DNA of 64,000 bases, from contig NZ_JABEQN010000008.1 of the NCBI RefSeq assembly GCF_014174165.1, positions 62,001-126,000 on the forward strand, written 5' to 3'. The translations under genes were made by a program, and so were the position numbers. This document shows, piece by piece, positions 1-64,000 of the stretch. The stretch is from Gluconacetobacter dulcium (GTDB lineage Bacteria; Pseudomonadota; Alphaproteobacteria; Acetobacterales; Acetobacteraceae). Every line of letters begins with the position of its first letter. The stretch's first letter is position 1. The notes beneath the pieces are model-generated. The model was not told the origin of the DNA. It saw only the letters and a program-made list of their open reading frames with translations, and did no database searches.

Positions 1-610
1 CCAAATTTTTGGTTTCAAACGTCCGTCTTACCCACTCGCCGTAAGTAACGCTAACCTCGGAATCGAGATTAACACCGGTCCAGTTGATCGAACCAATCAG
101 ACCATCCGACCATCCCGCAGAGGGAAGTCTGCCCTTCGCCACGGCTGTCTCATAGGCGTCATATGTTCCGGTGAAAACGCGCATCGTGACGCTTCTGAGC
201 TCTTCCAAGATGCGCAGAGCAACGATTAAATTATTCACGTGCGCTGTGAGACCAGATGCTTTGAGAATATCCCGCCAGGTCGCGTCAGTGCGATAAACTG
301 ACCCCTTCACCTGACCATTCTCACCCACAGTCTCAAAACGCTTAGCCCGGAGCCTAAAAAGCGCGATCAGCGCATCACGATGGCGCGTCCCTAATTCCCT
401 GCCCCTCACTTCCACGACCGCGTGCGGCTTCACAACATACGTGCGAACGAAATCCGCATCTGTCGACAAGCCATGCTTACGTGGCGCGAATGCAGCAGTG
501 CGCGCGAGCTTCGACGGTAGAACAGCGGGATTACGACGACCTCGCATGTTCGCGCGAGTACGGGCTAACCTCTCTAACCGCGCCACCTCAGCGTCGCTCA
601 ACTCGGTCAT
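1..610 (-). CDS. Plasmid replication initiator protein, 3' end outside window
   Basis: The minus strand is open from an ATG at 610 to the window edge (203 codons, no stop). The N-terminus contains the stretch NPAVLPSKLARTAAFAPRK, the type of start I associate with initiators of iteron plasmids, followed by a basic region and residues resembling a winged-helix fold. The assignment rests mainly on context: an AT-rich tract and tandem 21-bp iterons begin about 70 bp upstream, and an inverted iteron copy lies directly before the ATG, as expected for an autoregulated Rep. Its role would be binding the iterons and opening the origin. The C-terminal half is missing here, so the exact Rep family is not settled. 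Confidence 0.72.
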   Translation of the reverse strand, partial: MTELSDAEVARLERLARTRANMRGRRNPAVLPSKLARTAAFAPRKHGLSTDADFVRTYVVKPHAVVEVRGRELGTRHRDALIALFRLRAKRFETVGENGQVKGSVYRTDATWRDILKASGLTAHVNNLIVALRILEELRSVTMRVFTGTYDAYETAVAKGRLPSAGWSDGLIGSINWTGVNLDSEVSVTYGEWVRRTFETKNL

Positions 611-630
611 CTCTACCCCAGCGATTCCGA
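611..630 (-). promoter_or_regulatory. Inverted iteron copy at the rep start (candidate Rep operator)
   Basis: Read on the minus strand this is tcggaatcgctggggtagag, matching the origin iteron (ggaatcgcrggggtagaat) in opposite orientation to the others. It abuts the rep start codon. In iteron plasmids such copies commonly let Rep repress its own gene; that role is inferred. Confidence 0.6.
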
Positions 631-657
631 CAGTGATCTGACTTTAGCAAGCCAAAC

Positions 658-666
658 TGTGGAAAA
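658..666 (-). other. DnaA-box-like site
   Basis: The minus strand reads TTTTCCACA, which fits the relaxed DnaA box TTWTNCACA. It sits between rep and the first iterons, where a DnaA site would be expected. A 9-mer alone is weak evidence. Confidence 0.4.
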
Positions 667-680
667 CTATAACCGATTTG

Positions 681-741
681 GGAATCACAGGGGTAGAAAC
701 GGGAATCGCGGGGGGATGAATGGGAATTGCGCGGGGAAAAT
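681..741 (+). repeat. Tandem 21-bp iterons of the replication origin
   Basis: Three direct copies start at 681, 702 and 723, spaced exactly 21 bp. The first (ggaatcacaggggtagaa) is close to consensus; the second and third are progressively degenerate. Two-turn spacing places Rep on one face of the helix and is typical of an oriV. Confidence 0.75.
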
Positions 742-812
742 AGGCTGATAACATACTGGTTTTATTATATTAAATCGGCATAGACTTTACTTTATTAGAC
801 TAAAAAATTAAA
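742..812. other. AT-rich tract, candidate DNA-unwinding element of oriV
   Basis: A strongly AT-rich stretch with runs such as ttttattatattaaat and actaaaaaattaaag directly follows the tandem iterons, in contrast to the GC-rich surroundings. DnaA box, iterons and AT-rich tract in this order resemble a classical iteron origin. I see no gene between 611 and 1839. Confidence 0.6.
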
Positions 813-1028
813 GACCACGTCTTCCCCTGTGAATCACGTGAACAACTTGTGCCCCGATCTCGCGAACTCCCGTCGCAAAAACGACTCTATTGGCTAAAAA
901 ATAAGAATGCTCATGAACAAGGAGTTTATGGGGGACATAGTACACTCCAGACCAGCATATCTTGCGCTCCGAGATTCCCCTCCTAGTCTGAATTTTGCCA
1001 TGACTTCGCTCACAAACCAGGTGTGCGC

Positions 1029-1748
1029 GGAATCGCGAGGGTAGAATGGAGCAACATCCGTACGAATCCGGTGTTCCATCGGGCACATGTCCGAACGGAA
1101 TCACGGGGGTAGAATGGCAAAAGGCGACGTTCCAGTGAACTGATATCATTATACATTGTTCAACTGAGCGCTTCCTCTTGAACGCGGAATCGTAGGGGTA
1201 GAATCCGCCTTATCATGCCGGTTTGACCGGCAATATCGCGAAAACTATCCGAATCGCGGGGCTGGTGACGACGGGCAAACAGGAATCGCAGGGGTAGAAT
1301 TAGGTGCTCCCTCTCGGGTGAGGGGAGCGCCACTTGACCATCCCCCTCGCTGAGCAACGGAATTGCGGGGGTAGAATTGGGACTTTTGCCGCTTCCGTTC
1401 CGCCAATTTAGCGGGGGCGGCCCCGCAACTGGTAACGACGGCAAGGGAACCGGCCGCCGTGGAATCGTGGGGGTAGATTCGTAATGCCTCGGGCTCAGTT
1501 CTGGTCTCGGAGGCCCGGTAAACTGCAAATATTCCTACCCAGGTGGAATCGCAGGGGTAGAATGCGCCAGCGTTTCGATGCTTAGGGATTAGGAATCCGG
1601 CTACACAGCAGGTGTCCCGCTAACAATGAGCGCGGAATCGCAGGGGTAGAAATCGAATACGCTACTCGCTTCATGGGTCTTCCACGGGAGACCGGGCCAT
1701 AAGAGGCTCACGATCCATGGCGAAAGCGGGAAGCGCGGGGGTAGAATA
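1029..1748 (+). repeat. Array of nine widely spaced iterons (candidate incompatibility/copy-control locus)
   Basis: Nine direct copies of a 19-20 bp repeat (consensus ggaatcgcrggggtagaat) start at 1029, 1097, 1186, 1282, 1359, 1461, 1545, 1634 and 1729. The start-to-start distance varies from 68 to 102 bp and the intervening DNA is not repeated. The repeats match the tandem origin iterons, so this is best read as extra Rep-binding sites for titration or handcuffing. Short open frames on the minus strand here are interrupted by the repeats and look non-coding. Confidence 0.75.
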
Positions 1749-1839
1749 CGACATTAAGGCGATTCCTCCCCCCATCACACCTTCCACCAAGTAACTGGAA
1801 AAATGCGATTGAAAGCATTCCTGACTCAGGGATCCTCAT

Positions 1840-2706
1840 TCATCGAGCGTCAAGAAGATCCGCAATAAGGCTTGAAAGGGTACGGAGTTTTCCACGATCG
1901 TCCTCGGAAAGTGCGTCACGACTAATCTTCCGAAGCGAAGTCTCAAGCTTATCCACCAAACGACCTGAAAAAGCGTTACCAGGCCCATTCCGGCTTGCGC
2001 TTACCTTAGACGATGACGGCTCTTGCATACCATTGCGAAGCTCCCGAATTGTCAGGCTTCCGGATAACGCGCGCTCCATCAGCGCGGTCCGCGAAGGACC
2101 GTCAGGTAGTCGACTGAGCTCAACGAGCATGTTGCGGCTGATAGGAAATTCTGACGTCAGAACTGCAGACAAGAAGTCTTCTGGCAAATCAATGATACGC
2201 AACAAGCCACTAAGCTCTGAAGGACTCTTCCCGATTTCCTTCGCTGCTTCCCGCTGATTCCATCCCTCCTTCTCCATCAGACGCTTGATCCCGTAAGCTT
2301 CCTCCACAGGATTCAGATTCTCACGATGGAGATTCTCAACCAAAGACGCCACCTCGAATGCTTTGTCGCACTTTATGGCGACAAGCATGTGGATTCCGGC
2401 GCGCTCGGCGGCTCTCCAGCGCCGCTCGCCGGCGACGATAATCCAGCGGTTCCGCTCTCCCGGCTTGGGCCTGAGCAACACAGGCGCGAGTTGCCCGTGC
2501 TTTTTTAGGCTCTCGGCAAGTTCGTCAATACTGGCCTCAGGGAATGTCTTGCGCGCTTGGGTTGGGTCGGGCTCCACATGAGAAGCGTCGACTTCGAAGC
2601 TGTGGTTTCGGTTTGACGAAACAAAGTTCGACTCCAACGACGATACCCGCTGCCCGATCGAGTTCATCAGCGGTGAAGGCCCCTTCCGGCGCGGTATCGG
2701 GCTCAT
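1840..2706 (-). CDS. parB: ParB plasmid partition protein
   Basis: This 288-residue protein has a ParB N-terminal domain (residues about 35-130, including GERRWRAAERAG) followed by a helix-turn-helix around residues 150-171 (NQREAAKEIGKSPSELSG) and a C-terminal dimerisation-like tail. It would bind parS and stimulate the ParA ATPase to segregate the plasmid. The start overlaps the end of parA by four bases (ATGA), so the two form a coupled operon. The gene contains one internal copy of the palindrome that is repeated upstream of parA. Confidence 0.93.
   Translation of the reverse strand: MSPIPRRKGPSPLMNSIGQRVSSLESNFVSSNRNHSFEVDASHVEPDPTQARKTFPEASIDELAESLKKHGQLAPVLLRPKPGERNRWIIVAGERRWRAAERAGIHMLVAIKCDKAFEVASLVENLHRENLNPVEEAYGIKRLMEKEGWNQREAAKEIGKSPSELSGLLRIIDLPEDFLSAVLTSEFPISRNMLVELSRLPDGPSRTALMERALSGSLTIRELRNGMQEPSSSKVSASRNGPGNAFSGRLVDKLETSLRKISRDALSEDDRGKLRTLSSLIADLLDAR
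2149..2162. promoter_or_regulatory. Intragenic copy of the parS-like palindrome inside parB
   Basis: The perfect 14-bp palindrome TTCTGACGTCAGAA lies inside parB, where it encodes part of A-V-L-T-S-E-F. The same 14-mer is the core of all four repeats at 4131-4560. I found no further complete copy elsewhere in the window. A binding site for ParB or an operon regulator is inferred. Confidence 0.55.
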
Positions 2707-3770
2707 GCCCGCACCTTGCGCTTCACGGGAACAGGCGGCTCATCCTCTTCCGGATCCGGCTCATCAAGGTTCAATAACGCCAGATTGGGTGGTGCGCCGG
2801 TCGCCAGCGACGCAGCTAACCTCACATAGACCTGCACAGCTTTCGACCGAGGTGAAGTGTCGAGCGCAATAGCACCTGCCCAAGCGGCATTGCCAAATAC
2901 AGTGCTATCGGGAACAGGTTCCAGAACAGGTGCCAATTCCGCAGTGTACTTGATCAAATGGTGCAGAACCTCCCGATCTACGGCTTGTCGACCATTGTAC
3001 CGCGTCGGCAAGATTCCGGTGACTCTAAGCTGAGGATTCAGACGGCGCTGAACTTTCTGGACGGTCGTCAGAAGGAGCGCGACTCCCATTGCATCGGGCG
3101 GTTCAGTTTGAACCGGCACAATCACCATATCTGCAGCAACGAGCGCCATGTATGTCATAAGCCCAAGATTCGGCGGCGCGTCGATGACGATAAAATCATA
3201 ATCGTCGAGGACAGGTTCAATGGCCTCCGAGAGAGCGGCCTCGAAGCCTGGCTCGCGACGACCGTCCGCTTCGGACAAGTCGATATGGCTTGAAAGCATA
3301 TCGAATTGCCTTACATTTCCTCCCACCTCCTCGTCGCCGCGGATAATGGCGTCACTTACCTCCGCGCCTCTAAGCAGTACGTGCATCACAGTCCGGCCAG
3401 AACGATAGAACTCAAGAGCGCCCTGCCCCAGAAGCCAGTCTGTGGCAGACGCCTGCGGATCGAGATCTATCAGCAGGGTCCGTTGCCCAGCCCGTTGGAG
3501 CGCCGAGACAAGATTCAGCGCTGTTGTGGTTTTACCCACCCCGCCTTTCTGGTTGGCGATGGCGACCACGCGCGCTTTAGCAGTCCGCTGCTCTTGAAGA
3601 AGTTGCATTTCACGCTCGACGTCTGCTGGTATTTGCTCCTTCCCATTTTCCCAGCGACTGAGGCGAGAGCGGTCGTAAGAGCGGTCAAGCCGCGTGTTGA
3701 GTACATTTCTCAAATCGTTCTGAGAAAATTTAAGCTCTTCGCGAATCTGGCGGAATTTGTCCCCGTTCAC
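2703..3770 (-). CDS. parA: ParA plasmid partition ATPase (type Ia, with N-terminal HTH)
   Basis: The product (355 aa) has an N-terminal helix-turn-helix region (residues about 4-48), then a deviant Walker A motif NQKGGVGKTT at about 73-82 and the DLDPQAS motif, the layout of P1-type ParA proteins that also repress their own operon. I chose the GTG at 3770 rather than an in-frame ATG at 3872: the GTG is preceded by agagggag at good spacing, and the longer form would run through the operator-like inverted repeat at 3826-3855 with unconserved sequence. parB follows with a four-base overlap. Confidence 0.93.
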   Translation of the reverse strand: MNGDKFRQIREELKFSQNDLRNVLNTRLDRSYDRSRLSRWENGKEQIPADVEREMQLLQEQRTAKARVVAIANQKGGVGKTTTALNLVSALQRAGQRTLLIDLDPQASATDWLLGQGALEFYRSGRTVMHVLLRGAEVSDAIIRGDEEVGGNVRQFDMLSSHIDLSEADGRREPGFEAALSEAIEPVLDDYDFIVIDAPPNLGLMTYMALVAADMVIVPVQTEPPDAMGVALLLTTVQKVQRRLNPQLRVTGILPTRYNGRQAVDREVLHHLIKYTAELAPVLEPVPDSTVFGNAAWAGAIALDTSPRSKAVQVYVRLAASLATGAPPNLALLNLDEPDPEEDEPPVPVKRKVRA

Positions 3771-3825
3771 GTGCCGGCTCCCTCTGAAGTTTCCGTATCT
3801 GCACGCTAAAGCCCTCGAAGACTGA

Positions 3826-3855
3826 CCGTCAACACAAAACGCACACTGTTGACGG
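3826..3855. promoter_or_regulatory. Inverted repeat upstream of parA (candidate ParA operator)
   Basis: Perfect 9-bp arms ccgtcaaca and tgttgacgg are separated by 12 bp, about 56 bp before the parA GTG. On the minus strand the right-hand portion also offers a TTGACG -35-like hexamer. The HTH of ParA makes this the natural autorepression site; inferred. Confidence 0.5.
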
Positions 3856-4130
3856 ATTAATGTTGCCGACACGATGAAGCGGCTTCGGGTCTGCGCAAAT
3901 TCTTCTTGGCGACCGCCGCAGAGAGTAATCGACGTAGTCTCCCCTCCGCCGGAAGACGTTGAGGGTTGAACCTTGAAGATTCTGCGGCAAATGGGTCCCG
4001 TTGTCCCAACGACGCGCTGCTCTCCATTTCACCGCCGCTATATGTCACGCTTGGTGTCACCTCAGTCAGGTAAGGAAGTGGAAACTTCGACCCATATCGT
4101 CTCGTCCTCCAGGCATCATGATTCGGTGCT

Positions 4131-4560
4131 GTTGCACTAAGCGGGCGGCCGAGCCTTGCCGACGGGGCCGCTTTGTGTCGAGGCTCCCCTCCCCCATCTG
4201 TGACGCCGAGTTCTGACGTCAGAACTCGGCCGTCGAGCGCCGTTGCACTAAATGGGCGGCCGGGCGTTGCCGGCGGAGCCGCTTTGTGTCGAGGCTCCGC
4301 CTCTCCCATATGTGGCGCCGAGTTCTGACGTCAGAACTCGGCCGTCGAACGCCGTTACACTAGATGGGCGGCCGTGCGTTGCCGGCGGAGCCGCTTTGTG
4401 TCGAGGCTCCGCCTCTCCCATATGTGGCGCCGAGTTCTGACGTCAGAACTCGGCCGTCGAGCGCCGTTACACTAAATGGGTGGCCGGAAGGTGCTGGGGG
4501 GGGCTGCCTTCTGTCGAGGCTCCGCCTCCCCCGCGCGTGCCCTGGGTTCTGACGTCAGAA
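4131..4560. repeat. parS: Four 112-bp tandem repeats with central palindromes, candidate parS centromere
   Basis: Four near-identical units begin at 4131, 4242, 4354 and 4466. The first three each contain a perfect 26-bp palindrome (4205-4230, 4317-4342, 4429-4454) centred on GACGTC; the fourth retains the 14-bp core TTCTGACGTCAGAA (4547-4560). The palindromes repeat every 112 bp. The array lies upstream of parA, a usual place for a centromere. The remaining stretch 3856-4130 shows no gene. Confidence 0.65.
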
Positions 4561-4671
4561 GTTTCACCAGCGCCGATGAGGCGCTTTCCAGAGTTGAATA
4601 ACAATAAGCGGGGAGAAGAAGAGGGAAAGGGTCAGGAGGGAAGAAGACGCGCGCGGAAGCAGGGACAGAGG

Positions 4672-4801
4672 TCGCACCACATGGTGGGGAGCGGATCAAC
4701 CGGGTGGGTCCTCGTCATGCTCGCCGGCTGCGCCGCCTGCGCGTGCCTGCGGTCCCGGCGCAAAGCGCCGCCGTATGATCCCCGCCCCACCATGTGGTCG
4801 C
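4672..4801 (+). other. Long GC-rich hairpin with purine-rich leader (family type A)
   Basis: An imperfect inverted repeat of about 25 bp (4672-4699 with 4776-4801, around ccacatggtgggg) encloses a GC-rich core that recurs at 13.6, 18.0 and, more diverged, 19.05 kb. It is preceded by a purine-rich tract (4610-4670) and followed 34 bp later by a start codon. It may act as a structured 5' leader or a single-strand DNA element. Confidence 0.6.
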
Positions 4802-4834
4802 GCAAATGGGTCAAGAGAGAAAAGGACCCAGACA

Positions 4835-5260
4835 ATGACGCTCCATATCCTTGCCCATGGCCTCCCCGATCCGGACGGCCCCGCACGACCGGTCGCCGGC
4901 CGCCAGTTCGAGGCGCTCAGCGAGCTCGAGACACTGGCCGGTGTGACCGACCGGGTGGCCTTCTGGCGCCGGTTCAGCCACCTGCCCCTGCAATATCGCG
5001 TCCGGCGCGGCCAGGAGGTCCTGCATCAGAGCGTCCATGAGCAGATCGCGAAAGGCATGCTGACGCCCAAGGAGACCCCAAAGGAACGGGCCCTGCGCGC
5101 GCTCAAACGGGCGACGACGGCTTTCATCGAGCCCAGTGATCCGACGGCGCAACCGCTGCCGGACGTCCTTGATGCACTCGCCCGATCGGCCGACGCGGCA
5201 CGTGACGCCGGCGCGACGGCGCTCGAGATCATCGATGCCAGCGACGGGCTGGAGCATTAG
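4835..5260 (+). CDS. Hypothetical protein, 141 aa
   Basis: I do not recognise this family. The ATG at 4835 follows agagagaaaagga, a reasonable ribosome site, just after the long hairpin. The protein is soluble, with an arginine-rich middle and an alanine-rich, acidic C-terminal third, and has no evident motif or membrane segment. It precedes the large methylase/helicase by about 125 bp in the same direction and may be co-transcribed with it. Confidence 0.6.
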   Translation: MTLHILAHGLPDPDGPARPVAGRQFEALSELETLAGVTDRVAFWRRFSHLPLQYRVRRGQEVLHQSVHEQIAKGMLTPKETPKERALRALKRATTAFIEPSDPTAQPLPDVLDALARSADAARDAGATALEIIDASDGLEH

Positions 5261-5386
5261 CGCCTCCCCGTCCCTGCCCTCAACACCCTGACCCGTCATA
5301 GCGGCCACCTCCAGGTGGCCGTTCGTCGTTTCGCGCCCCCGGCCAGCTCGCTGCGCCGGGCGATCGCGCATGCCCGGAGCCCTTCC

Positions 5387-8300
5387 ATGGCCGATTTCGG
5401 AACCCAGTTCAGCCTCTTCGACAGCACGCCCCTCAGCGGGAAAGACACCTGCCTCTATTGGGGCGACCTGGAAGGAGAAGACGCCGACGCGGCGCCTGCC
5501 GCGTTCGCCAAGGCACTCGCCGAAGCCCCAGCCGTCGTGCCGCAGCGCGATTTCCGCCTGGCGGGCCTCCGTGGCCTTGCTGCGGGTTGGCAGGCCCGCG
5601 CGCGGGATAATTTGGCCGCCATCCGGCTGCTGGGAGAGCTTGAGCGAGACGAGCGCAACGCGACCGCGGCCGAGCAGGCGATTCTCAGTCGCTTCGTCGG
5701 CTTCGGCGCCGGCGATCTGGCCAACAATCTGTTCCCCCGCGCAGGCGACACCGTTGGCCGCGGCTGGGAAGAGATCGGCGCCGAGCTGACCGCCTGCACG
5801 AGCGAGACCGAGCGCGCGGCGCTGGCGAGGGCGGTGCAATACGCCCATTACACCCCGGAATATATCGTGCATACGATCTGGGACTTCCTGCTCGCGCGCG
5901 GCTTCCAGGGCGGCTCCGTGCTCGAGCCCGGGTGCGGCACCGGCCTGTTCATCGCCACACGCCCGGCAAAGCTCGACGGCAGCATCGCATTCACCGGCAT
6001 CGAGATGGACGCCGTGACCGCGCGGATCGCCGGGTGCCTGTATCCCCGGCAGTGGATCCGCCAGGAGGATTTCACCAAGGCGAAGCTCGACAGCGGATAC
6101 GACCTCGCGATCGGCAATCCGCCGTTCTCCAACCGGACCGTCCATAACGCCGACGACCGTGCCCTCTGGGGCTTCAGCCTCCACGACTATTTCATCGCCC
6201 GCTCGATCGAGGCCCTGCGGCCAGGCGGGATCGCGGCGTTCGTGACCTCGCGTCATACGCTCGACAAGAGCAGCACGACGGCAAGGGCACACATGCAGGG
6301 GATGGCAGACCTGCTGGGTGCGGTCCGGCTGCCCGCAACGGCGATGCGCGCCGATGCCGGAACCGACGTCGTGGTCGACGTCCTGGTCTTCCGTCGCCGC
6401 GCAATCGGCGAACTGCCGGGCGATGACCACTGGCTGGAGAGCGCGGAGATTCCCGACACCGATCTGGGCCAAGGCGCTCTGCACGTGAACCGCTACTATC
6501 TGGATCATGGCGAGCAGGTCCTCGGACGGCATGCCTGGACCACGAGCCAGTTCGGGCCGGACTATACCTGTGAGCCGATCGCCGGCGTTGCGCTGGACGA
6601 GGCGCTGCCGATCGCGCTCGGCCGCATCGCACCGGACGTTCGTTTCCCGGCGCCGACCGACGGTCGGATCGTGGCGCCGGCGGCCGACGGCCGCCAGATC
6701 GGCACCGCGGCGGATGGCGCCGACCTGAAGGAGGGCAGCTACTTCCTGGAAGGCGGCGTGCTGCACCAGATCGTCGCCGGACGATCGAGCCGGGTCCTGA
6801 TCCGGAAAGGCGAGCAGAAGGAGGGCCTGTTCCAGAAGCACGCGCGCATCATCGAGGCGCTGGTTCCGGTGCGTGACGCTGCGCGGCGCGTGCTGCGCGC
6901 CCAGATGGAAAACCAGCCGTTCGCGAAAGGGCAGGGGGACCTGAAGCGCGCCTACCAGGCGTTCGTGCGGCAGTTCGGACCGATCAACCTGACGAAGACG
7001 ACCGTGCGGGTGAATGAGACGACAGGTGTCGAAACCGAGACGCAGCGGCGCCCGAACCTGCAGCCGTTCTACGATGACCCGGATGTGTGGCTGGTCAGTT
7101 CGATCGAAGAATATGACGAAGCGACGGAGAGGGGCAGGCCCGGTCCGCTGTTCACCGACCGCGTCATCCATGCGCCGGTGGAGCCGGAAATCCATTCCGC
7201 TCACGACGCCCTGGCGGTCTCCCTGCACGATACCGGCCGCGTCGACATTCCGCTGATCGCGGAGCTTCTCGGGCGGTCCGAGAGCGACGTGGTGACGGAC
7301 CTCGGCTCGGCGATCTTTCTCGATCCAGCCTTTACCTTCCCGGGCCGGGATTCCTACGTCACGGCCGACGCCTATCTCAGCGGACCCGTGCGGACCAAGC
7401 TGGCGAAGGCTCGCGAGGCCGCCAGCCATGATGGCCGCTTCACCTGCAACGTCACGGCGCTGGAGGGGGTGCAGCCAGAGGACCTGCGGCCTTCCGATAT
7501 CACCGCCCGACTGGGCGCGCCCTGGCTTCCGGTGAGCGACGTCACGGATTTCGTTCGCGAGGTACTCGGGGTTGAGACGCGGATCCACCACACCGCGCAG
7601 GTGGCCTGCTGGAGCGTCGACAAACTGCCGTTCGCTGGCAAGGCCGAGGCGACATCTGTCTGGGGCACGGAGCGCCGCCACGCGGGCGAGCTGCTGGAGG
7701 ACGCGCTGACCCAGGCCAGTCCGAAGATCTACGACACCTGGACCGACCAGGACGGCGAACATCGTGTGTTGAACACGCAGGAGACGGAAGCGGCCAAGGA
7801 AAAGCTGGCAGCGATCAGGAGCGCATTCTCAACGTGGGTGTGGCAGGACGCCGAGCGTGCGGATCGCCTGGTGCGGCTCTACAACGACACCTACAACAAC
7901 CTGGTCGCCCGTAAATTCGACGGCGCGCATCTCCGCCTGCCGGGCGCCAGCACGACGATCCGGCTGCGTGAGCATCAGAAGCGGGTCATCTGGCGGATCA
8001 TCGCCACGGGGGGCACATACATCGCCCACGCCGTGGGGAGCGGCAAGACGTTCTCGATGTGCGCGGCCGTGATGGAGCAGCGCCGCCTTGGTCTGATCTC
8101 GAAGGCGATGATCGTCGTGCCCGGGCATTGCCTGGCGCAGATGGCGCGCGAGTTCCTGATGCTCTACCCGACGGCGAAGATCCTGGTCGCCGACGAGACG
8201 AATTTCGTGAAGGAGAAACGCCAGCGGTTCCTGGCGCGCGCCGCCACAGGGAATTGGGACGCGATCATCATCACCCACGATGCGTTCAAGTTCATTCCGG

Positions 8301-10513
8301 TCGAAGCCGCGTTCGAGCGGGAGATGATCGAGGCGCAGATCGCCTCATACGAGGAACTGCTCGACCAGGTGGACGGCGAGGACCGTCTCTCGCGCAAGCG
8401 CATCGAGCGGATGAAGGAGGGTATGGAGGCGAAGCTCGAAGGCCTCGCCGCCCGCAAGGATGATTTGGTGCATCTGGGCGAGATCGGGATCGACCAGATC
8501 CTCGTCGACGAGGCGCAGCAGTTTCGCAAGCTCAGTTTCGCGACCAACCAGTCCGACCTGAAGGGCATTGACCCGAACGGCAGCCAGCGGGCGTGGGACC
8601 TGTTCGTGAAGACCCGCTATCTGGCGGCGCGGAATCCGGAGCGTCCGCTGATCCTGGCCTCTGGCTCCCCGATCACCAACACGCTTGGCGAGCTCTACAC
8701 CGTTCAGCGCTACATGGCGCTGGAAAGCCTGCAGGAACGCTATCTGCACGAGTTTGATCCGTGGGCGGCGAATTTCGGGGAAACCCGCACCGAACTCGAA
8801 CTGCAGCCGAGCGGCCTTTACAAGCCGGTGACCCGCTTCACCGAGTTTGTGAACGTCGCCGATCTGATGGCGATGTATCTGCATTTTGCCGATGTCGTGC
8901 AGCAGGAGGATCTCCGCCGCTACGTGAAGCTGCCGGCAATTCAAGGCGGGCACCGCGAAATCGTCGTTGCGCCGGCGAATGACGATTTCCGCGCCTACCA
9001 GAAGGTGCTCGCCGAGCGCATCCGCGTCATCGAGAACCGGAAGGCGCGTCCCCAGAAAGGCGACGACATCCTTCTGTCGGTGATCAACGACGCGCGGCAC
9101 GCCGCGATCGACCTCCGGTTCGTCGAGCGCGACCCCGCGAACGAGAATGCGCCCAGCAAGCTCGACGTCATGATCCGCAACGTCTTCCGGATCTGGCAGG
9201 AGACGTCGGAGAACCGCTACACCAACCCGGAGACCGGCGGTCCGTATGACCTGCCGGGCGCCGTGCAGATGGTGTTCTCCGATCTCGGCACCGTCGCGGC
9301 CGAAGGGAAGCGCGGCTTCTCGGCGTATCTGTGGATGCGCGACGAGCTGGTGCGGATGGGTGTGCCCCGCGACCAGATCGCCTTCATGCAGGACTACAAG
9401 AAGGCGGCGGCCAAGCTCCGCCTGTTCGGTGACCTGAACAGCGGGCGCAAGCGGATCCTGATCGGCTCGACCGCAACCATGGGGACGGGGGTGAATGCCC
9501 AGCAGCGGCTGATTGCACTGCACCACCTCGACGTGCCCTGGCTGGTCTCCGACATCATCCAGCGTGAGGGGCGGATCGAACGCCAGGGCAATCAGAACCC
9601 GCTCATCCATATCTACGCCTACGCCCAGGAGGGATCGGTGGACGCCACGAACTGGCAGCTCCTGGAACGCAAGCTGCGCTTCATCTCGCTCGCCATGTCG
9701 GGGGACCGCTCGATCCGACGTATCGAGGACGTCAACGACGACGGCAATCAGTTCGCCATGGCCAAGGCGCTCGCGTCAGGCGATGCACGGCTGATGCAGA
9801 AGGCGGGGCTGGAGGCCGAGCTGGCCAGGCTCGAACGGCTCCACGCCGCGCATTACGACGACCAGTTCGCGGTGCGACGCGCCATCCAGGCGGGCGAGCG
9901 GGACATCGCCAGGGCGAACGAGCTGCTTCCGAAGATCGAGGCGGATATCGCGCGCCGGGAACCGACGCGGGGCGACGCATTCCGCTTCGAGGCGCCGCGT
10001 GGCGCCATGGCAGAGCGGGAGAGGGCAGGGGCCTTTCTCCTGGGGCAGGCCAGGATGGCCGAGAAGCAGGGGGAGGAGGGACGCTGGGTCCTCGGCCGCA
10101 TCGGCGGTTTCGACATCGTGCTCGAAGCGTGGGTGCAGCGGTTCCGCCTGGACGAGAAGCGCAAGGTCGAGGCCACATTGGCGATCGACTTCAGCCACGG
10201 AATCGCGGGGGTAGAGTTCGACGCCGACACAAAGCCCCTCGGCGTTGTGTCCAAAATCGAGCACGCGCTGTTGCGTCTGGACTCTACTCACGCCGAGACG
10301 CTGCGCAGTCGGGCGGACGCCGAGGGTCGGTTGCCCGCCTATCGGGCCCGGCTGGACGTGCCGTTCCGTGAGCAGGCGCTGCTCGACGATAAGCGGAACG
10401 CGCTGGCCGAACTGGAGGCGGAGCTTGCGGCAACGGCCAGCCCTGGCGGGAACGACAATGAAGCGGGTCCGGTGAATAATGCAGCCGCCGGGGACAGCGC
10501 GGCTGCTGCGTAG
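5387..10513 (+). CDS. Adenine-specific DNA methylase fused to SF2 helicase (COG4646 'N12 class' type)
   Basis: A 1,708-residue protein. An N-terminal Rossmann methylase has SAM motif LEPGCGTGLF (about 179) and catalytic IGNPPFS (about 243), indicating N6-adenine or N4-cytosine methylation. A helicase core follows: Walker A AHAVGSGKT (about 880), a DEAQ box (about 1040) and C-terminal helicase motifs around TATMGTGVNAQQR and QREGRIERQGN (about 1361-1400), then a coiled-coil-like tail. Such giant methylase-helicases are common on alphaproteobacterial plasmids; protection of plasmid DNA from host restriction is a plausible role but not proven. I took the ATG at 5387 (MADFGTQFSLFD); an upstream in-frame start at 5315 adds poorly conserved residues. 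An origin-type iteron lies inside the gene. Confidence 0.85.
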   Translation: MADFGTQFSLFDSTPLSGKDTCLYWGDLEGEDADAAPAAFAKALAEAPAVVPQRDFRLAGLRGLAAGWQARARDNLAAIRLLGELERDERNATAAEQAILSRFVGFGAGDLANNLFPRAGDTVGRGWEEIGAELTACTSETERAALARAVQYAHYTPEYIVHTIWDFLLARGFQGGSVLEPGCGTGLFIATRPAKLDGSIAFTGIEMDAVTARIAGCLYPRQWIRQEDFTKAKLDSGYDLAIGNPPFSNRTVHNADDRALWGFSLHDYFIARSIEALRPGGIAAFVTSRHTLDKSSTTARAHMQGMADLLGAVRLPATAMRADAGTDVVVDVLVFRRRAIGELPGDDHWLESAEIPDTDLGQGALHVNRYYLDHGEQVLGRHAWTTSQFGPDYTCEPIAGVALDEALPIALGRIAPDVRFPAPTDGRIVAPAADGRQIGTAADGADLKEGSYFLEGGVLHQIVAGRSSRVLIRKGEQKEGLFQKHARIIEALVPVRDAARRVLRAQMENQPFAKGQGDLKRAYQAFVRQFGPINLTKTTVRVNETTGVETETQRRPNLQPFYDDPDVWLVSSIEEYDEATERGRPGPLFTDRVIHAPVEPEIHSAHDALAVSLHDTGRVDIPLIAELLGRSESDVVTDLGSAIFLDPAFTFPGRDSYVTADAYLSGPVRTKLAKAREAASHDGRFTCNVTALEGVQPEDLRPSDITARLGAPWLPVSDVTDFVREVLGVETRIHHTAQVACWSVDKLPFAGKAEATSVWGTERRHAGELLEDALTQASPKIYDTWTDQDGEHRVLNTQETEAAKEKLAAIRSAFSTWVWQDAERADRLVRLYNDTYNNLVARKFDGAHLRLPGASTTIRLREHQKRVIWRIIATGGTYIAHAVGSGKTFSMCAAVMEQRRLGLISKAMIVVPGHCLAQMAREFLMLYPTAKILVADETNFVKEKRQRFLARAATGNWDAIIITHDAFKFIPVEAAFEREMIEAQIASYEELLDQVDGEDRLSRKRIERMKEGMEAKLEGLAARKDDLVHLGEIGIDQILVDEAQQFRKLSFATNQSDLKGIDPNGSQRAWDLFVKTRYLAARNPERPLILASGSPITNTLGELYTVQRYMALESLQERYLHEFDPWAANFGETRTELELQPSGLYKPVTRFTEFVNVADLMAMYLHFADVVQQEDLRRYVKLPAIQGGHREIVVAPANDDFRAYQKVLAERIRVIENRKARPQKGDDILLSVINDARHAAIDLRFVERDPANENAPSKLDVMIRNVFRIWQETSENRYTNPETGGPYDLPGAVQMVFSDLGTVAAEGKRGFSAYLWMRDELVRMGVPRDQIAFMQDYKKAAAKLRLFGDLNSGRKRILIGSTATMGTGVNAQQRLIALHHLDVPWLVSDIIQREGRIERQGNQNPLIHIYAYAQEGSVDATNWQLLERKLRFISLAMSGDRSIRRIEDVNDDGNQFAMAKALASGDARLMQKAGLEAELARLERLHAAHYDDQFAVRRAIQAGERDIARANELLPKIEADIARREPTRGDAFRFEAPRGAMAERERAGAFLLGQARMAEKQGEEGRWVLGRIGGFDIVLEAWVQRFRLDEKRKVEATLAIDFSHGIAGVEFDADTKPLGVVSKIEHALLRLDSTHAETLRSRADAEGRLPAYRARLDVPFREQALLDDKRNALAELEAELAATASPGGNDNEAGPVNNAAAGDSAAAA
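10199..10218 (+). repeat. Isolated iteron copy inside the methylase/helicase gene
   Basis: The sequence ggaatcgcgggggtagagtt matches the origin iteron consensus at 18 of the first 19 positions, in the same orientation as the array at 1029-1748 but about 8.5 kb away and within coding sequence (H-G-I-A-G-V-E-F). A match this long is unlikely by chance. Confidence 0.65.
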
Positions 10514-10584
10514 GAGAGGCTGGGAAAAATCAATTGACCGGCGTTGTTGGAGGACGCCGGCCATGCCAGGCTGCCAGGGTACGA

Positions 10585-10608
10585 AGGCCGCCGTTCATGG
10601 CGGCTTTC
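10585..10608 (+). terminator. Rho-independent-like terminator after the methylase/helicase
   Basis: Stem gccgcc/ggcggc with loop gttcat, preceded by aag and followed by a short ttt. It lies 75 bp downstream of the stop codon. The T-run is short. Confidence 0.5.
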
Positions 10609-10820
10609 GCCCCTCATCTTGGCCGTTCGATTGGTTTTCTCACTGCCTCAGAAGCGGACAAATCTTTGTGGATTAAAAACGCTTGGCGCTCGGCTGCCGA
10701 TGTTCTTCTAATTATGAGGGCATGGAAACCATCTCGCAGGATATTGCCTGTAGCTAATCGCCTGCTATGGTCATATGTACAAATGCAACATGAGAGTTTT
10801 AAAGATAGGATGAGAATTTC

Positions 10821-13274
10821 ATGAAATGCTTCCTCTCCCATAGTAGTCGTGATAAAAAATCTTATGCAGAAATATTAGCATCCGCACTCAGACCAAACAT
10901 CGAATATGATGAGGCTACATTCGAAGAAGGGATGGGAAATTTAGAAGAGATAATTAATGCTTTAGACAGATCTAGCATATTTGTTCTTTTGATATCTGAT
11001 AACTCTCTTTCTTCTGATTGGGTAAAAAAAGAAATTACTGAAGCACATCATCGATTAAATAACGGCCAATTAAAACGCTTTTTCCCAATTATAATAGATC
11101 CTAATATTAACCATACCGACGATCGTATTCCCTCGTGGATTCGCGATGCATACAATTTGCGGGCGATTACACGACCGACAATAGCAGCAAAAAGAATCAA
11201 AGAACGCCTAGTGGAAGCTTCGTGGCAATCGCATCCTATGCTCAAGAGACGTGACCAGATTTTCGTGGGAAGAAATACACAGATTGGTGAATTTGAACAG
11301 CGGTTCGATGATTTTACGAGGCCTCAACCCACGGTGGTATTTGCGTCAGGATTGAATGAAATCGGACGGAAAACGACCATAAAGCATGCACTTCGTAAAG
11401 CTAACCTTGTTCGTGATACATATGAACCAATTCGTCTAGACCTTAGTAGAGTCGACAATATAGAAGGAGCCATATTGAAGTTGTTCGACATTGGAATAAC
11501 GGAAAATATTATTATTGATAATTTAATGGAACGCACTGTCTCCGAAAAAATAGAACTTTGCTCAAAACTTATTAAAGACATTTTATCATATAAAGAAATT
11601 ATTTTGATAAATGATGACTATTGCGTTCTTCGATTTGACGGGGATGTTGCTCCATGGTTTGAGAAAGTAATAGATTCTCTTCCTAAAGGCAGTCTTGCCA
11701 TTTGTGTCGCGACATCTGCGCGGCCAAACCGACATTTATATATTAATAAACATAAATACTTTTTTATTCACATACCGGAACTTGAAAAAGTAGAAAGAAT
11801 TGGTCTTTTTAAACGATACGCTGGTTTATTTCAAATAAATTTACAAGAAACAGATTATGAAAATTTTATCCCGTTACTAAAGGGGTTCCCGGAACAAGTA
11901 ACCTATGCAATAAATTTAATACACGAGTCTGGAATCGAAAAAGCGTTCAAAGAGTCTCATAATATTGCGAATTTTTCAGTATACCGCGCCAACATTACTA
12001 TAGAAAAATTTCAGAACGATGTTGATGTTATCAATTTCTTAAGATTCATCTCATCTTTTGAGTTCGTGTCGATTGATTTTATTTCTAACATAGAATCTGT
12101 GATGGGTAGAAATATTAACCAGCATTTAGATACACTTCTTCAATATAATGTCTGCGAATCCATTGGAGCAAGTGGTGACTATTTTCGAGTAAACGAAGTG
12201 ATCAGAGATGCTATACTTCGAGATAGATTCCACATAGAGGATTCTTATATTTCGGCATTAAGGGTTTTTGTTGAAGATTTCTCGAAAAATCACAATGAAA
12301 TTACATTTGATATATCAGAATATCAGATCGCTATACGGGAGGCATTGTCATCTGGCATAAAGCTTCCAGATCGAATGCTCATACCTGCGCATTTTCTGCA
12401 AACGATGCGTCGTCTTTATGATCGTAGAGATTACAAAGACGTTGTAGTATTGGCTAACAGAGCATTGATAAACAAGGAAAACTTCGATGAGCGCACAGAG
12501 CAAGATATACGATATTACTTATGTCAAGCTCTGGCTCGGCTGTTAGATCCGCGGTTTTTGGATGAAGTGCATCTTATTCATGGTCCAGAACATGATTTTC
12601 TTATGGGGTTTTACTATCGATTAAAAAGACACTTCCGCAAGGCTCTATCACGTTACAGATCTGCGCTTAGTTATCCTCGCATTGAACAGAGAGCTCGTCA
12701 AGAAATCGTTTTTGTTCTCATTAATATGGAGGATTTTGGACAAGCGATCTCTCTCGCTCGTGAGAATTTCCAAAGGTATCCTCGAAACCCTCTTTTGGCG
12801 CAAGCATACTTTAATTGTTTGATGCACGATTCTAATCGTGATTATGTAAAACTTGAAGGTGAACAAATTCTACAAGCTCTTAATAGCATGGGAGGATCTC
12901 GAGCTATAGAAATATTCGATAATCTGAAAGCAAAATTCGAATTTGAATTTGGTGATAAAGAAGATGCCTTTGTGCAGATTGATATTGCCATAGGTAAATA
13001 TAAAGAGATCATATATCCACTTTTGACAAAATTGGAGATGTCTATATCTAATGAAGATATCTCATTGATACAATCTTCCATTGAAGATATCAAAAGAAGA
13101 AATCCTTCTCCTGGCCATAAGATTGCAATCTACAAAGGTGAAGCAGTTATTGCTGCCCTCTCAGGAGATTATGACCGAGCGCTTAGAATGCTATCTAGAG
13201 AACTATCTGAGTTGAGTGAGGGTGCAAAAGAAAAACTAGAACGTAAATTCCGGCGTATTTCTTGTAACTTGTAG
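10821..13274 (+). CDS. TIR-STAND NTPase-TPR protein, probable anti-phage defence
   Basis: An 817-residue protein in DNA that is far more AT-rich than its neighbours, so almost certainly acquired. An N-terminal TIR domain (about 1-135) starts with CFLSHSSRDK and keeps the W67-x3-E71 helix with the presumed catalytic glutamate, suggesting NAD+ hydrolysis. A STAND/AAA-like NTPase follows with a deviant P-loop GLNEIGRKTT (about 177) and a Walker-B-like ILINDDY. The C-terminal third is helical and TPR-like. Known TIR-STAND proteins sense phage and deplete NAD+; function here is inferred. The ATG at 10821 follows aggatgag. A weak promoter (TTGCCT, 16 bp, TATGGT) lies at 10744-10771. Confidence 0.8.
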   Translation: MKCFLSHSSRDKKSYAEILASALRPNIEYDEATFEEGMGNLEEIINALDRSSIFVLLISDNSLSSDWVKKEITEAHHRLNNGQLKRFFPIIIDPNINHTDDRIPSWIRDAYNLRAITRPTIAAKRIKERLVEASWQSHPMLKRRDQIFVGRNTQIGEFEQRFDDFTRPQPTVVFASGLNEIGRKTTIKHALRKANLVRDTYEPIRLDLSRVDNIEGAILKLFDIGITENIIIDNLMERTVSEKIELCSKLIKDILSYKEIILINDDYCVLRFDGDVAPWFEKVIDSLPKGSLAICVATSARPNRHLYINKHKYFFIHIPELEKVERIGLFKRYAGLFQINLQETDYENFIPLLKGFPEQVTYAINLIHESGIEKAFKESHNIANFSVYRANITIEKFQNDVDVINFLRFISSFEFVSIDFISNIESVMGRNINQHLDTLLQYNVCESIGASGDYFRVNEVIRDAILRDRFHIEDSYISALRVFVEDFSKNHNEITFDISEYQIAIREALSSGIKLPDRMLIPAHFLQTMRRLYDRRDYKDVVVLANRALINKENFDERTEQDIRYYLCQALARLLDPRFLDEVHLIHGPEHDFLMGFYYRLKRHFRKALSRYRSALSYPRIEQRARQEIVFVLINMEDFGQAISLARENFQRYPRNPLLAQAYFNCLMHDSNRDYVKLEGEQILQALNSMGGSRAIEIFDNLKAKFEFEFGDKEDAFVQIDIAIGKYKEIIYPLLTKLEMSISNEDISLIQSSIEDIKRRNPSPGHKIAIYKGEAVIAALSGDYDRALRMLSRELSELSEGAKEKLERKFRRISCNL

Positions 13275-13329
13275 AAATACATCGCGTAATTTTGTTTTAT
13301 AAAAAATAATTGGTGATTCTTCAAAAATA

Positions 13330-13363
13330 GACCGTCCGTTGATGGCATATTACGGACGGTTTC
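13330..13363 (+). terminator. Hairpin downstream of the TIR-STAND gene
   Basis: Inverted repeat accgtccg/cggacggt with a 14-bp loop, 56 bp after the stop codon and followed by a short ttt. It probably ends the transcript. The AT-rich composition continues to about 13400 and then reverts, marking the edge of the acquired segment. No gene is seen in 13275-13709. Confidence 0.45.
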
Positions 13364-13576
13364 AGGAGATAAATTTATTTTTTATTATATTATTTGACAA
13401 AACATACGGATTTACTGAGGGTTATGATCGATTTGGAAAAGGCGGCGATGTCTACTTCCTCAGTTTCCGAACCAATAGTGGACAGGCAGATTCCCCCTCC
13501 TTGCGGACGAAAATGTAGGGGAAAAATAAGCGCGGAGTAGGCAAAGGAAGCGCAAAGCCAGACCAACCCGTCCGCA

Positions 13577-13659
13577 CCAAGTGGTGGGTGCTCCCCATGC
13601 TCGCCGGCTGCGCCGCCTGCGCGTGGGTTGCGCTCCCGGCGCCAGGGCGCCGCACTTGG
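13577..13659 (+). other. Long GC-rich hairpin before the cytosine methylase (family type A)
   Basis: Outer arms ccaagtg (13577-13583) and cacttgg (13653-13659) enclose a GC-rich core. Positions 13583-13650 are almost identical to 18002-18069, though the outer arms of the two elements are different and still pair. A purine-rich stretch (13505-13555) precedes it. The methylase ATG follows 50 bp later. Confidence 0.6.
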
Positions 13660-13709
13660 CCCGGCCGGGATGCCCCGGCTTCCCGACCCTGAAAAGGGAA
13701 GGGAAAACG

Positions 13710-15224
13710 ATGCTGAACGGCAGCACGCACCATACGATCCTCCATGGCCACCTGTTCTGCGGGCTGGGGGGCGGCGCAAAGGGCTTCAATGCCGCCAAGG
13801 CCCGCCATGGGACACTCTCCGCAGATTTCGAATGCCTCGGCGGGATTGATGTCGATCCGGCGGCGATCCGGGATTTCGAGCGGCTCGCCGGTGTTCCCGG
13901 CACGGTGCTGGACCTCTTCGATCGGGGCCAGTACCGCACGTTCCATGGAACGGAGCCGCCGGCGGATTGGCGGGAGGCCGGTCCGCAGGACATTCACCGG
14001 GCGTTCGGCTTCCGCCGCCCTCATATTTTGTTCCTTTCCGCGCCATGCAAGGGATTCTCCGGCCTGCTCTCGGAGCGGACCAGCCGAACGCCGAAATACC
14101 AGGCCCTGAACAGATTGACGCTCCGTGGGATCTGGCTGACGCTGGAAGCGTACAAGGACGACCCGATCGAGTTCATCCTGTTCGAGAACGTGCCGCGTAT
14201 TGCGACGCGGGGGCGTGAGCTGCTCGATCAGATCGTCGCCCTTCTGCGCGGTTACGGATACGCGGTTGCAGAGACGACGCACGATTGCGGCGAATTGGGT
14301 GGGCTGGCGCAGCGGCGCAAGCGCTTCCTGCTGGTCGCGCGGCATGCGCAGAAAGTCCGCCCCTTCCTGTGGGAACCCCCGAAGCGGGCGCTTCTGGGTG
14401 TGGGCGATGTGCTGTCGCGCATGAAGCTGCCCGGCGACGCCGACGCCGGGCCGATGCACCGCATTCCGCGGCTGCACTGGCAGACCTGGGTGCGCCTTGC
14501 CTTTGTCGAGGCCGGGAAGGACTGGCGATCGCTGGAGCGGCTTGCCGTCCAGGACGGATTGCTGCGCGACTACGCGCTGGTCCAGGACACGCCTGGCTGC
14601 TCACCTGCGGCGTCCGAGATCCCCGATCCCCGGCCGAGCAATCACCGGAAGTTCGCCAACATCTACCGTGTCGTCGCCTGGGACGCGGCCACGTCCACGG
14701 TTATCGGCCGCTCTCAACCCAGCGACGGTGCGATGAGCGTCGCCGACCCACGCCCCGGTCTCGCGCGCGGCAAGGGAGACGACTATCTGACCGCCGGACA
14801 TTACGGCGTGGTTCGGTGGAAGGATGGCTGCGGTGCCGTGAGTGCCGCGGCCTGCCACGATAACGGCCGCTGGGCCGTGGCGGATCCACGCCCGCCGTTG
14901 CCGGCGCACGATGAGCGCCTGGTTTCGGTCATTCGCGCGGAAGACGGCACCTGGCACCGGCCGTTCACGACGGCCGAGCTGGCGTGCCTGCAATCCCTCT
15001 TCGACCCGGAGGAACAGGCCGAACTCGACGGCCTGAACGACACGGCGTGGCGGGAGCGGATCGGCAATGCCGTCCCGCCGGACGCAGCACAGGCGATCGC
15101 GGAGGCAATGGGCCGTACGCTGCTGGCCGCCTGGAGCGGAGAGAGCTTCATGCTCAGCGCGGCGCCGATCTGGGTCAGGCCGATCGCGATCGCAGCCAGC
15201 GTCGACCTTCCCCGCTATCAATAA
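13710..15224 (+). CDS. C5-cytosine DNA methyltransferase
   Basis: The 504-residue protein shows the ordered motifs of 5-methylcytosine methylases: motif I FCGLGGGAKGF (about 16), motif IV APCKGFS with the catalytic cysteine (about 110), motif VI ENV (about 158), motif VIII QRRKRF (about 200) and motif X RIGNAVPPDAA (about 450). The region between VIII and X, the target-recognition part, is long. There is no adjacent restriction nuclease, so it looks like a solitary methylase that would mask sites from host restriction. The ATG at 13710 has gggaagggaaa just upstream; the frame is open further 5' but runs through the hairpin. Confidence 0.88.
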   Translation: MLNGSTHHTILHGHLFCGLGGGAKGFNAAKARHGTLSADFECLGGIDVDPAAIRDFERLAGVPGTVLDLFDRGQYRTFHGTEPPADWREAGPQDIHRAFGFRRPHILFLSAPCKGFSGLLSERTSRTPKYQALNRLTLRGIWLTLEAYKDDPIEFILFENVPRIATRGRELLDQIVALLRGYGYAVAETTHDCGELGGLAQRRKRFLLVARHAQKVRPFLWEPPKRALLGVGDVLSRMKLPGDADAGPMHRIPRLHWQTWVRLAFVEAGKDWRSLERLAVQDGLLRDYALVQDTPGCSPAASEIPDPRPSNHRKFANIYRVVAWDAATSTVIGRSQPSDGAMSVADPRPGLARGKGDDYLTAGHYGVVRWKDGCGAVSAAACHDNGRWAVADPRPPLPAHDERLVSVIRAEDGTWHRPFTTAELACLQSLFDPEEQAELDGLNDTAWRERIGNAVPPDAAQAIAEAMGRTLLAAWSGESFMLSAAPIWVRPIAIAASVDLPRYQ

Positions 15225-15247
15225 TCTATGCCGATCAGGAGATCATC

Positions 15248-15550
15248 ATGGCCGAGTATCGCGTCAAAATCGGGTTCTGGCTGCGTGCATACGACAGCTT
15301 CACGATCGACGCCGCCTCACCGGAGGAGGCGATCGAAATCGCCAGGCGGGAGGCCCGGAAAGAAATCGAGAGCAGCGGGAAGCCGGAGCATATCGAAACC
15401 GACGAGCGGCGCGAGGGCGTGATCCTGTACGTCGATCGCGTCGGCGCAGCCCTCGATGTCGCGACGGTCGCCGAGGATCTCGCGTTTGATGACGATCGGA
15501 TTCATCCGGCGGAGGAACGCCCGGCAGAGCAGGAAATCCAATCTGCCTGA
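15248..15550 (+). CDS. Hypothetical protein, 100 aa (DpnD/PcfM-like N-terminus)
   Basis: The ATG at 15248 is preceded by tcaggagatc, a good ribosome site, 23 bp after the methylase stop, so the two are probably one operon. The first 40 residues (EYRVKIGFWLRAYDSFTIDA, then an alpha helix SPEEAIEIARREAR) resemble the small beta-alpha units seen in DpnD/PcfM-type proteins. The C-terminus is acidic. No catalytic motif is visible. Confidence 0.6.
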   Translation: MAEYRVKIGFWLRAYDSFTIDAASPEEAIEIARREARKEIESSGKPEHIETDERREGVILYVDRVGAALDVATVAEDLAFDDDRIHPAEERPAEQEIQSA

Positions 15551-15610
15551 CAAACAGGGGAGGAGGCGGAACACGGAAGACAAACAGAAGAGAAAGATGG
15601 CTGCCACGAC

Positions 15611-15672
15611 CCCGGCGCGCGCTCAAGGCCAAGGCGAGCGCGGCGTTGCCGCGGCCTTGCCCGCGCGCCGGG
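15611..15672 (+). other. GC-rich hairpin with purine-rich leader before the ParB-domain gene
   Basis: A 20-bp nearly perfect stem pairs 15611-15630 with 15653-15672 (cccggcgcgcg... against ...cgcgcgccggg). A purine-rich tract (15555-15600) comes immediately before. It lies about 90 bp upstream of the ParB-domain gene and belongs to the same architectural family as the hairpins at 4.7, 13.6 and 18.0 kb. Confidence 0.6.
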
Positions 15673-15761
15673 CCCGTGCCCGCCGGAAAGTATCAGGCAG
15701 GAAAGTGATGGCAGGGTGCCGTCGCTTGTCCGGATGCCTGCGCTCTCCGAAAGGCCGAACC

Positions 15762-17654
15762 ATGACCTCTGAATTTCGTGAAGTCGACCCGCGCACGCTG
15801 ATCCCAAACCCGAACAACCCGCGCACCTCGCCGCCCAACGAAGAGCGGGACCGCCGCTTCGCCTTGAATATCCAGATCGTCGGCGTGCTGCAGCCGCCTG
15901 TCGTGCGCGAGCAGGCCGATGGCACCCTGATGATCGTCTACGGGCACCGACGGGTGCGTTGCTCGATCATGGCGAAGCTCAAGGTGATCCCGGTGATCGT
16001 GCGGTCTGGCGACGAGAAGCTCGACGACCTGGCAGCGGGCTCGGAGAACATGATTCGCGAGGACATGTCGCTGCCCGACCAGTGGCGTTACGTCGACCGG
16101 ATGCGCCGCGAGAAGAACTATACCGAACGGCAGTTGTGCAAGGCGCTGATGGTCACGCCTGCCTATCTGAAGCGTCTGTCGCTGCTGGCCGGCCTGCATC
16201 CGCCGATCCTCGACGCGATCGAGATTGATTACGGTCCGGACGAGCGTGCCCTGCGGGTCATCGCGCGGACGCCGGCGGTCGAGCAGAGAGCCGCCTGGGC
16301 TGAGATCTGGTGCGAAACGATCGCCGACGACGCGGACCCGGCCGAACATTGCATGACGGAGGACGAGGCGAAGGATTTCGATTGGACGGAATTTGCTCAT
16401 GCTCTTGAGCACACCCAGTTCTTTGCCCGCGACGCCTCATTCGACGATGCTCTCGCCCGCAAGCACGGGATCGCCTGGGAAGAAGACCTGTTTGCCGAGG
16501 GCGGCCAGGATAACCGTTACACGGTGGACCGTGCGCGCTACGCGAACGCGCAGCGCGCATGGATCGAAACGCAGTTCGGCGAAGACGATGTGTTTCTTGA
16601 GACGCATGAATATGGGCACCCGAGGATGGAAGACGGCATGCGCCGGCTGTGGCACGCCGAGGAAGGCCCGCGCGCGTTCTACCTGGATTCCCGAACGCTG
16701 AAGGTCGGTTACGTCTTCTTCGAGCGATGGACACCCCAGCCCGGCGCAGGGGCGACCATGGGGTCGTCGGCCCCGGCTCCGAAGGTCCGCGGCGACATCT
16801 CGGGAACCGGTGAGAAGATGATCGGCCAGATCCGGACGCGCGCGCTGCATAGCGCCCTGGACGCTGCGTGCGCGACTGCGGAGCCATGGGACCTGGTTGG
16901 GGCTCTTCTGCTCGCCTTCTGCGGAAACAATATCGCGGTCCAGGGAGATCCGACAGGCGGATTTGGGGAGCAGTCCGCGCGCGACGCCGCGACTGCCGCC
17001 CTATTCCCGGAAGGTGTGCTGGTCAGGGATCCCGAGCTTCTGCGCACGCATACGATGGCGGTGCTCCGGAGCGTGGCCAACTGCGAAGTGAGTCTCCACA
17101 GCGGTAGCGGGATCGCGGCGCAGCTGCTCGGCGTGCTGTTCAATGCGGACGTGCAGATGCCGAACATGGCGTTCGATGAGTTCCTGAAGACGTTCAGCAA
17201 GGCCGGCATCACGACTGCCGTCGAGGCAGAGGGCCTGGCCGCCCAGTCCACGGGGAAGCTGATGCGCGCGGCGCTGATCGCCCATGTCGGGGAGGGACGC
17301 TGGGTGCCGGAGGCGGCAGGCTTTGCGCAGTCGACAGCCGCGTGGAAGGCGAAACTTGCGGAGGACGCGCAGCATGCGGCGCGCCTCGCGGCATACTCCG
17401 AGGACGATGACGGGGACGAGGATGAGGAGGACGATGAGCCGGCTGACGCCGGCGACGGCGACGACGTGGTGCCCGTAGAGGATGAGGCGGCGCCGGAGGA
17501 CGCCAATGCAGCGTGCATGAGCGCGCCTGCGGACACTGAGGGGGCAGGGGAGGCGCTCGACGCTGTTGCCGAGCGGCTACGGGATGAGTTCGCCTCGACC
17601 CCCGAGGGGCGCGCGCATTTCGACAGCCACGTCGTGTTCGTAAAGGCAGCGTGA
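15762..17654 (+). CDS. Large ParB/RepB-domain protein
   Basis: The 630-residue product begins with a ParB-type domain (FREVDPRTLIPNPNNPRTSP, then GHRRVRCS around 60) and a helix-turn-helix-like region around 125-150. The remainder has no family I recognise and ends in a long acidic stretch (around 550-590). It is more than twice the length of a partition ParB and has no ParA partner, so it is probably not the segregation protein; plasmid proteins of this kind are usually of unknown function and may bind or cut DNA. I chose the ATG at 15762; the frame extends upstream through the hairpin without a convincing start. Confidence 0.75.
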   Translation: MTSEFREVDPRTLIPNPNNPRTSPPNEERDRRFALNIQIVGVLQPPVVREQADGTLMIVYGHRRVRCSIMAKLKVIPVIVRSGDEKLDDLAAGSENMIREDMSLPDQWRYVDRMRREKNYTERQLCKALMVTPAYLKRLSLLAGLHPPILDAIEIDYGPDERALRVIARTPAVEQRAAWAEIWCETIADDADPAEHCMTEDEAKDFDWTEFAHALEHTQFFARDASFDDALARKHGIAWEEDLFAEGGQDNRYTVDRARYANAQRAWIETQFGEDDVFLETHEYGHPRMEDGMRRLWHAEEGPRAFYLDSRTLKVGYVFFERWTPQPGAGATMGSSAPAPKVRGDISGTGEKMIGQIRTRALHSALDAACATAEPWDLVGALLLAFCGNNIAVQGDPTGGFGEQSARDAATAALFPEGVLVRDPELLRTHTMAVLRSVANCEVSLHSGSGIAAQLLGVLFNADVQMPNMAFDEFLKTFSKAGITTAVEAEGLAAQSTGKLMRAALIAHVGEGRWVPEAAGFAQSTAAWKAKLAEDAQHAARLAAYSEDDDGDEDEEDDEPADAGDGDDVVPVEDEAAPEDANAACMSAPADTEGAGEALDAVAERLRDEFASTPEGRAHFDSHVVFVKAA

Positions 17655-17938
17655 TGTCGGGGATCGTCAGTTGGGGCAGCGAGACCGAGCCCTTCCAGTT
17701 TGCCGGGAAGAATCCGATCCCGCGCAACGATCGGGACCCGATGATGGCCAGCTACACGGCTGGCCATCTTGGCTTCCACGGTTGGATGCGTGCGGTCGAC
17801 CGCGCGGTCTGGAGGCAGACCGGGCTTGGCGTATTCGATTTGCCCGACCGATGCTGGCGTGATGCCTACGAGGAGCAGATCCCGCCGGCGGAAGCCGCAC
17901 AGGAGGCCCTCGAGGACGAGGGATGCCCCCTGGAATAG
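17654..17938 (+). CDS. Hypothetical protein, 94 aa
   Basis: The ATG at 17654 overlaps the stop of the ParB-domain gene (TGATG), so it is translationally coupled to it. The sequence is rich in aromatic residues (WGSETEPFQF, HLGFHGWMRAVDRAVW) with an acidic C-terminus. I do not recognise the family. Confidence 0.65.
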   Translation: MSGIVSWGSETEPFQFAGKNPIPRNDRDPMMASYTAGHLGFHGWMRAVDRAVWRQTGLGVFDLPDRCWRDAYEEQIPPAEAAQEALEDEGCPLE

Positions 17939-17977
17939 GCAAGGAGCCGAGAAGAGCAGGCGAAGAGCGTGGGCTGC

Positions 17978-18096
17978 CAGAGCGGGCAGGCCCTGCCGAA
18001 AGGTGGGTGCTCCCCATGCTCGCCGGCTGCGCCGCCTGCGCGTGGGATGCGCTCCCGGCGCCACGGCGCCGCTTTCGACAGGTCCTCCCCGCCCTG
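17978..18096 (+). other. Long GC-rich hairpin (family type A)
   Basis: Imperfect outer arms 17978-18002 and 18072-18096 (from cagagcggg to cccgccctg) enclose a core at 18002-18069 nearly identical to that at 13583-13650. It lies between a coupled gene pair and the start of the next gene at 18131, with a purine-rich tract at 17941-17970. Confidence 0.6.
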
Positions 18097-18130
18097 GCCG
18101 GCCGATGGGCATTCCAGAAGGAGAAGACCG

Positions 18131-18571
18131 ATGTCGAATGTCTCTTTCCGCTCGTCCGGGGCTGGCCCGCGCCGGCCGGCTCCGGTACGCTGGGCCTGCA
18201 CATCAGGGCCAGTCACCTGCAGGCGGTGCTATGCCGCCTTCGAGGAAGGTGACCCAGCATATCTGGTGGCCTGTCGTGGCTGTGCCGCGCCGGCAGGCGT
18301 CCCCTGTCGGCGGCCTCGTGGCGGGAACGAGCGGGTCTGCCACCAGCGCGATACCGATGCCATCGGGATGGGCCTGCTCGATCCATGCGACGGATTGAGC
18401 TGGGACGGCCGTCACGACAAGCCGCTGCCGTTGTTCGCGGTGCCGGTCGCCAACGCGTGCCGGGTCGTCACCGGCTCGCCGGCGAATGCCGACCCGAATG
18501 GTCTTCCGGCTGCGGCGCCGGCGGATGGACGGAGAAAGAGCCTGCCGCTAGAGAAACTCTGGGCCGCCTGA
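18131..18571 (+). CDS. Small zinc-finger-like protein, 146 aa
   Basis: The ATG at 18131 has agaaggagaag directly upstream. The product has two cysteine clusters: CRRCYAAFEEGD and CRGCAAPAGVPCRRPRGG. The CxxCxxxxGxxC spacing of the second is typical of small zinc-binding modules in phage and plasmid DNA-binding proteins. The rest is low-complexity and proline/alanine-rich, so only the cysteine part is informative. The reading frame stays open upstream through the hairpin. Confidence 0.55.
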   Translation: MSNVSFRSSGAGPRRPAPVRWACTSGPVTCRRCYAAFEEGDPAYLVACRGCAAPAGVPCRRPRGGNERVCHQRDTDAIGMGLLDPCDGLSWDGRHDKPLPLFAVPVANACRVVTGSPANADPNGLPAAAPADGRRKSLPLEKLWAA

Positions 18572-18696
18572 ATGAGCCGGTAGCGGCGAAACGGGCGATG
18601 CGTGGCTACGACATCGCCCGTCGCGGCCCCTTGATCGTAGCCGGGTCAGGCACCTCGGGGCCGTGGTGCCGAAGCCCATCAGAAGAGGAAAACACC

Positions 18697-18804
18697 ATGA
18701 TCCTCGTGATCGTGGTGGATCGGACTTGGGTTGCGAAGGTTCTTCGCAAAACGAAGAAGGCTCTCCAGGCGGCTGCTACCGTCCTGAAGAGCCTCTCCGA
18801 GTAA
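18697..18804 (+). CDS. Small basic peptide, 35 aa
   Basis: An ATG at 18697 preceded by agaagaggaa opens a 35-codon frame: a hydrophobic start (MILVIVVDRTW) then a basic amphipathic helix (KVLRKTKKALQAAATVLKSL). A hairpin follows 16 bp after the stop. The good ribosome site and terminator-like end argue for a real microprotein; function unknown. Confidence 0.45.
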   Translation: MILVIVVDRTWVAKVLRKTKKALQAAATVLKSLSE

Positions 18805-18820
18805 CTCGGTCCGAAACACC

Positions 18821-18857
18821 GGCCGAGGGGTTATCTTTTCCCGGATGCCCCTCGGCC
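18821..18857 (+). terminator. Hairpin after the small peptide gene
   Basis: A perfect 10-bp stem ggccgagggg/cccctcggcc with a 17-nt loop lies just after the stop at 18804. No T-run follows the stem, so termination is likely but unproven. Confidence 0.45.
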
Positions 18858-19012
18858 ACCTCTGATGATGGCAAGCCCGGCTGCGATTTTCAAGGGCGGT
18901 GTGTCCAGCGGACATGCCGCCCTTGGCTTGTACCGATCCGCGCGCGGCAGGTCGTCGTGCGCGAGGAAAACAGCGAAGCAAAAAGAGAGAAGGGCGGAGA
19001 GGAGGGACGTGC

Positions 19013-19126
19013 CAGAACATGGCGGCCGCCGCCAGAGCGTCGCCATGCTCGCGCGCTGCGCGCCCTGCGCGTGGCTCCGTGAACGGCGCTGACGCGCCGC
19101 TCTGGCCCCGGCCGCCATGTCCCGCC
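19013..19126 (+). other. Long GC-rich hairpin with purine-rich leader (family type A, diverged)
   Basis: Arms 19015-19039 and 19098-19126 pair over about 25 bp (acatggcggcc with ggccgccatgt). The core (ccatgctcgcgcgctgcgcg) is a diverged relative of those at 4.7, 13.6 and 18.0 kb. A purine-rich tract at 18960-19010 precedes it and the next gene begins 38 bp downstream. Confidence 0.6.
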
Positions 19127-19163
19127 ACGCGGGAAAGCATCCAGCAAGAAAAAGGAGAGCGGG

Positions 19164-19817
19164 ATGTCCGTGCAAAACAACCCGATCGAGGTCGGCACCA
19201 TGGTGTCGAGTATCCTCTACAACCGTGGCCGCGGCTACGTAACCAGGATCCAGGGCGCGCAGAGGCCCGACACTGTAAGGCGGCTGTCAGGCACGGCGAT
19301 CACCGCCGGAGGCGCTGTCACGTTCGACATCGTGTTCGAGTCCGGGAGCTACTCCCGCCTGCTTCCCGAGGCGATCCTGCATGGCGTTCAGTGGACGATT
19401 CATGACCGGGAGGAGGGGTTTGCCGACCAGGAACAGCTTGCTGGCCTGTGTCGCCATGCAGACGAGGTGATCGCACAGCAAAGAGTTGAGGCAGAGGCTG
19501 CGCAGGAAGCGTTTGAGCAGGAGATCGCCAGGCTGCGTGCAGACACGGCCCACGCCATGCTGACGCAGGGCGATACGGGCGACGGAACAATCGCCGCGAA
19601 GAACATCCGTGTCCTGCTGAAGGAGGCCTTTCCCGCCGTGAAATTCTCGGTGCGCAAAAGGCATTACGGCGCGCTCACCGTCAGTTGGGCGGAAGGCCCG
19701 GATTCCAATGCTGTCGAGGCTATCACCGACCTTTTCCGGACCGGACACGATGGCAACGCCACGCCGTGGATGATGGTGTTCGGCCACGCGGAATACATTT
19801 TTACTTCCCGCTCCTGA
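19164..19817 (+). CDS. LPD29-like protein, 217 aa
   Basis: Start at ATG 19164 after aaaaggagagcggg. The C-terminal part (about 145-210: KNIRVLLKEAFPAVKFSVRK, then TVSWAEGPDSNAV) matches the pattern I associate with the LPD29 domain, first described as an accessory domain of large polyvalent phage/plasmid proteins and also found alone on conjugative plasmids. A central alpha helix (about 90-130) is rich in Glu, Gln and Ala. Function unknown, probably DNA-related. A terminator follows. Confidence 0.7.
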   Translation: MSVQNNPIEVGTMVSSILYNRGRGYVTRIQGAQRPDTVRRLSGTAITAGGAVTFDIVFESGSYSRLLPEAILHGVQWTIHDREEGFADQEQLAGLCRHADEVIAQQRVEAEAAQEAFEQEIARLRADTAHAMLTQGDTGDGTIAAKNIRVLLKEAFPAVKFSVRKRHYGALTVSWAEGPDSNAVEAITDLFRTGHDGNATPWMMVFGHAEYIFTSRS

Positions 19818-19844
19818 TCGGGGGCGATCCCAAAACACTGCATC

Positions 19845-19870
19845 AAGGCCGCCCGTGAGGCGGCCTTTTT
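19845..19870 (+). terminator. Rho-independent terminator
   Basis: Stem ggccgcc/ggcggcc with loop cgtga followed by ttttt, 30 bp after the stop of the LPD29-like gene. Confidence 0.8.
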
Positions 19871-19888
19871 CGTATCTGGAGATACAGC

Positions 19889-20512
19889 ATGCCGACAATC
19901 ATCCTCTCCGCTCACCCCGCCCGCCGCTACGAAAGAAAGTCGCTGACCGGCACTCAGATCGAGTACGGCCAGAAAGTGGTTCCCTCGGTCTGCATCGAAG
20001 CTCGTACGGTGCCGGAAATTGCCGAACAGGCGCGCGCCTTCGGCGCCTCAGTCTTCACTGCAGCACCGCGCGTCTCCTTTCTGGTCTCTGTTCAGATGGC
20101 TCGTGGTGAACGGAAGCCACGGGGGTTCGATGTTGCCGATCGTGCCGGCCAGTTCCACGATGCGGACTGGATCCACACCGAGATCGAGTGCCCTGTCCGG
20201 CACGTCGACGGGCCCGGCGTCCGCATGTGGGGAAGCCGCCTCGCACCATTCCAGATGGATGGGCAGGACCCATTCTGGCCTGCTGAAGAGCCGGACGATT
20301 TTACCTCGCCCGCCGATGGATCCATCGGCCTCTATGGTTATCTGCGGGCGGTCAACGCGCGCGTGCAGCGCCGCACCGACAGTTGGCAGAGCCTGTTTTC
20401 CATCGTGCATGAGGTGCCGCTGGGCGACCGCTATGCCGCTCGCGTCCATCCGTTCGATGTGGCCGCTGAACTGTTGGCCGGCCGGCTGTCGCCGACCTCA
20501 GCCGCGGCCTGA
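19889..20512 (+). CDS. Hypothetical protein, 207 aa
   Basis: The ATG at 19889 follows ctggagatacag, close behind the preceding terminator. The protein is a soluble alpha/beta type with many aromatic residues (DADWIHTEIECPVRHVDG, DPFWPAEEPDDF) and no motif I recognise. It is followed after 75 bp by a small gene in the same direction. Confidence 0.65.
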   Translation: MPTIILSAHPARRYERKSLTGTQIEYGQKVVPSVCIEARTVPEIAEQARAFGASVFTAAPRVSFLVSVQMARGERKPRGFDVADRAGQFHDADWIHTEIECPVRHVDGPGVRMWGSRLAPFQMDGQDPFWPAEEPDDFTSPADGSIGLYGYLRAVNARVQRRTDSWQSLFSIVHEVPLGDRYAARVHPFDVAAELLAGRLSPTSAAA

Positions 20513-20587
20513 AGAAACGGAATGCAGCGGGGCCGTGATGTTCCGCCCCGCTGCCGCAACGAAAATACCGGATAGGCGGAGAGAACC

Positions 20588-20893
20588 ATGCCGAAAGCAG
20601 AATCCATCCCGCGTGGGGTGCGCAAATTCCTCGACTTGAGCACCGGCCATCTGCCTGTGTCTGATCGCGTGCTCATGGTGTCCTCAGCAATTGAGGCGCT
20701 CTCGTTCAGTGCTTTTGCCGGGCCCTATGGATGGTTTGTGCACGTCCCAGAGGATGGAGCCTCCATCTGCTGGACAGGGAGTGGGGCACTGAACGCCGTG
20801 TTCTCGCGCGCCCGCGAGCTGGACTGCGATTACGTGCTGCTCGACGCGGATGGCCCGCGGGACGAAGCGTTGCCATGGTTCGATGAGGATTAA
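20588..20893 (+). CDS. DUF5983-like protein, 101 aa
   Basis: The ATG at 20588 follows aggcggagagaacc. The sequence contains YGWFVHVPEDG, then LNAVFSRARELDCDYVLLDADG and LPWF, the pattern of the DUF5983 family found on proteobacterial plasmids and integrative elements. No biochemical role is known to me. It is four bases upstream of the next gene. Confidence 0.6.
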   Translation: MPKAESIPRGVRKFLDLSTGHLPVSDRVLMVSSAIEALSFSAFAGPYGWFVHVPEDGASICWTGSGALNAVFSRARELDCDYVLLDADGPRDEALPWFDED

Positions 20894-20897
20894 GAGA

Positions 20898-21338
20898 ATG
20901 GCCGAATATTTCACAAGATTCTCAGCGCGCCTCCCAATGACAAGCGAGAGCGCTGCGCATGAGGCTTTGCTCGCCCTGGAGGGGCGGCGCAAAGCCGGAG
21001 AGGCCCATGGCAATCCGAACCCTGAGGGTTTCGAGGCGGCGTATGACCATCTTGATGCAGCCGGAAGGCCGGTCGTTTGGCTCCACAGCCGTGCAGGCTC
21101 GCCCGATAACGTCGTTGCCTTCGTCCAGGATTGCGCAGAACGCGGTCTGACCGAGCCAGGTCTGTGGACGCTCATATGGTCGTTCGATTGCAGCAAGCCC
21201 CGGTTGGACGGCTATGGCGGCGGCGCCTGCATCGTCGACCTGGCGACGGGCGCAATCGTGGAGAGGATCGACCTGAACCATTGGGCCAGCGTCCAGACAG
21301 GACGAATGCGCGCGACGGAGCGAGACGGATCGAGCTGA
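20898..21338 (+). CDS. Hypothetical protein, 146 aa
   Basis: Start at ATG 20898 (MAEYFTRFSARLP), five bases after the DUF5983-like stop, so likely one operon. It has an N-terminal helical region with a conserved-looking HEALLALEGRRKAGE and a C-terminal beta-rich part ending in DLATGAIVERIDLNHW. Not a family I recognise. Confidence 0.6.
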   Translation: MAEYFTRFSARLPMTSESAAHEALLALEGRRKAGEAHGNPNPEGFEAAYDHLDAAGRPVVWLHSRAGSPDNVVAFVQDCAERGLTEPGLWTLIWSFDCSKPRLDGYGGGACIVDLATGAIVERIDLNHWASVQTGRMRATERDGSS

Positions 21339-21405
21339 TCGTGCCGTCCTTCGGATAGCGGCTCGCAAAACGGGCTCCCGCGCGATCTGATCGCCCAGAC
21401 TCCGC

Positions 21406-21426
21406 GAGCCATTTTGGACACAAATC
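21406..21426 (+). repeat. Dispersed 21-bp leader repeat, copy 1
   Basis: The core attttggacacaaatc preceded by gagcc occurs here and again at 22972-22992, each time shortly before a downstream gene of the accessory region. Weaker similarity continues for about 20 bp (gtcgcgggca against gtcgcaggca). Confidence 0.6.
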
Positions 21427-21524
21427 CTCCGATGTCGCGGGCAATGGCAAGGCGCCGGGGACGTCGGAACGGGAGAAGAGAACGAGGAGAGAGGAAAAGA
21501 GAGAGAAGGGGAGGGGAGACCGCT

Positions 21525-21607
21525 CTCATGGGGCGGGGAACGCTGCAAGGGTTCGTCGCAGGCTCCCGGCGCAAGCGCCGCCCTTGCACCGTCCCCCGCC
21601 CCATGAG
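21525..21607 (+). other. Long hairpin (family type B, copy 1)
   Basis: Arms 21525-21551 and 21581-21607 pair over 27 bp with two mismatches; the 29-nt loop (21552-21580) contains a nested cggcgcaagcgccg hairpin. The loop is identical to that at 25008-25036. A purine-rich tract (21467-21515) precedes it and a gene starts 41 bp downstream. Confidence 0.75.
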
Positions 21608-21647
21608 GCTGCCGATCAGGTCGAAAACAGACTTGAGAGAGGCAGAA

Positions 21648-21872
21648 ATGACGCGGAATACGAGCGATCCCGACCTGAACGCCGCGCGGGCGGCAGCACG
21701 ACGGTTCGGTTCCGAAGCGATGATCTTTGAGGATCTGGCGGTCGGGGAGCGGTTCTGTTTTGCCGGCAGTTCGAGCCAGACGGTCTGCATCAAGATCCGT
21801 CGCAGACGATACAGTCTGGACGGTCGGGTCTGCTACGCGACGGCCACGCGCGCGGTCGTCAGAAGCGCGTAG
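21648..21872 (+). CDS. Hypothetical protein, 74 aa
   Basis: The ATG at 21648 follows gagagaggcag. The small protein (MTRNTSDPDLNAARAAARRF, then beta-rich residues FEDLAVGERFCFAG) ends in a basic segment KIRRRRYSLDGR. It has its own terminator 35 bp downstream and its own upstream hairpin, so appears to be a single-gene unit. Function unknown. Confidence 0.6.
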   Translation: MTRNTSDPDLNAARAAARRFGSEAMIFEDLAVGERFCFAGSSSQTVCIKIRRRRYSLDGRVCYATATRAVVRSA

Positions 21873-21906
21873 CCGGCAGAGACCTCACTTCTCGTCGCAC
21901 TCTTCA

Positions 21907-21932
21907 GGCGCCCGTCAATGGGCGCCTTTTTT
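21907..21932 (+). terminator. Rho-independent terminator
   Basis: Stem ggcgccc/gggcgcc with loop gtcaat followed by six T, 35 bp after the stop of the 74-aa gene. Confidence 0.8.
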
Positions 21933-21956
21933 CGTATCAACACAGGATTTCCCGCC

Positions 21957-22934
21957 ATGACGACCGATCCGCGGTGCGCAGAAGCCCACGGGCCGAAGGC
22001 GCGCGCGCCAGGCCCATTTTCTGGGTGCGAGCACGGTTGCCGCCTCCGCGTGACGCTTGCGAGCGGACATCCCGTCGAGGGTGAGCTTCAGATCTTCGGC
22101 GGACATCGCATGCTGATTATCCGCGATCCCGCTGCCCCGATGGGTCACCGGGTGGAAGGGCCGCTTCGCCGGGCCGACGTCACGCGCGTCGAGATTCTGC
22201 AGAGCCGGGAAGAGGTGCGCGCGGAGCAGCGGGCGCAGCGCTTTGGCAAGCTGGTCTTCACCTGGGAGCCGAAGACGCGGGACGACAACCGCGCTCAACT
22301 GGAGGGGATTGCCCGCGCGATTGCCGATATCCCGCGTGACGGCGATTTTCATCGCCGGCTTGAGCTGGAGGCTCAGTTCGCGCACCTGGCCGGCCGCATC
22401 GCGCTTGGCCAGGCAAAGCGCGCGTGGGTGCTCGCGGAGGCAGCGTGGTATCGGGCTCACAACAGTCCCCCCTCGATGGCGGATCTGTGGGGAAGCGACC
22501 TCGCCTCACCGTCCTGCTTCCGCCGGCCCCGCGAAGAGGATTTCGATCCGGATCCGGCCGTTCGCAATCGGCCGGTGCCGGTTCCGACCTGGGTTCTGCA
22601 AGATCCGCGCTCGATCAGGAACATGCTTGCCGCCTTGCAGGAAGCAGGCCTGTCTGCCCGCATCCATCGCCTCGGCGACCTGCCTCATGAGCATGGAGGC
22701 ATCCTGGTGAAAATGCCGGTCAGCGGGCGCGCCCAGTTTGCGTTGATCGGCCGAAGAAATGGCGCCGGCGTCATGGACTGGACCCACGCATGGGACGTGC
22801 TGGACACGCCGACAGGGGCCAGGCGCCTCGGCGCGGTGCGGCGATGCGCTGCGTACCACCGGATGCTGAAGGTGCTTCAGGTCGGACGGGTCGCGCTTCA
22901 GCTCGATTTCGCCACCATGCTCGAACGCCTTTGA
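21957..22934 (+). CDS. Hypothetical protein, 325 aa
   Basis: The ATG at 21957 lies 25 bp after a terminator; cacaggatttcccgcc precedes it. The protein is soluble and basic, with a central helical region (RRLELEAQFAHLAGRIALGQ) and a C-terminal alpha/beta part that includes KMPVSGRAQFALIGRR. I do not recognise a family. Its position beside ArdC suggests an accessory role in plasmid establishment, which is inference only. Confidence 0.65.
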   Translation: MTTDPRCAEAHGPKARAPGPFSGCEHGCRLRVTLASGHPVEGELQIFGGHRMLIIRDPAAPMGHRVEGPLRRADVTRVEILQSREEVRAEQRAQRFGKLVFTWEPKTRDDNRAQLEGIARAIADIPRDGDFHRRLELEAQFAHLAGRIALGQAKRAWVLAEAAWYRAHNSPPSMADLWGSDLASPSCFRRPREEDFDPDPAVRNRPVPVPTWVLQDPRSIRNMLAALQEAGLSARIHRLGDLPHEHGGILVKMPVSGRAQFALIGRRNGAGVMDWTHAWDVLDTPTGARRLGAVRRCAAYHRMLKVLQVGRVALQLDFATMLERL

Positions 22935-22971
22935 GGTGGATGGGTCCGCCACACGCGGCCCACCCGCAGTC

Positions 22972-22992
22972 GAGCCATTTTGGACACAAATC
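22972..22992 (+). repeat. Dispersed 21-bp leader repeat, copy 2
   Basis: Second copy of the element at 21406-21426 (gagcc followed by attttggacacaaatc), 63 bp before the ardC start. The surrounding sequence to 23050 includes a short purine-rich stretch but no long hairpin comparable to those elsewhere. Confidence 0.6.
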
Positions 22993-23054
22993 GCTTCGGC
23001 GTCGCAGGCAGACGGCCGCGCCCGAGGCAGCCAGAAGAAGAAGGAATCCGTAAC

Positions 23055-23987
23055 ATGGCAACCAGGGCCAAAGCCTCTGCCGTACGCTCTTCGGGTGAAC
23101 GCGCCGACATTTACCAGGAGGTCACGGACCGGATCGTCGCTGAACTCGAGAATGGGCGCCTGCCGTGGGTCCAGCCGTGGTCGAATACTGTGGCGGCGCC
23201 CTCGGTGCCACGCAACGCCACCACAGGACGTCGTTATTCCGGGATTAACGTTCTGTTGCTCTGGGGCAGTCTCCAGCAGTGCGGGTTCGCAACTCAGCGC
23301 TGGCTGACGTTTCGCCAGGCATTGGCCGCCGGCGGGAATGTTCGCAAGGGAGAGAAAGGCACGACGGTATTCTTCGCGAACACCTTCGTGCCTGAAGGGC
23401 AAAAGCTGGAAGCCGAGCCGCGGGCGGTGCCCTTCCTTAAACGGTTCACGGTGTTCAACATCGATCAGTGCGACGGTTTGCCCATCGAGATGACGGCGGC
23501 GCCTTCACCTCAGGCCGATGGTGACATTGTGCCGCGAGCGGAGCGTCTGATCTGCGCGACGGGAGCGGATCTGCGTATTGGAGGTGACAAGGCTTTCTAT
23601 ATGCCTGCCCTGGATTACATACAGGTTCCTCCGCGATTTGCGTACTTCGACCAGATCAATTGGTATCGAACCGTCATGCACGAGACCGGGCATTGGAGCG
23701 GCCATGTAAAACGCCTTAACAGAGACCAGACGGGAAGTTTCGGCACCCATGCCTATATGGGCGAGGAGATCGTAGCCGAGCTGACAGCAGCTTTTGTTCT
23801 TGCGGAACTGAGCATCCAGCCGTCGGTGCGCCACGCTGATTACATTGGCGCGTGGATCGATATGCTCCGCGACGACAAACGCGCGATTTTCAAGGCCGCG
23901 CGGCTCGCCACGCAAGCGGCAGATTATATTCTGGCCTTCGAGGACGCCACGGTCGACCAGACCGGTCCCGATCAACTGGCGGCATAG
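23055..23987 (+). CDS. ardC: ArdC-type antirestriction protein
   Basis: The 310-residue protein has the ArdC layout: an N-terminal ssDNA-binding domain (about 12-140, DIYQEVTDRIVAELENGRLP, GRRYSGINVLLLW) and a C-terminal zincin-type metallopeptidase domain with HETGHWSGH at about 209-217 followed by EEIVAELTAAF. ArdC of plasmid pSa/R388 protects incoming single-stranded plasmid DNA during conjugation, so this is a leading-region type gene. Start at ATG 23055 after gaaggaatccgtaac. All the motifs I would expect are intact. Confidence 0.9.
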   Translation: MATRAKASAVRSSGERADIYQEVTDRIVAELENGRLPWVQPWSNTVAAPSVPRNATTGRRYSGINVLLLWGSLQQCGFATQRWLTFRQALAAGGNVRKGEKGTTVFFANTFVPEGQKLEAEPRAVPFLKRFTVFNIDQCDGLPIEMTAAPSPQADGDIVPRAERLICATGADLRIGGDKAFYMPALDYIQVPPRFAYFDQINWYRTVMHETGHWSGHVKRLNRDQTGSFGTHAYMGEEIVAELTAAFVLAELSIQPSVRHADYIGAWIDMLRDDKRAIFKAARLATQAADYILAFEDATVDQTGPDQLAA

Positions 23988-23991
23988 GAAG

Positions 23992-24375
23992 ATGCGCGCC
24001 GTGATCACCGTGTTCTGGGGTAATCCCTGCACGGTACCCCCGCCCGATATCCCGACACTCGACGACGGACGGACGCGCTGGGCCTGCACGCTCCTGGCGG
24101 CAGGCGATAGCGAGGCGGTCCGGGCTACGCATGCGCCGGCGGTGCGGCCTGGCCTCGGGTGGTGCCATGGCTGGTCCCCCCTGCTGGATGCCCCCAGGCG
24201 CTGGAGCGGCGAAAGGAAAGCCGCCGCACGGCGGCGCAATCTGCGGCGCCGTCTCGATCGCGCGGTGCCGCTGTTCGCTGATCAGCTGGAGGCAGACGAA
24301 CTCGCAAGACGCCCCGCCTATTTCGATGCCAGCAGTATCGAAGACGAGGAGAGAAGAAGAGAGGAGAGAACCTGA
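23992..24375 (+). CDS. Hypothetical protein, 127 aa
   Basis: The ATG at 23992 lies five bases after ardC, with taggaag upstream, so the two are probably co-transcribed. The protein starts with MRAVITVFWGNPCTVPPPDI and is Arg-rich in its second half. Its last residues (EDEERRREERT) are encoded by the purine-rich tract that elsewhere acts as an intergenic leader, so the natural C-terminus may have been altered by recombination there. Confidence 0.5.
   Translation: MRAVITVFWGNPCTVPPPDIPTLDDGRTRWACTLLAAGDSEAVRATHAPAVRPGLGWCHGWSPLLDAPRRWSGERKAAARRRNLRRRLDRAVPLFADQLEADELARRPAYFDASSIEDEERRREERT
24343..24365 (+). repeat. 23-bp purine-rich direct repeat, left copy
   Basis: This copy starts gacgaggagagaagaagag and is identical over 23 bp to 24930-24952. 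The pair flanks a segment carrying one gene in reverse orientation. Confidence 0.65.
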
Positions 24376-24473
24376 CATGCTCACCCGACTGGAGGATGAG
24401 GGTTCCAGTAGGAGTGAGCATTAAGCTGCCTTCTCGGTGCTGCATGCTGCAACGGGTCGCTACATGGGTGGGG

Positions 24474-24842
24474 TCAGCGGCAGATTTGCGCCGCAACGGC
24501 GTCCAGTTTGCGCTCGTAAGAGGCCCGCTCGGCGGCGCTGAGAAAACCCTGTTTCTGCGCAAAAGCATCCGTGTTCGCACGGACCCGTTGCACATCTTTC
24601 CATAGCCGGTCCGCAGTGGGCTGACTCAGCCGGCGCGCCTTGCGCGCAGTGCTGATATCCGCCTGCAGGATATTGGCCCGCATGGAAATATGGGCTTGCC
24701 CCGGATCTTTGATCGTCCCGCCCAACTCCCCCACCAAAGAGTGTTGCTCCCCAAGATTGCAACTCGGAAACGCATCCGAGCGGGTTTGTGCGTGGGCTGA
24801 GGACAGACCCAAAATCAGCCCAGAAAAAATGATTAACTTCAT
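24474..24842 (-). CDS. Small secreted/periplasmic protein, 122 aa
   Basis: The product begins with a clear signal peptide (MKLIIFSGLILGLSSAHA-Q) and has a helical mature part with basic and Gln/Ala-rich stretches (KARRLSQPTADRLWKDVQRV) and a final cysteine that may pair with one near residue 28. It is transcribed against all neighbours and is flanked by the 23-bp purine-rich repeats, suggesting a later insertion. Periplasmic export is inferred; the family is unknown to me. Confidence 0.65.
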   Translation of the reverse strand: MKLIIFSGLILGLSSAHAQTRSDAFPSCNLGEQHSLVGELGGTIKDPGQAHISMRANILQADISTARKARRLSQPTADRLWKDVQRVRANTDAFAQKQGFLSAAERASYERKLDAVAAQICR

Positions 24843-24929
24843 CGATCACTCCAATTCCGCACTGCTCGTTATAGTCTCCTGGGCGTCGATTTCACACCAA
24901 GCGTGTCGCACGTGCCGTCGGAGCTGCCA

Positions 24930-24952
24930 GACGAGGAGAGAAGAAGAGAGGA
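24930..24952 (+). repeat. 23-bp purine-rich direct repeat, right copy
   Basis: Identical to 24343-24365. It forms the start of the purine-rich leader before the type B hairpin at 24981. Confidence 0.65.
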
Positions 24953-24980
24953 AAGAAATTAAGGAAGAGGGCAGGTCGCT

Positions 24981-25063
24981 CTCATGGGGTGGCGGCCGGT
25001 GCAAGGGTTCGTCGCAGGCTCCCGGCGCAAGCGCCGCCCTTGCACCGGCCGCCACCCCATGAG
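24981..25063 (+). other. Long hairpin (family type B, copy 2), perfect 27-bp stem
   Basis: Arms 24981-25007 and 25037-25063 are perfectly complementary over 27 bp; the 29-nt loop is identical to the loop at 21552-21580. Compared with that copy, three stem positions change on both arms so that pairing is kept. A purine-rich leader (24930-24976) precedes it. Confidence 0.8.
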
Positions 25064-25162
25064 GCGCGGAAAGCATCGAGGAGAAGAAGAAAGAGGGGTC
25101 AGCGCTGTCTGCCCTGTCTTCGGCTCCCGATGCCTTTCCATCCGAGCCGCAGGAGCGCCCTC

Positions 25163-25342
25163 ATGGCAGACCATCGCAAAACCCCGACACGTCTGACCGA
25201 TACGTTCGAAGCCATTGCGCTGATCGGTAGCAGCGTTGTGATCGCATTGACCGCATGGCTGATCATCGCCGCGCCGGCCTTTCTCGCCGGGATTCCGTCA
25301 GATCTCGATCACCGGCACCCGGTTCAGGTCGCGGCCCGATGA
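25163..25342 (+). CDS. Small membrane protein, 59 aa
   Basis: The ATG at 25163 follows gcaggagcgccctc. The protein has one hydrophobic segment (about 17-41, ALIGSSVVIALTAWLIIAAP) between a polar N-terminus and a short polar tail. Its stop overlaps the next start (ATGA), so it is the first gene of a coupled series behind the type B hairpin. Function unknown. Confidence 0.6.
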   Translation: MADHRKTPTRLTDTFEAIALIGSSVVIALTAWLIIAAPAFLAGIPSDLDHRHPVQVAAR

Positions 25343-25560
25343 GCGGACACGCCGAAGCCCACGACGGATCGGGGGGCGCCATCACGGCGTCTCCCAATTC
25401 CTGCACCGAGACAGTGGATGCGCTGGTCGACGAGGCTCTTGCCTATCAGGCCGAGTCCTTCGACGCCGATGAGCCGATCGACGGCGGCGACCTGGTGGAA
25501 TGGTTTGCGGCCTGGCGGATCGCGCTGCGCGAGGCGCGGCGGCACGAGCGGCAGGTTTGA
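25339..25560 (+). CDS. Hypothetical acidic protein, 73 aa
   Basis: Starts at ATG 25339, overlapping the stop of the small membrane protein by four bases. It is an acidic helical protein (ETVDALVDEALAYQAESFDA) ending in an Arg-rich helix. It is followed within four bases by the interrupted methylase gene, so the three form one operon. Confidence 0.6.
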   Translation: MSGHAEAHDGSGGAITASPNSCTETVDALVDEALAYQAESFDADEPIDGGDLVEWFAAWRIALREARRHERQV

Positions 25561-25564
25561 ACCG

Positions 25565-26347
25565 ATGTCCGGCCGGATCAAGACGATCGCGAAGCTGCTC
25601 GAAGCGGCCCGGTATCGGCACGACCTCTACACGACGTTCTCCGACTGTATGGAGGCGATGGCGATTTCCATGGCGAATGCCGTCGACCTGACGCAGCGCG
25701 AGGAGCGGGAAGCCCGGTATCTGAAGATCGTCGGCCGCTATGACCGGCAGACGATCGAGACCTAGCCCCAGGTCCTCGCGGAGGTTGCCCTCGCGCTGGA
25801 GGAAAGCCCGACCGACATTCTCGGCGCCGTCTTCGGGATGCTGGAACTGCACAATGCGCATCGGGGCCAGTTCTTCACGCCATTCGAGGTGTGCCGCCTC
25901 ATGGCGGGAGTTCTTATCGGCGATGGCGGGGAGGCCCGGGGAATCATCGAGCAATCCGGATTTGTCACGGTGCAGGAGCCGGCCTGCGGTGCCGGCGCCA
26001 TGGTTATCGCCCTTGCCGAGGCGTTGCGGGACGCCGGGATCAATTACCAGCAACACATGCACGTCACCGCGATCGACGTGGATCCCCGCGCAGCGCACAT
26101 GGCGTTCGTCCAGTTCTCGCTGCTGCATATCCCGGCGACCGTGATCGTTGGCAATTCGCTGACGCTGGAGACCCGCGAATACTGGTTCACGCCGGCACAT
26201 ATTCTCGGCGGGTGGTCGCGCAAGCTGGCCGCAAGTGCTGCTGCTGCGCCTGAGGCTTCAGTCCCGGTCGCCCCCGTGGCGACGCCAGGTGTGCCCACCC
26301 AGCCAGTGCCCGCCGAGCGCCCGCTGCTGCAACTTTCCCTGTTCTGA
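25565..26347 (+). pseudogene. Adenine-type DNA methyltransferase interrupted by an in-frame TAG
   Basis: One reading frame runs from ATG 25565 (MSGRIKTIAKLLEAARYRHD) to TGA 26347, broken only by TAG at 25763-25765 after residue 66. Upstream is a helical N-terminal part; downstream are GQFFTPFEVCRLMAG and the SAM motif EPACGAGAMV, typical of small plasmid methylases. The frame on both sides is unchanged and the sequence continues sensibly (QVLAEVALALEE), so a single substitution such as TTG to TAG explains it. Translation could restart at ATG 25838 to give 169 residues. Alternatives are a sequencing error or amber suppression. Confidence 0.7.
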
Positions 26348-26374
26348 ACCGCGCCGAAGCGCTGGAGAAATGCC

Positions 26375-26773
26375 ATGATCCGCCAATATTACGCCTCCCC
26401 CTTTCAGGGGGGCGATAACCCGCTGCGCGTCGGCTGCGTTGCGGTCGGCACAATCTTCCGCCTGCCGGCGCCCAGGGAGCGTTACGCATCCTGGATCGTG
26501 GAGGCGTTTCTGAATGGCCAGTGCATGGCCTGTGCCTACAACCGGCGCACCGGGCGCTGGGAGGACCGCTACCTCTCCCGCCGCTCCGACACCGTGGTTA
26601 TCCGCTCTCTGGCGCATGGCAAGCGTGTGACCGTCGCCTTGCGTTGGCTTCTGCACGAGGGAGGGGACGACGCGATCGCCGCGCCCTATCCCGACCTGCC
26701 CGACGTGTACCGCTTCCATGGCGCCTATCGCCGTGCGGCCGGGGCCCGGTGCGCGGGGAGGATCGCGGCATGA
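26375..26773 (+). CDS. Hypothetical protein, 132 aa
   Basis: The ATG at 26375 follows gctggagaaatgcc. It is a beta-rich soluble protein (RVGCVAVGTIFRLPAPRERY, RRTGRWEDRYLSRRSDTV) with no motif I recognise. Its stop overlaps the next start (ATGA). Confidence 0.6.
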   Translation: MIRQYYASPFQGGDNPLRVGCVAVGTIFRLPAPRERYASWIVEAFLNGQCMACAYNRRTGRWEDRYLSRRSDTVVIRSLAHGKRVTVALRWLLHEGGDDAIAAPYPDLPDVYRFHGAYRRAAGARCAGRIAA

Positions 26774-27288
26774 CGGTCGGCGTTCAGTTTCCGGCCCTTC
26801 GGCGTCCGGCGCTGGCCGCCGGGGGCTTTACCGCGACCCGCTGGCACAGTGCCGACGAGAAGGCGCGGATGGGCGACGCGATCCTGGCCTTCATTGCGCG
26901 GGGCATGCCGAGGTCCGGATGGACAATGTCGCTCTACAACCGGCTGTCGAACATGTTCGGCTTCATCGCGCATTACGACCGGCACGGCTTCTGGCACACC
27001 CATTTCGCCAGCACGGCAGGGCGGGTCGCGTTCCTCGAGCAGATCGCGGGTTATCCGTGCTGGGGGCAGCCGACGGCAGTCTGGTCGGACGTCGAGCGGG
27101 AGATCCGGGCTCGCGTTCTCGAGTCCGGGCTGATTGCGGCGTACCGCGCCCAGGAGAGGCAGGAGACGGCATGCGCCGAGCGGGAGCAACTGGCCCGCCT
27201 ATTGGTGAAACATGGCCAAGCGCAGCACGGAGACCTGCATGCTGCCGCAGCGAGGCCCGGACCGGCTTCGCAATTGTCGCTCATCTAG
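26770..27288 (+). CDS. Hypothetical protein, 172 aa
   Basis: Coupled to the preceding gene by a four-base ATGA overlap. The protein has a helical core with several aromatic residues (MSLYNRLSNMFGFIAHYDRH, GFWHTHFASTAGRVAFL) and an Arg/Glu-rich helix before a short tail ending in QLSLI. That ending resembles those of the interrupted methylase (LQLSLF). A bidirectional terminator follows. Confidence 0.65.
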   Translation: MTVGVQFPALRRPALAAGGFTATRWHSADEKARMGDAILAFIARGMPRSGWTMSLYNRLSNMFGFIAHYDRHGFWHTHFASTAGRVAFLEQIAGYPCWGQPTAVWSDVEREIRARVLESGLIAAYRAQERQETACAEREQLARLLVKHGQAQHGDLHAAAARPGPASQLSLI

Positions 27289-27296
27289 GTGCAATG

Positions 27297-27326
27297 CACC
27301 CGGCCCGAGAACAATGCGGCCGGGTG
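27297..27326. terminator. Bidirectional terminator between convergent genes
   Basis: A perfect 9-bp stem cacccggcc/ggccgggtg with a 12-nt loop lies between the convergent genes ending at 27288 (+) and 27332 (-). No T-run is present on either side. Confidence 0.55.
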
Positions 27327-27331
27327 TCGGA

Positions 27332-27841
27332 TTATGCCGCTTGTGCGGTCAGCAGGCGGCCGTGGCCGTCCAGTTTGGACTCCATGAAGGGGACTGCCAT
27401 CCGCGGTACCCTGCGGATGATGAACTCCGAGCCGGTCGGAATCCACAGCCACCACTGGAGACCCTTGTGCTCGAGGAGAGGCTCGCCTCGCACGAACCGA
27501 ATGCCCTTCCCTGCTCGGGGAATCAAGCGGTCCTTCAATACGCCCGCGACCTGCCGCCCGCCGAGATAGATATCGTCGTGGAAGCGTCGAAACAGCGGGG
27601 AGCCGCCGTTTTCTTCGACCGCGACTGTGAGGTCGACCTGATCTGCTACCGTCTCCGGCCGGCCGTCCACGCCGAAGAGCATATGGCACATGGCGCGCAA
27701 GTCGGATTCCCATTTGGCTTCGAACCGCCATTTGCCCTTGCCGACGAATCGTCCGCGATATCGGCGAGCCTGGGTGGAGAGCTCGGGGTGGAACGGCGCT
27801 TCGAGCGTAATGTAGGCCCCGTCGACCGAAAGTATCGCCAT
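27332..27841 (-). CDS. Hypothetical protein, 169 aa, opposite strand
   Basis: The minus-strand ATG at 27841 is preceded by gaggtcatc as ribosome site. The protein (MAILSVDGAYITLEAPFHPE) is beta-rich with many aromatic residues and a basic central part (RYRGRFVGKGKWRFEAKWES). I do not recognise the family. It is one of few genes in this region read against the plus-strand block, and its upstream region (27850-27950) is AT-richer and probably holds its promoter. Confidence 0.65.
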   Translation of the reverse strand: MAILSVDGAYITLEAPFHPELSTQARRYRGRFVGKGKWRFEAKWESDLRAMCHMLFGVDGRPETVADQVDLTVAVEENGGSPLFRRFHDDIYLGGRQVAGVLKDRLIPRAGKGIRFVRGEPLLEHKGLQWWLWIPTGSEFIIRRVPRMAVPFMESKLDGHGRLLTAQAA

Positions 27842-27985
27842 GATGATGACCTCAGTGTGAGTCGAAACTGTCGTGATTCTATTGGCGTCGATTCGCGATG
27901 TACAGACAAAAATGTAGCGGGACAGAAGAAAAGATCGTGATTGAGCAAAGAGAGTCACGAAAGAGAAGGGAGGGGTGGGGAAGGC

Positions 27986-28188
27986 AGTGGCTGTAGCCGC
28001 GTCGCCCTCGGGTTGCTGCGGTCTGGACCGGGCGGCTCTCCCGTTAATCCCCGGCCTGCGGCCGCCTGCGGTTCCGGCGTCACCGTGAAGCGGCACGCCG
28101 CTTCCGCACCACTGACGCCTTCAGGGATCAACACTCGCTTTCCGCCCGGTCCCTGTCGACCGCACCCGAGGGAGACGCGGCTACCGCC
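27986..28188 (+). other. Very long hairpin before ssb (about 45-bp imperfect stem)
   Basis: Positions 27986-28035 pair with 28142-28188 through several uninterrupted blocks (tagccgcgt/acgcggcta, ccctcgggt/acccgaggg, gcggtc/gaccgc, ggaccgggcgg/ccgcccggtcc). The 106-nt apical part contains further GC-rich repeats. A purine-rich tract (27945-27985) comes first and the ssb start codon lies 35 bp after the element, the same layout as the other hairpins. Confidence 0.7.
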
Positions 28189-28222
28189 CCGTCCGGGAAG
28201 AGAAACGAGAAGGAAATCAGAG

Positions 28223-28714
28223 ATGGCCGGAAGCGTGAACAAGGTGGTCCTGGTCGGCAACCTGGGCAAGGATCCCGAGGTCCGGAACGCGCAGAATGGC
28301 GCGAAGATCGTCAGCGTCACTCTGGCGACCAGCGAAAGCTGGACCGACAAGGCATCCGGCGAGCGCCGCGAGAAGACCGAGTGGCATCGCGTCGTGATCT
28401 TCAACGAGCGGATTGCCGACGTTGCGGAGCGTTTCCTGCGCAAGGGACGCAAGATCTATCTGGAAGGCGCGCTTCAGACCCGCAAATGGACGGATCAGTC
28501 CGGCCAGGAGCGCTACACGACCGAAATCGTGGTCGATCGCTTTCGGGGCGACCTTGTGCTGCTGGACAGTGCCGGGAGCCACAGTGACGAAAGCCGCTAC
28601 GGGCTCGACGACCGGCCCTCGCGTAGCGCACCGGCCCGCGATAGCGCGTTCGGTGGCGGCAGCGCCGGCGCCGGGCTCGATGACGAAATTCCCTTCGCGC
28701 CGTGCGTCGACTGA
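28223..28714 (+). CDS. ssb: Single-stranded DNA-binding protein (first copy)
   Basis: The 163-residue protein has the bacterial SSB OB-fold ([53 protein letters not shown]). It would coat single-stranded plasmid DNA during replication or after transfer. The acidic tip DDEIPF, which normally ends the protein and recruits partners, is here followed by five extra residues (APCVD), so partner binding may be weakened. The second copy at 41960 ends normally. Start ATG 28223 after gagaaggaaatcag. Confidence 0.93.
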
Positions 28715-28789
28715 AGCCCGTGCCGCCGTGTCGCCGGACACGGTGGCAGGACCGCTGACGCGGTCGCATCCGGAAAAGGAAGAATTGCC

Positions 28790-29023
28790 ATGTGCCAGTT
28801 TTCTACGGGGCTCGATCCTGTGTTCTCAGCGCCCGTGCTCCATCGTGCGGCGACTGTCGGCATTCGCATCGGCGCCGCGCGCCGTTCATTCGCTGAAGCG
28901 GCGCTGCTGGTGGACGAGGCGGCCGAAGCCGCCATCAGCGCCGCGGCCCGCGCCGCGTGGCGGCGCGAGGCCCATGCGTTCCATCGCTCAGCGCGTCGCC
29001 TGCTGTTCGATGTGGCCCATTGA
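28790..29023 (+). CDS. Hypothetical Ala-rich small protein, 77 aa
   Basis: The ATG at 28790 follows aaaaggaagaattgcc, a strong ribosome site. The protein is helical and very alanine/arginine-rich (AALLVDEAAEAAISAAARAA). Its 3' end overlaps the convergent gene at 28988 by 36 bp. Function unknown. Confidence 0.55.
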   Translation: MCQFSTGLDPVFSAPVLHRAATVGIRIGAARRSFAEAALLVDEAAEAAISAAARAAWRREAHAFHRSARRLLFDVAH

Positions 29024-29509
29024 TGCGCCCGCATGCGCGATCAGGGCCTCGTCCAGCACCGACCACGCGGCAAGCAGCCGGGTCCCCGTGCGCCAGGCGA
29101 TCATGGTGGTGCTTGCCACCCGGGCCTGATACGCCTCATTCCACATCTCGTCCCTGGTCTGGCGTTCGGCTTCCCATGTCAGGTCGCGCAGCTCGCTGAA
29201 GCGACGGACCATGCGTTCGACGAGCGGTTGAAACCAACGGGTGACTTCCTCGCGCGCGGTTTGCGGATCCGGATGCAGCGTGATGTCGCCAAGCATTTTC
29301 ATGCCGGTACGACGGCCCTGTGCCTCGACAGCGGTGGGTTCCGGGGGGGCTCCCAAGCCGTGACGGGCGAGCAGGTTGTACACCGTGCCGTATTCGGGCA
29401 AGAGGTTACGAATCTGCTCTGCAGTGGGCGTCGTCCGACGCTCGACCGGAAAGCGGAGCAGGGTGCGTTCGGTCCGGTCGCGTTTGATCAGATCGCTCAT
29501 AGAGAGCAT
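28988..29509 (-). CDS. Hypothetical protein, 173 aa, opposite strand
   Basis: The minus-strand frame from ATG 29509 (MLSMSDLIKRD; an alternative ATG lies at 29500) encodes a helical protein with a Glu/Arg-rich central part (RMVRRFSELRDLTWEAERQT) and an amphipathic C-terminal region. It is divergent from the secreted nuclease gene, with 39 bp between the starts. No recognised family, and no strong ribosome site for either start. Confidence 0.55.
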   Translation of the reverse strand: MLSMSDLIKRDRTERTLLRFPVERRTTPTAEQIRNLLPEYGTVYNLLARHGLGAPPEPTAVEAQGRRTGMKMLGDITLHPDPQTAREEVTRWFQPLVERMVRRFSELRDLTWEAERQTRDEMWNEAYQARVASTTMIAWRTGTRLLAAWSVLDEALIAHAGASMGHIEQQATR

Positions 29510-29548
29510 AGAAGACTCGCCAATGCGATAAAGTAAAGGGATAACAGT

Positions 29549-30463
29549 ATGTTGCGTGCATTTTTGCAGGCGCTCGCCGGCTTGTTTGCCGGCACCGCCG
29601 TCCTGTGCACGGCGACGAGTGCCTTGGCTGGGGAATGCGACGGGTTCGGCGCCGGGAACAAGCTCCCGGCGCTCGTCAATCCCCGGTTGGCGCCGCGAAC
29701 AACGCTCCTGTGCAATAGGGCTTACGCGTCGTTCAATTCCGGGCTTGCCCACGAACCATTGTGGTCCGCTGAACGGCTGGCGGAAGAAGACCTGGAAGGG
29801 GCGGAACGGGTCGGCCGGGTGACGCGATATTTTCATGTCGAACCCCGCGTTCCCGAGGGTGATCAGGCGACGCTGTCGGATTATCGGGGCTCCGGCTACG
29901 ATCGAGGGCACCTCACGCCATCCGGCGACGCGCCGGATGCGCGCGCGCAGGAGCAGACATTCTCCCTCGCGAATGTCGTACCCCAGACGCCGGCGCTGAA
30001 TGAGGGGATCTGGGCCGGTGTGGAAATGGCCGTACGCGACCTGGTGCGGCGGGATGGCGTCATCTACGTCGTCACCGGGCCGGCCTTCCATGGACAGAAG
30101 CAGGCGATCGGGAGCGACAATGTGCTGGTGCCGAGTTCGACCTGGAAGGCCATCTATGACCCGGTGGAGGAGAAGACCGGGGTCTATGTGTGCAAGAACA
30201 ACGATGCTCCAACCTGCACGACCGTCAGTGTAGCAACGTTGATTCAGGAGGTCGGGATCGATCCCTTCCCGGGTCTTTCGGACACCTTGAAGGCGCAGGC
30301 TCCGGATCTTCCACAGCCCGAGGCCAGCCCCTATGCTCCGCGCTCGCGAGCGAGGCGGACGGGCTGGGAAGGTGCCGGTCGATCCGGCATGCTTCGCGAC
30401 GCGGAGAGGGCGGGAACAACGGCGCTGCACGGATTGGCGCGGACATTGGAGGGCGGCCAGTGA
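29549..30463 (+). CDS. Secreted DNA/RNA non-specific endonuclease (NucA/EndA type)
   Basis: A signal peptide (MLRAFLQALAGLFAGTAVLC...TSALAG) precedes a non-specific nuclease domain with the metal-binding DRGHLTPSGD motif (catalytic H121) and a later Asn-rich region (LANVVPQTPALNEGIW) typical of the beta-beta-alpha metal fold. Length 304 aa; the last 50 residues are Arg-rich and extra to the family core. It would degrade DNA/RNA in the periplasm or outside. Related nucleases occur in plasmid transfer regions (for example nuc of pKM101). Start ATG 29549 follows taaagggataac. Confidence 0.85.
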   Translation: MLRAFLQALAGLFAGTAVLCTATSALAGECDGFGAGNKLPALVNPRLAPRTTLLCNRAYASFNSGLAHEPLWSAERLAEEDLEGAERVGRVTRYFHVEPRVPEGDQATLSDYRGSGYDRGHLTPSGDAPDARAQEQTFSLANVVPQTPALNEGIWAGVEMAVRDLVRRDGVIYVVTGPAFHGQKQAIGSDNVLVPSSTWKAIYDPVEEKTGVYVCKNNDAPTCTTVSVATLIQEVGIDPFPGLSDTLKAQAPDLPQPEASPYAPRSRARRTGWEGAGRSGMLRDAERAGTTALHGLARTLEGGQ

Positions 30464-30711
30464 GCTTCACACCTTTTGTCGATGATGGTGGGAGCCTGTC
30501 GGTCGACGGCCTGACGATCGAGAATGGCGAGGAGCGTGTTGCGCTCTATGGACGCCTTTCCATCGGCAAGGATCAGGCCGGGCTGAAGGACGCGAAGGCG
30601 CTGAAGGCGATCGTCGACGCGCTGGTCGCCCGTCTGGAGCACGAACCCTCCCTGCCGAGCCATCTGCCGCCAGGGGAGAAGGCGCATCCGGTCGACGACC
30701 CGTTCGTCTGA
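30460..30711 (+). CDS. Hypothetical protein, 83 aa, coupled to the nuclease
   Basis: A GTG at 30460 overlaps the nuclease stop (GTGA), with ttggagggcgg upstream. The protein (SFTPFVDDGGSLSVDGLTIE) ends in PVDDPFV. It could be an immunity-like or accessory factor because of the coupling, but no similarity supports this. Its stop abuts the convergent WGR gene. Confidence 0.6.
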   Translation: MSFTPFVDDGGSLSVDGLTIENGEERVALYGRLSIGKDQAGLKDAKALKAIVDALVARLEHEPSLPSHLPPGEKAHPVDDPFV

Positions 30712-30987
30712 TCAGGCAGGCGTATAGCCGCGGCGCCGACGAATGACGACCTGGTCGGCCAGCGCGTTCACGGCGGCGCCTTCATCAGGGTGTAGATCGA
30801 GGCGTTGCGTGCCTCTTGTGCCGATCCGTCCCCACTGGCGAACCAGGACGGCGCCGCCGAACAGTTCCGGCTGAATCGACAGGGAATAGAAGCGCCATTC
30901 GTTCTTCTCGGGCCGGATCCGGCGGAAATGGGCGCTGACGGGAAACAGATTTATCTGGGAGGCAGCCGGCCGGCGTTTACGGGTCAT
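30712..30987 (-). CDS. WGR-domain protein, 91 aa
   Basis: Minus-strand gene from ATG 30987, preceded by agaggagc. Most of the protein is a single WGR domain (about 20-90), with LVRQWGRIGTRGTQRLDLHP carrying the Trp-Gly-Arg signature. WGR domains bind nucleic acid and accompany PARP and plasmid proteins. It stands tail to tail with the 83-aa gene, leaving no bases between stops. Confidence 0.8.
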   Translation of the reverse strand: MTRKRRPAASQINLFPVSAHFRRIRPEKNEWRFYSLSIQPELFGGAVLVRQWGRIGTRGTQRLDLHPDEGAAVNALADQVVIRRRRGYTPA

Positions 30988-31595
30988 GCTCCTCTGGTCT
31001 CCGGACTGTTTGGCCCAGGACCTATCATGTCGCGATTCAGGGTACCAGAGAAATCGCGCCTGCGCGCAGTCACAAACGCTTCCTCCATGATGCGAGGAAG
31101 GCGTGGACTGCGGAGAGGACGCAATGGAAACACAGACGGGGATGGCGGCGAGAGGGACGACGATCCCTGGAATGCTGCCGTGTGCTGCGCGGGAAGCAGT
31201 GGGTGCCACAAGCCTCACTCCGGGCAAGACGCCTTCCACCCCATCTTCCTCCGCTGCGCTCCGTGCAGACGGGTCCCCTGAGAAGGCATCTTGCCCTGCG
31301 TTGCGTTTGCGGCGGTCCTGAAAGTGTCGGGACGAAAGGCGTCGCTGCGCATCGCTTTCGCCCTGTCGCCTCCGGCTCGGGTCGAACGAAAGGCTGTCGT
31401 CTTCTTTTTCTTTGTGCAAGCGGTAAACGCGATACGATGCGGGTAATTCCGTTGTGTGTATTTGGTTTTTATGAAGTGGATTGCGGTTTTGTATTGTAAT
31501 TAATGCGGTGAATGCCTATACTGACTTTGAAATCAAACGGGTGTTGAGGCTCACCTCCGAGAAGAGCGCCACCTGGACTGCGAAAGGGATCCGAA
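30988..31595. other. 608-bp intergenic region with inverted repeat, motif and promoter
   Basis: No convincing gene. Arms ggaaggcgt (31096-31104) and acgccttcc (31229-31237) form a long-range inverted repeat, and on the minus strand a purine-rich run (near 31390-31420) comes before it, mirroring the leader-plus-hairpin layout but pointing to the WGR gene. A gcgcagtcacaaacg motif lies at 31064-31078. The last 120 bp are AT-rich and hold the promoter listed separately. Confidence 0.5.
31494..31522 (+). promoter_or_regulatory. Sigma-70-like promoter before the Toprim/DUF3991 gene
   Basis: TTGTAA (31494-31499), a 17-bp spacer and TATACT (31517-31522) in an AT-rich stretch, 74 bp upstream of the start at 31596. 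Confidence 0.6.
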
Positions 31596-32564
31596 ATGGC
31601 TCGCTTCGAACTTTCCGATGATGACCGGGCGAACATCGCCAGTGGTGTTCCCTGCGCAGCTCTCCTCGAGCGGCATGGCTACGCCCTCGATCGCAGCGAG
31701 AGCACCCGCAATTGCCTCAAGTATCGTGCGGCCACGGGCTATCCGATCATCGTCAATCACCATGGGCGCGGCTGGTGGGACACCGGGTCCAACGAAAAGG
31801 GCGACGTGTTTGACCTGATCCGCCGCCTGGAACCGGCGCTCAGCTGGCGGGATGCCTGTGCCGAACTGGGAAAGATGATTGGTGTCGAGCCCGAAGGCGC
31901 GGTCTTCGTTCGGGAACGCAAGGCAAAGGGTGGATGCGATGCGCCACCGGCGCCGCGCTGGGAACGGTGCGCGGTGTTGGCGCCAGGTAGTCAGGCGTGG
32001 ACCTATCTGACCGTTGAGCGTGCGCTGCCGGAATGGGTGGTTCGCCGGGCCGTGGCCGCCGGCGTGGTCCGGGACGGGCTGCATGCCGCGTGGTTCTGTC
32101 ACCGTGATGCCCAGGGCCAGATTTGTGGCGCCGAGCTGCGCGGCCCGGAGCGTCATCTCTGCCTGAAGGGTACGGTCAAGACGCTCTTCCGATATATGCC
32201 GGGAGGTGCTCCGGTCGTGCGGCGCCTGGTCGTCACCGAGGCCGCGCTCGACGCACTGTCCTTTGCGGCCCTCGATGGTGGTCGCACGGTGGACACGCTC
32301 TACACGTCCACGGCCGGCGGCATGGGCCCGGAAACCGAGGAGGCCCTCAGGGCGCATCTGCGTGCGATGGCGCGCGAGCCGGGCGCCAGGCTGGTCATTG
32401 CCACCGACAACGACAAAGCCGGCGATCGCTACGCTGCGAGGCTCGCATCCTTGGCGGATGGCGCCGGCGTGCCCTGGACGCGCGAACTGCCGGCATGGGG
32501 CATGAACGACTTCAACGACGTTCTGCGCCGTGTGGTGGCCGAGCGCGCGGCCGCAGCCGCATGA
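31596..32564 (+). CDS. Toprim-domain DUF3991 primase-like protein
   Basis: This 322-residue protein has an N-terminal region resembling DUF3991 (WWDTGSNEKGDVFDLIRRLE, about 65) and a C-terminal Toprim domain with VVTEAALDALSFAAL (about 210) and the acidic ATDNDKAGDRYA (about 268). Such plasmid proteins resemble the catalytic half of primases and may prime complementary strand synthesis of transferred DNA, though they usually lack the zinc finger of DnaG. Start ATG 31596 follows cgaaagggatccga. Its stop overlaps the next start. Confidence 0.8.
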   Translation: MARFELSDDDRANIASGVPCAALLERHGYALDRSESTRNCLKYRAATGYPIIVNHHGRGWWDTGSNEKGDVFDLIRRLEPALSWRDACAELGKMIGVEPEGAVFVRERKAKGGCDAPPAPRWERCAVLAPGSQAWTYLTVERALPEWVVRRAVAAGVVRDGLHAAWFCHRDAQGQICGAELRGPERHLCLKGTVKTLFRYMPGGAPVVRRLVVTEAALDALSFAALDGGRTVDTLYTSTAGGMGPETEEALRAHLRAMAREPGARLVIATDNDKAGDRYAARLASLADGAGVPWTRELPAWGMNDFNDVLRRVVAERAAAAA

Positions 32565-33598
32565 TGATGACTGCACAGGAGTTCGCAGTGTTGCGGGAGC
32601 GTTTCCTTGCACACCCGCGCGCTGCCTCGATCATGAGACGCTGGCCTGGCGGCGAGGCGCAGGCGGTCTGGGTAGCCGTCGAGTGCGAGAACATCGAGAT
32701 CACCGCACGTGGTCTGGTGGTGGGCGGAGACGTCGTCGACGGGGACTGGGACCTCGATGGACGATTCCTTCTGTTCGACATTGATGACGATTCCGCGGGC
32801 GCCTTTTACGCCGTGAATGGTTGGTGTGGCTCCGTAAAGGAGATTGCTCGCCTCGATCCCGATGGCGCAGGCCACGGACCCACGCCCTTTATGAGAGATG
32901 GAGGAATGAACATGGACTCTGAACAAACTCGCCGGGAAATGGACGCACTGTTTCCGGGCCTTGAGCAGAATGAGGCCCTGCAGGCTGCATTTGAGGCGCA
33001 TCCCGGATCGGTGGCCTTTCTGGAGCTTCAGCCGGAACTGGGGCGGACCATTCCCTGGGTGCTGGTCGGGTGCGATGTGAATGGCCGGCAGATCACGGGG
33101 CTGGTCGTCGATGGGATCGTCGTCCGGCACGGTTGGGATCTCCGGGAGGAGTTTGTCCTGTTCAGCGTGGACATCGGACCCACCGGGCGTTTTGTCACCA
33201 TTCCGGGCGGTGAGGCGACCGTGTCGGTCATCGGGACCTCCCCGTCGGCAGTCGGGTTCGGCGAGAGGCCGGACGCATCCGCATTGCTGCGGGAAATGGT
33301 GGAGGCAAGCGCCGCATGGGCGTCGAACGCCGAACTCGTCCGGTCCTGGCACGCATGCGCCGTTCTGCATCGTCTGCCGAGCTATCCTGACTGTTTCGCC
33401 GAGTTCCACAGGGATTGCGAGGTAACGCGTGGACTCGTGATTGGTGGGCATCTCGATCGCGACGGGCAGTGGGACTTCACGCAGGAGGTCCAGGTGATTC
33501 TCCGGTCGGGCGAGACTGTCATGCTCGATCCGACCCAGGCGGACAATATGGAGATCCTCCATGGACATGATGTTGTCATGCCGCCACGGCGGGGTTGA
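32561..33598 (+). CDS. Protein with three internal repeats, 345 aa, unknown function
   Basis: Coupled to the Toprim gene by ATGA overlap at 32561. Three internal segments resemble each other: ITARGLVVGGDVVDGDWDL (about 48), ITGLVVDGIVVRHGWDLREE (about 179) and VTRGLVIGGHLDRDGQWDF (about 291). Each is followed by a strand-rich stretch such as FVLFSVD. The unit of about 115-130 residues has been triplicated or fused. A strong ribosome site (gatggaggaatgaac) precedes an internal ATG at 32911, so a shorter product of the last two units is possible. No known family recognised. Confidence 0.65.
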   Translation: MMMTAQEFAVLRERFLAHPRAASIMRRWPGGEAQAVWVAVECENIEITARGLVVGGDVVDGDWDLDGRFLLFDIDDDSAGAFYAVNGWCGSVKEIARLDPDGAGHGPTPFMRDGGMNMDSEQTRREMDALFPGLEQNEALQAAFEAHPGSVAFLELQPELGRTIPWVLVGCDVNGRQITGLVVDGIVVRHGWDLREEFVLFSVDIGPTGRFVTIPGGEATVSVIGTSPSAVGFGERPDASALLREMVEASAAWASNAELVRSWHACAVLHRLPSYPDCFAEFHRDCEVTRGLVIGGHLDRDGQWDFTQEVQVILRSGETVMLDPTQADNMEILHGHDVVMPPRRG

Positions 33599-33599
33599 G

Positions 33600-35621
33600 A
33601 TGTCGGCGGGTCTGACAGGCGCGCAGAGTGACGCGGCCCGCGCCTCGGGGCCGATCGTGGTGCTGGCCGGCGCCGGAACAGGCAAGACGCGTACGCTCGT
33701 CGCCGGGTTCGTCGACCGCATCATGCGGCGCGGGATGCGGGCGAACCGCATCCTCGCCGTCACATTTACCAACAAGGCTGCCGCGGAGATGAAGTCGCGG
33801 ATTGTCGAAGCTCTCGGGTCCGGTGTTGCGCCGCAGTGGGTTGGGACCTTTCATGCCCATGGCCGTCGGCAGCTTCGGACCGACCCTGACATCGCCGGCC
33901 TGCGGCAAGGCTTCGATGTGTGCGATGCCGAGGACAGCCAGAAGATCGTGCGTCGTTTGCTGGAGAAGGCCTGTGCAGCCGGCGTTTTCGAGGTCGAGGA
34001 TAGTGAGGTCTTCCGCCGCCGGGTAAAATCGATCACGGCACGCATCGCCATGCTGAAGGAGGAACTGATCCTGCCCGACGTGGCGGCCGCCGCGACCGAA
34101 GGGCTTATCGCCAGCCGAAAGCTCGCCGATCCGGACGACATCATGGCCTGGCGCGATGCCGCCGCTGTCTACCCCGCCTACCAGGCGCTTCTCCGGGAAG
34201 CGAATATGGCCGATTTCGCTGATCTGCTGCTGTGGCCGACCATCACCATGCTTCGGGACGAGACATACCGCCGGGATTGGGCCGCGCGCTTTGATGCGGT
34301 GCTCGCGGACGAGTTCCAGGACGTCAACCGGCTCCAGTTCCTTTGGCTGAAGGCGCTGTCGCGTGACCATGGCGAGCTGTTCTGCGTCGGCGACGACGCG
34401 CAGAGCATTTACGGCTGGCGTGGGGCAAATGTCCGCATCATTCGCAACTTCCTCAAGGAATTTCCAACCGGTCGGATGATCGCCCTGGAGGAGAATTTCC
34501 GCTCGACCGGCCACATCCTCTCGGCCGCCAATGCGGTGATTGCCAGGGACCCCAACCGGCTGAAGAAAGAACTCCACACGGCCGCCGGCGACGGGAAGCC
34601 AATCGAGATCGTGTCGTGGTCGGGAAGCGCCGAGGAGGCAAAGGGGATCGCGGCCGAGATCGGGCGACGCGCGCTCGAGGGTGTCCCCTACTCGGATATG
34701 GCGATCCTCTATCGATTCAACTTCCTGTCACGCCTCGTCGAAGAAGAACTGCTCCGGTCGAAAATTCCCTATGAGCTGGTCAACGACACCGCGTTTTGGC
34801 AACGAGCCGTGGTCAAGGACGCGCTCGCGTTGTTGCGTCTTTCCTGCTGCCCGGATGAGCGCCAGTCCGACGAGGCCTTTCGTCGGGTCGTGAACCAGCC
34901 CGCTCGTGGCATCGGTGCGAAGTCGATCGCCCGGCTTGAGCAACTGGCGGACGACGAAGCCGTCTCGCTGTTCCGGGCGGCCGAGATCTGGGCCGGGTCG
35001 GCATCCGGCAAGACCCGGGAACGCCTGCAGGCGTTCCTCTCGTTCATCCGGACGATGGAGGACCGCGCGGAAGCCTCGGAAAACTCCTTGAGCCCCCGTA
35101 TCAGGACCCTGCTTGAGGACAGCGGCTACGCCGATATGCATCGTGCCGCCGGTGAGGACGGACGTGCTGCTCTCGAAAACCTGCACGAACTGCTGGAGCT
35201 CGCTCAGGAGTTCGCCGATGCCCAGGACCTGTTCGACCACGCATCTCTCGGATCCGCCAGTCACGGCGAGGATACCTTCGGCCGCGTCAAACTGATGACG
35301 ATCCATGGCGCCAAGGGGCTGGAGTTCGGGCATGTGTTTCTGATCGGTTGGGAAGACACCGTTTTCCCGTCGCGCAACAACTCAGATCCCGATGAAGAGC
35401 GACGCCTGGCGTATGTGGCCCTGACCCGCGGCCGGCGACAGGTTTCGATATCCTGGTGTGCCTTTCGCAATGGGCGTCCTGCCGAACAGAACTGCTTCGT
35501 GGATGAGCTGCCAGAGGCTGCCAGGCATGAGGGATGGCTGCGTGAGGTCGGTCACAATCGTCGGTTTAGTAGCGGCCGCCGCAGTAGTGCGGCCGAACAG
35601 AATGCGGCACTTGGGTTTTAG
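33600..35621 (+). CDS. UvrD/Rep-type superfamily 1 DNA helicase
   Basis: The 673-residue protein has all expected SF1A motifs: Q-motif region LTGAQSDAARA, Walker A AGAGTGKTRT (about 23-32), VTFTNKAAAEM (Ia), LADEFQDVNRLQ (II), GDDAQSIYGWRGA (III), ENFRSTGHI (IV), and TIHGAKGLEF with VALTRGRRQ (V-VI). It is a 3'-5' helicase candidate for plasmid replication or repair. The ATG at 33600 directly follows the stop of the repeat protein with cggcggggttgag before it. The C-terminal domain is intact. A 17-residue low-complexity tail (SSGRRSSAAEQN) follows. Confidence 0.9.
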   Translation: MSAGLTGAQSDAARASGPIVVLAGAGTGKTRTLVAGFVDRIMRRGMRANRILAVTFTNKAAAEMKSRIVEALGSGVAPQWVGTFHAHGRRQLRTDPDIAGLRQGFDVCDAEDSQKIVRRLLEKACAAGVFEVEDSEVFRRRVKSITARIAMLKEELILPDVAAAATEGLIASRKLADPDDIMAWRDAAAVYPAYQALLREANMADFADLLLWPTITMLRDETYRRDWAARFDAVLADEFQDVNRLQFLWLKALSRDHGELFCVGDDAQSIYGWRGANVRIIRNFLKEFPTGRMIALEENFRSTGHILSAANAVIARDPNRLKKELHTAAGDGKPIEIVSWSGSAEEAKGIAAEIGRRALEGVPYSDMAILYRFNFLSRLVEEELLRSKIPYELVNDTAFWQRAVVKDALALLRLSCCPDERQSDEAFRRVVNQPARGIGAKSIARLEQLADDEAVSLFRAAEIWAGSASGKTRERLQAFLSFIRTMEDRAEASENSLSPRIRTLLEDSGYADMHRAAGEDGRAALENLHELLELAQEFADAQDLFDHASLGSASHGEDTFGRVKLMTIHGAKGLEFGHVFLIGWEDTVFPSRNNSDPDEERRLAYVALTRGRRQVSISWCAFRNGRPAEQNCFVDELPEAARHEGWLREVGHNRRFSSGRRSSAAEQNAALGF

Positions 35622-35653
35622 AATTAGAACTTAAATTACCTAAAATCAGTGGG

Positions 35654-35684
35654 TTGTGCGGAGTTACAAATGAATGCCGCACAA
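35654..35684. promoter_or_regulatory. Inverted repeat downstream of the helicase gene
   Basis: Perfect 8-bp arms ttgtgcgg/ccgcacaa with a 15-bp spacer lie in an AT-rich gap before the next gene group. The spacer contains gagttacaaat, close to the recurring agtcacaaac motif. It could be an operator or a weak terminator. Confidence 0.4.
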
Positions 35685-35692
35685 TCTCACCC

Positions 35693-35815
35693 ATGAGACG
35701 CGATGATTCCCCACCCGATTCGGCCCGGCGGCGGGCCATGTCGTGCATTGGTTGCCCGCGCGGCGGACTGGCCAGATCCCGGATGCTGTTTCCGCTCGCC
35801 CCGATGGTGTCATGA
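35693..35815 (+). CDS. Possible short leader ORF, 40 aa
   Basis: An ATG at 35693 opens a 40-codon frame (MRRDDSPPDSARRRAMSCIG...) whose stop overlaps the next start (ATGA at 35812-35815). The coupling is the only argument for translation; no clear ribosome site is visible, so this is uncertain. Confidence 0.3.
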   Translation: MRRDDSPPDSARRRAMSCIGCPRGGLARSRMLFPLAPMVS

Positions 35816-36348
35816 TGGGGCTGCCGGATCCTCGGCAGGTTGCTGCCCGACCGTATGCCGCGCTCGGTGATGACGAGCGGGTGGCCGTCCATAGCCGAGT
35901 AATGTGTCACGTTCGGCGGGCACTCGATCGCGGCCCTCATGGCTTACTGGAACTCCGCGCCGGCCTTTCCGCCGAGGAGGCGGGTGCCTTCCCGGTCGTT
36001 CTCGCCGACATGGTGAGAGCCGGCGAAATTGCCGCGCTTGGGCACAGTATCTACGTCCGAGTGCCCTGGATGCCCGCAACACGTCCCGTTACGTCGACCC
36101 CCGTGCAGGATCTCGTCCTCGCCGCGCTGACCCGGCATGGAACGCCGGACACTTTGGCCACCTGGCTGGGCCTGACCCAAGAGGCTGTCAAAGCGGCCCT
36201 CGCTGCCCTTGAGCGTGCTGGTCTTGTTCAGGAGAGCTTCGGACGCACGCGCCGGGGACACTGGCGTATCGTGTCGCAACGCATGGCGTCACACATCCGC
36301 CGCGGTGCTCAGGACCGAGTGTTCGCTGACGTGGCTTCTCATGAGTGA
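35812..36348 (+). CDS. Winged-helix-like DNA-binding protein, 178 aa
   Basis: The second half (about 100-160) contains TPVQDLVLAALTRHGTPDTL and GLTQEAVKAALAALERAGLV followed by RRGHWRIV, the helix and wing pattern of MarR/winged-helix domains; a first similar unit may lie at about 40-85 (DERVAVHSRVMCHVRRALDR). It may regulate the operon or bind plasmid DNA. I took ATG 35812 because it overlaps the stop of a short upstream frame; a GTG at 35743 is an alternative. The end overlaps the DUF1173-like gene. Confidence 0.6.
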   Translation: MMGLPDPRQVAARPYAALGDDERVAVHSRVMCHVRRALDRGPHGLLELRAGLSAEEAGAFPVVLADMVRAGEIAALGHSIYVRVPWMPATRPVTSTPVQDLVLAALTRHGTPDTLATWLGLTQEAVKAALAALERAGLVQESFGRTRRGHWRIVSQRMASHIRRGAQDRVFADVASHE

Positions 36349-37684
36349 CTGGGTGACGTTTCCGGACGGCCGCCGAGGACGGCTGGGATGGGCGTGGGAC
36401 GCAGAGCGCGCAGCGTTGTGGCAACGTATGCACTCCAGCGCGCATGGTGATCCCAGACGACCGATCTGCGATTGCGTAGCGGGCGGCCGTCGTCTCGAGC
36501 TCGCTGTGCGCGAACTGATACGTCGCGACGACGGACGTCAGGTCCGACGGTATTGTCTCGCGCGCATGCCCCATGACGGCACGCTCCATCAGGCTGGTTG
36601 CCCCTTTCACGAGACCGATGCGCGGCGAAGCGGGCGATCGGGATATCAGCAGGGCGTGATACGCGAATTGCCGGACGGCCGGTTGAGGATCGCGATTGCC
36701 GGGGGCCTGGAGGTGCGGCAGCCGGCTCCAGAGCCGGTCGCCGCCCAAGGCGCAGAACCAGCGAACGGAGCGGCGCGGCCCCGGCAGGCACGCATGAGCC
36801 TGCTGGGGCTGCTTCACTTGCTATGGGAAGAAGGCGGGCTCAACGCGTGGTCTCCCGAGGATCGCCGGCGCCGTACCTGGTGGCCCACGGTACGTGGAGC
36901 GCTCGATGACGCGGCCGCTGGTATAATTGCCGGACGAGAAGCGCTGTCCAATGTCTTCGCGACAGTGGGCTATCGGGACGCAGATGGACCCCACCTGTTC
37001 GCCAAGGTGGCTCGGCAATGCGGCCAGACTCGACGCATCGTCCTGGTGGGTCTTGTGAATCAAATTACGCGCTATCAGCCGCAGGTTGCAGACGGGCAAC
37101 CTCCACGGCCCCCTCGCCTGCGGGTGGTCTTTGACGGTGTCAGGAACTACGGACTCTATGTCTCGGCTCCGGTCGAAGCGGAGCGCCGGCTTGCGCGCAG
37201 CTTCCCCTGGGCGTGGAAGGCCCTCGGCCAGGATCCGCGGGATCGGGCCATCCGTGTCGTCGCCGTCGTTGCTGCGCGGATCCAGCCCACACGGAGCGGC
37301 ACGCACTTTACAGCGTGGGCGGATGGCATTGCATTAATGGAAACGGCACCGTCTCTCGTGCCGGTTGCAAGTTTCCACGAATTGCGTGTGCTGCAGGCAT
37401 TGCAGCATGAGGGAAGGCGGTTTCGGAAGCCGCTTCGCTACGATGCTGAGCGCCAGGTCGTCCATCCCGATTTCGAATTGCTCGATACCGTTGATCCTCG
37501 CGGGACGCCCATGGAGGTGTTTGGCAGGGACGATGAGGACTACGCGGCCAGGGCGGCCGAGAAGCAGCAATACTACGACGCCGTCTATGGTATCCGCGGG
37601 TGGTGGTCCTGGGATGCTACCCGGGCGGACCACTGGCCACCTTTTCCTCCAGCCTCCCAGCTTGCCGCACGGTCCACAAAATGA
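36341..37684 (+). CDS. DUF1173-like plasmid protein, 447 aa
   Basis: The start at 36341 (MSDWVTFPDGRRGRLGWAWD) overlaps the previous gene by eight bases. The N-terminal part has the DUF1173 pattern: RPICDCVAGGRRLELAV, then YCLARMPHDGTLHQAGCPFH, with cysteines that could bind zinc. DUF1173 proteins are common on alphaproteobacterial conjugative plasmids and have no assigned activity that I know. The C-terminal half has WW/aromatic-rich segments (GIRGWWSWDAT). It is coupled to the following gene (ATGA). Confidence 0.7.
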   Translation: MSDWVTFPDGRRGRLGWAWDAERAALWQRMHSSAHGDPRRPICDCVAGGRRLELAVRELIRRDDGRQVRRYCLARMPHDGTLHQAGCPFHETDARRSGRSGYQQGVIRELPDGRLRIAIAGGLEVRQPAPEPVAAQGAEPANGAARPRQARMSLLGLLHLLWEEGGLNAWSPEDRRRRTWWPTVRGALDDAAAGIIAGREALSNVFATVGYRDADGPHLFAKVARQCGQTRRIVLVGLVNQITRYQPQVADGQPPRPPRLRVVFDGVRNYGLYVSAPVEAERRLARSFPWAWKALGQDPRDRAIRVVAVVAARIQPTRSGTHFTAWADGIALMETAPSLVPVASFHELRVLQALQHEGRRFRKPLRYDAERQVVHPDFELLDTVDPRGTPMEVFGRDDEDYAARAAEKQQYYDAVYGIRGWWSWDATRADHWPPFPPASQLAARSTK

Positions 37685-38130
37685 CGGCACGCGGGTTCGA
37701 AACGGTGGAGAACGATTTGGAGGCAATCGGGTGGGGGCTGCGCCAGGTCTCCCGACGCTCGGGCTTTTCCCGCGCGCGTATCACGCGGCTAAAATCGACC
37801 ACGCTTGACCATGATGGTAGCCCGGCGGAACGTGCATTCCGCCGTTGGATTGCGGATCTCGCCCGCCTGCACCGGAGGTTCTACTCCCCGCTGTCGCCCG
37901 CCGTTCCGGCGCCCGGAAACAGGCCTTGCCTGAACGGCGCCGGCGTGAACCGTGCCTTGATTATCATCGGGTGGTCCGAGCGTTTTCTGGCAGAGAGTCT
38001 GGCCATGCATCGCACAGAATTACGAAGAGTCCTCGAAAACGGCGGAGAGTTGAGCCCGCGGCCGTCGCGCTGGCTCGACGTCCTGTGCGACGGTCACATC
38101 GATCTGCCGCGCCCTGATGTGACGGATTGA
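37681..38130 (+). CDS. HTH-like protein, 149 aa
   Basis: Starts at 37681 inside the stop of the DUF1173-like gene. It contains two similar helical segments: IGWGLRQVSRRSGFSRARIT (about 17) and IGWSERFLAESLAMHRTELR (about 97), each resembling a helix-turn-helix with the W-S-x-x-x-L-A pattern of phage/plasmid regulators. Probable DNA binding, possibly as a two-HTH protein. The GapR-like gene follows after four bases. Confidence 0.6.
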   Translation: MTARGFETVENDLEAIGWGLRQVSRRSGFSRARITRLKSTTLDHDGSPAERAFRRWIADLARLHRRFYSPLSPAVPAPGNRPCLNGAGVNRALIIIGWSERFLAESLAMHRTELRRVLENGGELSPRPSRWLDVLCDGHIDLPRPDVTD

Positions 38131-38134
38131 GACG

Positions 38135-38428
38135 ATGGGAACCCACGGTTCGCAGGAGCGACAAGACTCTGGGTCTGGACGCTTGAGCAATACGGCAGGA
38201 GGTATTGCGGTTGAGCGCCTGAGGTCGATCATTGAACGTGTCGAACGCCTCGAAGAAGAGCGCAAGGCGCTGACAGCGGACATAGGAGATATCTTCGTAG
38301 AGGCGAAGTCAGCAGGCTTCGATGTGAAAGTCGTGCGGCAGATAATCCGTCTTCGAAAGCGGCAACCCGCCGAAGTGGAGGCGGAAGAAACTTTGCTCGC
38401 GATCTATCGGCAAGCCCTGGGGATGTAG
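38135..38428 (+). CDS. GapR-like nucleoid-associated protein (DUF2312)
   Basis: The 97-residue protein contains VERLRSIIERVERLEEERKA and LTADIGDIFVEAKSAGFDVK, VVRQIIRLRKR, the hallmark of GapR/DUF2312, a small alphaproteobacterial protein that binds overtwisted DNA ahead of replication forks and interacts with topoisomerases. A plasmid-borne copy could aid plasmid replication or transfer or interfere with host chromosome organisation. The first 25 residues are a nonconserved polar extension; a later in-frame start is possible. Start ATG 38135. Confidence 0.8.
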   Translation: MGTHGSQERQDSGSGRLSNTAGGIAVERLRSIIERVERLEEERKALTADIGDIFVEAKSAGFDVKVVRQIIRLRKRQPAEVEAEETLLAIYRQALGM

Positions 38429-38430
38429 GG

Positions 38431-38817
38431 ATGGAATATCGGGCCCTCGTAAAGCAACTCACGCCGGCCGTGTCTATCTCCCTGCCGGACGCCGTCGCCC
38501 GCCGCGCTTCACGTCCGCCGCATGGGGGACGCGGACTCGTATGGGCGGCAGCGGCGGCCCTGCTGTGCGATTTGTCCGATGGCTACATTCTTGCGGACCA
38601 GTTTGGGGCACCCGGTCGCTTTGCCCTCTCAATACTTGGGCCGACCCGGCTGGTCCTGCCGCCCTGGATCTGGCTGCTTATCGCTGTTGCCTCCCTCAGT
38701 GCCGGATGGTTCCTCGATCGCGCGCAGCGTGGGCGTGCACGACAGCTGCGTTTGATGGTCAGGGCATTGCGTTTCGGCGCTCTGGGGGTGGGTGCCTTCC
38801 TCCGCCTGGCCAGCTGA
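38431..38817 (+). CDS. Membrane protein, 128 aa
   Basis: Two bases after the GapR-like stop, with taggg before the ATG. Two or three hydrophobic segments are visible (GLVWAAAAALLCDLSDGYIL; PPWIWLLIAVASLSAGWFL; LRFGALGVGAFLRLAS), with Arg-rich loops between them that suggest an inner-membrane protein. Family unknown. Confidence 0.6.
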   Translation: MEYRALVKQLTPAVSISLPDAVARRASRPPHGGRGLVWAAAAALLCDLSDGYILADQFGAPGRFALSILGPTRLVLPPWIWLLIAVASLSAGWFLDRAQRGRARQLRLMVRALRFGALGVGAFLRLAS

Positions 38818-38833
38818 TCGGCGATCGGTTCGG

Positions 38834-38857
38834 AGTCACAAACGATGGGCGTAGCCT
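38834..38857 (+). promoter_or_regulatory. Recurring agtcacaaac motif before the HD-GYP gene
   Basis: agtcacaaacgat followed by TAGCCT lies 6-30 bp before the ATG at 38864. The same 13-mer and downstream TAGCCT with matching spacing occur on the minus strand at 50547-50570; shorter forms occur at 31064 and 53351. It may be a promoter or operator. If TAGCCT is the -10, transcription would start at about the ATG, giving a leaderless mRNA. Confidence 0.45.
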
Positions 38858-38863
38858 GATCCG

Positions 38864-39517
38864 ATGTTAGATTTTCCGCCGCGCCTGTGGACTGGTCTGG
38901 CCAGTGGCCTTCTATTGCCGCGCGGGCTTCTCGTTCATCCGGATCTCGATCCGGATGGTCACGGGGCGAGGGTAGGAATTCTGGCGCGTGCGATAGGGCT
39001 GCCGTTAATGCCAGGTACCCCTGGTGATCGCCTTGAGCTGGCCGGTTGCATGCATGACGTGGGGAAAATATTCGTCCCCCCAGAAATTCTCAACAAGCCC
39101 GGTTCGCTCACGGTGGACGAGCGCACGATCATGAACAGGCATCCGGTGGATGGAGCCTGGTTCCTCAGCGCTGTCCGTCCCGATCTCCACCGAGACGTGC
39201 TCGATGCCGCGCTTTATCACCATGAGGACTTTGACGGGCGCGGCTACCCATGTGGGCTTACGGCCCAGAGGATCCCTCTTGTGGCGCGGATTATTGCCGT
39301 CGCTGACGCCATTGATGCGTTGCTGTCCCCTCGCGTCTATCGGCCAGCCTGGGTTCCAGGACGCGTCCGCCATTACCTCGCCGATCGTAGCGGGACGCGC
39401 CTCGATCCGCTCGTCGTCTCAGTCGCGATCGAGCGGTTCGATACGCTGCTAACGCTGCGCCAGGGGCGCGGGAAACGGCGGGCGAAGCTCATACTTCTTG
39501 CCGAAAGGGAAACATAG
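38864..39517 (+). CDS. HD-GYP domain protein (probable cyclic-di-GMP phosphodiesterase)
   Basis: A 217-residue stand-alone HD-GYP domain: CMHDVGKIFVPPEILNKPGS with HD at 64-65, NRHPVDGAWFL, LYHHEDFDGRGYP with GYP at 126-128, and ARIIAVADAIDAL. HD-GYP enzymes hydrolyse cyclic-di-GMP, lowering the signal that promotes sessile growth. There is no attached sensor or receiver domain and no membrane segment. A plasmid copy could change motility or cellulose/biofilm behaviour of the host. No ribosome site is visible before ATG 38864. Confidence 0.85.
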   Translation: MLDFPPRLWTGLASGLLLPRGLLVHPDLDPDGHGARVGILARAIGLPLMPGTPGDRLELAGCMHDVGKIFVPPEILNKPGSLTVDERTIMNRHPVDGAWFLSAVRPDLHRDVLDAALYHHEDFDGRGYPCGLTAQRIPLVARIIAVADAIDALLSPRVYRPAWVPGRVRHYLADRSGTRLDPLVVSVAIERFDTLLTLRQGRGKRRAKLILLAERET

Positions 39518-39519
39518 TT

Positions 39520-39765
39520 GTGTTGCGAGCCTTCCGGGACTGGCGCTTTCTCCTAGACACGGCCAGCGGCGCGGTAGCCCTCGCGTCGTTTGCGTCCTCT
39601 TGCTGTTTCGCTTTGGCACAATTGTGGCATATCGCGATACCGGCTTATCGGTTCTATTTACTTGCCGGCGCGCCCTACGCCGTCGGCGTCTTCTTCGAGG
39701 CGCGACTGAGATCCAGAAGAAGCGGTGCTATGCCACATGAGAAGGCGCTCAGGCGAGAGAACTGA
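39520..39765 (+). CDS. Small membrane protein, 81 aa
   Basis: A GTG at 39520 follows gaaagggaaacatagtt, right after the HD-GYP stop. Two hydrophobic segments (AVALASFASSCCFALAQLWH and YLLAGAPYAVGVFF) and an Arg-rich C-terminus suggest a small inner-membrane protein, possibly working with the adjacent HD-GYP protein. Function unknown. Confidence 0.55.
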   Translation: MLRAFRDWRFLLDTASGAVALASFASSCCFALAQLWHIAIPAYRFYLLAGAPYAVGVFFEARLRSRRSGAMPHEKALRREN

Positions 39766-39791
39766 CCTGCAGCCACAACTAGCGGTGCGCC

Positions 39792-39834
39792 GCAATGGCG
39801 CGCCCAAGGGCTGGGCGCAAGCGCCCGCCATTGC
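39792..39834 (+). other. GC-rich nested hairpin
   Basis: Outer arms gcaatggcg/cgccattgc (39792-39800, 39826-39834) and an inner gggcgcaagcgccc stem-loop. It precedes the next start by 55 bp, again between genes of the plus-strand block, but lacks a clear purine-rich leader. Confidence 0.5.
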
Positions 39835-39888
39835 CCCGCCCCGCCAGCCGTGCCCGCCGGAATGGGATCAAGAAAAGGAATTGATCCC

Positions 39889-40386
39889 GTGCTAAATAAA
39901 AACTTCAAGATTTCCAGAGTCTTCGTCGGCAGACGATCTGCGCTTCCTGCCGATATGACCGTTCCGCCTATGTCTGTTTCCGTGTTTCCGGGGGACGCGA
40001 TCGCCGATATTCGCGAACGGCTTACAGATGATGTCATCCGAGTCCTGTGCCCGGAGGATTGGCGGGCGCAGAGGTGCGAGCGATGGTGCGGGGTACTCCG
40101 CCCGTGGGTAGAAGCAGCTATTCCCGGGCCGCCGGCAGCGCCTGCCGACCCGGCGGCACCTCCGGCACCGTTGGGGGCGGTGCCATGGCCTCTTGCACCT
40201 GACTCGGAGGCTTACGGTGATCACGCCGGATGGTGGATTGTGGTTGACGCGACCGGAGAGCATGAGCTCAGTGAGGCTTATCCGACACCTGAATTGGCCG
40301 AGTGTGAAGCACAGAAGATAAACGGCGCGGATCCGCACGCCGAATGGTATCGGCATTGGTTCGCCTTCCAGGGAGGCGTGTCATGA
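39889..40386 (+). CDS. Hypothetical protein, 165 aa
   Basis: I chose the GTG at 39889 because aaaaggaattg precedes it; an ATG at 39850 (inside the region after the hairpin) and one at 39955 are alternatives. The central part is Pro/Ala-rich (PGPPAAPADPAAPPAPLGAV) and the C-terminus has an alpha/beta part (HAGWWIVVDATGEHELSEAY). Its stop overlaps the next start. Family unknown. Confidence 0.55.
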   Translation: MLNKNFKISRVFVGRRSALPADMTVPPMSVSVFPGDAIADIRERLTDDVIRVLCPEDWRAQRCERWCGVLRPWVEAAIPGPPAAPADPAAPPAPLGAVPWPLAPDSEAYGDHAGWWIVVDATGEHELSEAYPTPELAECEAQKINGADPHAEWYRHWFAFQGGVS

Positions 40387-41075
40387 GCAACTGCGCCATC
40401 AACTGGTTCCAGCTTATCGGCCCGGGCTCCAGCCTTCAGGCTGCTGCCGATCATCTGTCCCTTGCTCCTCCAGCAGAGGAATGCCACGCGTTCGAATTCG
40501 ATCTGCCGGGTTGGTACGATGGATCTGCGTGGCATGTCGCTGACGATCTTGCAACACGCTTCCCGGATCTTGCCGTGCGTTACGAGTTTCGGCCGGAATT
40601 CGACAATTTCGCCCTGCATGGTGTTGGTGCGTGGGAGGGCGGGGCGGCGCTCTATCGCGCACCGCTCGAAATAGTCGATAGCTGCTGCTATTCGACTCCC
40701 ACGACGCAGGGTGCACAGCATACAATCCCGTTGATGCGGCGCACCGAAGCGCTCACGCGAGCGGCTTGCCATTTCCCGCTCCAACACCACTTCGAAACAA
40801 TCAGAAGAATACCTGCCGGCTCGGATGGGTGGCGGGTTCTCGAAAGCTATCCGCCGCACCAGTTCAGCGCCATTCACCTTCCGGATGTCGGTGCGACGGG
40901 TGAGGTAGTGGTCCTCTACCCGGAGGCACGCCGTGCTATGCTGTTCCAAGGCGTGAACACAGTGGGCGCGTTCGAAGTGAACCGCGCCTTGCAGACGGAT
41001 GAGGTTCTGACGCTGACATGCTTGCCGGGGTGGGCCGTCGAGCAATGGACGTTTGCCAACGGAATAGCTGGTTGA
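40383..41075 (+). CDS. Hypothetical protein, 230 aa
   Basis: Coupled to the previous gene by ATGA overlap. The protein begins MSNCAINWFQLIGPGSSLQA and contains ATRFPDLAVRYEFRPEFDNF, a layout loosely like the DUF1281/YubB-type ferredoxin-fold proteins of plasmids (start 'NxxxN.l.l.G', then a Phe-rich core), but the match is weak. Soluble, with several Cys residues. It ends the operon; a long non-coding stretch follows. Confidence 0.55.
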   Translation: MSNCAINWFQLIGPGSSLQAAADHLSLAPPAEECHAFEFDLPGWYDGSAWHVADDLATRFPDLAVRYEFRPEFDNFALHGVGAWEGGAALYRAPLEIVDSCCYSTPTTQGAQHTIPLMRRTEALTRAACHFPLQHHFETIRRIPAGSDGWRVLESYPPHQFSAIHLPDVGATGEVVVLYPEARRAMLFQGVNTVGAFEVNRALQTDEVLTLTCLPGWAVEQWTFANGIAG

Positions 41076-41308
41076 TCCCGGATCGAGCCCGAATGTGCAG
41101 CGAAGGCCGCCGGTGCTGGCACACCGACGACCCTCTGTTTCCACCCCTGTCTTACCCAGAGGAAGAACGTAACCGTTCATAACAATTGTCGCTGTTATCG
41201 GCAATGTTTGGCAGTGATCGTGACGCTGCTCACACCTGAGACGCATGGGCGCCCCTTCGGGGTTCGCTCGCCCAGGCCCTCTAGGCGGTCGAGCCGCCAA
41301 GAGGGATC

Positions 41309-41428
41309 GAGCCCCCTGCGGGGTCTCGCCGCTTTCGCGCTAATGCTCTCCGCCGGGCCGTGGGCTGTGCTGCGTGTCGGCGGGGCGGGGGAGTAATGGG
41401 CGGCGAGGGGAGTGTGACGGCTCCTCGA
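41309..41428 (+). repeat. 120-bp intergenic element, copy 1
   Basis: Starts gagccccctgcggggtctcg and ends gacggctcctcga. A copy of exactly the same length lies at 46485-46604, sharing both ends and an internal gggcggcgaggggag block; the middle has diverged. Both copies lie upstream of genes that also share the leader element at 41875 and 46884. Confidence 0.65.
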
Positions 41429-41851
41429 CCCCCCTGACACGCCTGCGGCGCGTCAGGGGGGCACGCTCCGGGGATTACGCACCGCATCCAGCTCCAGTGT
41501 GACAACAGCCCGTGCGGTCTATCAACAGGGGAACGACCCTCGCCGCGCCTGGGCCACCCCGCGTTCATCGCAGGCCCTGCGGTCCCGCGCTGTCCGCAGG
41601 GCGACCGGCTTGCTCAGGCCGCTCCCCTGTTGACAGACCACCCGGCCCGTCGTCTTGCCGAAGGCAGGATGTGGCTCAGAAAAGCGCTCCATCCCCTACG
41701 CTCTCGTCACCGTCGCGGGCGCTCGCCGCCCCGCACCCCGGCAGCGATGTGGTCTAGTAAAGCAATCGGTTTCTTTCAGTATCGCAAGCAAGAAAAGCGG
41801 CACTAATGCAAATAAATTTCGCCATTATTGGCGGGTTTATGCCGTTTTCTC

Positions 41852-41881
41852 TTGCCGAAACTCGGCAATCTGTACTATTCT
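41852..41881 (+). promoter_or_regulatory. Sigma-70-like promoter of ssb2
   Basis: TTGCCG (41852-41857), an 18-bp spacer and TATTCT (41876-41881), 78 bp before the ssb2 start. Confidence 0.5.
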
Positions 41882-41909
41882 TTTCTTGTCGAGAGGGATT
41901 GGCCCTCGG
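41875..41909 (+). promoter_or_regulatory. Shared promoter/5'-leader element, copy 1 (ssb2)
   Basis: The run from ctattctttt through gtcgagagggattggccctcgg is repeated at 46884-46919 with a single T-length difference. It starts at the putative -10 and contains a small agggattggccct hairpin, so it may be an operator or the first part of the mRNA. Confidence 0.6.
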
Positions 41910-41959
41910 TAAGGCCAGAATAGCTGGTTCGGAAATACTGTAGCTGTGGAGTGTAGATA

Positions 41960-42433
41960 ATGGCCGGTTCCGTCAACAAAGTGATCCTCGTGGGCAACCT
42001 GGGCAAGGACCCCGAAATCCGCCACGCGCAGAGTGGTGCGAAGATCGTTTCCCTGACGCTGGCGACCAGCGACACCTGGAACGACAAGGCGTCCGGAGAG
42101 CGCCGCGAGAAGACGGAATGGCACCGCGTCGTCATCTACAACGAGCGCATCGCCGATGTCGCGGAACGCTTCCTCCGCAAGGGGCGCAAGGTCTATCTCG
42201 AGGGATCACTCCAGACCCGCAAGTGGACCGACCAGTCGGGCCAGGAACGCTACACAACCGAGGTGGTGGTCGACCGCTTCCGGGGTGACCTGGTGCTTCT
42301 GGACAGCAACCGCGGCGAGGGTGAGGACTTTGGGGGCGGGCAATCCGCGAGTGCCCCGGCGTCTCGTGGCAATGCTGGCCGTTCGCCGGCAACCGCAGGT
42401 CGGGCGGACGTCGATGACGAGGTCCCGTTCTAA
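41960..42433 (+). CDS. ssb: Single-stranded DNA-binding protein (second copy)
   Basis: A 157-residue SSB whose OB-fold is closely similar to the copy at 28223 (for example [14 protein letters not shown] and [14 protein letters not shown]), with a shorter Gly/Ala-rich linker and a proper C-terminal tip DVDDEVPF. The intact tip suggests this copy can recruit replication and repair partners. It lies behind a recognisable promoter and the shared leader element. A plasmid SSB in this position relative to oriT fits a leading-region role in protecting entering DNA and limiting SOS induction. Confidence 0.94.
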
Positions 42434-42514
42434 ATCCTTCGGACGGACGGGCGGCCGCGCGCAAGAGTGGCCACCGCGCCTATCTCATTGAACAACCAAT
42501 ACGCCGGTGGCCCA

Positions 42515-42832
42515 ATGTTGCCTTCTCACCTTTTCGGAAATCGCCCAACGTCGGCCTCTCTCGCGCTGTTGCTTCATCTGCGCCGCGAGATGGAGCGGAT
42601 CGAGGCAGAGACAGTGGTCCCATTGGACCCGACCGATCTGGTCGACCATGCTTCCGTCGCAATCGCCAACGCTCGCCGATCTGGTCTCGACGCGGTCCAC
42701 AAGTATTATTGGCGGGAAGCAACGAAGGTTGTTCGCTCCCTTCTGCGGTCCAATGCCGGTCGCGCGGCTCTCGCGAGCGTCGGACTGGCCGGTGACACGC
42801 CGGCTCAGGTCCTCGCCTGTACATCTCGCTGA
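42515..42832 (+). CDS. Hypothetical protein, 105 aa
   Basis: I chose ATG 42515 (MLPSHLFGNRPTS); an upstream GTG at 42467 is possible. The protein is helical (SLALLLHLRREMERIEAETV, YYWREATKVVRSLLRSNAGR) with no recognised family. It follows ssb2 by about 80 bp and is immediately followed by another unknown gene. Confidence 0.55.
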   Translation: MLPSHLFGNRPTSASLALLLHLRREMERIEAETVVPLDPTDLVDHASVAIANARRSGLDAVHKYYWREATKVVRSLLRSNAGRAALASVGLAGDTPAQVLACTSR

Positions 42833-42847
42833 GTGAGGGCTGCTTCA

Positions 42848-43411
42848 ATGGGCAAGAACGAGACCGCGGCTCGTAACCTCCTGGACGCCGCGTATAGCAC
42901 GATAAACGCGGACTCTGGACACGCCATGGATGCGGAGGCGTTGTTTGCCAGCCTCTTCTTTGAACTTGGACCTGAAGCGTTAACGCCCCAGGCCCTCGAT
43001 CGCCTTGGCCGCCTCTATCTCGAATATTGCGCAAACTTCGGCGTCAGCCCGGTTATGAGCGACGCAAAGCCAGATGTGGGAACCGGCGGCGACCTGCCGG
43101 CGACGCCGTTGTCGCCGGTCAGCGTCATGATGCCGCTTGAGGTGCCCGACACGACGCGCCACTTGGGAGCGAGCGATGCGCAGGGCCGCGCATCCGTGAG
43201 CGCGTTGTGGTCGAGGATACGCGATCTGGTCGCAGACGCCGTCCGCGACGCCACTATGCAGGCTGACGGGGCTGCCGAAGCGCATGCCCATTATCGAGAG
43301 CGGTTCACCCGCTTCGAGGCCGGCGTGACTTGGGGGAAGGCGTTTATCGGGCGGTTCAGGGAGCCGTGCAGATCGGCGGTTCAGGCTCGCTCGGTTGGAA
43401 AGCAGCCTTGA
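42848..43411 (+). CDS. Hypothetical protein, 187 aa
   Basis: ATG 42848 follows gtgagggctgcttca. The protein has a helical N-terminus (AARNLLDAAYSTINADSGHA), a Pro/Thr-rich linker around residue 90, and a second helical region with LVADAVRDATMQADGAAEAH. Not recognised. The gene ends 60 bp before the RelB-type antitoxin, whose promoter overlaps its final codon region. Confidence 0.55.
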   Translation: MGKNETAARNLLDAAYSTINADSGHAMDAEALFASLFFELGPEALTPQALDRLGRLYLEYCANFGVSPVMSDAKPDVGTGGDLPATPLSPVSVMMPLEVPDTTRHLGASDAQGRASVSALWSRIRDLVADAVRDATMQADGAAEAHAHYRERFTRFEAGVTWGKAFIGRFREPCRSAVQARSVGKQP

Positions 43412-43436
43412 AGATACCTGTTCAGAGACCTATTAT
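43408..43436 (+). promoter_or_regulatory. Promoter of the RelBE-type module
   Basis: TTGAAG (43408-43413), a 17-bp spacer and TATTAT (43431-43436), 34 bp before the antitoxin start; an AT-rich stretch follows that could hold the antitoxin operator. Confidence 0.6.
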
Positions 43437-43469
43437 TAGACCTGTAAACCGATCATATCAGAGGCGCAG

Positions 43470-43718
43470 ATGGTATATCCGATCCTTGCAGAGGTTGCGG
43501 CCAGTGTGTCCGAACTCAAAAGGAACCCAATGGCGACGGTCGCCGCTGGGGACGGCGCTCCGGTCGCGATCCTCAATCGCAATGAGCCAGCTTTCTACTG
43601 CGTGCCGGCGTCGGTCTATGCCAGCATGGTCGAGCGCCTTGAAGACGCCGAACTCAATGCAATTGCGGATGCTCGCCAGGGCGAGCCCGTGATCCCGGTC
43701 GTGCTCGATGAGCTATAA
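43470..43718 (+). CDS. RelB/Phd-type antitoxin
   Basis: An 82-residue protein with the Phd/RelB pattern: SVSELKRNPMATVAAGDGAP, VAILNRNEPAFYCVPASVYA, then an acidic C-terminal toxin-binding tail. It should bind and neutralise the downstream toxin and repress their promoter. The toxin start lies 11 bases inside its 3' end. Confidence 0.8.
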   Translation: MVYPILAEVAASVSELKRNPMATVAAGDGAPVAILNRNEPAFYCVPASVYASMVERLEDAELNAIADARQGEPVIPVVLDEL

Positions 43719-43995
43719 GCTCGCCTTTCTCGATTCCGCTCTCAAGGAATGGGGCAAACTGGACGGGACCACGCGCGGAGCCTTCAAGAAAAAGCTCGCC
43801 GAGCGTTGCGAAGTGCCCCGCGTCCCGTCAGCACAGCTCTCAGGCAGCCGCGACAGGTACAAGATCAAGCTCAGAGGCGTTGGGTACAGGCTCGTTTATG
43901 AGGTCCGCGATACGGAAATCGTGATCGTCGTCATTGCCATCGGACGACGCGACCGCAACGAAGTCTACAAGACCGCAGGGCGGAGAGCGGACTGA
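43708..43995 (+). CDS. relE: RelE-type toxin
   Basis: A 95-residue RelE/ParE superfamily protein (YKLAFLDSALKEWGKLDGTT, SGSRDRYKIKLRGVGYRLVY, VIVVIAIGRRDRNEVYK). The C-terminal RRDRNEVY fits RelE mRNA interferases that cut ribosome-bound mRNA. With the overlapping antitoxin it forms a plasmid addiction module. Confidence 0.85.
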   Translation: MSYKLAFLDSALKEWGKLDGTTRGAFKKKLAERCEVPRVPSAQLSGSRDRYKIKLRGVGYRLVYEVRDTEIVIVVIAIGRRDRNEVYKTAGRRAD

Positions 43996-44140
43996 TGCAA
44001 GCGCCCATGGTGGGACCGTATGTGAGTTCCGTCCTGACAGGTGACGCGCGGAGGGTCTTGTCCAATAGTAAAGGTCGTGTCTAACGGGATCGAACTCTAC
44101 ACTAAATGCAAATTATCTCGGTGATGTTCTCGCATAGATA

Positions 44141-44170
44141 TTGACTATTATTGGATTTCTGTACTACAAT
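44141..44170 (+). promoter_or_regulatory. Strong sigma-70-like promoter of the VWA operon
   Basis: TTGACT (44141-44146), 18-bp spacer and TACAAT (44165-44170) in an AT-rich stretch, 70 bp before the ATG at 44240. It is one of the best consensus matches in the window. Confidence 0.7.
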
Positions 44171-44239
44171 TACAACATTCGCAGAGAATGTAGGCGAAAC
44201 GGGCGCCTCGCCGTTCATCAGGGGCAGGAACCATAGCAT

Positions 44240-45034
44240 ATGGACCTCGGACTCAGCACGCTGACCGATGACCAGCTCGTCGAGCTGGTGCGCGCCATTT
44301 CGGCCGAGATGGCCCAGCGAAATCCGGCTGTCCTCGACGCCGCCAAGCGAGCGATGATGGACGTTGTGGCCCAGGCCACGCAGAGCCAGGACATGACCTG
44401 GTCGATCAAAAAATGGCTCGGAAAGATGGTGGTCGACCATCTCGGCGAGGGCTGGAAACTCAACGTCTGGAATGCACGCGATCGGGACGAAACCCGGGTT
44501 TATCTCGAGCACGCGGGTACCGACCGGCGTGGGCGCGACGCCATGAAATATTGTTATTACGTCACTGGCGGTGAAAAATTCCCGCCCGGCTCGCTGTCCC
44601 TGGTCAATGGCAGCAACAACAGGACCGCTGACAACACCATCGTCAAGATTGTCGCCAAAAGCGCATTCGCGCGCTTTCCCACAGGCGTCACCATCGAGTG
44701 CGACCGGGCCGCACAGACAGATTACGCTACACCCCCAGAGCCGGTTGAACTCACCGAATATGTCGAGAAACTTGCCATCCGGGCACACTACAAGTCGGAG
44801 CGCGATGCTGAGCGGGAGCGGATCTGGGCCGCGGAACTGGAATCCGTGCGTGCCGAAATCGCTGCGCTTGCAGCGCAGCGGGGCCGGCGCATATGGGGCC
44901 CGTATCCGACCGTCAACGACCTCGGGACAACTGACCCGGATTACGCGCGCCTCAAGCAGGATAATGACGCCGCGACCGAGCGGGCGCGCGCCAGGCTGGA
45001 AGCGTGGGATGCCGAACACCCGGAGCCAAACTGA
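44240..45034 (+). CDS. Hypothetical protein, 264 aa, first gene of the VWA operon
   Basis: ATG 44240 follows aggggcaggaacc. The N-terminus is helical (LTDDQLVELVRAISAEMAQR), the centre is beta-rich and aromatic (RDAMKYCYYVTGGEKFPPGS), and the C-terminal 60 residues form a Glu/Arg-rich coiled-coil-like helix. Not a family I recognise. It is coupled to the VWA gene (TGATG overlap), implying joint function. Confidence 0.6.
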   Translation: MDLGLSTLTDDQLVELVRAISAEMAQRNPAVLDAAKRAMMDVVAQATQSQDMTWSIKKWLGKMVVDHLGEGWKLNVWNARDRDETRVYLEHAGTDRRGRDAMKYCYYVTGGEKFPPGSLSLVNGSNNRTADNTIVKIVAKSAFARFPTGVTIECDRAAQTDYATPPEPVELTEYVEKLAIRAHYKSERDAERERIWAAELESVRAEIAALAAQRGRRIWGPYPTVNDLGTTDPDYARLKQDNDAATERARARLEAWDAEHPEPN

Positions 45035-45636
45035 TGAATAATCCGAAGGGCAGGGGCGCATTGGCGTCCCCTCTCGCCGCCTTGGTGGCCCGTGCCGCGG
45101 CCAGTCTCCCGACCGAGACTGGCGCGACCGCAGCCGCCGGCGCCCAGCGACAAAATGGCGGATTTACCGTAATTCTTGCCGACGTTTCGTCATCAATGGC
45201 GGAATACGCCGGCGCGCGCCGTAAATGCGACATTCTGGACGATGCCATCGCTCCGGCCGTCAGGGACGGGGCCCACGTCGTCGCTTTCGGGAGTTACGTC
45301 AAGGACCTGCCAGCAGGGGCGCGCCTCCCTCCGCCGGCAGGAAGCACGGCGCTGCATCTCGCTCTGCGTCACGTCGAGGCCACGCGTCCGCGCCGCCTGG
45401 TCGTCGTCAGTGACGGAAGACCCGACGACCCCGCCGCCGCCCTGCGGGCGGCCGATCGGCTCGGATATGTGCGCATCGACGTGATCTACTGTGGACCCGA
45501 TCACGATGGCGAAGCGCTGCGATTCATGCAGCGCCTCGCGCGGGGCGGCGGCGCCGCCTCTGCTCACGATATGGCACGCGAGCCCCAGAGGCTTGCCAAC
45601 ACCCTCAAACGCCTCGCCGGGCCTGCCGGAAATTGA
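45034..45636 (+). CDS. von Willebrand factor A domain protein
   Basis: The 200-residue protein is mostly one VWA domain with an intact MIDAS: FTVILADVSSSM (D50, S52, S54), a central Thr (PAGSTALHLAL) and LVVVSDGRPDD. VWA domains bind partner proteins through a metal ion. Short plasmid-borne VWA proteins often sit with MoxR-like ATPases, but none is visible here. The operon 44240-46396 (four overlapping genes) has its own strong promoter. Confidence 0.8.
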   Translation: MNNPKGRGALASPLAALVARAAASLPTETGATAAAGAQRQNGGFTVILADVSSSMAEYAGARRKCDILDDAIAPAVRDGAHVVAFGSYVKDLPAGARLPPPAGSTALHLALRHVEATRPRRLVVVSDGRPDDPAAALRAADRLGYVRIDVIYCGPDHDGEALRFMQRLARGGGAASAHDMAREPQRLANTLKRLAGPAGN

Positions 45637-45905
45637 CGAATCACCCCAACCGCCGCCCAGGTGCGGAACAGGCGAACAGGCATCTCCTGCGCAGGACATA
45701 TCTCGCATTCTGCATCGGGGCGGGCCTTCAGCCCGCAGACGTCGAACGCCTGCTCCTCGCTCGCGGCCATGCCATGACCACCAACCGGCTGCGCGCTCTC
45801 GGCCGGCAAGCCGACCCTGGCGCGGTTATCACAGCCACGGAGTTCTACGATCTAGTCTCCGAATGGGCACAAGAGCAGGCCGCGAAGCGAGGGGACCAAA
45901 AATGA
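45633..45905 (+). CDS. Hypothetical protein, 90 aa
   Basis: A TTG start at 45633 overlaps the VWA stop (TTGA). The protein is helical and Arg-rich (RHLLRRTYLAFCIGAGLQPA, DVERLLLARGHAMTTNRLRA), with a helical pattern resembling the small DUF1456-type DNA-binding module, but the similarity is weak. Coupled to the next gene by ATGA. Confidence 0.55.
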   Translation: MTNHPNRRPGAEQANRHLLRRTYLAFCIGAGLQPADVERLLLARGHAMTTNRLRALGRQADPGAVITATEFYDLVSEWAQEQAAKRGDQK

Positions 45906-46396
45906 CGAAACTCACCCATCTTACCCTGAACACCGGCCATCTCACCCGCACATCCCGCGAAGATGTCGACCAGGCCGTCGTCGATGCGCTCCTCCCGATC
46001 GTCGACGCGGACGGTGGACCGATACCAGGTATCCCCGGCTGGTATCTCGACTTCATGCGTCCCCTCAACCCGGACCGGTCCGCACCGGTCAATGGTGCGG
46101 CCTTCTTCCAGGTTGCCGACCAGCCAGGGCGCAGCCCCCTTCCTGCCGTCCTCGCTGTGGCCTGCTGGCAGGAAAACATGGCGCCCGCAGCCTGGAAGCA
46201 GATCATCCAGGGCTATACCGCCCTCGAGCCGGCACTCCGATCCGCCGGCATCTGGCGCGCTCCGCCTCCCGCACACCCACGCCATACTCCCTGGCTCGTG
46301 GTCGCCCTCACACCGTTCATCGCCCTCGCAGACGCCGAAAACACCAAGGCTTTCGGTGATCTCGAGCGCGCTGTCGCCTGGGCCCTCACCCTCTGA
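45902..46396 (+). CDS. Hypothetical protein, 164 aa
   Basis: Last gene of the VWA operon, starting in an ATGA overlap at 45902. It is a soluble, Pro- and aromatic-rich alpha/beta protein (MTKLTHLTLNTGHLTRTSRE, GIPGWYLDFMRPLNPDR). No recognised family; the N-terminal residues resemble those of plasmid proteins annotated only as hypothetical. Confidence 0.55.
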   Translation: MTKLTHLTLNTGHLTRTSREDVDQAVVDALLPIVDADGGPIPGIPGWYLDFMRPLNPDRSAPVNGAAFFQVADQPGRSPLPAVLAVACWQENMAPAAWKQIIQGYTALEPALRSAGIWRAPPPAHPRHTPWLVVALTPFIALADAENTKAFGDLERAVAWALTL

Positions 46397-46484
46397 TCTG
46401 TCCACCCGGCCCCCTCATCGGCCGGCCGGCGATCGGGCGTTCCCCTGCGCTTCGCTCCGGGTCGCGTGACCCGGGCTCCGCCCC

Positions 46485-46604
46485 GAGCCCCCTGCGGGGT
46501 CTCGGCCATTCGGCGGATCCCGCTAACGCGCTGCGTGGGCGGCGCCGCGTGGCAAGCATGCCGGCAGAGTAAAGGGCGGCGAGGGGAGGAAGACGGCTCC
46601 TCGA
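46485..46604 (+). repeat. 120-bp intergenic element, copy 2
   Basis: Same length and same ends as 41309-41428 (gagccccctgcggggtctcg at the start, gacggctcctcga at the end). It is part of a 587-bp non-coding stretch (46397-46983) that also carries a GC-rich inverted repeat near 46655-46705 and then an AT-rich promoter region. Confidence 0.65.
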
Positions 46605-46883
46605 AGCCGCCCGTGAGCAGCACACCGTTGTTCGGCAGAGCCATGTCCGGCGTGGACGCGCTTCGCGCGGCCTACGGCTGCGGCGTGCTACGCCGCATCC
46701 ACGCTGTGAGCGTATTGTGCAGTGCTATACTGCCTGCTTAAGAAGCATAGAAACCTGAAAGGTCATGTATCCGTCAATGTTATAATCCTGTTGTGCGATG
46801 AATATTTATATTGGCATGAGTATGGTACATGCCTTAACGGCTAGCTATGCAATATTACTTATATTCATTCGGCCGGAATGCAG

Positions 46884-46919
46884 CTATTCTTTTTCTTGTC
46901 GAGAGGGATTGGCCCTCGG
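46884..46919 (+). promoter_or_regulatory. Shared promoter/5'-leader element, copy 2
   Basis: Repeats 41875-41909 (ctattct then cttgtcgagagggattgg then ccctcgg). It lies 65 bp before the ATG at 46984, much as the first copy lies about 50 bp before ssb2, suggesting co-regulation. Confidence 0.6.
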
Positions 46920-46983
46920 GACCAACGCCCCGGACGGTGCTGGAACACCAGTCCGGGACTTCGCCAGAATGAAGGATGAGTTC

Positions 46984-47658
46984 ATGTCCGACGCAGCCAA
47001 CGCTATGAACCAAGCCATGACCGCCGCGCAAGAGAAGAAGGGCACGCGCAAGGTCGCGCCGCAGGCCCGCAAGGCCGCCGCCGCCCGCCAGCGCACGCAG
47101 GCCCTTTCCGCTCCGACGCTGGCCGATATCCAGCGCCTCGTGCCCTCCGACGACCAGATGACCAGAATCGTCAATGCGTTCGGCGTGGAGAGCGGTGACG
47201 TGGACGAGCTGACCGGCGCGGGCTCGAACCTGATCCGGGACCAGTATGCGCTCCTGTCGCCCGTGCTCGTCTCCACCATCCGGGGGGAGGCGAATTATCA
47301 GGGCCTCAAGCTCCATCTCGATCGCGTCGTGGATGGTCTGATCCGCTCGGCCTACGGCGCCGCCAATTTCTACGAAAACCGCCGCATGATCGCCAAGGAC
47401 GCCGCCGATAGCTGGGCTAACCAGCACCGCGACGAAGACCGCATGGGCGTGGACGGCGGCGAAAACCGCGTCGCCGGGCTCCGGCGCATCGCGGCCGAGA
47501 ACGGCGCCAAGGCATATGCGCTGGCCGCTCTCGCCGCCGGTGCCTGCGCTGCATACGCCGAACTCATGGGCGCGGAGTGGAAACCCTACCAGCGCGACGA
47601 CGGCCGCACCCTCGACCAGAAAGTCGCCGCCGCTCAGGCCGAAGCCCTCGGCTTCTGA
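46984..47658 (+). CDS. Hypothetical protein, 224 aa
   Basis: ATG 46984 follows gaatgaaggatgagttc. A lysine/alanine-rich N-terminal 45 residues precede a helical, acidic main part (APTLADIQRLVPSDDQMTRI; AYALAALAAGACAAYAELMG). Overall it looks like a helical, possibly DNA-associated protein. It shares its upstream elements with ssb2 and is therefore likely to be expressed with it. Family unknown. Confidence 0.6.
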   Translation: MSDAANAMNQAMTAAQEKKGTRKVAPQARKAAAARQRTQALSAPTLADIQRLVPSDDQMTRIVNAFGVESGDVDELTGAGSNLIRDQYALLSPVLVSTIRGEANYQGLKLHLDRVVDGLIRSAYGAANFYENRRMIAKDAADSWANQHRDEDRMGVDGGENRVAGLRRIAAENGAKAYALAALAAGACAAYAELMGAEWKPYQRDDGRTLDQKVAAAQAEALGF

Positions 47659-47697
47659 CCACCACGCCGGGCCGCCCACCGCGGCCCGGCATCCGTC

Positions 47698-47985
47698 ATG
47701 GAGATTTCCTTGCGACCAGTTCTGCGCCGCATCTTGCGCTCACTTCTGCCGCCGCCCCAAGTGCCGAAGCACAAGGAAGACCGGTTCAAGGCTCTTGCTG
47801 GGGTGCTCCAGACAATCGCTCTCAGCACATGGGGCCTTGGTCTCGTCTCTCCCCTTATCGCAGGAGCCGGTACCATCACCCCCCGCAAGGTCGTGGTGGC
47901 CCTTGTACTCGGGGTCGCGTTCGAACTCGCATCTTTGACACTGCTCGCCTACGTCCCATATGATGATGCAAGTAAGGGAGGCTAG
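47698..47985 (+). CDS. Membrane protein, 95 aa, first gene of a duplicated module
   Basis: ATG 47698 (MEISLRPVLRRILRSLLPPP) begins a basic N-terminus followed by two hydrophobic segments: TIALSTWGLGLVSPLIAGAG and KVVVALVLGVAFELASLTLL, ending AYVPYDDASKGG. It is followed after three bases by a 41-aa hydrophobic peptide gene. A remnant of its 3' end (LLAYVPYD) precedes the second 41-aa gene. Function unknown; the two-peptide arrangement recalls small membrane toxins but nothing proves that. Confidence 0.6.
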   Translation: MEISLRPVLRRILRSLLPPPQVPKHKEDRFKALAGVLQTIALSTWGLGLVSPLIAGAGTITPRKVVVALVLGVAFELASLTLLAYVPYDDASKGG

Positions 47986-47988
47986 ACC

Positions 47989-48114
47989 ATGGACACCATG
48001 ACTCAGGGATTCCTTTATATCCTCATTCCGGCAGCCGTGCTGACGGTTTGTCTCGGTCTCGCAATCGGCCCTCTTGCGGATCGCCTTGCGAAGTATCGCA
48101 AGGCGCTGCGATAG
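47989..48114 (+). CDS. Small membrane protein, 41 aa (copy 1)
   Basis: ATG 47989 after gggaggctagacc. Sequence MDTMTQGFLYILIPAAVLTV then CLGLAIGPLADRLAKYRKAL: one hydrophobic helix and a basic amphipathic tail. A second copy at 48536 shares the pattern LGPIANRLSQLREALR, so both are under selection at the protein level. A terminator follows within 30 bp. Confidence 0.65.
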   Translation: MDTMTQGFLYILIPAAVLTVCLGLAIGPLADRLAKYRKALR

Positions 48115-48140
48115 GCGCGTAAGACAATTCCAAAATGTAG

Positions 48141-48166
48141 GGCGGCCGACGGCCGCCTTTTTTATT
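48141..48166 (+). terminator. Rho-independent terminator
   Basis: Stem ggcggcc/ggccgcc with a 3-nt loop and six T, after the first 41-aa gene. Confidence 0.85.
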
Positions 48167-48229
48167 TTCTGACCGTCAATTGACGAGCCGTCGTACGCTC
48201 GACCGCGACACCGTTCTTTCCACGGGCCG

Positions 48230-48359
48230 CGTTGCCCCCGTTTACCACATATCCACCGGCCGCGATCCTGACTCTTGGCGGTCGATCGCGGCCGGTGGAT
48301 ATGCTCCGGCGCCCCTGCGGGGCGCCTCCGGCCCTTCGGGCTGGAAAACGGGGACAACG
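48230..48359 (+). repeat. 130-bp nested hairpin element, copy 1
   Basis: Outer arms cgttgcccccgttt and aaacggggacaacg enclose a perfect 19-bp stem (48249-48267 with 48284-48302, atatccaccggccgcgatc) and two small hairpins. It is nearly identical to 48777-48906, which has exactly the same length. Non-coding. Confidence 0.75.
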
Positions 48360-48484
48360 CTGAGGGCGGCGGCGCGGGCCACAATCAACCGCCCATCATC
48401 TCCCGGATGCTGCCCAGTCCGGAACTTGCCGGACTGGAAGGCTTTGGCGTAGGCATCCGTCGCAGCCGTTCCCCAATTGGCTTT

Positions 48485-48525
48485 TCTCGCTCTGCTCGCA
48501 TATGTCCCGTACGACTCTCAAAAGA
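48485..48525 (+). pseudogene. Remnant of the 95-aa membrane protein gene
   Basis: The short stretch encodes LLAYVPYD, matching the C-terminus of the product of 47698-47985, directly before the second 41-aa gene at the same relative position. The upstream part of the gene is absent, so the duplication carried or kept only the 3' end. An inverted repeat (ccagtccgg/ccggactgg, 48416-48439) lies just upstream. Confidence 0.5.
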
Positions 48526-48535
48526 GGACTGACAC

Positions 48536-48661
48536 ATGGACGGTTTTTTGCGCGCGATCGTGCTTGTCGCTCTGCCGTTCTGCGTCGCAGTCGGACTCTT
48601 CGCCCTCGCTCTGGGGCCAATTGCCAACCGGCTTTCCCAGTTACGTGAGGCGCTGCGATAG
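48536..48661 (+). CDS. Small membrane protein, 41 aa (copy 2)
   Basis: ATG 48536 follows aaaagaggactgacac. MDGFLRAIVLVALPFCVAVG then LFALALGPIANRLSQLREAL: a hydrophobic helix and basic tail matching copy 1 in length and pattern, though diverged in sequence. It is followed by its own terminator and 130-bp hairpin. Confidence 0.65.
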   Translation: MDGFLRAIVLVALPFCVAVGLFALALGPIANRLSQLREALR

Positions 48662-48689
48662 CAACACAACCGCCGCTTTCCGGCGAGAG

Positions 48690-48712
48690 GCGGCCGTTGG
48701 CCGCTTTTTTTT
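48690..48712 (+). terminator. Rho-independent terminator
   Basis: Stem gcggcc/ggccgc with loop gtt and eight T, 28 bp after the second 41-aa gene. Confidence 0.85.
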
Positions 48713-48776
48713 GCGCCACCCCTTAATTGATGGCGGGTCGTACCCTCGACGGCGACACCGCTCTTCCCGCGGGCCG

Positions 48777-48906
48777 CGTTGCCCCCGTTTGCCACATATC
48801 CACCGTCCGCGATCCTGACTCTTGGCGGTCGATCGCGGCCGGTGGATATGCTTCGGCGCCCCTGCGGGACGCCTCCGGCCCTGCGGGCTGGAAAACGGGG
48901 ACAACG
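48777..48906 (+). repeat. 130-bp nested hairpin element, copy 2
   Basis: Second copy of 48230-48359, with the same nested stems and only scattered substitutions. It ends 178 bp before the 3' end of the convergent gene at 49085. The intervening stretch has no gene. Confidence 0.75.
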
Positions 48907-49084
48907 CTCAGGCCAGCGGGACAGGCCCTGTCCGCTCCGACGCGCCGTTGATTGATATTTCCGGCGGTGCAAGGGCGCGGGCAACTCCTCGGGCGCGCGG
49001 AGGGGGCAGTCGAACTCCCCCGCTTGCCTCCGGAGCCGCGGGACGAACCTGGACCAAAATGGACACAATCCTTCCCCGGTGCTT

Positions 49085-49726
49085 TCAGCGCGCGGCCTTG
49101 GTTTGACCGGCTTCCGGGCTCCCGTTCGGCAGCGGGTCCAACGCACACCACGCCATCCCGCTGGTCGGATCGCGGTGATAATTGTCCTCGCAAAAGCGGC
49201 CAGTGCGCGCAGCGTGCCAGTTCCACGTTATGCCGGTGCTGAAGCCGAGTGTTATCAGGATCGCGCCTGCCAGAATCATGCGCACGTAGGCCGCCCAGCG
49301 CGCCTCTCTGTAGAAGCGACGCTCATTGGCTGGGATCTCCTCGCGGAGCGCGTCAAAGACGCGCTCCTTGAGATCCGCCGTCAGCCCGGACACGAGCCCA
49401 TCCAGCGCCACCTGGAGTTCACGCTTGCGGAAGAGTTCCTGCTTCCGAATGTTGGTCTGGGCGATCAGCGCCATCTGATTCACCTGCTCGCGGCCCGCTT
49501 CGAGGTCCGCTCGCAGGGTGCTCAACTCCTTACGTGCGCCGGCCAGCAGCGCCTCTGCGGCGGTCGTGGCATGGAACATTTGATCACATGCGTCGGCCGT
49601 CGCCTCACATTGGCGCAGGAACAGCACCCCCAAAGGGCTGTCGCGCTCGATCCCGGCATCGTGCAGGCTTGCAAGAAGGTGTTCCCGCGTTGCCTGGCGA
49701 CCATCCGGGGCGGCTACGGCAGCCAC
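49085..49726 (-). CDS. Coiled-coil membrane protein, third gene of an stb-like operon
   Basis: I prefer the GTG at 49726, preceded by gaggaggaagg; the frame is open to an ATG at 49795 inside the upstream gene. The 213-residue protein has a long helical region (about 50-140, AEALLAGARKELSTLRADLE) and one membrane segment near 155-180 (VRMILAGAILITLGFSTGIT), with the C-terminus probably outside. It follows the ATPase-like gene with a 13-base overlap. It could correspond in position to stbC of R388-like plasmids; sequence similarity was not tested. Confidence 0.6.
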   Translation of the reverse strand: MAAVAAPDGRQATREHLLASLHDAGIERDSPLGVLFLRQCEATADACDQMFHATTAAEALLAGARKELSTLRADLEAGREQVNQMALIAQTNIRKQELFRKRELQVALDGLVSGLTADLKERVFDALREEIPANERRFYREARWAAYVRMILAGAILITLGFSTGITWNWHAARTGRFCEDNYHRDPTSGMAWCALDPLPNGSPEAGQTKAAR

Positions 49727-50496
49727 AGATGCACGCCTTCCTCCTCGATATTTGCCCCGAAATCCCGCAACCATTTGACCGCCATGTGGCGCCAAAGGGG
49801 GTTTACTTGCGATCCATCCGCCTTCGGCTTGCCGGCGATCACGTCGAATACATTCAGGCCGTCGTTCTCAAGATACTTCATGCACGTCAAGGCTGGGAAC
49901 ACGACGGTGCGAACACCCGCATCGTGCATCGCTCGCAGCCGCTCGTCCTTGCGCAACCAGGCGAAGGGATCGGAGGACCGCGAGGTGGAGCGGTACAGTC
50001 CCTCGTTGAGGAAGAGGACCGAGTCACCGTCCTTGAATGAGGACGAATCCCAGATGCGGTAGACGTGATCGAAATCGTCGCGTTCAGGCCCGGTGAAATA
50101 GGCGAATGTCGGGATTACGCCGTTCGCACGGAGAAATGCGCCAAGGTCTGATTCCGCCGCCAGTTCCTCGCTCACGCGGTCGCCGCCGCCCATGTCGATT
50201 ACGATCGACGCATCCTCGGACAGCGCCTCGGCGAGTGTGTTGGCGAGCCAGATCTTGCTCGCTTCCAATTCTGCGCTCGTCGGACGATCAACGCCATAAG
50301 GCCCGTCCGACGGAAAGAGCTTCGATAGTGTCGGATTGTTCGGATCTCCGTCTGCCGCCAGTGCTGGGCGTCCCGCCTCAATTGCCCAATGCATGAAGCA
50401 TGAGAGCGCCAAACTGCCTCCGCTGCGCCCACGGCCAATTCGCCAAACCGACCGACGTTGGTGCCGCTCATCGGAGCGGGGTGTGGTGTCCGGCAT
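49714..50496 (-). CDS. P-loop ATPase-like protein, second gene of an stb-like operon
   Basis: The 260-residue protein has near its N-terminus IGRGRSGGSLALSCFMHWAI then LAADGDPNNPTLSKLF, the layout of ParA/MinD-like ATPases, but the canonical GKT/S lysine is replaced (GRGRSGGS), so nucleotide hydrolysis may be lost or altered. ASIVIDMGGGDRVSEELA resembles the Walker B region. By position next to oriT it may be the StbB/MobD-type protein. Start ATG 50496 follows agggagacgacg; an ATG at 50532 lacks a ribosome site. Confidence 0.6.
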   Translation of the reverse strand: MPDTTPRSDERHQRRSVWRIGRGRSGGSLALSCFMHWAIEAGRPALAADGDPNNPTLSKLFPSDGPYGVDRPTSAELEASKIWLANTLAEALSEDASIVIDMGGGDRVSEELAAESDLGAFLRANGVIPTFAYFTGPERDDFDHVYRIWDSSSFKDGDSVLFLNEGLYRSTSRSSDPFAWLRKDERLRAMHDAGVRTVVFPALTCMKYLENDGLNVFDVIAGKPKADGSQVNPLWRHMAVKWLRDFGANIEEEGVHLWLP

Positions 50497-50546
50497 GCTT
50501 GCGTCGTCTCCCTTCCATGTTGCTGGCAACATGCCAGCGACAAGGA

Positions 50547-50570
50547 AGGCTAGCCCGATCGTTTGTGACT
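50547..50570 (-). promoter_or_regulatory. Recurring agtcacaaac motif before the P-loop gene
   Basis: On the minus strand this reads agtcacaaacgat, then a short spacer, then TAGCCT, matching 38834-38857 in motif and spacing. It lies 51 bp before the start at 50496. Confidence 0.45.
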
Positions 50571-50582
50571 GCGCCCCGACGG

Positions 50583-51434
50583 CTAATAGAGATTCGGAAT
50601 CCTCGATTTTGCGGTTTGCATGACGTACTTCTCCTCGCGGGTCATCGTCAGGTTCGTAGGGTGCTTGGCTCGAAGCAGGCGACCGACATCGCGCAGCCAG
50701 TCCTTCTCGTACTCGTAGTTACGCTTGCTGGGATATCCCGGGAGATCTCCACCAATTTCCCACCTGGCGCCTGTCGCCTTGCAGATGTCGCCCTCCTTCA
50801 CAGGGGGCAACGACGGATCATGCGGCAGATAGGCGCGCGCTGATACGTATGGCGGCGGATAATACGGCAAGTCGAGCGTGACGAGAGTGGCCTGATCATT
50901 CGCTCGAGCATGCTCAGCCGCAGGCGTTGGCTGCCGTGTCGTGGTGCCGGTCTCCGGAATGAGACCATTGGCCTCCTGTCTGGCCCGCAGTCGCTCACCA
51001 GCTTCACGCCGATACGGCTCCTCCTCTGCGGCCTGGCGCCGCTTCGAAGCGGCTGCCCGATTGACCTGCTCCATGCGACCTCGCAAAGCCGCATCCGCTT
51101 CGCGGGCTGCGGCGAGCCTCTGCACCCTATCAGCTGCGGCGGCCTCGGCTGCTTCTGCCCGAGCCTTTTCCTGCGCCTCCCGTGCCTCAAGAAACTTCCC
51201 GACCCGATACCAGACCATCTTTGCGCATCGGACTGTCGGCGCCTCCCCACGCCCGTTCGTGAGCCCGACCTCCCTGAACCAGGCGCATAACGCCGTCCAG
51301 TTCAACCGTCGCCCCGACCAGGCTCGAAGCAGTTCACCACGGTTCAGCTCCATCCACACGCGCAGTGACATCTCGCCATTCGCGCTCCGGAGCACCCTCA
51401 GGGCTCCCTCCACTCCGATGTCTGCCGCAGCCAT
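50583..51434 (-). CDS. Oriented-from-oriT DNA-binding-like protein, first gene of an stb-like operon
   Basis: Start ATG 51434 has a near-perfect ribosome site (cggaggttgaa); an in-frame ATG at 51482 has none. The 283-residue protein has a helical N-terminus that resembles a helix-turn-helix (SLRVWMELNRGELLRAWSGR, LNWTALCAWFREVGLTNGRG), a long Arg/Glu/Ala coiled coil (about 80-150), and a Pro/Tyr-rich C-terminus. Being the gene closest to the candidate oriT and divergent from the relaxase side, it may be a DNA-binding factor like StbA or an oriT accessory protein. Inferred from position and fold pattern only. Confidence 0.55.
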   Translation of the reverse strand: MAAADIGVEGALRVLRSANGEMSLRVWMELNRGELLRAWSGRRLNWTALCAWFREVGLTNGRGEAPTVRCAKMVWYRVGKFLEAREAQEKARAEAAEAAAADRVQRLAAAREADAALRGRMEQVNRAAASKRRQAAEEEPYRREAGERLRARQEANGLIPETGTTTRQPTPAAEHARANDQATLVTLDLPYYPPPYVSARAYLPHDPSLPPVKEGDICKATGARWEIGGDLPGYPSKRNYEYEKDWLRDVGRLLRAKHPTNLTMTREEKYVMQTAKSRIPNLY

Positions 51435-51579
51435 TTCAACCTCCGAGTGCCGTCCAGTGCCCGCTACGCGTCTCACAGGCACATATCACGGCACCACTCC
51501 GTCTACAATAAAGCACGCTGAAGCTACGCGGAGACTACAGAGCGACTACAAGACAGTGACGACCAGAAACTTTCTCCAT

Positions 51580-51710
51580 ACACAAATGCACCCTTTCGGG
51601 TGCGGCCCCTGCGGGGCCACATTGCATCCGGTTGGGGGGCGTCGCGGCGATGCCCACGCACGGGCTATAGTGACGGGGCCGGTCGCCGAGGACCGGCGAT
51701 TTTTGCCCCG
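51580..51710 (-). other. oriT: Candidate origin of transfer (oriT) with nic site
   Basis: On the minus strand a hairpin ccggtc-ctcggc-gaccgg (51680-51697) is followed 10 nt later by cact/atagccc, with the predicted nick between 51669 and 51668. The MOBF relaxase TrwC of R388 binds a hairpin and cuts shortly 3' of it at GTCT/ATAGCCC, so hairpin, spacing and CTATAGCCC core all agree. Two further hairpins (gcaccctttcgggtgc at 51590-51605 and ggcccctgcggggcc nearby) and direct repeats near 51530-51555 lie beside it. The hairpin with trailing T could alternatively be a terminator. Confidence 0.5.
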
Positions 51711-51751
51711 CCGAAGGGCGGCCCAGAGCTCGCGGAAAGGGAGTGCGCCGG

Positions 51752-52021
51752 ATGACACCATCGGACCTTGAAGATGCGATCGCCCGGCTAAAGGGGCAGA
51801 ATCAGGCGCATGCCATGCTGTTGACCGCTATGCTGGTGGCAATGCCGACCGTTCAGCGGGTGGAGGCTGCGGCAATTCTGCGCCGGCTTCAGAAGGACCG
51901 CGCGTTCCTGGATATGGTGCCGATGCCGCTCGCCGCCGAAGTCACGGCCGAGGCCACGAGCGACGAAATCAAGCGGCTGCTGACGAACGCGGAGATTATC
52001 TGCCAGGGGTTGGGGAGGTAG
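51752..52021 (+). CDS. Hypothetical protein, 89 aa
   Basis: ATG 51752 follows gcggaaagggagtgcgccgg, just past the candidate oriT. The protein is helical (LEDAIARLKGQNQAHAMLLT, EATSDEIKRLLTNAEIICQG) and soluble. It could be an oriT-proximal accessory factor, but nothing in the sequence shows this. Confidence 0.55.
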   Translation: MTPSDLEDAIARLKGQNQAHAMLLTAMLVAMPTVQRVEAAAILRRLQKDRAFLDMVPMPLAAEVTAEATSDEIKRLLTNAEIICQGLGR

Positions 52022-52066
52022 GCGCCGAAAGCTTTACGGTTTGCGCCGGCCGGGCGAAAAGTGCGC

Positions 52067-52492
52067 ATGAACCACACGCATCTGCATAGCCGGCGCCCAC
52101 GCAGCGACATGGCCCGGGAGATCGGCACTCGGATCCGCGAGAGACGGGATGTGCTAGGCCTTACTGTTGCCGAGGTCAGCCGGGCGCTTGGCCTCAGCAA
52201 CGGGGCGGTTTCGCAATATGAGACTGGTCGTGCCGCTCCGAAGCAGGAGAAGATTGAGGCGCTCGCCGAGGTGCTGGGCACGTCGCCAGAGTGGCTCATG
52301 ACCGGGCATGAGCCGGAGCACCTTGGCTATGCACAGAACGCAGCCGAAATTCGCATGCTGGCCCTCATGAGAAGAATCCCCGCGCGACTACACCCCATCG
52401 TACTTGCGGCGGTGAAAGGTATCGCTGATGCGGAACCTCCGCGTGGAGGCCAAATGGCACGCCCGAGCCGCAGTAACCGCTCGCCTTCTTGA
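52067..52492 (+). CDS. XRE-family transcriptional regulator
   Basis: The 141-residue protein carries an HTH of the lambda-Cro/XRE type (IGTRIRERRDVLGLTVAEVS then LGLSNGAVSQYETGRAAPKQ, about 18-60) and a short helical C-terminus. It probably regulates the neighbouring transfer genes. A GTG at 52061 is an alternative start. The convergent toxin gene follows after a short gap. Confidence 0.8.
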   Translation: MNHTHLHSRRPRSDMAREIGTRIRERRDVLGLTVAEVSRALGLSNGAVSQYETGRAAPKQEKIEALAEVLGTSPEWLMTGHEPEHLGYAQNAAEIRMLALMRRIPARLHPIVLAAVKGIADAEPPRGGQMARPSRSNRSPS

Positions 52493-52604
52493 GTGCTCCG
52501 CCAATTGCACTGTGATGCGCACTGGCGAACCCTTTGCTAACCGCATGGCGCCGGCCGGGCAGCAGTCACATGCGCCGGACAATATCGGCCGGGGCCACGT
52601 GGCA

Positions 52605-53024
52605 TCAGGTTCTCTTTGAAACACGTAGCGTCCTTGTGTCGCGGATGGCCTTGAAGGCCAGGACAATCTGGTCGCTGAAAGCAGGGCTGAACTGTCCCCG
52701 CGGGGACCGGTCATCGAGCGTGTAAGAGGTCTCAAGAATGTCGTAATTCACCTCGTCCACGATCACCCATAACGGGAAGCGGGTATCAAGCTTGGCTCTG
52801 CGGGCTTCCGTTTCCGGAATAAGGACAGCCTGACGCCCTGCGGCTGGCTCCTTGCTGGTGATTGGCAGGAGGAAGAGATGATGCTTGCCGTTCCGGTCGA
52901 TGGCGACCACGACCACGCAGCTTGGGCGCCTCTTGCGCCCTTCCGTCTCGCCGCGTGCATCCTGCCATTTCCAGAGATAATGGTAATCGATGACCTGGCC
53001 AACGCGCGGAAAGTCATCGGCCAT
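52605..53024 (-). CDS. PemK/MazF-like toxin
   Basis: A 139-residue basic protein with RVGQVIDYHYLWKWQDARGE, RRPSCVVVVAIDRNGKHHLF and LLPITSKEP, a pattern found in plasmid toxins of the PemK/MazF-like beta-barrel class (endoribonucleases). It is translated from an ATG 11 bases inside the antitoxin gene. With the Phd-type antitoxin it forms a second addiction module. Confidence 0.7.
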   Translation of the reverse strand: MADDFPRVGQVIDYHYLWKWQDARGETEGRKRRPSCVVVVAIDRNGKHHLFLLPITSKEPAAGRQAVLIPETEARRAKLDTRFPLWVIVDEVNYDILETSYTLDDRSPRGQFSPAFSDQIVLAFKAIRDTRTLRVSKRT

Positions 53025-53259
53025 TCAGGTAGTCCGCGATGCCCTCATCGCACAGGGCACCGATATCCTCGGGCATATCGCCGACATCAAGTGCCATCTG
53101 GCTGCCCGCTGGGGGGCGGGTGAGATTGGCGTATTGCTCCATCGACATGACGATGAACCGTGGCTTGCGGTGTTTGGTGATTGCAACGGGGGCGACAGCT
53201 GCCGCTTCAAAGAGATCCCCCGTGTTGCGGGTAAGGTCGCCCGCTGCGAACTGCTTCAT
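53014..53259 (-). CDS. Phd/YefM-type antitoxin
   Basis: The 81-residue protein (MKQFAAGDLTRNTGDLFEAA, VAITKHRKPRFIVMSMEQYA) has the Phd/YefM DNA-binding fold pattern and an acidic C-terminal tail for toxin binding. It is first in the operon, ahead of the PemK-like toxin, as in most such modules. A short AT-rich stretch (53280-53310) probably contains its promoter. Confidence 0.82.
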   Translation of the reverse strand: MKQFAAGDLTRNTGDLFEAAAVAPVAITKHRKPRFIVMSMEQYANLTRPPAGSQMALDVGDMPEDIGALCDEGIADYLNGR

Positions 53260-53350
53260 AAGCCTATCCTCTCGCGATAGAATATTGTGAATATACAGAT
53301 AATCTTAATATTCCGCAAGCGTGGAGGGTGGTGCGGCGCCCATCGTCCGC

Positions 53351-53360
53351 AGTCACAAAC
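53351..53360 (+). promoter_or_regulatory. Recurring agtcacaaac motif before the relaxase operon
   Basis: agtcacaaac followed by an AT-rich stretch (aaatattagcgg) lies 47 bp before the GTG at 53407. It is a shorter match to the motif before the HD-GYP and P-loop genes. Confidence 0.4.
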
Positions 53361-53406
53361 CGCCCAGAAATATTAGCGGTGTCATCCACCGCCTGGAGCA
53401 AATCAC

Positions 53407-53679
53407 GTGACAGCCGATAATTCGAATACGGTGCCCACCTTGGCCTCTTTGTCCCAGGGCCAGCTCCACATCATCGCCGTGCTTCAACAGCATGGGCAGG
53501 TCCTGGCCGAAATCCATCAGATGGTAAGCCCGCCGGAGACCCGCGACGAGCCGACTCTGCGTGACATTTTAGGGCGTATGGCGGACGCGCTCGATCGGCA
53601 GATCAATGCGCTCGAGGCATTAACCGAGCAGGTCACACGGATCGAGATCGGCGCGTCGAAGCGCGAGGCCGCCGAATGA
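53407..53679 (+). CDS. Small protein coupled to the relaxase, 90 aa
   Basis: A GTG at 53407 opens a helical protein (LSQGQLHIIAVLQQHGQVLA, ILGRMADALDRQINALEALT) whose stop overlaps the relaxase start (ATGA). The position resembles that of relaxosome accessory factors. A partner role for the relaxase is inferred from coupling; the family is unknown to me. Confidence 0.65.
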   Translation: MTADNSNTVPTLASLSQGQLHIIAVLQQHGQVLAEIHQMVSPPETRDEPTLRDILGRMADALDRQINALEALTEQVTRIEIGASKREAAE

Positions 53680-56600
53680 TCACCTACCGTAAGCTTACAG
53701 CCGCCGGCGCTGGCAAGTTGATCGTCGCATATCTCCGTGAGCATCAGCTCGCGCCGGATAAGGACGCACGGTTCGAAAGGGACCGGAGCGATGTGGAGAC
53801 TGGGGATCGCCTGAACACTTATTACACCGGTCGGGACGGAAAGGGCGCCTGGGGGCCGAATCTTGGAACCCGGATCACTGAGGCCCTTGGGATCGACGTC
53901 GGGAAGATCCCAACGGATGAAGCATTGGCCCGTCTGTTCGAATGCAAGAGGGCAGACACCGGTGCGGAGTGGGCGGGCGCTCATGCAACGAGAACCATCT
54001 CGGGTTTCGATTTCACCGCGTCCCCCGATAAGTCTGTCACGCTGGCGGCTGAGTTCGCTGCCACCAAGGCAGAGCAGGCTCTGATCTGGCTGGCGATCCA
54101 CAAGGCGAATGACCGGGCTATGGCATTCATTGCCAAGGAAGTCGGCGTTGCCCGACGCGGCAAAGGTGGAATGTCCTATGTGGAGGCAGGTGAAGTCGCC
54201 TGGGTCTCCTTTCGCCATTATACGGCCCGACCAGCCATGAAGATCCAGGACGGCCCGAACGGCGCAACTGCGGCCGTGGAGATCCCTGTGCCGGGAGACC
54301 CGCAAGCGCATATCCACAACATCATGCTCAACGCCGTTGCGACCGAGAGCGGACATCTGGGCTCCCTCGATAGCGCGCGGATCACGAAGACGACCTCGTT
54401 CATGTTCGGCGCCTATTTCCAGGCCGAACTGGCGCGGGAGTTGCGGGGTCTTGGCATCCAGGTGAGCGTGGACAAGAAGGGACGGGCGATCGTCATCGAC
54501 GGTATTCCCCAGGAGGCGAAGGAGCTCTTCTCAAAGCGCAACAAGCAGGCGTCGCAGATGGCGAAAGCGTACGCGAAGCGCCAGGGGCTCGACTGGAATG
54601 AGATGAGCGCCGCGCAGAAATTCTCCATCCTCCACACGGCAAATCTCGCCTATCGCTCGAAAAAATACGACGGATCGAACGATCGCGAGATCTGGCGCGA
54701 GCAGGCGACCGAGATCGGGTGGCACCATGAGACTGTGCTGACAGACGCCGCTTACGGAGAACGGAGCGACGCACAGCGCTTCGACATGGCATATGGCATT
54801 GCGGCGGACTTGCTCGCCAAAGAATTTGCGACCGCGGCGGTGATCGACCGCGACGCTTTTCGTACCCATGCCGCACACGGGCTCATCGCAGCAGGCATTC
54901 GTGAACCTGAGGACGTCGAGCGGGTGGCGGACTTGATCGAGGCACGGGGCATCCAGATCGACGGGAAGCACGTTGCTTTCATCAAAGAAGAGCAGGAAGG
55001 GCGTGTCCGTGTCGCCACGACGGAGCAGCTCCGGGTGGAGAAGGAAATGGCGCGGCTCGCTGCGGTCTCATCGAGGACGCGGGCTGGCGCGCTCTCCGAA
55101 GCAGCCCTCGCGGCCGCGATCGAGCGATCTGGGCTCGATTTCGATCGGGAGCCCGAGCACGGCCGGGCCCAGCTTGCTGCGATAAGATGTCTGGGTCTGG
55201 CCGGAGGGCTCGCCTTTCTGACGGGCGTGGCAGGTGCCGGCAAAACGACGCTTCTGCGTCCTCTCGTCGACGCATGGCATTCGGACGGCCGTCGCGTCGT
55301 TGGAACTGCCATTGCGTGGCGGCAGGCCGAGGCCCTGAAGGACGCCGGGATCACTGAGTGCTACGCGCTTTCCCCGCTGCTCAAGCGGATGGCCTCGGGC
55401 GAACTGGTCCTCGGAAAAGATAGCGTTCTGGTGATCGATGAAGTGAGCCAGGTATCGCCCCGGCAGCACCTGCAACTCCTGGAGTTTCAACAGGAGCAGG
55501 GCTTCGCGCTGCGTATGCTGGGCGATCGCGAGCAGGGCCAGGCCATCGAGGCCGGCGACGGAGTCGAACTCATGATGCGCGTTCTGCCGGCGGAAGCTCG
55601 GGCGGAACTGCTTAGTACGGTGCGCCAGAAGTCGGCTCGGGGGCGCGAGATCGCCGGGCATTTCCGGTCCTCGGGTCGGGACTTGTCCAAGACAGAGGAT
55701 GAACAGCGGCAGGCTGACACCGCTCGCGCGCGGGCGGCAATCGACATGAAGCGCGAGGACGGCACGATACGCCTGGTCGGCGGCGATCATGACCAGGTCG
55801 TCGCGCATATCGCGGACCTCTACTTGCGCCGCCGGGATATCCTCATTCAGGCCGGTATGACGCGCGGTATCACCATGTCCGCGCCGACAAACGAGGACGT
55901 CATGGATTTGAGCCGTGCTGTTCGCGAGAGGTTGCGTGCGCGAGGTGAGATTGGCCGCGAGGAGATCGTCAGGGCGGCTATCGATCAGCGCGGCGAGATA
56001 TACGATCTGCCAATTTCCGTAGGTGACCGGCTCCGCCTCTTCAGCAGAACTCACGCACAGGTCGCGACGCATCGAGGCGCGAGGTGGCGTGAGTTAGGAT
56101 CCAATGGTGACTTCGTGACGGTCAAGGGATGGTCAGACGAGGGGATCGTGTTGGAGAACGCCAAGGGACGGGTGGGATTGGTGCCGTGGTCCCGCCTGGC
56201 CGATAAGGAGTCCGGGCGGCTGCGCCTTGGCTTTGGCCACGCGATGACCCACGATTCCGCACAGGGGATCACCTCGGACGAGCACGTAAACGCGATGCCG
56301 CGCGGGTCGGCCGGGGTCACAGGCTTTACCACCTATGTGGGCGAAAGTCGGCACGTCTATGCGTGCTGGACCGTGGTCGCGGAAGGTGCTCTGAGGGAAG
56401 CCGAAACATGGGCCCGACCGCTTGGTGATATTCGCCCCATCACGACGGAAGACCTTTATACCCGTCTGGCCGCGGATATGGGACGCCACCCATACAAGTC
56501 CCTCGCCGTCGATCTGGCAAAGGCTGATCTGGCAGCCGATGAGCAGACGGCGCGCTGGATCCGGCAGTCCCATGAGAACGAACGCGCGCAACAGCGTGGG

Positions 56601-56876
56601 CAGGAACCTGGGCGCCAGATCAGACGCGAGATTGACGAGCGTCCGGTTCACGGGATCAAACCCGAGCAGTGGGATGACGTCAGTCGAAAGCTACGGAAGG
56701 CTGGCTTCGCCACCCAGGCGGCTCTGGACGCCGCTCGCCGATTGAACGAGAGGCCGCTTCGATCCGCAAACCGTGGCCCGAACAACGCTCCCCCGCCGCC
56801 TTCGCCGGCGCACTCACATCCGGACCGCGATAGGGGGGCCGCCTCCAGGGTTCCATCGGCCGACCGCGACCTTTAG
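53676..56876 (+). CDS. MOBF conjugative relaxase-helicase (TrwC/TraA family)
   Basis: A 1,066-residue protein. The N-terminal relaxase domain (about 1-300) has TISGFDFTASPDKSVTLAAE and the metal-binding H-x-H (PQAHIHN, H212 and H214); tyrosines suited for nicking lie near the N-terminus. A RecD-like SF1 helicase follows with Walker A GVAGAGKTT (about 517), LVIDEVSQV and FGHAMTHDSAQGIT. It nicks oriT, stays on the 5' end and unwinds the strand to be transferred. Length and order agree with TrwC/TraI. A Pro-rich tail ends the protein. Confidence 0.92.
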   Translation: MITYRKLTAAGAGKLIVAYLREHQLAPDKDARFERDRSDVETGDRLNTYYTGRDGKGAWGPNLGTRITEALGIDVGKIPTDEALARLFECKRADTGAEWAGAHATRTISGFDFTASPDKSVTLAAEFAATKAEQALIWLAIHKANDRAMAFIAKEVGVARRGKGGMSYVEAGEVAWVSFRHYTARPAMKIQDGPNGATAAVEIPVPGDPQAHIHNIMLNAVATESGHLGSLDSARITKTTSFMFGAYFQAELARELRGLGIQVSVDKKGRAIVIDGIPQEAKELFSKRNKQASQMAKAYAKRQGLDWNEMSAAQKFSILHTANLAYRSKKYDGSNDREIWREQATEIGWHHETVLTDAAYGERSDAQRFDMAYGIAADLLAKEFATAAVIDRDAFRTHAAHGLIAAGIREPEDVERVADLIEARGIQIDGKHVAFIKEEQEGRVRVATTEQLRVEKEMARLAAVSSRTRAGALSEAALAAAIERSGLDFDREPEHGRAQLAAIRCLGLAGGLAFLTGVAGAGKTTLLRPLVDAWHSDGRRVVGTAIAWRQAEALKDAGITECYALSPLLKRMASGELVLGKDSVLVIDEVSQVSPRQHLQLLEFQQEQGFALRMLGDREQGQAIEAGDGVELMMRVLPAEARAELLSTVRQKSARGREIAGHFRSSGRDLSKTEDEQRQADTARARAAIDMKREDGTIRLVGGDHDQVVAHIADLYLRRRDILIQAGMTRGITMSAPTNEDVMDLSRAVRERLRARGEIGREEIVRAAIDQRGEIYDLPISVGDRLRLFSRTHAQVATHRGARWRELGSNGDFVTVKGWSDEGIVLENAKGRVGLVPWSRLADKESGRLRLGFGHAMTHDSAQGITSDEHVNAMPRGSAGVTGFTTYVGESRHVYACWTVVAEGALREAETWARPLGDIRPITTEDLYTRLAADMGRHPYKSLAVDLAKADLAADEQTARWIRQSHENERAQQRGQEPGRQIRREIDERPVHGIKPEQWDDVSRKLRKAGFATQAALDAARRLNERPLRSANRGPNNAPPPPSPAHSHPDRDRGAASRVPSADRDL

Positions 56877-56909
56877 GCTCTCACGAGGTCCAGCGAAGGG
56901 AGCGGAACA

Positions 56910-57632
56910 TTGGCTGAAGGACGTAACCAGGTATTCTCACCGGCTGACGTGCACGAACTCGCAACATGGCTCTTCTGGCTTCGGGTCCGCTCAGTCGGCG
57001 TTGCCGCATGCAAAACCGAGGTGATTGAATCGCGTGGCGTCTCGCTTCTGAACCGAGAGAACCTCGAATTCGTCCTGCGCGCAGACGTGAATCAGAAAGT
57101 CGGGGAATGCCTTACCGATCCTGCCCACGCCCAGGACCTGGTGACGGCGGCTGCTTCTGAAGCTTACGCCTACTGTTCCGGAGACGCCAACTTGAACGGT
57201 ATGGTCTACGCCGACGAGGCTATGGGCGGCCGTGATCTGTTCGCCGGGCGTTTCCCTTACCCAGACCTTCCCGTTGCGCCCATCAATATTGAAGTGGTGG
57301 GGGCCAGCATTCCCACAATGGGGCAACTGCTGGTGCGCACCCCGCTGCCGGCGGCTGTCGCCGTGCGGACGCCTGAGGTTCCTCCGCTCTTCTGGGTCCG
57401 GGACACCACGGCCGCCCTGGGGAAGGCATATCCGGTCCTGTTCATGAAAACCGGCGTGGCGCAGCTCGCGCAGGACCTCTGGTGCGTTCACGGGTATTGC
57501 AACATTCCTGTCCCCACCTTGGACTGGGGAGATCGGTTTTCGCTCGTGATTCCCAACGGCATGTTCTCATTGGAGCGGCATGTGTTCACGGGCGATGCCG
57601 GCATTATCGAAGCGCGCTACGACTGGCGCTGA
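56910..57632 (+). CDS. Hypothetical protein, 240 aa
   Basis: A TTG at 56910 (gaagggagcggaaca before it) begins a soluble alpha/beta protein (FSPADVHELATWLFWLRVRS, then PDLPVAPINIEVVGASIPTM). It follows the relaxase by 33 bp and is convergent with the transfer genes starting at 57650. No recognised family; the TTG start is supported by spacing only. Confidence 0.55.
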   Translation: MAEGRNQVFSPADVHELATWLFWLRVRSVGVAACKTEVIESRGVSLLNRENLEFVLRADVNQKVGECLTDPAHAQDLVTAAASEAYAYCSGDANLNGMVYADEAMGGRDLFAGRFPYPDLPVAPINIEVVGASIPTMGQLLVRTPLPAAVAVRTPEVPPLFWVRDTTAALGKAYPVLFMKTGVAQLAQDLWCVHGYCNIPVPTLDWGDRFSLVIPNGMFSLERHVFTGDAGIIEARYDWR

Positions 57633-57649
57633 ATGCGCCGGCCGGGCCG

Positions 57650-57904
57650 CTATGAGTGACCTGACGAACGCAATCTCCGGGCGACGACACTGGCGGCGTT
57701 TCTGCCGCCTCGACTGTCGCTGGCCGAAGACGGGATGATGATCACTGCCTTCGGATTCTCCATCGGGAGTAGACGAACGTGCTTTTTGGTTTCCACCACG
57801 TCGAAGCCGAAGGCGCGCAGCCGGCGGCGGAGCGCCGCCGTCATCTTGCGATAGCCTCGCAGCATTCGCCGAAGTTCTGCGACGCGATCCACATCCTCCT
57901 TCAT
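57650..57904 (-). CDS. Small HicA-like basic protein, 84 aa
   Basis: Start at 57904 overlaps the dotL stop by four bases. After a helical Arg-rich start, the segment LRAFGFDVVETKKHVRLLPM, then AVIIIPSSASDSRGGRNAAS, resembles the HicA double-stranded-RNA-binding fold (G-F-x-x-x-x-x-K-x-H pattern, Ser-rich C-terminus). No HicB partner is adjacent, so a toxin role is doubtful; it may be a transfer accessory factor. Confidence 0.55.
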   Translation of the reverse strand: MKEDVDRVAELRRMLRGYRKMTAALRRRLRAFGFDVVETKKHVRLLPMENPKAVIIIPSSASDSRGGRNAASVVARRLRSSGHS

Positions 57905-60153
57905 GCGGCGCCTGAGCGGTGCTTGTGCGTAACTCGCGCGTGAAGGTTGAGCGCGTGGACGATCCTGCCTTTCGCCGTCGCCTCCGACGCTCCCATGGCC
58001 ATTTCAAAAGCGACCAGTTCGTGGCAGAGCGCCTCGTCGACCGAACGATCGAGCGGCTCCTTCGTCTCCGGCGTTTGCTCCGCCGGTTGGATCAGGTTTC
58101 GGAATAGCCCCGCAAATGGGTCTGGAGCAGGTCTGATTTCCTCCCCGTTGAGTGTGAGCAGGTCTTCCGCGTCCTGAAGAGGTGATGCATCCTCGCCGAC
58201 GATGATGGCCAGGCGCGAATACAACGCCCTGAGACCGCCGGTGAGTCCCGGCAGGCGTTCCGGTTCGACAAGATCCGCCCCTGCCGCAAGATGACGGGCA
58301 ACGCTCTCTACGACCGGAGATGAAGACGAGGCGAGGCGCTCAGGCACAGGGGGAAGCGTCGGGAAAACCCGGTTGACGCCTTCAGGGCGGACGCCGGCAT
58401 AGAAGAGTCGTGCATAGATGCGTCGTCCGCGGAACAGGATGATGGCCTGCCCCTGCCTCAGTTTCTGGATGTCGCTCCACGACACCCTTTTTACCTCCCG
58501 GATATCGGCGCGCTGCTGGTCGGCGTAGAGACCCAACGGGGAAGAGTTGTCGTAACCTGGGAGCACCGTGACCGGCATTGTGCCCCCGGATTCCTCGATC
58601 CACTGCCGGGTCGGACCTGCGTCCTCGACGTTCATGAGGATCTTGAGTTTCGGGTTCCCCAGAAGGGGCACGGTAAAGTCGCGACCGAGGGTCGCATAAA
58701 GCGTGCCGACCTCTTGGAACGAGATGAGGAGGAAGACATTCAACTCTCGGCCGAGTGCCATCATGGAATCGATACCTCGGGTCGCGAACTGTCCGACTTC
58801 GTCCAGGACCATCGGATACGGCACTTTTGATGAGGATGGTCGGTTGGCAACGAGGTCCTCGTAGTCTCCCTCGATCGACGTACCCAATGCGGCGGCGAGC
58901 GCGTACCGAAGAGCGGTGATAACTGCTTTGCCGAGCGCGCGGTTCGTATCGGGATGATTTTCGAGAGACGGCAGAAGAACGACGAGAATTCGCCGATTGT
59001 ATATTATGTCGCGGAAGTCGATGTCACCGACATTACAGCCGAAGACATGGCCGAGAGTCGACGACATCTGAGTGAACGTCTTGCCGAATCCGCCGACGAC
59101 GTATGAGTGCTGCTCCCGAACCTTGTCCTGCTCGCTGACGTCTTTTTTGTCCGAAAAGCCGCCTGTCTCGCTGACGTAATCCCTTACCGGGTTGAGCAAC
59201 GAAGTGGGGAAGTGTTCCGGGAGTATGGTCTCACACGCGACGCCCTGATCCGCATCGTAATAGCTGAAGCGCCTTTCGCTATACAGTAAGCGCAGCCGGT
59301 CAATATCGCTGAACATTGTCCGGACAGTCTCTGCGGTGATGGGAACGCCGAGATTGTCTCGGACCCACACGAAGACGTAGGCCATGCCCCGGATGAGCGA
59401 TTCAGCACGGTTGCGGAAATGGTCTGAATTTCCGCCGCCACCCTTGCTTTCTTCAGGAACGAATAGCGTAAGAAACAGTTCGGTCATGCCCTCCGCATTG
59501 ACCGATGCAAACATGTTCCAGGTATTTGTGCGCCGATCTCCGCCGGAAACCATCAGGTTGATGATCCGGACGTTCGCCTCCTGGCCCCAGCGCCGGGCCA
59601 TTGCCATGATGGTAAAGGGGAGGTTGTTGCTCGCCTTGCCGTCGACGATCGTAAAGCCGGTGCCTTGAGCCAGAGCATTGCACAGCAGGCTATAAATCAG
59701 TTGGGTTTTGCCAGATCCGGTTGCGCCTGGCGCAACTCCATGCATCGTCAGGTCATTGCCGGACAGCCAGATTTGCTGGCCGGTGACTTCGTCCCAGCCG
59801 AGTAGCCAGTCTCCGGTAGGGGGGCCCGGAATCTCGACACCTGGTCTTTTCGGGTCGGGCACCGGGTTCCCGTAATCCTTCCTCCCGGCATTCGCCGGCA
59901 GCCGCAGCGGAAGCGTCACCGGCCTTGTCATGACGTAAGCGGCGTATGCAGCCGCCAACGGGAGTGTCAGTGTGGTTAAGGCGGGCACCACGGCCGTCAG
60001 GATCGCGAGTGCGACGAGGCCGACGGCGGAAAAGCTGGTAGTGAGAAGTTCACCGACATGCTGAGAGAGGCGTCGGGTGTCGCGATAGGACAGGCCACCC
60101 GCTTGCTCGTGAAAGTCCTGAGGGCCGTCTATCTGGCGGCGGATGACGGCCAT
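57901..60153 (-). CDS. dotL: Type IV coupling protein, DotL/IcmO (TrbC of IncI) type
   Basis: The 750-residue protein has two N-terminal membrane segments (about 42-80), Walker A GATGSGKT (143-150), Walker B-like PMVLDEVGQF and a long C-terminal domain. Order and sequence resemble DotL/IcmO and TrbC of IncI plasmids rather than VirD4 of the P-type. It links the relaxosome to the secretion channel. ATG 60153 starts four bases after the preceding small gene. The acidic, Pro-rich C-terminal part could be the binding surface for IcmS/IcmW-type adaptors. Confidence 0.85.
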   Translation of the reverse strand: MAVIRRQIDGPQDFHEQAGGLSYRDTRRLSQHVGELLTTSFSAVGLVALAILTAVVPALTTLTLPLAAAYAAYVMTRPVTLPLRLPANAGRKDYGNPVPDPKRPGVEIPGPPTGDWLLGWDEVTGQQIWLSGNDLTMHGVAPGATGSGKTQLIYSLLCNALAQGTGFTIVDGKASNNLPFTIMAMARRWGQEANVRIINLMVSGGDRRTNTWNMFASVNAEGMTELFLTLFVPEESKGGGGNSDHFRNRAESLIRGMAYVFVWVRDNLGVPITAETVRTMFSDIDRLRLLYSERRFSYYDADQGVACETILPEHFPTSLLNPVRDYVSETGGFSDKKDVSEQDKVREQHSYVVGGFGKTFTQMSSTLGHVFGCNVGDIDFRDIIYNRRILVVLLPSLENHPDTNRALGKAVITALRYALAAALGTSIEGDYEDLVANRPSSSKVPYPMVLDEVGQFATRGIDSMMALGRELNVFLLISFQEVGTLYATLGRDFTVPLLGNPKLKILMNVEDAGPTRQWIEESGGTMPVTVLPGYDNSSPLGLYADQQRADIREVKRVSWSDIQKLRQGQAIILFRGRRIYARLFYAGVRPEGVNRVFPTLPPVPERLASSSSPVVESVARHLAAGADLVEPERLPGLTGGLRALYSRLAIIVGEDASPLQDAEDLLTLNGEEIRPAPDPFAGLFRNLIQPAEQTPETKEPLDRSVDEALCHELVAFEMAMGASEATAKGRIVHALNLHARVTHKHRSGAA

Positions 60154-60156
60154 CTT

Positions 60157-60609
60157 CTAGTCAAGTCCGAACGCTGCGTTCGGCCCTCCCGGGTTCGGCT
60201 GACCTGGCGGGACCTGACGGATTGTCGGCGGGGGAGTGTCCGTCGCGGCGTTTGGCCCCCGTATAGTCTCCCCTACGGTTCGACGAGCAAGCGATGCTGA
60301 GTCCGCGGAGCTACCGTCATGCGCAGAGCCCGTCGCCCAATGCCATGTCAGGCCGCACACAAGCGCAAAGAGACTGGCCGATACAAGAGTCCTCAGTCTT
60401 GGCGGCGCAAGCACGCGAGGCGGGTCTGTGCGTATCGTCGACGGCGGAACGGCCCAGTCGCCCGGGAGAGGAACAGCGGCGCTGCGGCCGTTCTCCCTCT
60501 CGACCGGCGAATGGGTGCGGTTCGGCGTCCGCTCGATTTTGACGATTGTCGCGTCGCCGTTCCGTTGGATGGTCACGACTGCTTCACTCGACGGGGCAAG
60601 AATAATCAT
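60157..60609 (-). CDS. Membrane protein between dotL and icmS-like genes, 150 aa
   Basis: ATG 60609 is preceded by gagaggtgtct. The protein has a cytoplasmic-like N-terminus (MIILAPSSEAVVTIQRNGDA), one membrane segment near residue 90 (LVSASLFALVCGLTWHWATG) and a Pro/Gly-rich outer tail. It belongs to the transfer operon by orientation and spacing; no family assigned. Confidence 0.55.
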   Translation of the reverse strand: MIILAPSSEAVVTIQRNGDATIVKIERTPNRTHSPVERENGRSAAVPLPGDWAVPPSTIRTDPPRVLAPPRLRTLVSASLFALVCGLTWHWATGSAHDGSSADSASLARRTVGETIRGPNAATDTPPPTIRQVPPGQPNPGGPNAAFGLD

Positions 60610-60694
60610 AGACACCTCTCCGCTGTCAGAATTCCAGCGTAGAGACCCCGTTTGTAACCTCAGATTCTTCCCGTCCGCCCGGGGGCGGCAGGTG

Positions 60695-61063
60695 TCACCC
60701 CGCGACGCGCATGGCCTCGCCGGCAAGAGCGTCGAGAGTGATTACATGGTCGTCAGCCAGTCGCTGCAGGACGGCGTCGATCGCCAGCAGCGCGATCGCG
60801 GCAGGGACGTGGAAAAGACCGATCAGCCGATGACCTGTCAGACTGATTTCGTCCGGAACGATATGAAGGCCGAACCCGCTGCCGGCAGTGTCCTGCCGCC
60901 ATAATTCCTCTGCCAGGCGAAGGAAGACGGGAAGGAACATATCCGGCTGGCTGATGCGCCATGACGGAATCGTCTCGAGGCCCGGTATGCCGGTTTCAAA
61001 TCGATAGCCTCGCGCGTCGAGCATGATCTGAAGAGCACGCGCGAAATCGTCGGGATCGGTCAT
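60695..61063 (-). CDS. IcmS/TraL-like small protein, 122 aa
   Basis: ATG 61063 overlaps the icmT stop by four bases. The acidic, helical protein (LPVFLRLAEELWRQDTAG..., VPAAIALLAIDAVLQRLADD) has the size and helix pattern of IcmS, a secretion adaptor of Dot/Icm systems, and follows icmT as icmS does in Legionella. The sequence identity to IcmS seems low, so the name rests on order and size. Confidence 0.5.
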   Translation of the reverse strand: MTDPDDFARALQIMLDARGYRFETGIPGLETIPSWRISQPDMFLPVFLRLAEELWRQDTAGSGFGLHIVPDEISLTGHRLIGLFHVPAAIALLAIDAVLQRLADDHVITLDALAGEAMRVAG

Positions 61064-61308
61064 GCGTAGGCCCGCTTCTTCCTGGAGGGAAGACGGGGGC
61101 GTCGGGGGCCGCACACGATGACACGGAACATTCTCCAGGCAACCGGTAACGTCAGCCCTAGCCATGCGAGAACGGCGAAGAAGACCACTCCAGCTACAGC
61201 GGTTATCAGCGTCCACAGACGCATGTGGACAAGGAAGAGAAGCATCGGAGCCATTGCCCGAGCATCGACAATGAACAGCCGAACGGGGTCGGCCGAGAAG
61301 CGCCACAT
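61060..61308 (-). CDS. icmT: IcmT/TraK-like inner-membrane protein, 82 aa
   Basis: MWRFSADPVRLFIVDARAMA then PMLLFLVHMRLWTLITAVAG: the W-R-x-S-A-x-P-x-R-x-F-I-V-D-A-R start and following hydrophobic helices are characteristic of IcmT (TraK of IncI). It is needed for the Dot/Icm channel. A 14-codon frame (61309-61353) lies between dotB and this gene, its stop touching the icmT ATG, and may couple translation. Confidence 0.8.
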   Translation of the reverse strand: MWRFSADPVRLFIVDARAMAPMLLFLVHMRLWTLITAVAGVVFFAVLAWLGLTLPVAWRMFRVIVCGPRRPRLPSRKKRAYA

Positions 61309-61354
61309 TTAGGAGTTACCGCCGGAAGCGAGTGCGTTTGTTCCCTCAGGCATT

Positions 61355-62476
61355 TCATTGCTCCTGTTGCATTGCTGCCGCTGCCACGGCTTCGGAAATC
61401 CGGCCGGCTTGGAACGCCTTCGTTATCGCCTGCTCAAATGTCTGGCCGTGTTTGTGTACAGCTTCGCGTGTCAGCCGCGGCCACTGGTCACGAGGGGCGT
61501 CAAGCAGCGTGTTGCGGATGGCGCGGTTCACGGGCAGGAACTCACGGATCGGCGTTCGCTTCCCATCAGTAGATGGCAGCAACCTCTGGTTCACCAGCAG
61601 CCGGAGGTTTTCCACGAAGGAGATGGTAAGATTGTCGCGCTGGTCCCCTGGACAGAGAGCGGCGACGCGACGGATGGTGGATTGGCAGTCGAATGTGTGC
61701 AGCGAGGACGTCAGGCGGTGCCCTGAAATGGCTGCCTGAATAGCACTCTCCATCGTGTCGCTGTCGCGGCACTCACCCACTACAATGTCAGTGGGCTCGC
61801 GGCGCATGGCTGCGCGGATGAACTCTCCAAACGTCGCAACATCGCGGGGAACCTGGCATTGCGAGATTGTCGAGTTCCTGCGTTCAACCAGATCGTAGAG
61901 AAGTTCGAGCGGTTGCGATCCCTCGATTATGTCACAGTGGATGCCGGGATCTTCCAGGCGTGCCCGGTTCACTCCACCCATCAGGGTCGTCTTGCCGGAC
62001 CCCGTGGCGCCGCAAATAAGGTACATTCCCCGGTCTCCAGCGAGTGCCTCCATCAATGCCGGCTCGACGTCCTGTTCGGACAGCGGCCGCGGTATGTCGG
62101 CGAGCGGTCGGAAGGTCATCGAGATACCGGTCTCCGAGCCGACCTGAGTACCGATGGCATTCAGCCGGAAGGAGTGCCGTCGCGAACGTCGATCGAGACG
62201 GATTGTGTGGCTCAGATCCAGGGGCGTGCCCTTGCGGAGTTCAGCGACGCCGGTCGCGGATCGAAAGACGTGGGTGACCGCATCCTCCACATCGAGCGGA
62301 AGGCTCGCGTCGCGGGTAACCTGCCGGTTTCGGCCATGCACCCGTATTGTAACAGGCATCTTCGTTTGGATTTCGATGCGCGAGGCCTCTTCCGTCGCGC
62401 ACCACACAAGGAAACGGTCCAGATTCTCGCTTCGCAGGTGGCTTCCGTCCTCGGGCCAGTAATTGTCTTCACCCAT
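61355..62476 (-). CDS. dotB: DotB/TraJ-type secretion ATPase
   Basis: ATG 62476 (MGEDNYWPEDGSHLRSENLD) gives 373 residues, overlapping the previous gene by eight bases. It has the PilT/VirB11-class N-terminal domain, Walker A GATGSGKT (156-163), an Asp box (HCDIIEGSQPLELL), Walker B-like TDIVVGECRDSDTM and the His box around SGHRLTSSLHTFD. It matches DotB/TraJ of Dot/Icm and IncI systems and powers the transfer channel. Confidence 0.9.
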   Translation of the reverse strand: MGEDNYWPEDGSHLRSENLDRFLVWCATEEASRIEIQTKMPVTIRVHGRNRQVTRDASLPLDVEDAVTHVFRSATGVAELRKGTPLDLSHTIRLDRRSRRHSFRLNAIGTQVGSETGISMTFRPLADIPRPLSEQDVEPALMEALAGDRGMYLICGATGSGKTTLMGGVNRARLEDPGIHCDIIEGSQPLELLYDLVERRNSTISQCQVPRDVATFGEFIRAAMRREPTDIVVGECRDSDTMESAIQAAISGHRLTSSLHTFDCQSTIRRVAALCPGDQRDNLTISFVENLRLLVNQRLLPSTDGKRTPIREFLPVNRAIRNTLLDAPRDQWPRLTREAVHKHGQTFEQAITKAFQAGRISEAVAAAAMQQEQ

Positions 62477-62831
62477 CGCCGCGCTTCCTCTGGGGCCCCT
62501 CAACGACCCTGATGACCCGGCGATGCGCACGGATGAGCGACTGCGGGAGTTCGGCGCGGGCACGTTTGGCTCCTCCGCCGCGTAGCGCCGTCATGTAGGC
62601 CTGTATGGGCGTTCGGAGAGACGCAGGGGCTGCTGATACGTCATAGCCAAAATAGACGTCGAACCTCGCGGCCTGGTCCAGTTGAGGGAGTACGGTGACC
62701 ATCGCCGCGTCAAGATGCGTATCACCCAGGTTGTACCGGCGGACCACCCATTCCCTAAGCTCGAGGGCGGCCGTCCTGGCGGTGATGAACAGAATCATGA
62801 GGTCGGTCGGCGGAGGGGGAGGCGTGATCAT
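62469..62831 (-). CDS. Hypothetical protein between dotM and dotB, 120 aa
   Basis: ATG 62831 overlaps the dotM stop (ATGA). The protein starts MITPPPPPTDLMILFITART and continues with helical, Ala-rich sequence ending in a basic tail. Given the tight overlaps on both sides (four and eight bases) it is a genuine operon member, perhaps a Dot/Icm component too diverged to name. Confidence 0.6.
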   Translation of the reverse strand: MITPPPPPTDLMILFITARTAALELREWVVRRYNLGDTHLDAAMVTVLPQLDQAARFDVYFGYDVSAAPASLRTPIQAYMTALRGGGAKRARAELPQSLIRAHRRVIRVVEGPQRKRGDG

Positions 62832-63964
62832 GGCTGGTCTAGTGCGTGGAGGATTGACGTGAAATCCGGCTGGACGAGCGGGCTTCCCGCTCGACACTCT
62901 GCGCCCCAGTGCGCGATGGCGGCGGCTGCCTCAGCGCATGGTGCGATAGTCATGTCATGAGCCGGCCGGCCGTCCCGGGGATAGGAGGCAGCCGCAAGGA
63001 CCAGCCACAGGTTGCGATCCACGAGCTGCACAGAGGCAAAGATGCCCGGGTTCACGACGCCGGAGCGGAGGCGTGCTTGTTGCATGAGCGAGAGCAAGGC
63101 GGGCCGCGTCCAGGCATGCTTGCCTATCAATGCGAGCGCTGTTGGGAACCTCTCCTTCGAGAGGCGCCGATCAATAGACCGGACATACCGTGCGGGCAGC
63201 GTCGCGAATGCCGTCGGGGCTCCCTTCAGCCGTGGGTTCGACAGCGCCCTCGATAGCTCCTCAAGGGCCGCCAAAGCTTCATCCTTTCTCCGCTGGTCAA
63301 AAAGGGCGAACACGAGGAACAACGTCCGCTCTATCGGCGAGAATGACGTCAAGCTTTTCAGTTCGTGACCCAACTGCGACCTGAGGGCCAGGCTGCCTTT
63401 GATGAATCGCTCATGTCGCGTCTCTCCCGTCATGTGCCGCTCGCGCCATTCAGAGGCACGTAGTGCCGGGTCCATCGGGCGTAGCGGCTGGTTCGCCGGC
63501 GCGGGCTCAGTGAGCTTGGTGCCGCGCCCGATCCACGCCAATCCAAGCGGGTGGATCCGTGCAAGGGCGGCCTGCATGCCATCAAGACCGAAGCGTCGAC
63601 GGTAGCGCTCGCGGGGAGCGCGCGTGAGGCACAGGAAAGCAAGAGCAACAATAACGGGAATGGCGACCCAGCGTAAAACGGACCCGGTAATGGTGCACAG
63701 TGTCCAGAGCGTTCGGGCGGAGACATGTTCCGGATCTGCGTCGCGGAGGTGCTCCCGCAAGGGATCAAATTGGTGCGTGAAGGCTCCGATGGCCTCCAGT
63801 TCCAGCGCCTGCACCGCCAGTATGGCGGTGGCCATCTGGGTATGGAATTTCCACCACAGAAAGAAGGAGAGCAGCGCAGTGCCGATCGTCATCCCGACGA
63901 ACAGGCTGCTCAGGCGCTCAGGATCGAGGGTTCGTGTGCCCGCGTCAGGGGAGAAGGGCTTCAT
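62828..63964 (-). CDS. dotM: DotM/IcmP (TrbA of IncI)-type transfer protein
   Basis: ATG 63964 has cggaagacgcg before it and gives 378 residues. Two N-terminal membrane segments (VGMTIGTALLSFFLWWKFHT about 24-45 and VLRWVAIPVIVALAFLCLTR about 105-125) precede a cytoplasmic domain rich in Arg, with AYLR/HAWTRPALLSLMQQAR near residue 290. Size, topology and neighbourhood (DotL, DotB) fit DotM/IcmP. It forms the coupling complex with DotL. The 36 bp upstream reach the window end. Confidence 0.85.
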   Translation of the reverse strand: MKPFSPDAGTRTLDPERLSSLFVGMTIGTALLSFFLWWKFHTQMATAILAVQALELEAIGAFTHQFDPLREHLRDADPEHVSARTLWTLCTITGSVLRWVAIPVIVALAFLCLTRAPRERYRRRFGLDGMQAALARIHPLGLAWIGRGTKLTEPAPANQPLRPMDPALRASEWRERHMTGETRHERFIKGSLALRSQLGHELKSLTSFSPIERTLFLVFALFDQRRKDEALAALEELSRALSNPRLKGAPTAFATLPARYVRSIDRRLSKERFPTALALIGKHAWTRPALLSLMQQARLRSGVVNPGIFASVQLVDRNLWLVLAAASYPRDGRPAHDMTIAPCAEAAAAIAHWGAECRAGSPLVQPDFTSILHALDQP

Positions 63965-64000
63965 TGCGCGTCTTCCGTCACACGCCAATGCGCCCGGTTC

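Follow-up and report, generated by a model that had tools for sequence, protein, structure and literature searches.

Some structured DNA is read only in the single-stranded state: sso, ssi and the M13 minus-strand origin depend in this way on RNA polymerase or primase, and they occur once or a few times per replicon and are not known to stand before each gene. Single-stranded promoters known by experiment are, in the available parts of two papers, those of the Frpo/ssi set of enterobacterial plasmids; in the leading regions of F and ColIb-P9, a hairpin in the transferred strand precedes ssb and other establishment genes, which are directed towards oriT (PMC11541004, PMC9849209). Two large surveys sought more of them through similarity to Frpo/ssi and through −35/−10-box candidates (available parts of PMC11541004 and PMC12826799); such surveys would likely miss the alphaproteobacterial hairpin family described here. 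The early promoters of phage N4 are template-strand hairpins with a 3-base loop that holds a sheared G:A pair, are stabilized by SSB and start RNA just past the stem (excerpts of PMC4496689). Among open-licence PMC papers, we found no description of such elements in Alphaproteobacteria.

We analyzed a 64-kb stretch of Gluconacetobacter dulcium DNA, hereafter the window. A sequence-only reading had described eight intergenic sites in it that combine a purine-rich tract, a long hairpin and a nearby start codon. Each site was read and measured, which confirmed this architecture. The hairpins, the genes behind them and other relevant features are as follows, with E values of our core model, R1, from a search of the whole genome.

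4603..4647, + strand: purine tract of site 4.7 (pyrimidine on the transferred strand), purine fraction 0.91
4671..4818, − strand: full-core three-way-junction hairpin 4.7, E 7.9e-20; behind it a 141-aa gene without Pfam match (ATG 4835), then a large methylase-helicase gene (5387-10513)
13557..13690, − strand: full-core hairpin 13.6, E 9.7e-19; fronts a C5 cytosine DNA methylase gene (PF00145), ATG 13710
15600..15685, − strand: reduced-core hairpin 15.6, predicted fold; fronts a ParB_N gene (Pfam), ATG 15762
17974..18107, − strand: full-core hairpin 18.0, E 4.1e-18; fronts a 146-aa CxxC-motif gene without Pfam match, ATG 18131
19017..19120, − strand: full-core hairpin 19.05, E 1.2e-9; fronts an LPD30/LPD29 gene (PF18850/PF18847), ATG 19164
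21522..21607, − strand: short-core hairpin 21.5, R1 match; fronts a 74-aa gene, ATG 21648
22980..23987, + strand: ArdC-type antirestriction protein gene (ArdcN + zincin, PF08401/PF18818), within the same gene run; own hairpin not identified
24977..25066, − strand: short-core hairpin 25.0, R1 match; fronts a 59-aa gene, ATG 25163
27991..28186, − strand: variant hairpin 28.1, predicted fold; fronts ssb (Pfam), ATG 28223
31617..32531, + strand: DUF3991/TOPRIM primase-like gene (tblastn), candidate alternative reader of the hairpins
53676..56876, + strand: MobF relaxase gene (47.7% identical to a plasmid MobF by tblastn)
58339..60138, − strand: T4SS coupling protein gene (tblastn)

Just 5′ of the hairpins, the best 45 nt had purine fractions of 0.78 to 0.98 across the eight sites, compared with a median of 0.58 and a 99th percentile of 0.78 for random positions scanned in the same manner; the weakest tract, at 18.0 kb, thus lies at the 99th percentile of random positions. 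The hairpins measure 86 to 196 nt, with extents set by hand from predicted folds, and all eight rank in the best 0.1 to 0.7% of 130-nt windows when the minus strand is folded as single-stranded DNA. The start codon, first placed some 35 to 100 bp downstream, was found 16 to 96 nt past the hairpin at all eight sites (gaps of 16 nt at 4.7 kb, 19 at 13.6, 76 at 15.6, 23 at 18.0, 43 at 19.05, 40 at 21.5, 96 at 25.0 and 36 at 28.1).

The near identity of about 68 nt noted between the 13.6- and 18.0-kb sites extends over 71 nt at 97%, and predicted folds agree that their outer arms are unlike while pairing is kept. The full core is present at four sites, 4.7, 13.6, 18.0 and 19.05 kb (R1 E values from 1.2e-9 to 7.9e-20, whole genome), and nowhere else in the whole genome did R1 give an E value below 0.02. 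In the same search, a short core was matched at 25.0 kb (E 0.13) and 21.5 kb (E 0.48); these two sites are 84% alike over 114 nt, and the hairpin at 25.0 kb matches at least 21 PLSDB records, with E values up to 0.1. The model gave no match at 15.6 and 28.1 kb, where the hairpin is of a reduced or variant form. Pfam matches agree with the gene assignments made earlier of a methylase, a ParB-domain protein, an LPD29-like protein and ssb. In relatives, ParB-like genes, recognized by eye, carry the full core in front.

The core is conserved as a structure. Both sides change in 17 of its 19 pairs, and its covariation score is 0.382, against 0.106 when shuffled and at most 0.065 when slid. The model matches 34 of 150 genomes of the family, our own included, as well as scattered Alphaproteobacteria outside it. 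Genes for ArdC (ArdcN), ArdA, SSB, ParB_N, LPD29/30 and orphan methylases (C5, N6/N4) often stand behind the element, and the element-fronted gene families recur in other genera. Placement in homologues was not random: an ATG open reading frame preceded by a Shine-Dalgarno sequence begins no more than 130 nt away on the side of the gene for 56/136 elements, compared with 11/136 on the other side. By a keyword list, no recognized leading-type gene lies behind 85 of the 149 collected copies. Some copies adjoin IS256-/IS110-like open reading frames (named by eye), among them several of the class II copies, which have about 200 nt of 3′ flank in common, and inverted pairs of elements occur, e.g., on Shinella p5. 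The set of 149 leaves out the model hits L107:2175, L174:2682, L149 and L202, all below 25.2 bits; L068 and L069 were retained in it, though they are low-scoring, chance-like hits within coding sequence. Copies more than 95% alike were also dropped, as were elements near contig ends in tests that need flanks.

The elements are like Rfam families in having a covarying structure of the catalogued kind. However, Rfam gave no match at gathering score in the 64-kb window, and all of its matches from 4 to 29 kb stayed below threshold. A described RNA family, the C4 antisense RNA, was considered at 25.0 kb on the minus strand and rejected, as its 37.1 bits fall below the gathering score of 45. Ordinary terminators or attenuators were likewise rejected, given the position before genes and the strand bias of the fold.

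Mismatches, triloops and DNA folding energies agree in indicating that folding takes place in the transferred DNA strand rather than in the mRNA. Read on the gene strand, outer-stem mismatches were 532 of C type and 168 of G type; per element, the bias went one way in 85 and the other way in 3 of the 93 anchored elements. In the outer stem, all anchored elements together had 152 A.C and 67 G.U on the gene strand (47 elements versus 19). The elements before leading-type genes were more one-sided, with 89 A.C versus 12 G.U and a strand bias in 44 elements versus 0, than those without a recognized leading-type gene, with 63 A.C versus 55 G.T and 280 C-type versus 131 G-type mismatches. The 3′ arm is C-rich throughout (883 C, 444 G), which counts against the folded-strand reading, and the counts are not independent, because plasmids are related and mismatches fall at shared positions. 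Earlier counts by local alignment (115 A.C and 19 G.T, then 97 and 9) were replaced by the less extreme anchored count, since local alignment picks its own register. Terminator-like hairpins, taken as an RNA control, had 6 G.T versus 11 A.C, too few to judge from 34 hairpins.

The elements have 120 C(NNN)G triloops, of which 75 are GNA when read on the transferred strand and 5 when read on the gene strand, compared with 32/545 for GNA and 54/545 for its complement outside elements; many arms of the elements end in loops of other sizes. DNA mini-hairpins with GNA or GNNA loops are extraordinarily stable (PMC4686876, in the part available). The DNA-parameter ensemble energy was lower on the transferred strand in 54/74 elements (p 1.7e-6), versus 115/225 for random segments with DNA parameters and 38/74 for the same elements with RNA parameters. 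Within the window, the DNA fold favored the transferred strand at 8/8 sites; hairpin 13.6, for instance, gave −50.7 kcal/mol on the minus and −45.9 kcal/mol on the plus strand.

Relative to the hairpin genes, the MobF side is conventionally the one that holds oriT and the lagging region. In the window, the MobF relaxase gene found by tblastn lies downstream of the hairpin-led genes. Among the matches listed, hairpin and MobF relaxase share one strand in 38/42 public plasmids and are discordant in 4/42, after exclusion of NZ_LT900339, which duplicates NC_006672; in the concordant plasmids among these matches, the element lies a median of 41.6 kb upstream of MobF. The distance to the relaxase is 21 to 53 kb for three quarters of the concordant elements among the matches listed, and shorter in F. 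With the relaxase taken as a proxy for the oriT side, the placement of the elements would fit leading-region geometry as in F, and from it we infer the position and polarity of oriT in the window. The leading region of F has the same layout, its ssb, methylase, antirestriction, ParB and psiB genes aiming at traM. With DNA parameters, the transferred strand also gives the more stable fold in the Frpo2 hairpin region of F and in each of the two copies of its 0.5-kb repeat, as in the elements described here.

Direct homology to Frpo of F was rejected, because R1 had no match at Frpo: on F from 50 to 67 kb with filters off, the best E value was 0.018, outside both Frpo repeat copies, and 8.3 within them. 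The right half of the core resembles by eye a stretch beside F's Frpo2, which the model did not confirm. Unlike Frpo/ssi, as compared with F, the elements form a three-way junction that is rich in G+C and has a conserved core and often GNA-capped arms, frequently carry TTG without a −10 box, and are repeated gene by gene. The TTG stands at a −35-like place in 55/75 elements; TATAAT-like hexamers 15 to 19 nt past it were not enriched relative to random positions in either arm, and a sigma-70 promoter within the stem was rejected for lack of the −10. As the elements have neither a −10 box nor homology to Frpo of F, RNA polymerase is only their probable reader. The compact 3-base G:A loop on the template strand is shared with the N4 hairpin promoters. 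N4 stems, however, have about 7 bp or less and serve a phage polymerase, and the folds here are far larger. By analogy, the elements may be likened to the single-strand origins as structured DNA read in the single-stranded state, unlike them in standing before gene after gene.

We propose, with a probability of about 0.6, that in a conjugative leading region the hairpins serve as single-stranded-DNA promoters for early genes in the recipient, a new structural class that would function in the manner of Frpo. The conserved fold, the favored strand, the gene set and the orientation are established computationally. The suggestion that one regulatory or single-strand-DNA device serves a whole gene set is thus supported by the covarying fold, the recurrent gene families, the leading-region orientation and the strand signs. 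In a mating, it would be the window's minus strand that enters the recipient, single-stranded and with the oriT side, on the right, leading. Each element of the entering strand would fold into a three-way junction of an outer stem and two arms; the stem would have a fixed end and tolerate G-containing mismatches, and the arms would often be capped by DNA-specific GNA triloops. An enzyme that synthesizes RNA in the recipient, in all likelihood its RNA polymerase, would dock on the fold and begin RNA near the base of the stem, copying the entering strand onward through the gene that follows. The methylase, ParB-domain, LPD29/30, ssb and other genes would be read in this way ahead of the complementary strand, and would fall silent as the plasmid becomes double-stranded and the fold is lost. 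That the fold drives gene expression, which enzyme reads it, where RNA starts and that expression is transient are what we infer from these patterns.

The strand evidence from mismatches, triloops and energies would serve equally if the hairpins were ssi/sso-like priming sites, where a primase (the DUF3991/TOPRIM protein encoded by the plasmid itself or DnaG) or RNA polymerase is drawn to the folded transferred strand for complementary-strand synthesis, gene proximity being incidental. The TOPRIM primase-like gene within the same region and the absent −10 box also speak for priming, as does Frpo, which reportedly primes as well as transcribes (so the title of Masai and Arai, 1997). Priming alone is nevertheless hard to square with eight sites in 24 kb, each 16 to 96 nt before an ATG, and with the recurrence of the fronted gene families in other genera, and we consider it unlikely. 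If the hairpins were instead dispersed mobile sequences without a role in expression, such as REP- or attC-like recombination sites or IS targets, the shared 3′ flank of class II, the IS256-/IS110-like neighbors seen by eye and the inverted pairs would find an explanation. However, copies before leading-type genes differ in their outer arms yet retain fold, strand bias and position before the start codon, and in further genera some orthologous genes were already seen to have the element in front, its outer stem having diverged; this origin appears improbable.

We regard as still more doubtful that the hairpins act in the 5′ UTR of the mRNA, as attenuators, riboswitch-like elements or controls of ribosome access. 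The close start codons, the good RNA fold and two nearly invariant gene-strand U-G pairs (65/69 and 60/67 sequences with letters) would suit such leaders. In the outer stem, however, A.C exceeds G.U on the gene strand, the reverse of an RNA stem, the GNA triloops lie on the opposite strand, RNA parameters give no strand preference, and Rfam gathering scores were not reached. The two arms often end in G:A-type triloops on the template strand, which recalls hairpin promoters extruded by supercoiling from double-stranded DNA in the manner of the N4 virion RNA polymerase; extrusion of branched, G+C-rich folds of 86 to 196 nt nevertheless seems unlikely, and leading-region geometry would serve no need, making this the most remote of the alternatives.

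Under the single-stranded-promoter reading, the hairpins front protective genes delivered by conjugation, and probably let the new host read them at once. Beyond this, we suggest tentatively, at somewhat less than even odds, that they represent an undescribed class of DNA structural element across Alphaproteobacteria: a GNA-capped three-way junction active only in the transferred strand, controlling a zygotic anti-defense regulon gene by gene, with promoter recognition that dispenses with a −10 box and perhaps uses a dedicated enzyme or adaptor. If the promoter reading is true, plasmids of acetic acid bacteria, roseobacters and rhizobia would control early expression from entering DNA separately for each gene. 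In that case the element would be a marker of leading regions and of candidate anti-defense genes, several of them without assignment here, and the start of RNA on folded single-stranded DNA would become testable in a second system.

The sequence-only reading had proposed that eight intergenic sites (near 4.7, 13.6, 15.6, 18.0, 19.05, 21.5, 25.0 and 28.1 kb) share a purine-rich tract, a long G+C-rich hairpin and a nearby start codon. Every site was read and measured, and this architecture is real: the purine fraction of the 45 nt directly upstream was 0.78 to 0.98 (99th percentile of random positions in an identical scan, 0.78), the hairpins span 86 to 196 nt and rank in the top 0.1 to 0.7% of 130-nt windows as single-stranded DNA, an ATG lies 16 to 96 nt beyond each hairpin, and repeat finding recovered cores common to window sites (D4, D5 and D7). 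The near-identity claimed for the 13.6- and 18.0-kb cores held over 71 nt at 97%. The sites are unequal: the full core is present at four and a shorter one at two; of the remaining two, one has a reduced core and the other is a variant whose outer stem is extended. Purine tracts 24342-24370 and 24929-24957 are nearly identical (97%); tract and hairpin are separable, since the former stands without a hairpin, a few bases before an ATG. Just before the 4.7-kb element, about four 112-nt tandem repeats (4128-4560) carry the palindrome GTTCTGACGTCAGAAC in three units and an imperfect palindrome in the fourth.

The fold is a three-way junction; its parts are given here in gene-strand orientation.

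Outer stem P1: the inner end often carries CAA/TTG
Arm P2: has GTnCTCn ... nTnCGnT as an internal loop, together with CCATGC/GCGTGG
Arm P3: the third part of the fold

The length of P1 is fixed though its sequence differs between copies: counted from the anchor, pairing drops from 0.67 at step 21 to 0.22 at step 22 (93 of 149 collected elements, those with both anchors).

P1 mismatches, counted in anchored elements without realignment and read on the gene strand, indicated which strand folds. A.C outnumbered G.T (152 vs 67; 47 elements vs 19), and mismatches with C outnumbered those with G (532 vs 168; 85 elements vs 3), whereas both types should be equal in a neutral inverted repeat. On the opposite strand, the C-type mismatches become G.T (152), G.G (193) and G.A (187), the types that DNA stems tolerate best. 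C is abundant across the whole 3′ arm (883 C, 444 G), but the excess among mismatches occurs in both arms (C vs G with C.C and G.G omitted: 5′ arm, 154 vs 47; 3′ arm, 185 vs 56). The 64 elements before recognized leading-type genes had 252 C-type vs 37 G-type mismatches (A.C 89, G.T 12; 44 elements vs 0 by direction, 45 anchored), and the other 85 had 280 vs 131 (A.C 63, G.T 55; 41 vs 3, 48 anchored).

Terminal C(NNN)G triloops in the elements (stem of at least 4) read GNA on the opposite strand in 75 of 120 cases and on the gene strand in 5 of 120; outside the elements (stem of at least 5, record strand), GNA accounted for 32 of 545 and its complement for 54. Both arms contribute: among 97 P2 arms parsed, 41 end in triloops, 28 of them GNA on the opposite strand and 4 GNA on the gene strand; the figures for P3 are 57 of 110, 37 and 1. 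GNA loops are described as exceptionally stable in DNA (PMC4686876). With DNA parameters, the opposite strand had the more favorable ensemble energy at all eight window sites, where this is the minus strand, and in 54 of 74 elements (p 1.7e-6), compared with 115 of 225 random segments; the same comparison with RNA parameters gave 38 of 74 and 119 of 225. The energy difference has the same sign in the F plasmid, at the Frpo2 hairpin region and in each of the two copies of its repeat. Because mismatches, triloops and DNA-parameter energies agree, selection most likely acts on a fold of DNA, in the strand that complements the genes and is inferred to be the transferred one. The folded molecule could formally also be an RNA copied from this strand, but G.U should then exceed G.G and G.A by much more than the counts show.

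The plasmid setting bears on which strand is transferred. The window, positions 62001-126000 of a 150-kb contig, contains:

53.7-56.9 kb, + strand: MobF relaxase

It also encodes a coupling protein, two ssb genes, an ArdC-type protein, ParB_N, LPD29/30 and TOPRIM proteins, and related plasmids carry a similar gene run. The hairpin-led genes lie on the + strand and point towards the relaxase side, and relaxase genes are described as typically located in the lagging region (PMC11541004); the minus strand is therefore likely the transferred strand and the template of these genes, with relaxase position as a proxy for oriT. The leading-region genes of F have the same layout. In tblastn searches with the window MobF and blastn searches with four elements, three of the window and one of a relative, hairpin and relaxase strands were concordant on 38 of 42 records among the matches listed (p = 5.7e-8, which overstates independence because many of the plasmids are related). 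NZ_CP011122, NZ_CP014675, NZ_CP021468 and NZ_CP025059, the last with two relaxase places, were discordant. The median hairpin-relaxase distance was 41.6 kb, a quarter exceeding 53 kb, among these matches.

Two giant double hairpins that closely resemble each other (48226-48355 and 48781-48910) lie some 5 kb from mobF, on either side of a short ORF and about 555 nt apart. The first is more stable as RNA than any other 130-nt window; the pair could serve in single-strand priming or belong to oriT. A long inverted repeat at 41507-41637, TATCAACAGGGG ... CCCCTGTTGACA around the core-like TGCGGTCCCGCGC, lies about 320 bp upstream of the second ssb gene at 41960.

Genes within about 420 nt behind copies encode ArdC (ArdcN plus zincin), ArdA, SSB and ParB_N, and further families are C5 and N6/N4 methylases, LPD30/29, DUF6876, PAPS reductase and the start of a giant methylase-helicase (Pfam on one representative each, the remainder by motif). 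In the window, the ParB-like and ssb genes stand behind hairpins of reduced or variant form; in relatives, such genes follow full-core copies, on these collected records:

L077, L081, L147, L153; L087: full-core copies before ParB-like/ssb genes

An ATG ORF start preceded by a Shine-Dalgarno sequence lay no more than 130 nt away on the gene side in 56 of 136 elements, and on the other side in 11. The keyword list recognizes a leading-type gene for 64 of 149 copies; this is a minimum, since it misses, e.g., the 4.7-kb site of the window.

Given the transferred-strand fold, the one-by-one placement before anti-defence genes and the promoter-like distance to the start codon, the element is best explained as a putative single-stranded promoter for zygotic expression, as demonstrated for Frpo in F (PMC9849209). 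In 55 of 75 elements a TTG is positioned like a -35 box, but no -10 box was found after it. The template would already be single-stranded beyond the stem, so melting may be unnecessary. For hairpin promoters read on the template strand, phage N4 is a precedent (PMC4496689), and M.EcoGIX of pESBL is one for an orphan methylase before such a promoter (PMC7736820). The main rival is a primase role of the folded strand. The element would work like Frpo but lacks its -10 box and sequence similarity, both of which were tested, and we do not claim membership.

A model of the core was built from an alignment of 16 copies, with covariation present. Across 84 matches (75 distinct), in an alignment fitted to the model and hence leaning towards it, 97.1% of cells are paired and both sides vary in 17 of the 19 pairs (covariation score 0.382, vs 0.106 shuffled and a maximum of 0.065 when slid). 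In the own genome, only the four full-core window sites scored E < 0.02. Under stricter filters, which lose weak matches, hits at E up to 0.001 came from 34 of the 150 genomes scanned in the family, counting the own genome; two further genomes of the genus gave no match at that E. The class draw gave 2 genomes among 289, the own being one of them, and the phylum draw 4 among 299, again with the own, the rest belonging to the same class. A pattern scan of species genomes gave at least 116 stretches, and 75 of those listed are also model hits (E up to 0.01). By name, these are nearly all Alphaproteobacteria (Acetobacteraceae, Rhodobacteraceae, Hyphomicrobiales), except metagenome-assembled genomes (L098, L100, L148, L149) and a record labelled Mycobacterium (L130). 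Three of four viral contigs matched. Model-confirmed copies on IMG/VR contigs called viral (L207, L208, L209) and in Nitrospinia and Scalindua bins (L098, L100) may reflect misbinning or wider spread. Inverted element pairs surround segments of about 0.5 to 8 kb in record L026 (17203, +; 21917, -) and in L076, L172, L180 and L121.

A point against the promoter reading is that class II copies (e.g., L034, L039, L040, L142, L148, L084 and L126) have no recognized leading-type gene and share their own 3′ flank, and several adjoin IS256- or IS110-like ORFs (family names by eye); they are possibly IS target sites or IS-borne folds. Because the triloop bias also appears in the 85 copies without a recognized gene (28 vs 2 of 50), the folded-DNA property extends beyond the promoter role.

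Rfam gave no match to the element in the window at gathering scores, the model none at Frpo in the F plasmid, and searches of open-licence papers listed no description of it. By eye, CGTGGnnTGCGCTCCCGGC is common to the F leading-region repeat (about 8220, upstream of Frpo2) and the 13.6- and 18.0-kb cores; the model did not confirm homology. If its reader proves different, the element would possibly be more than a variant of known single-stranded promoters.
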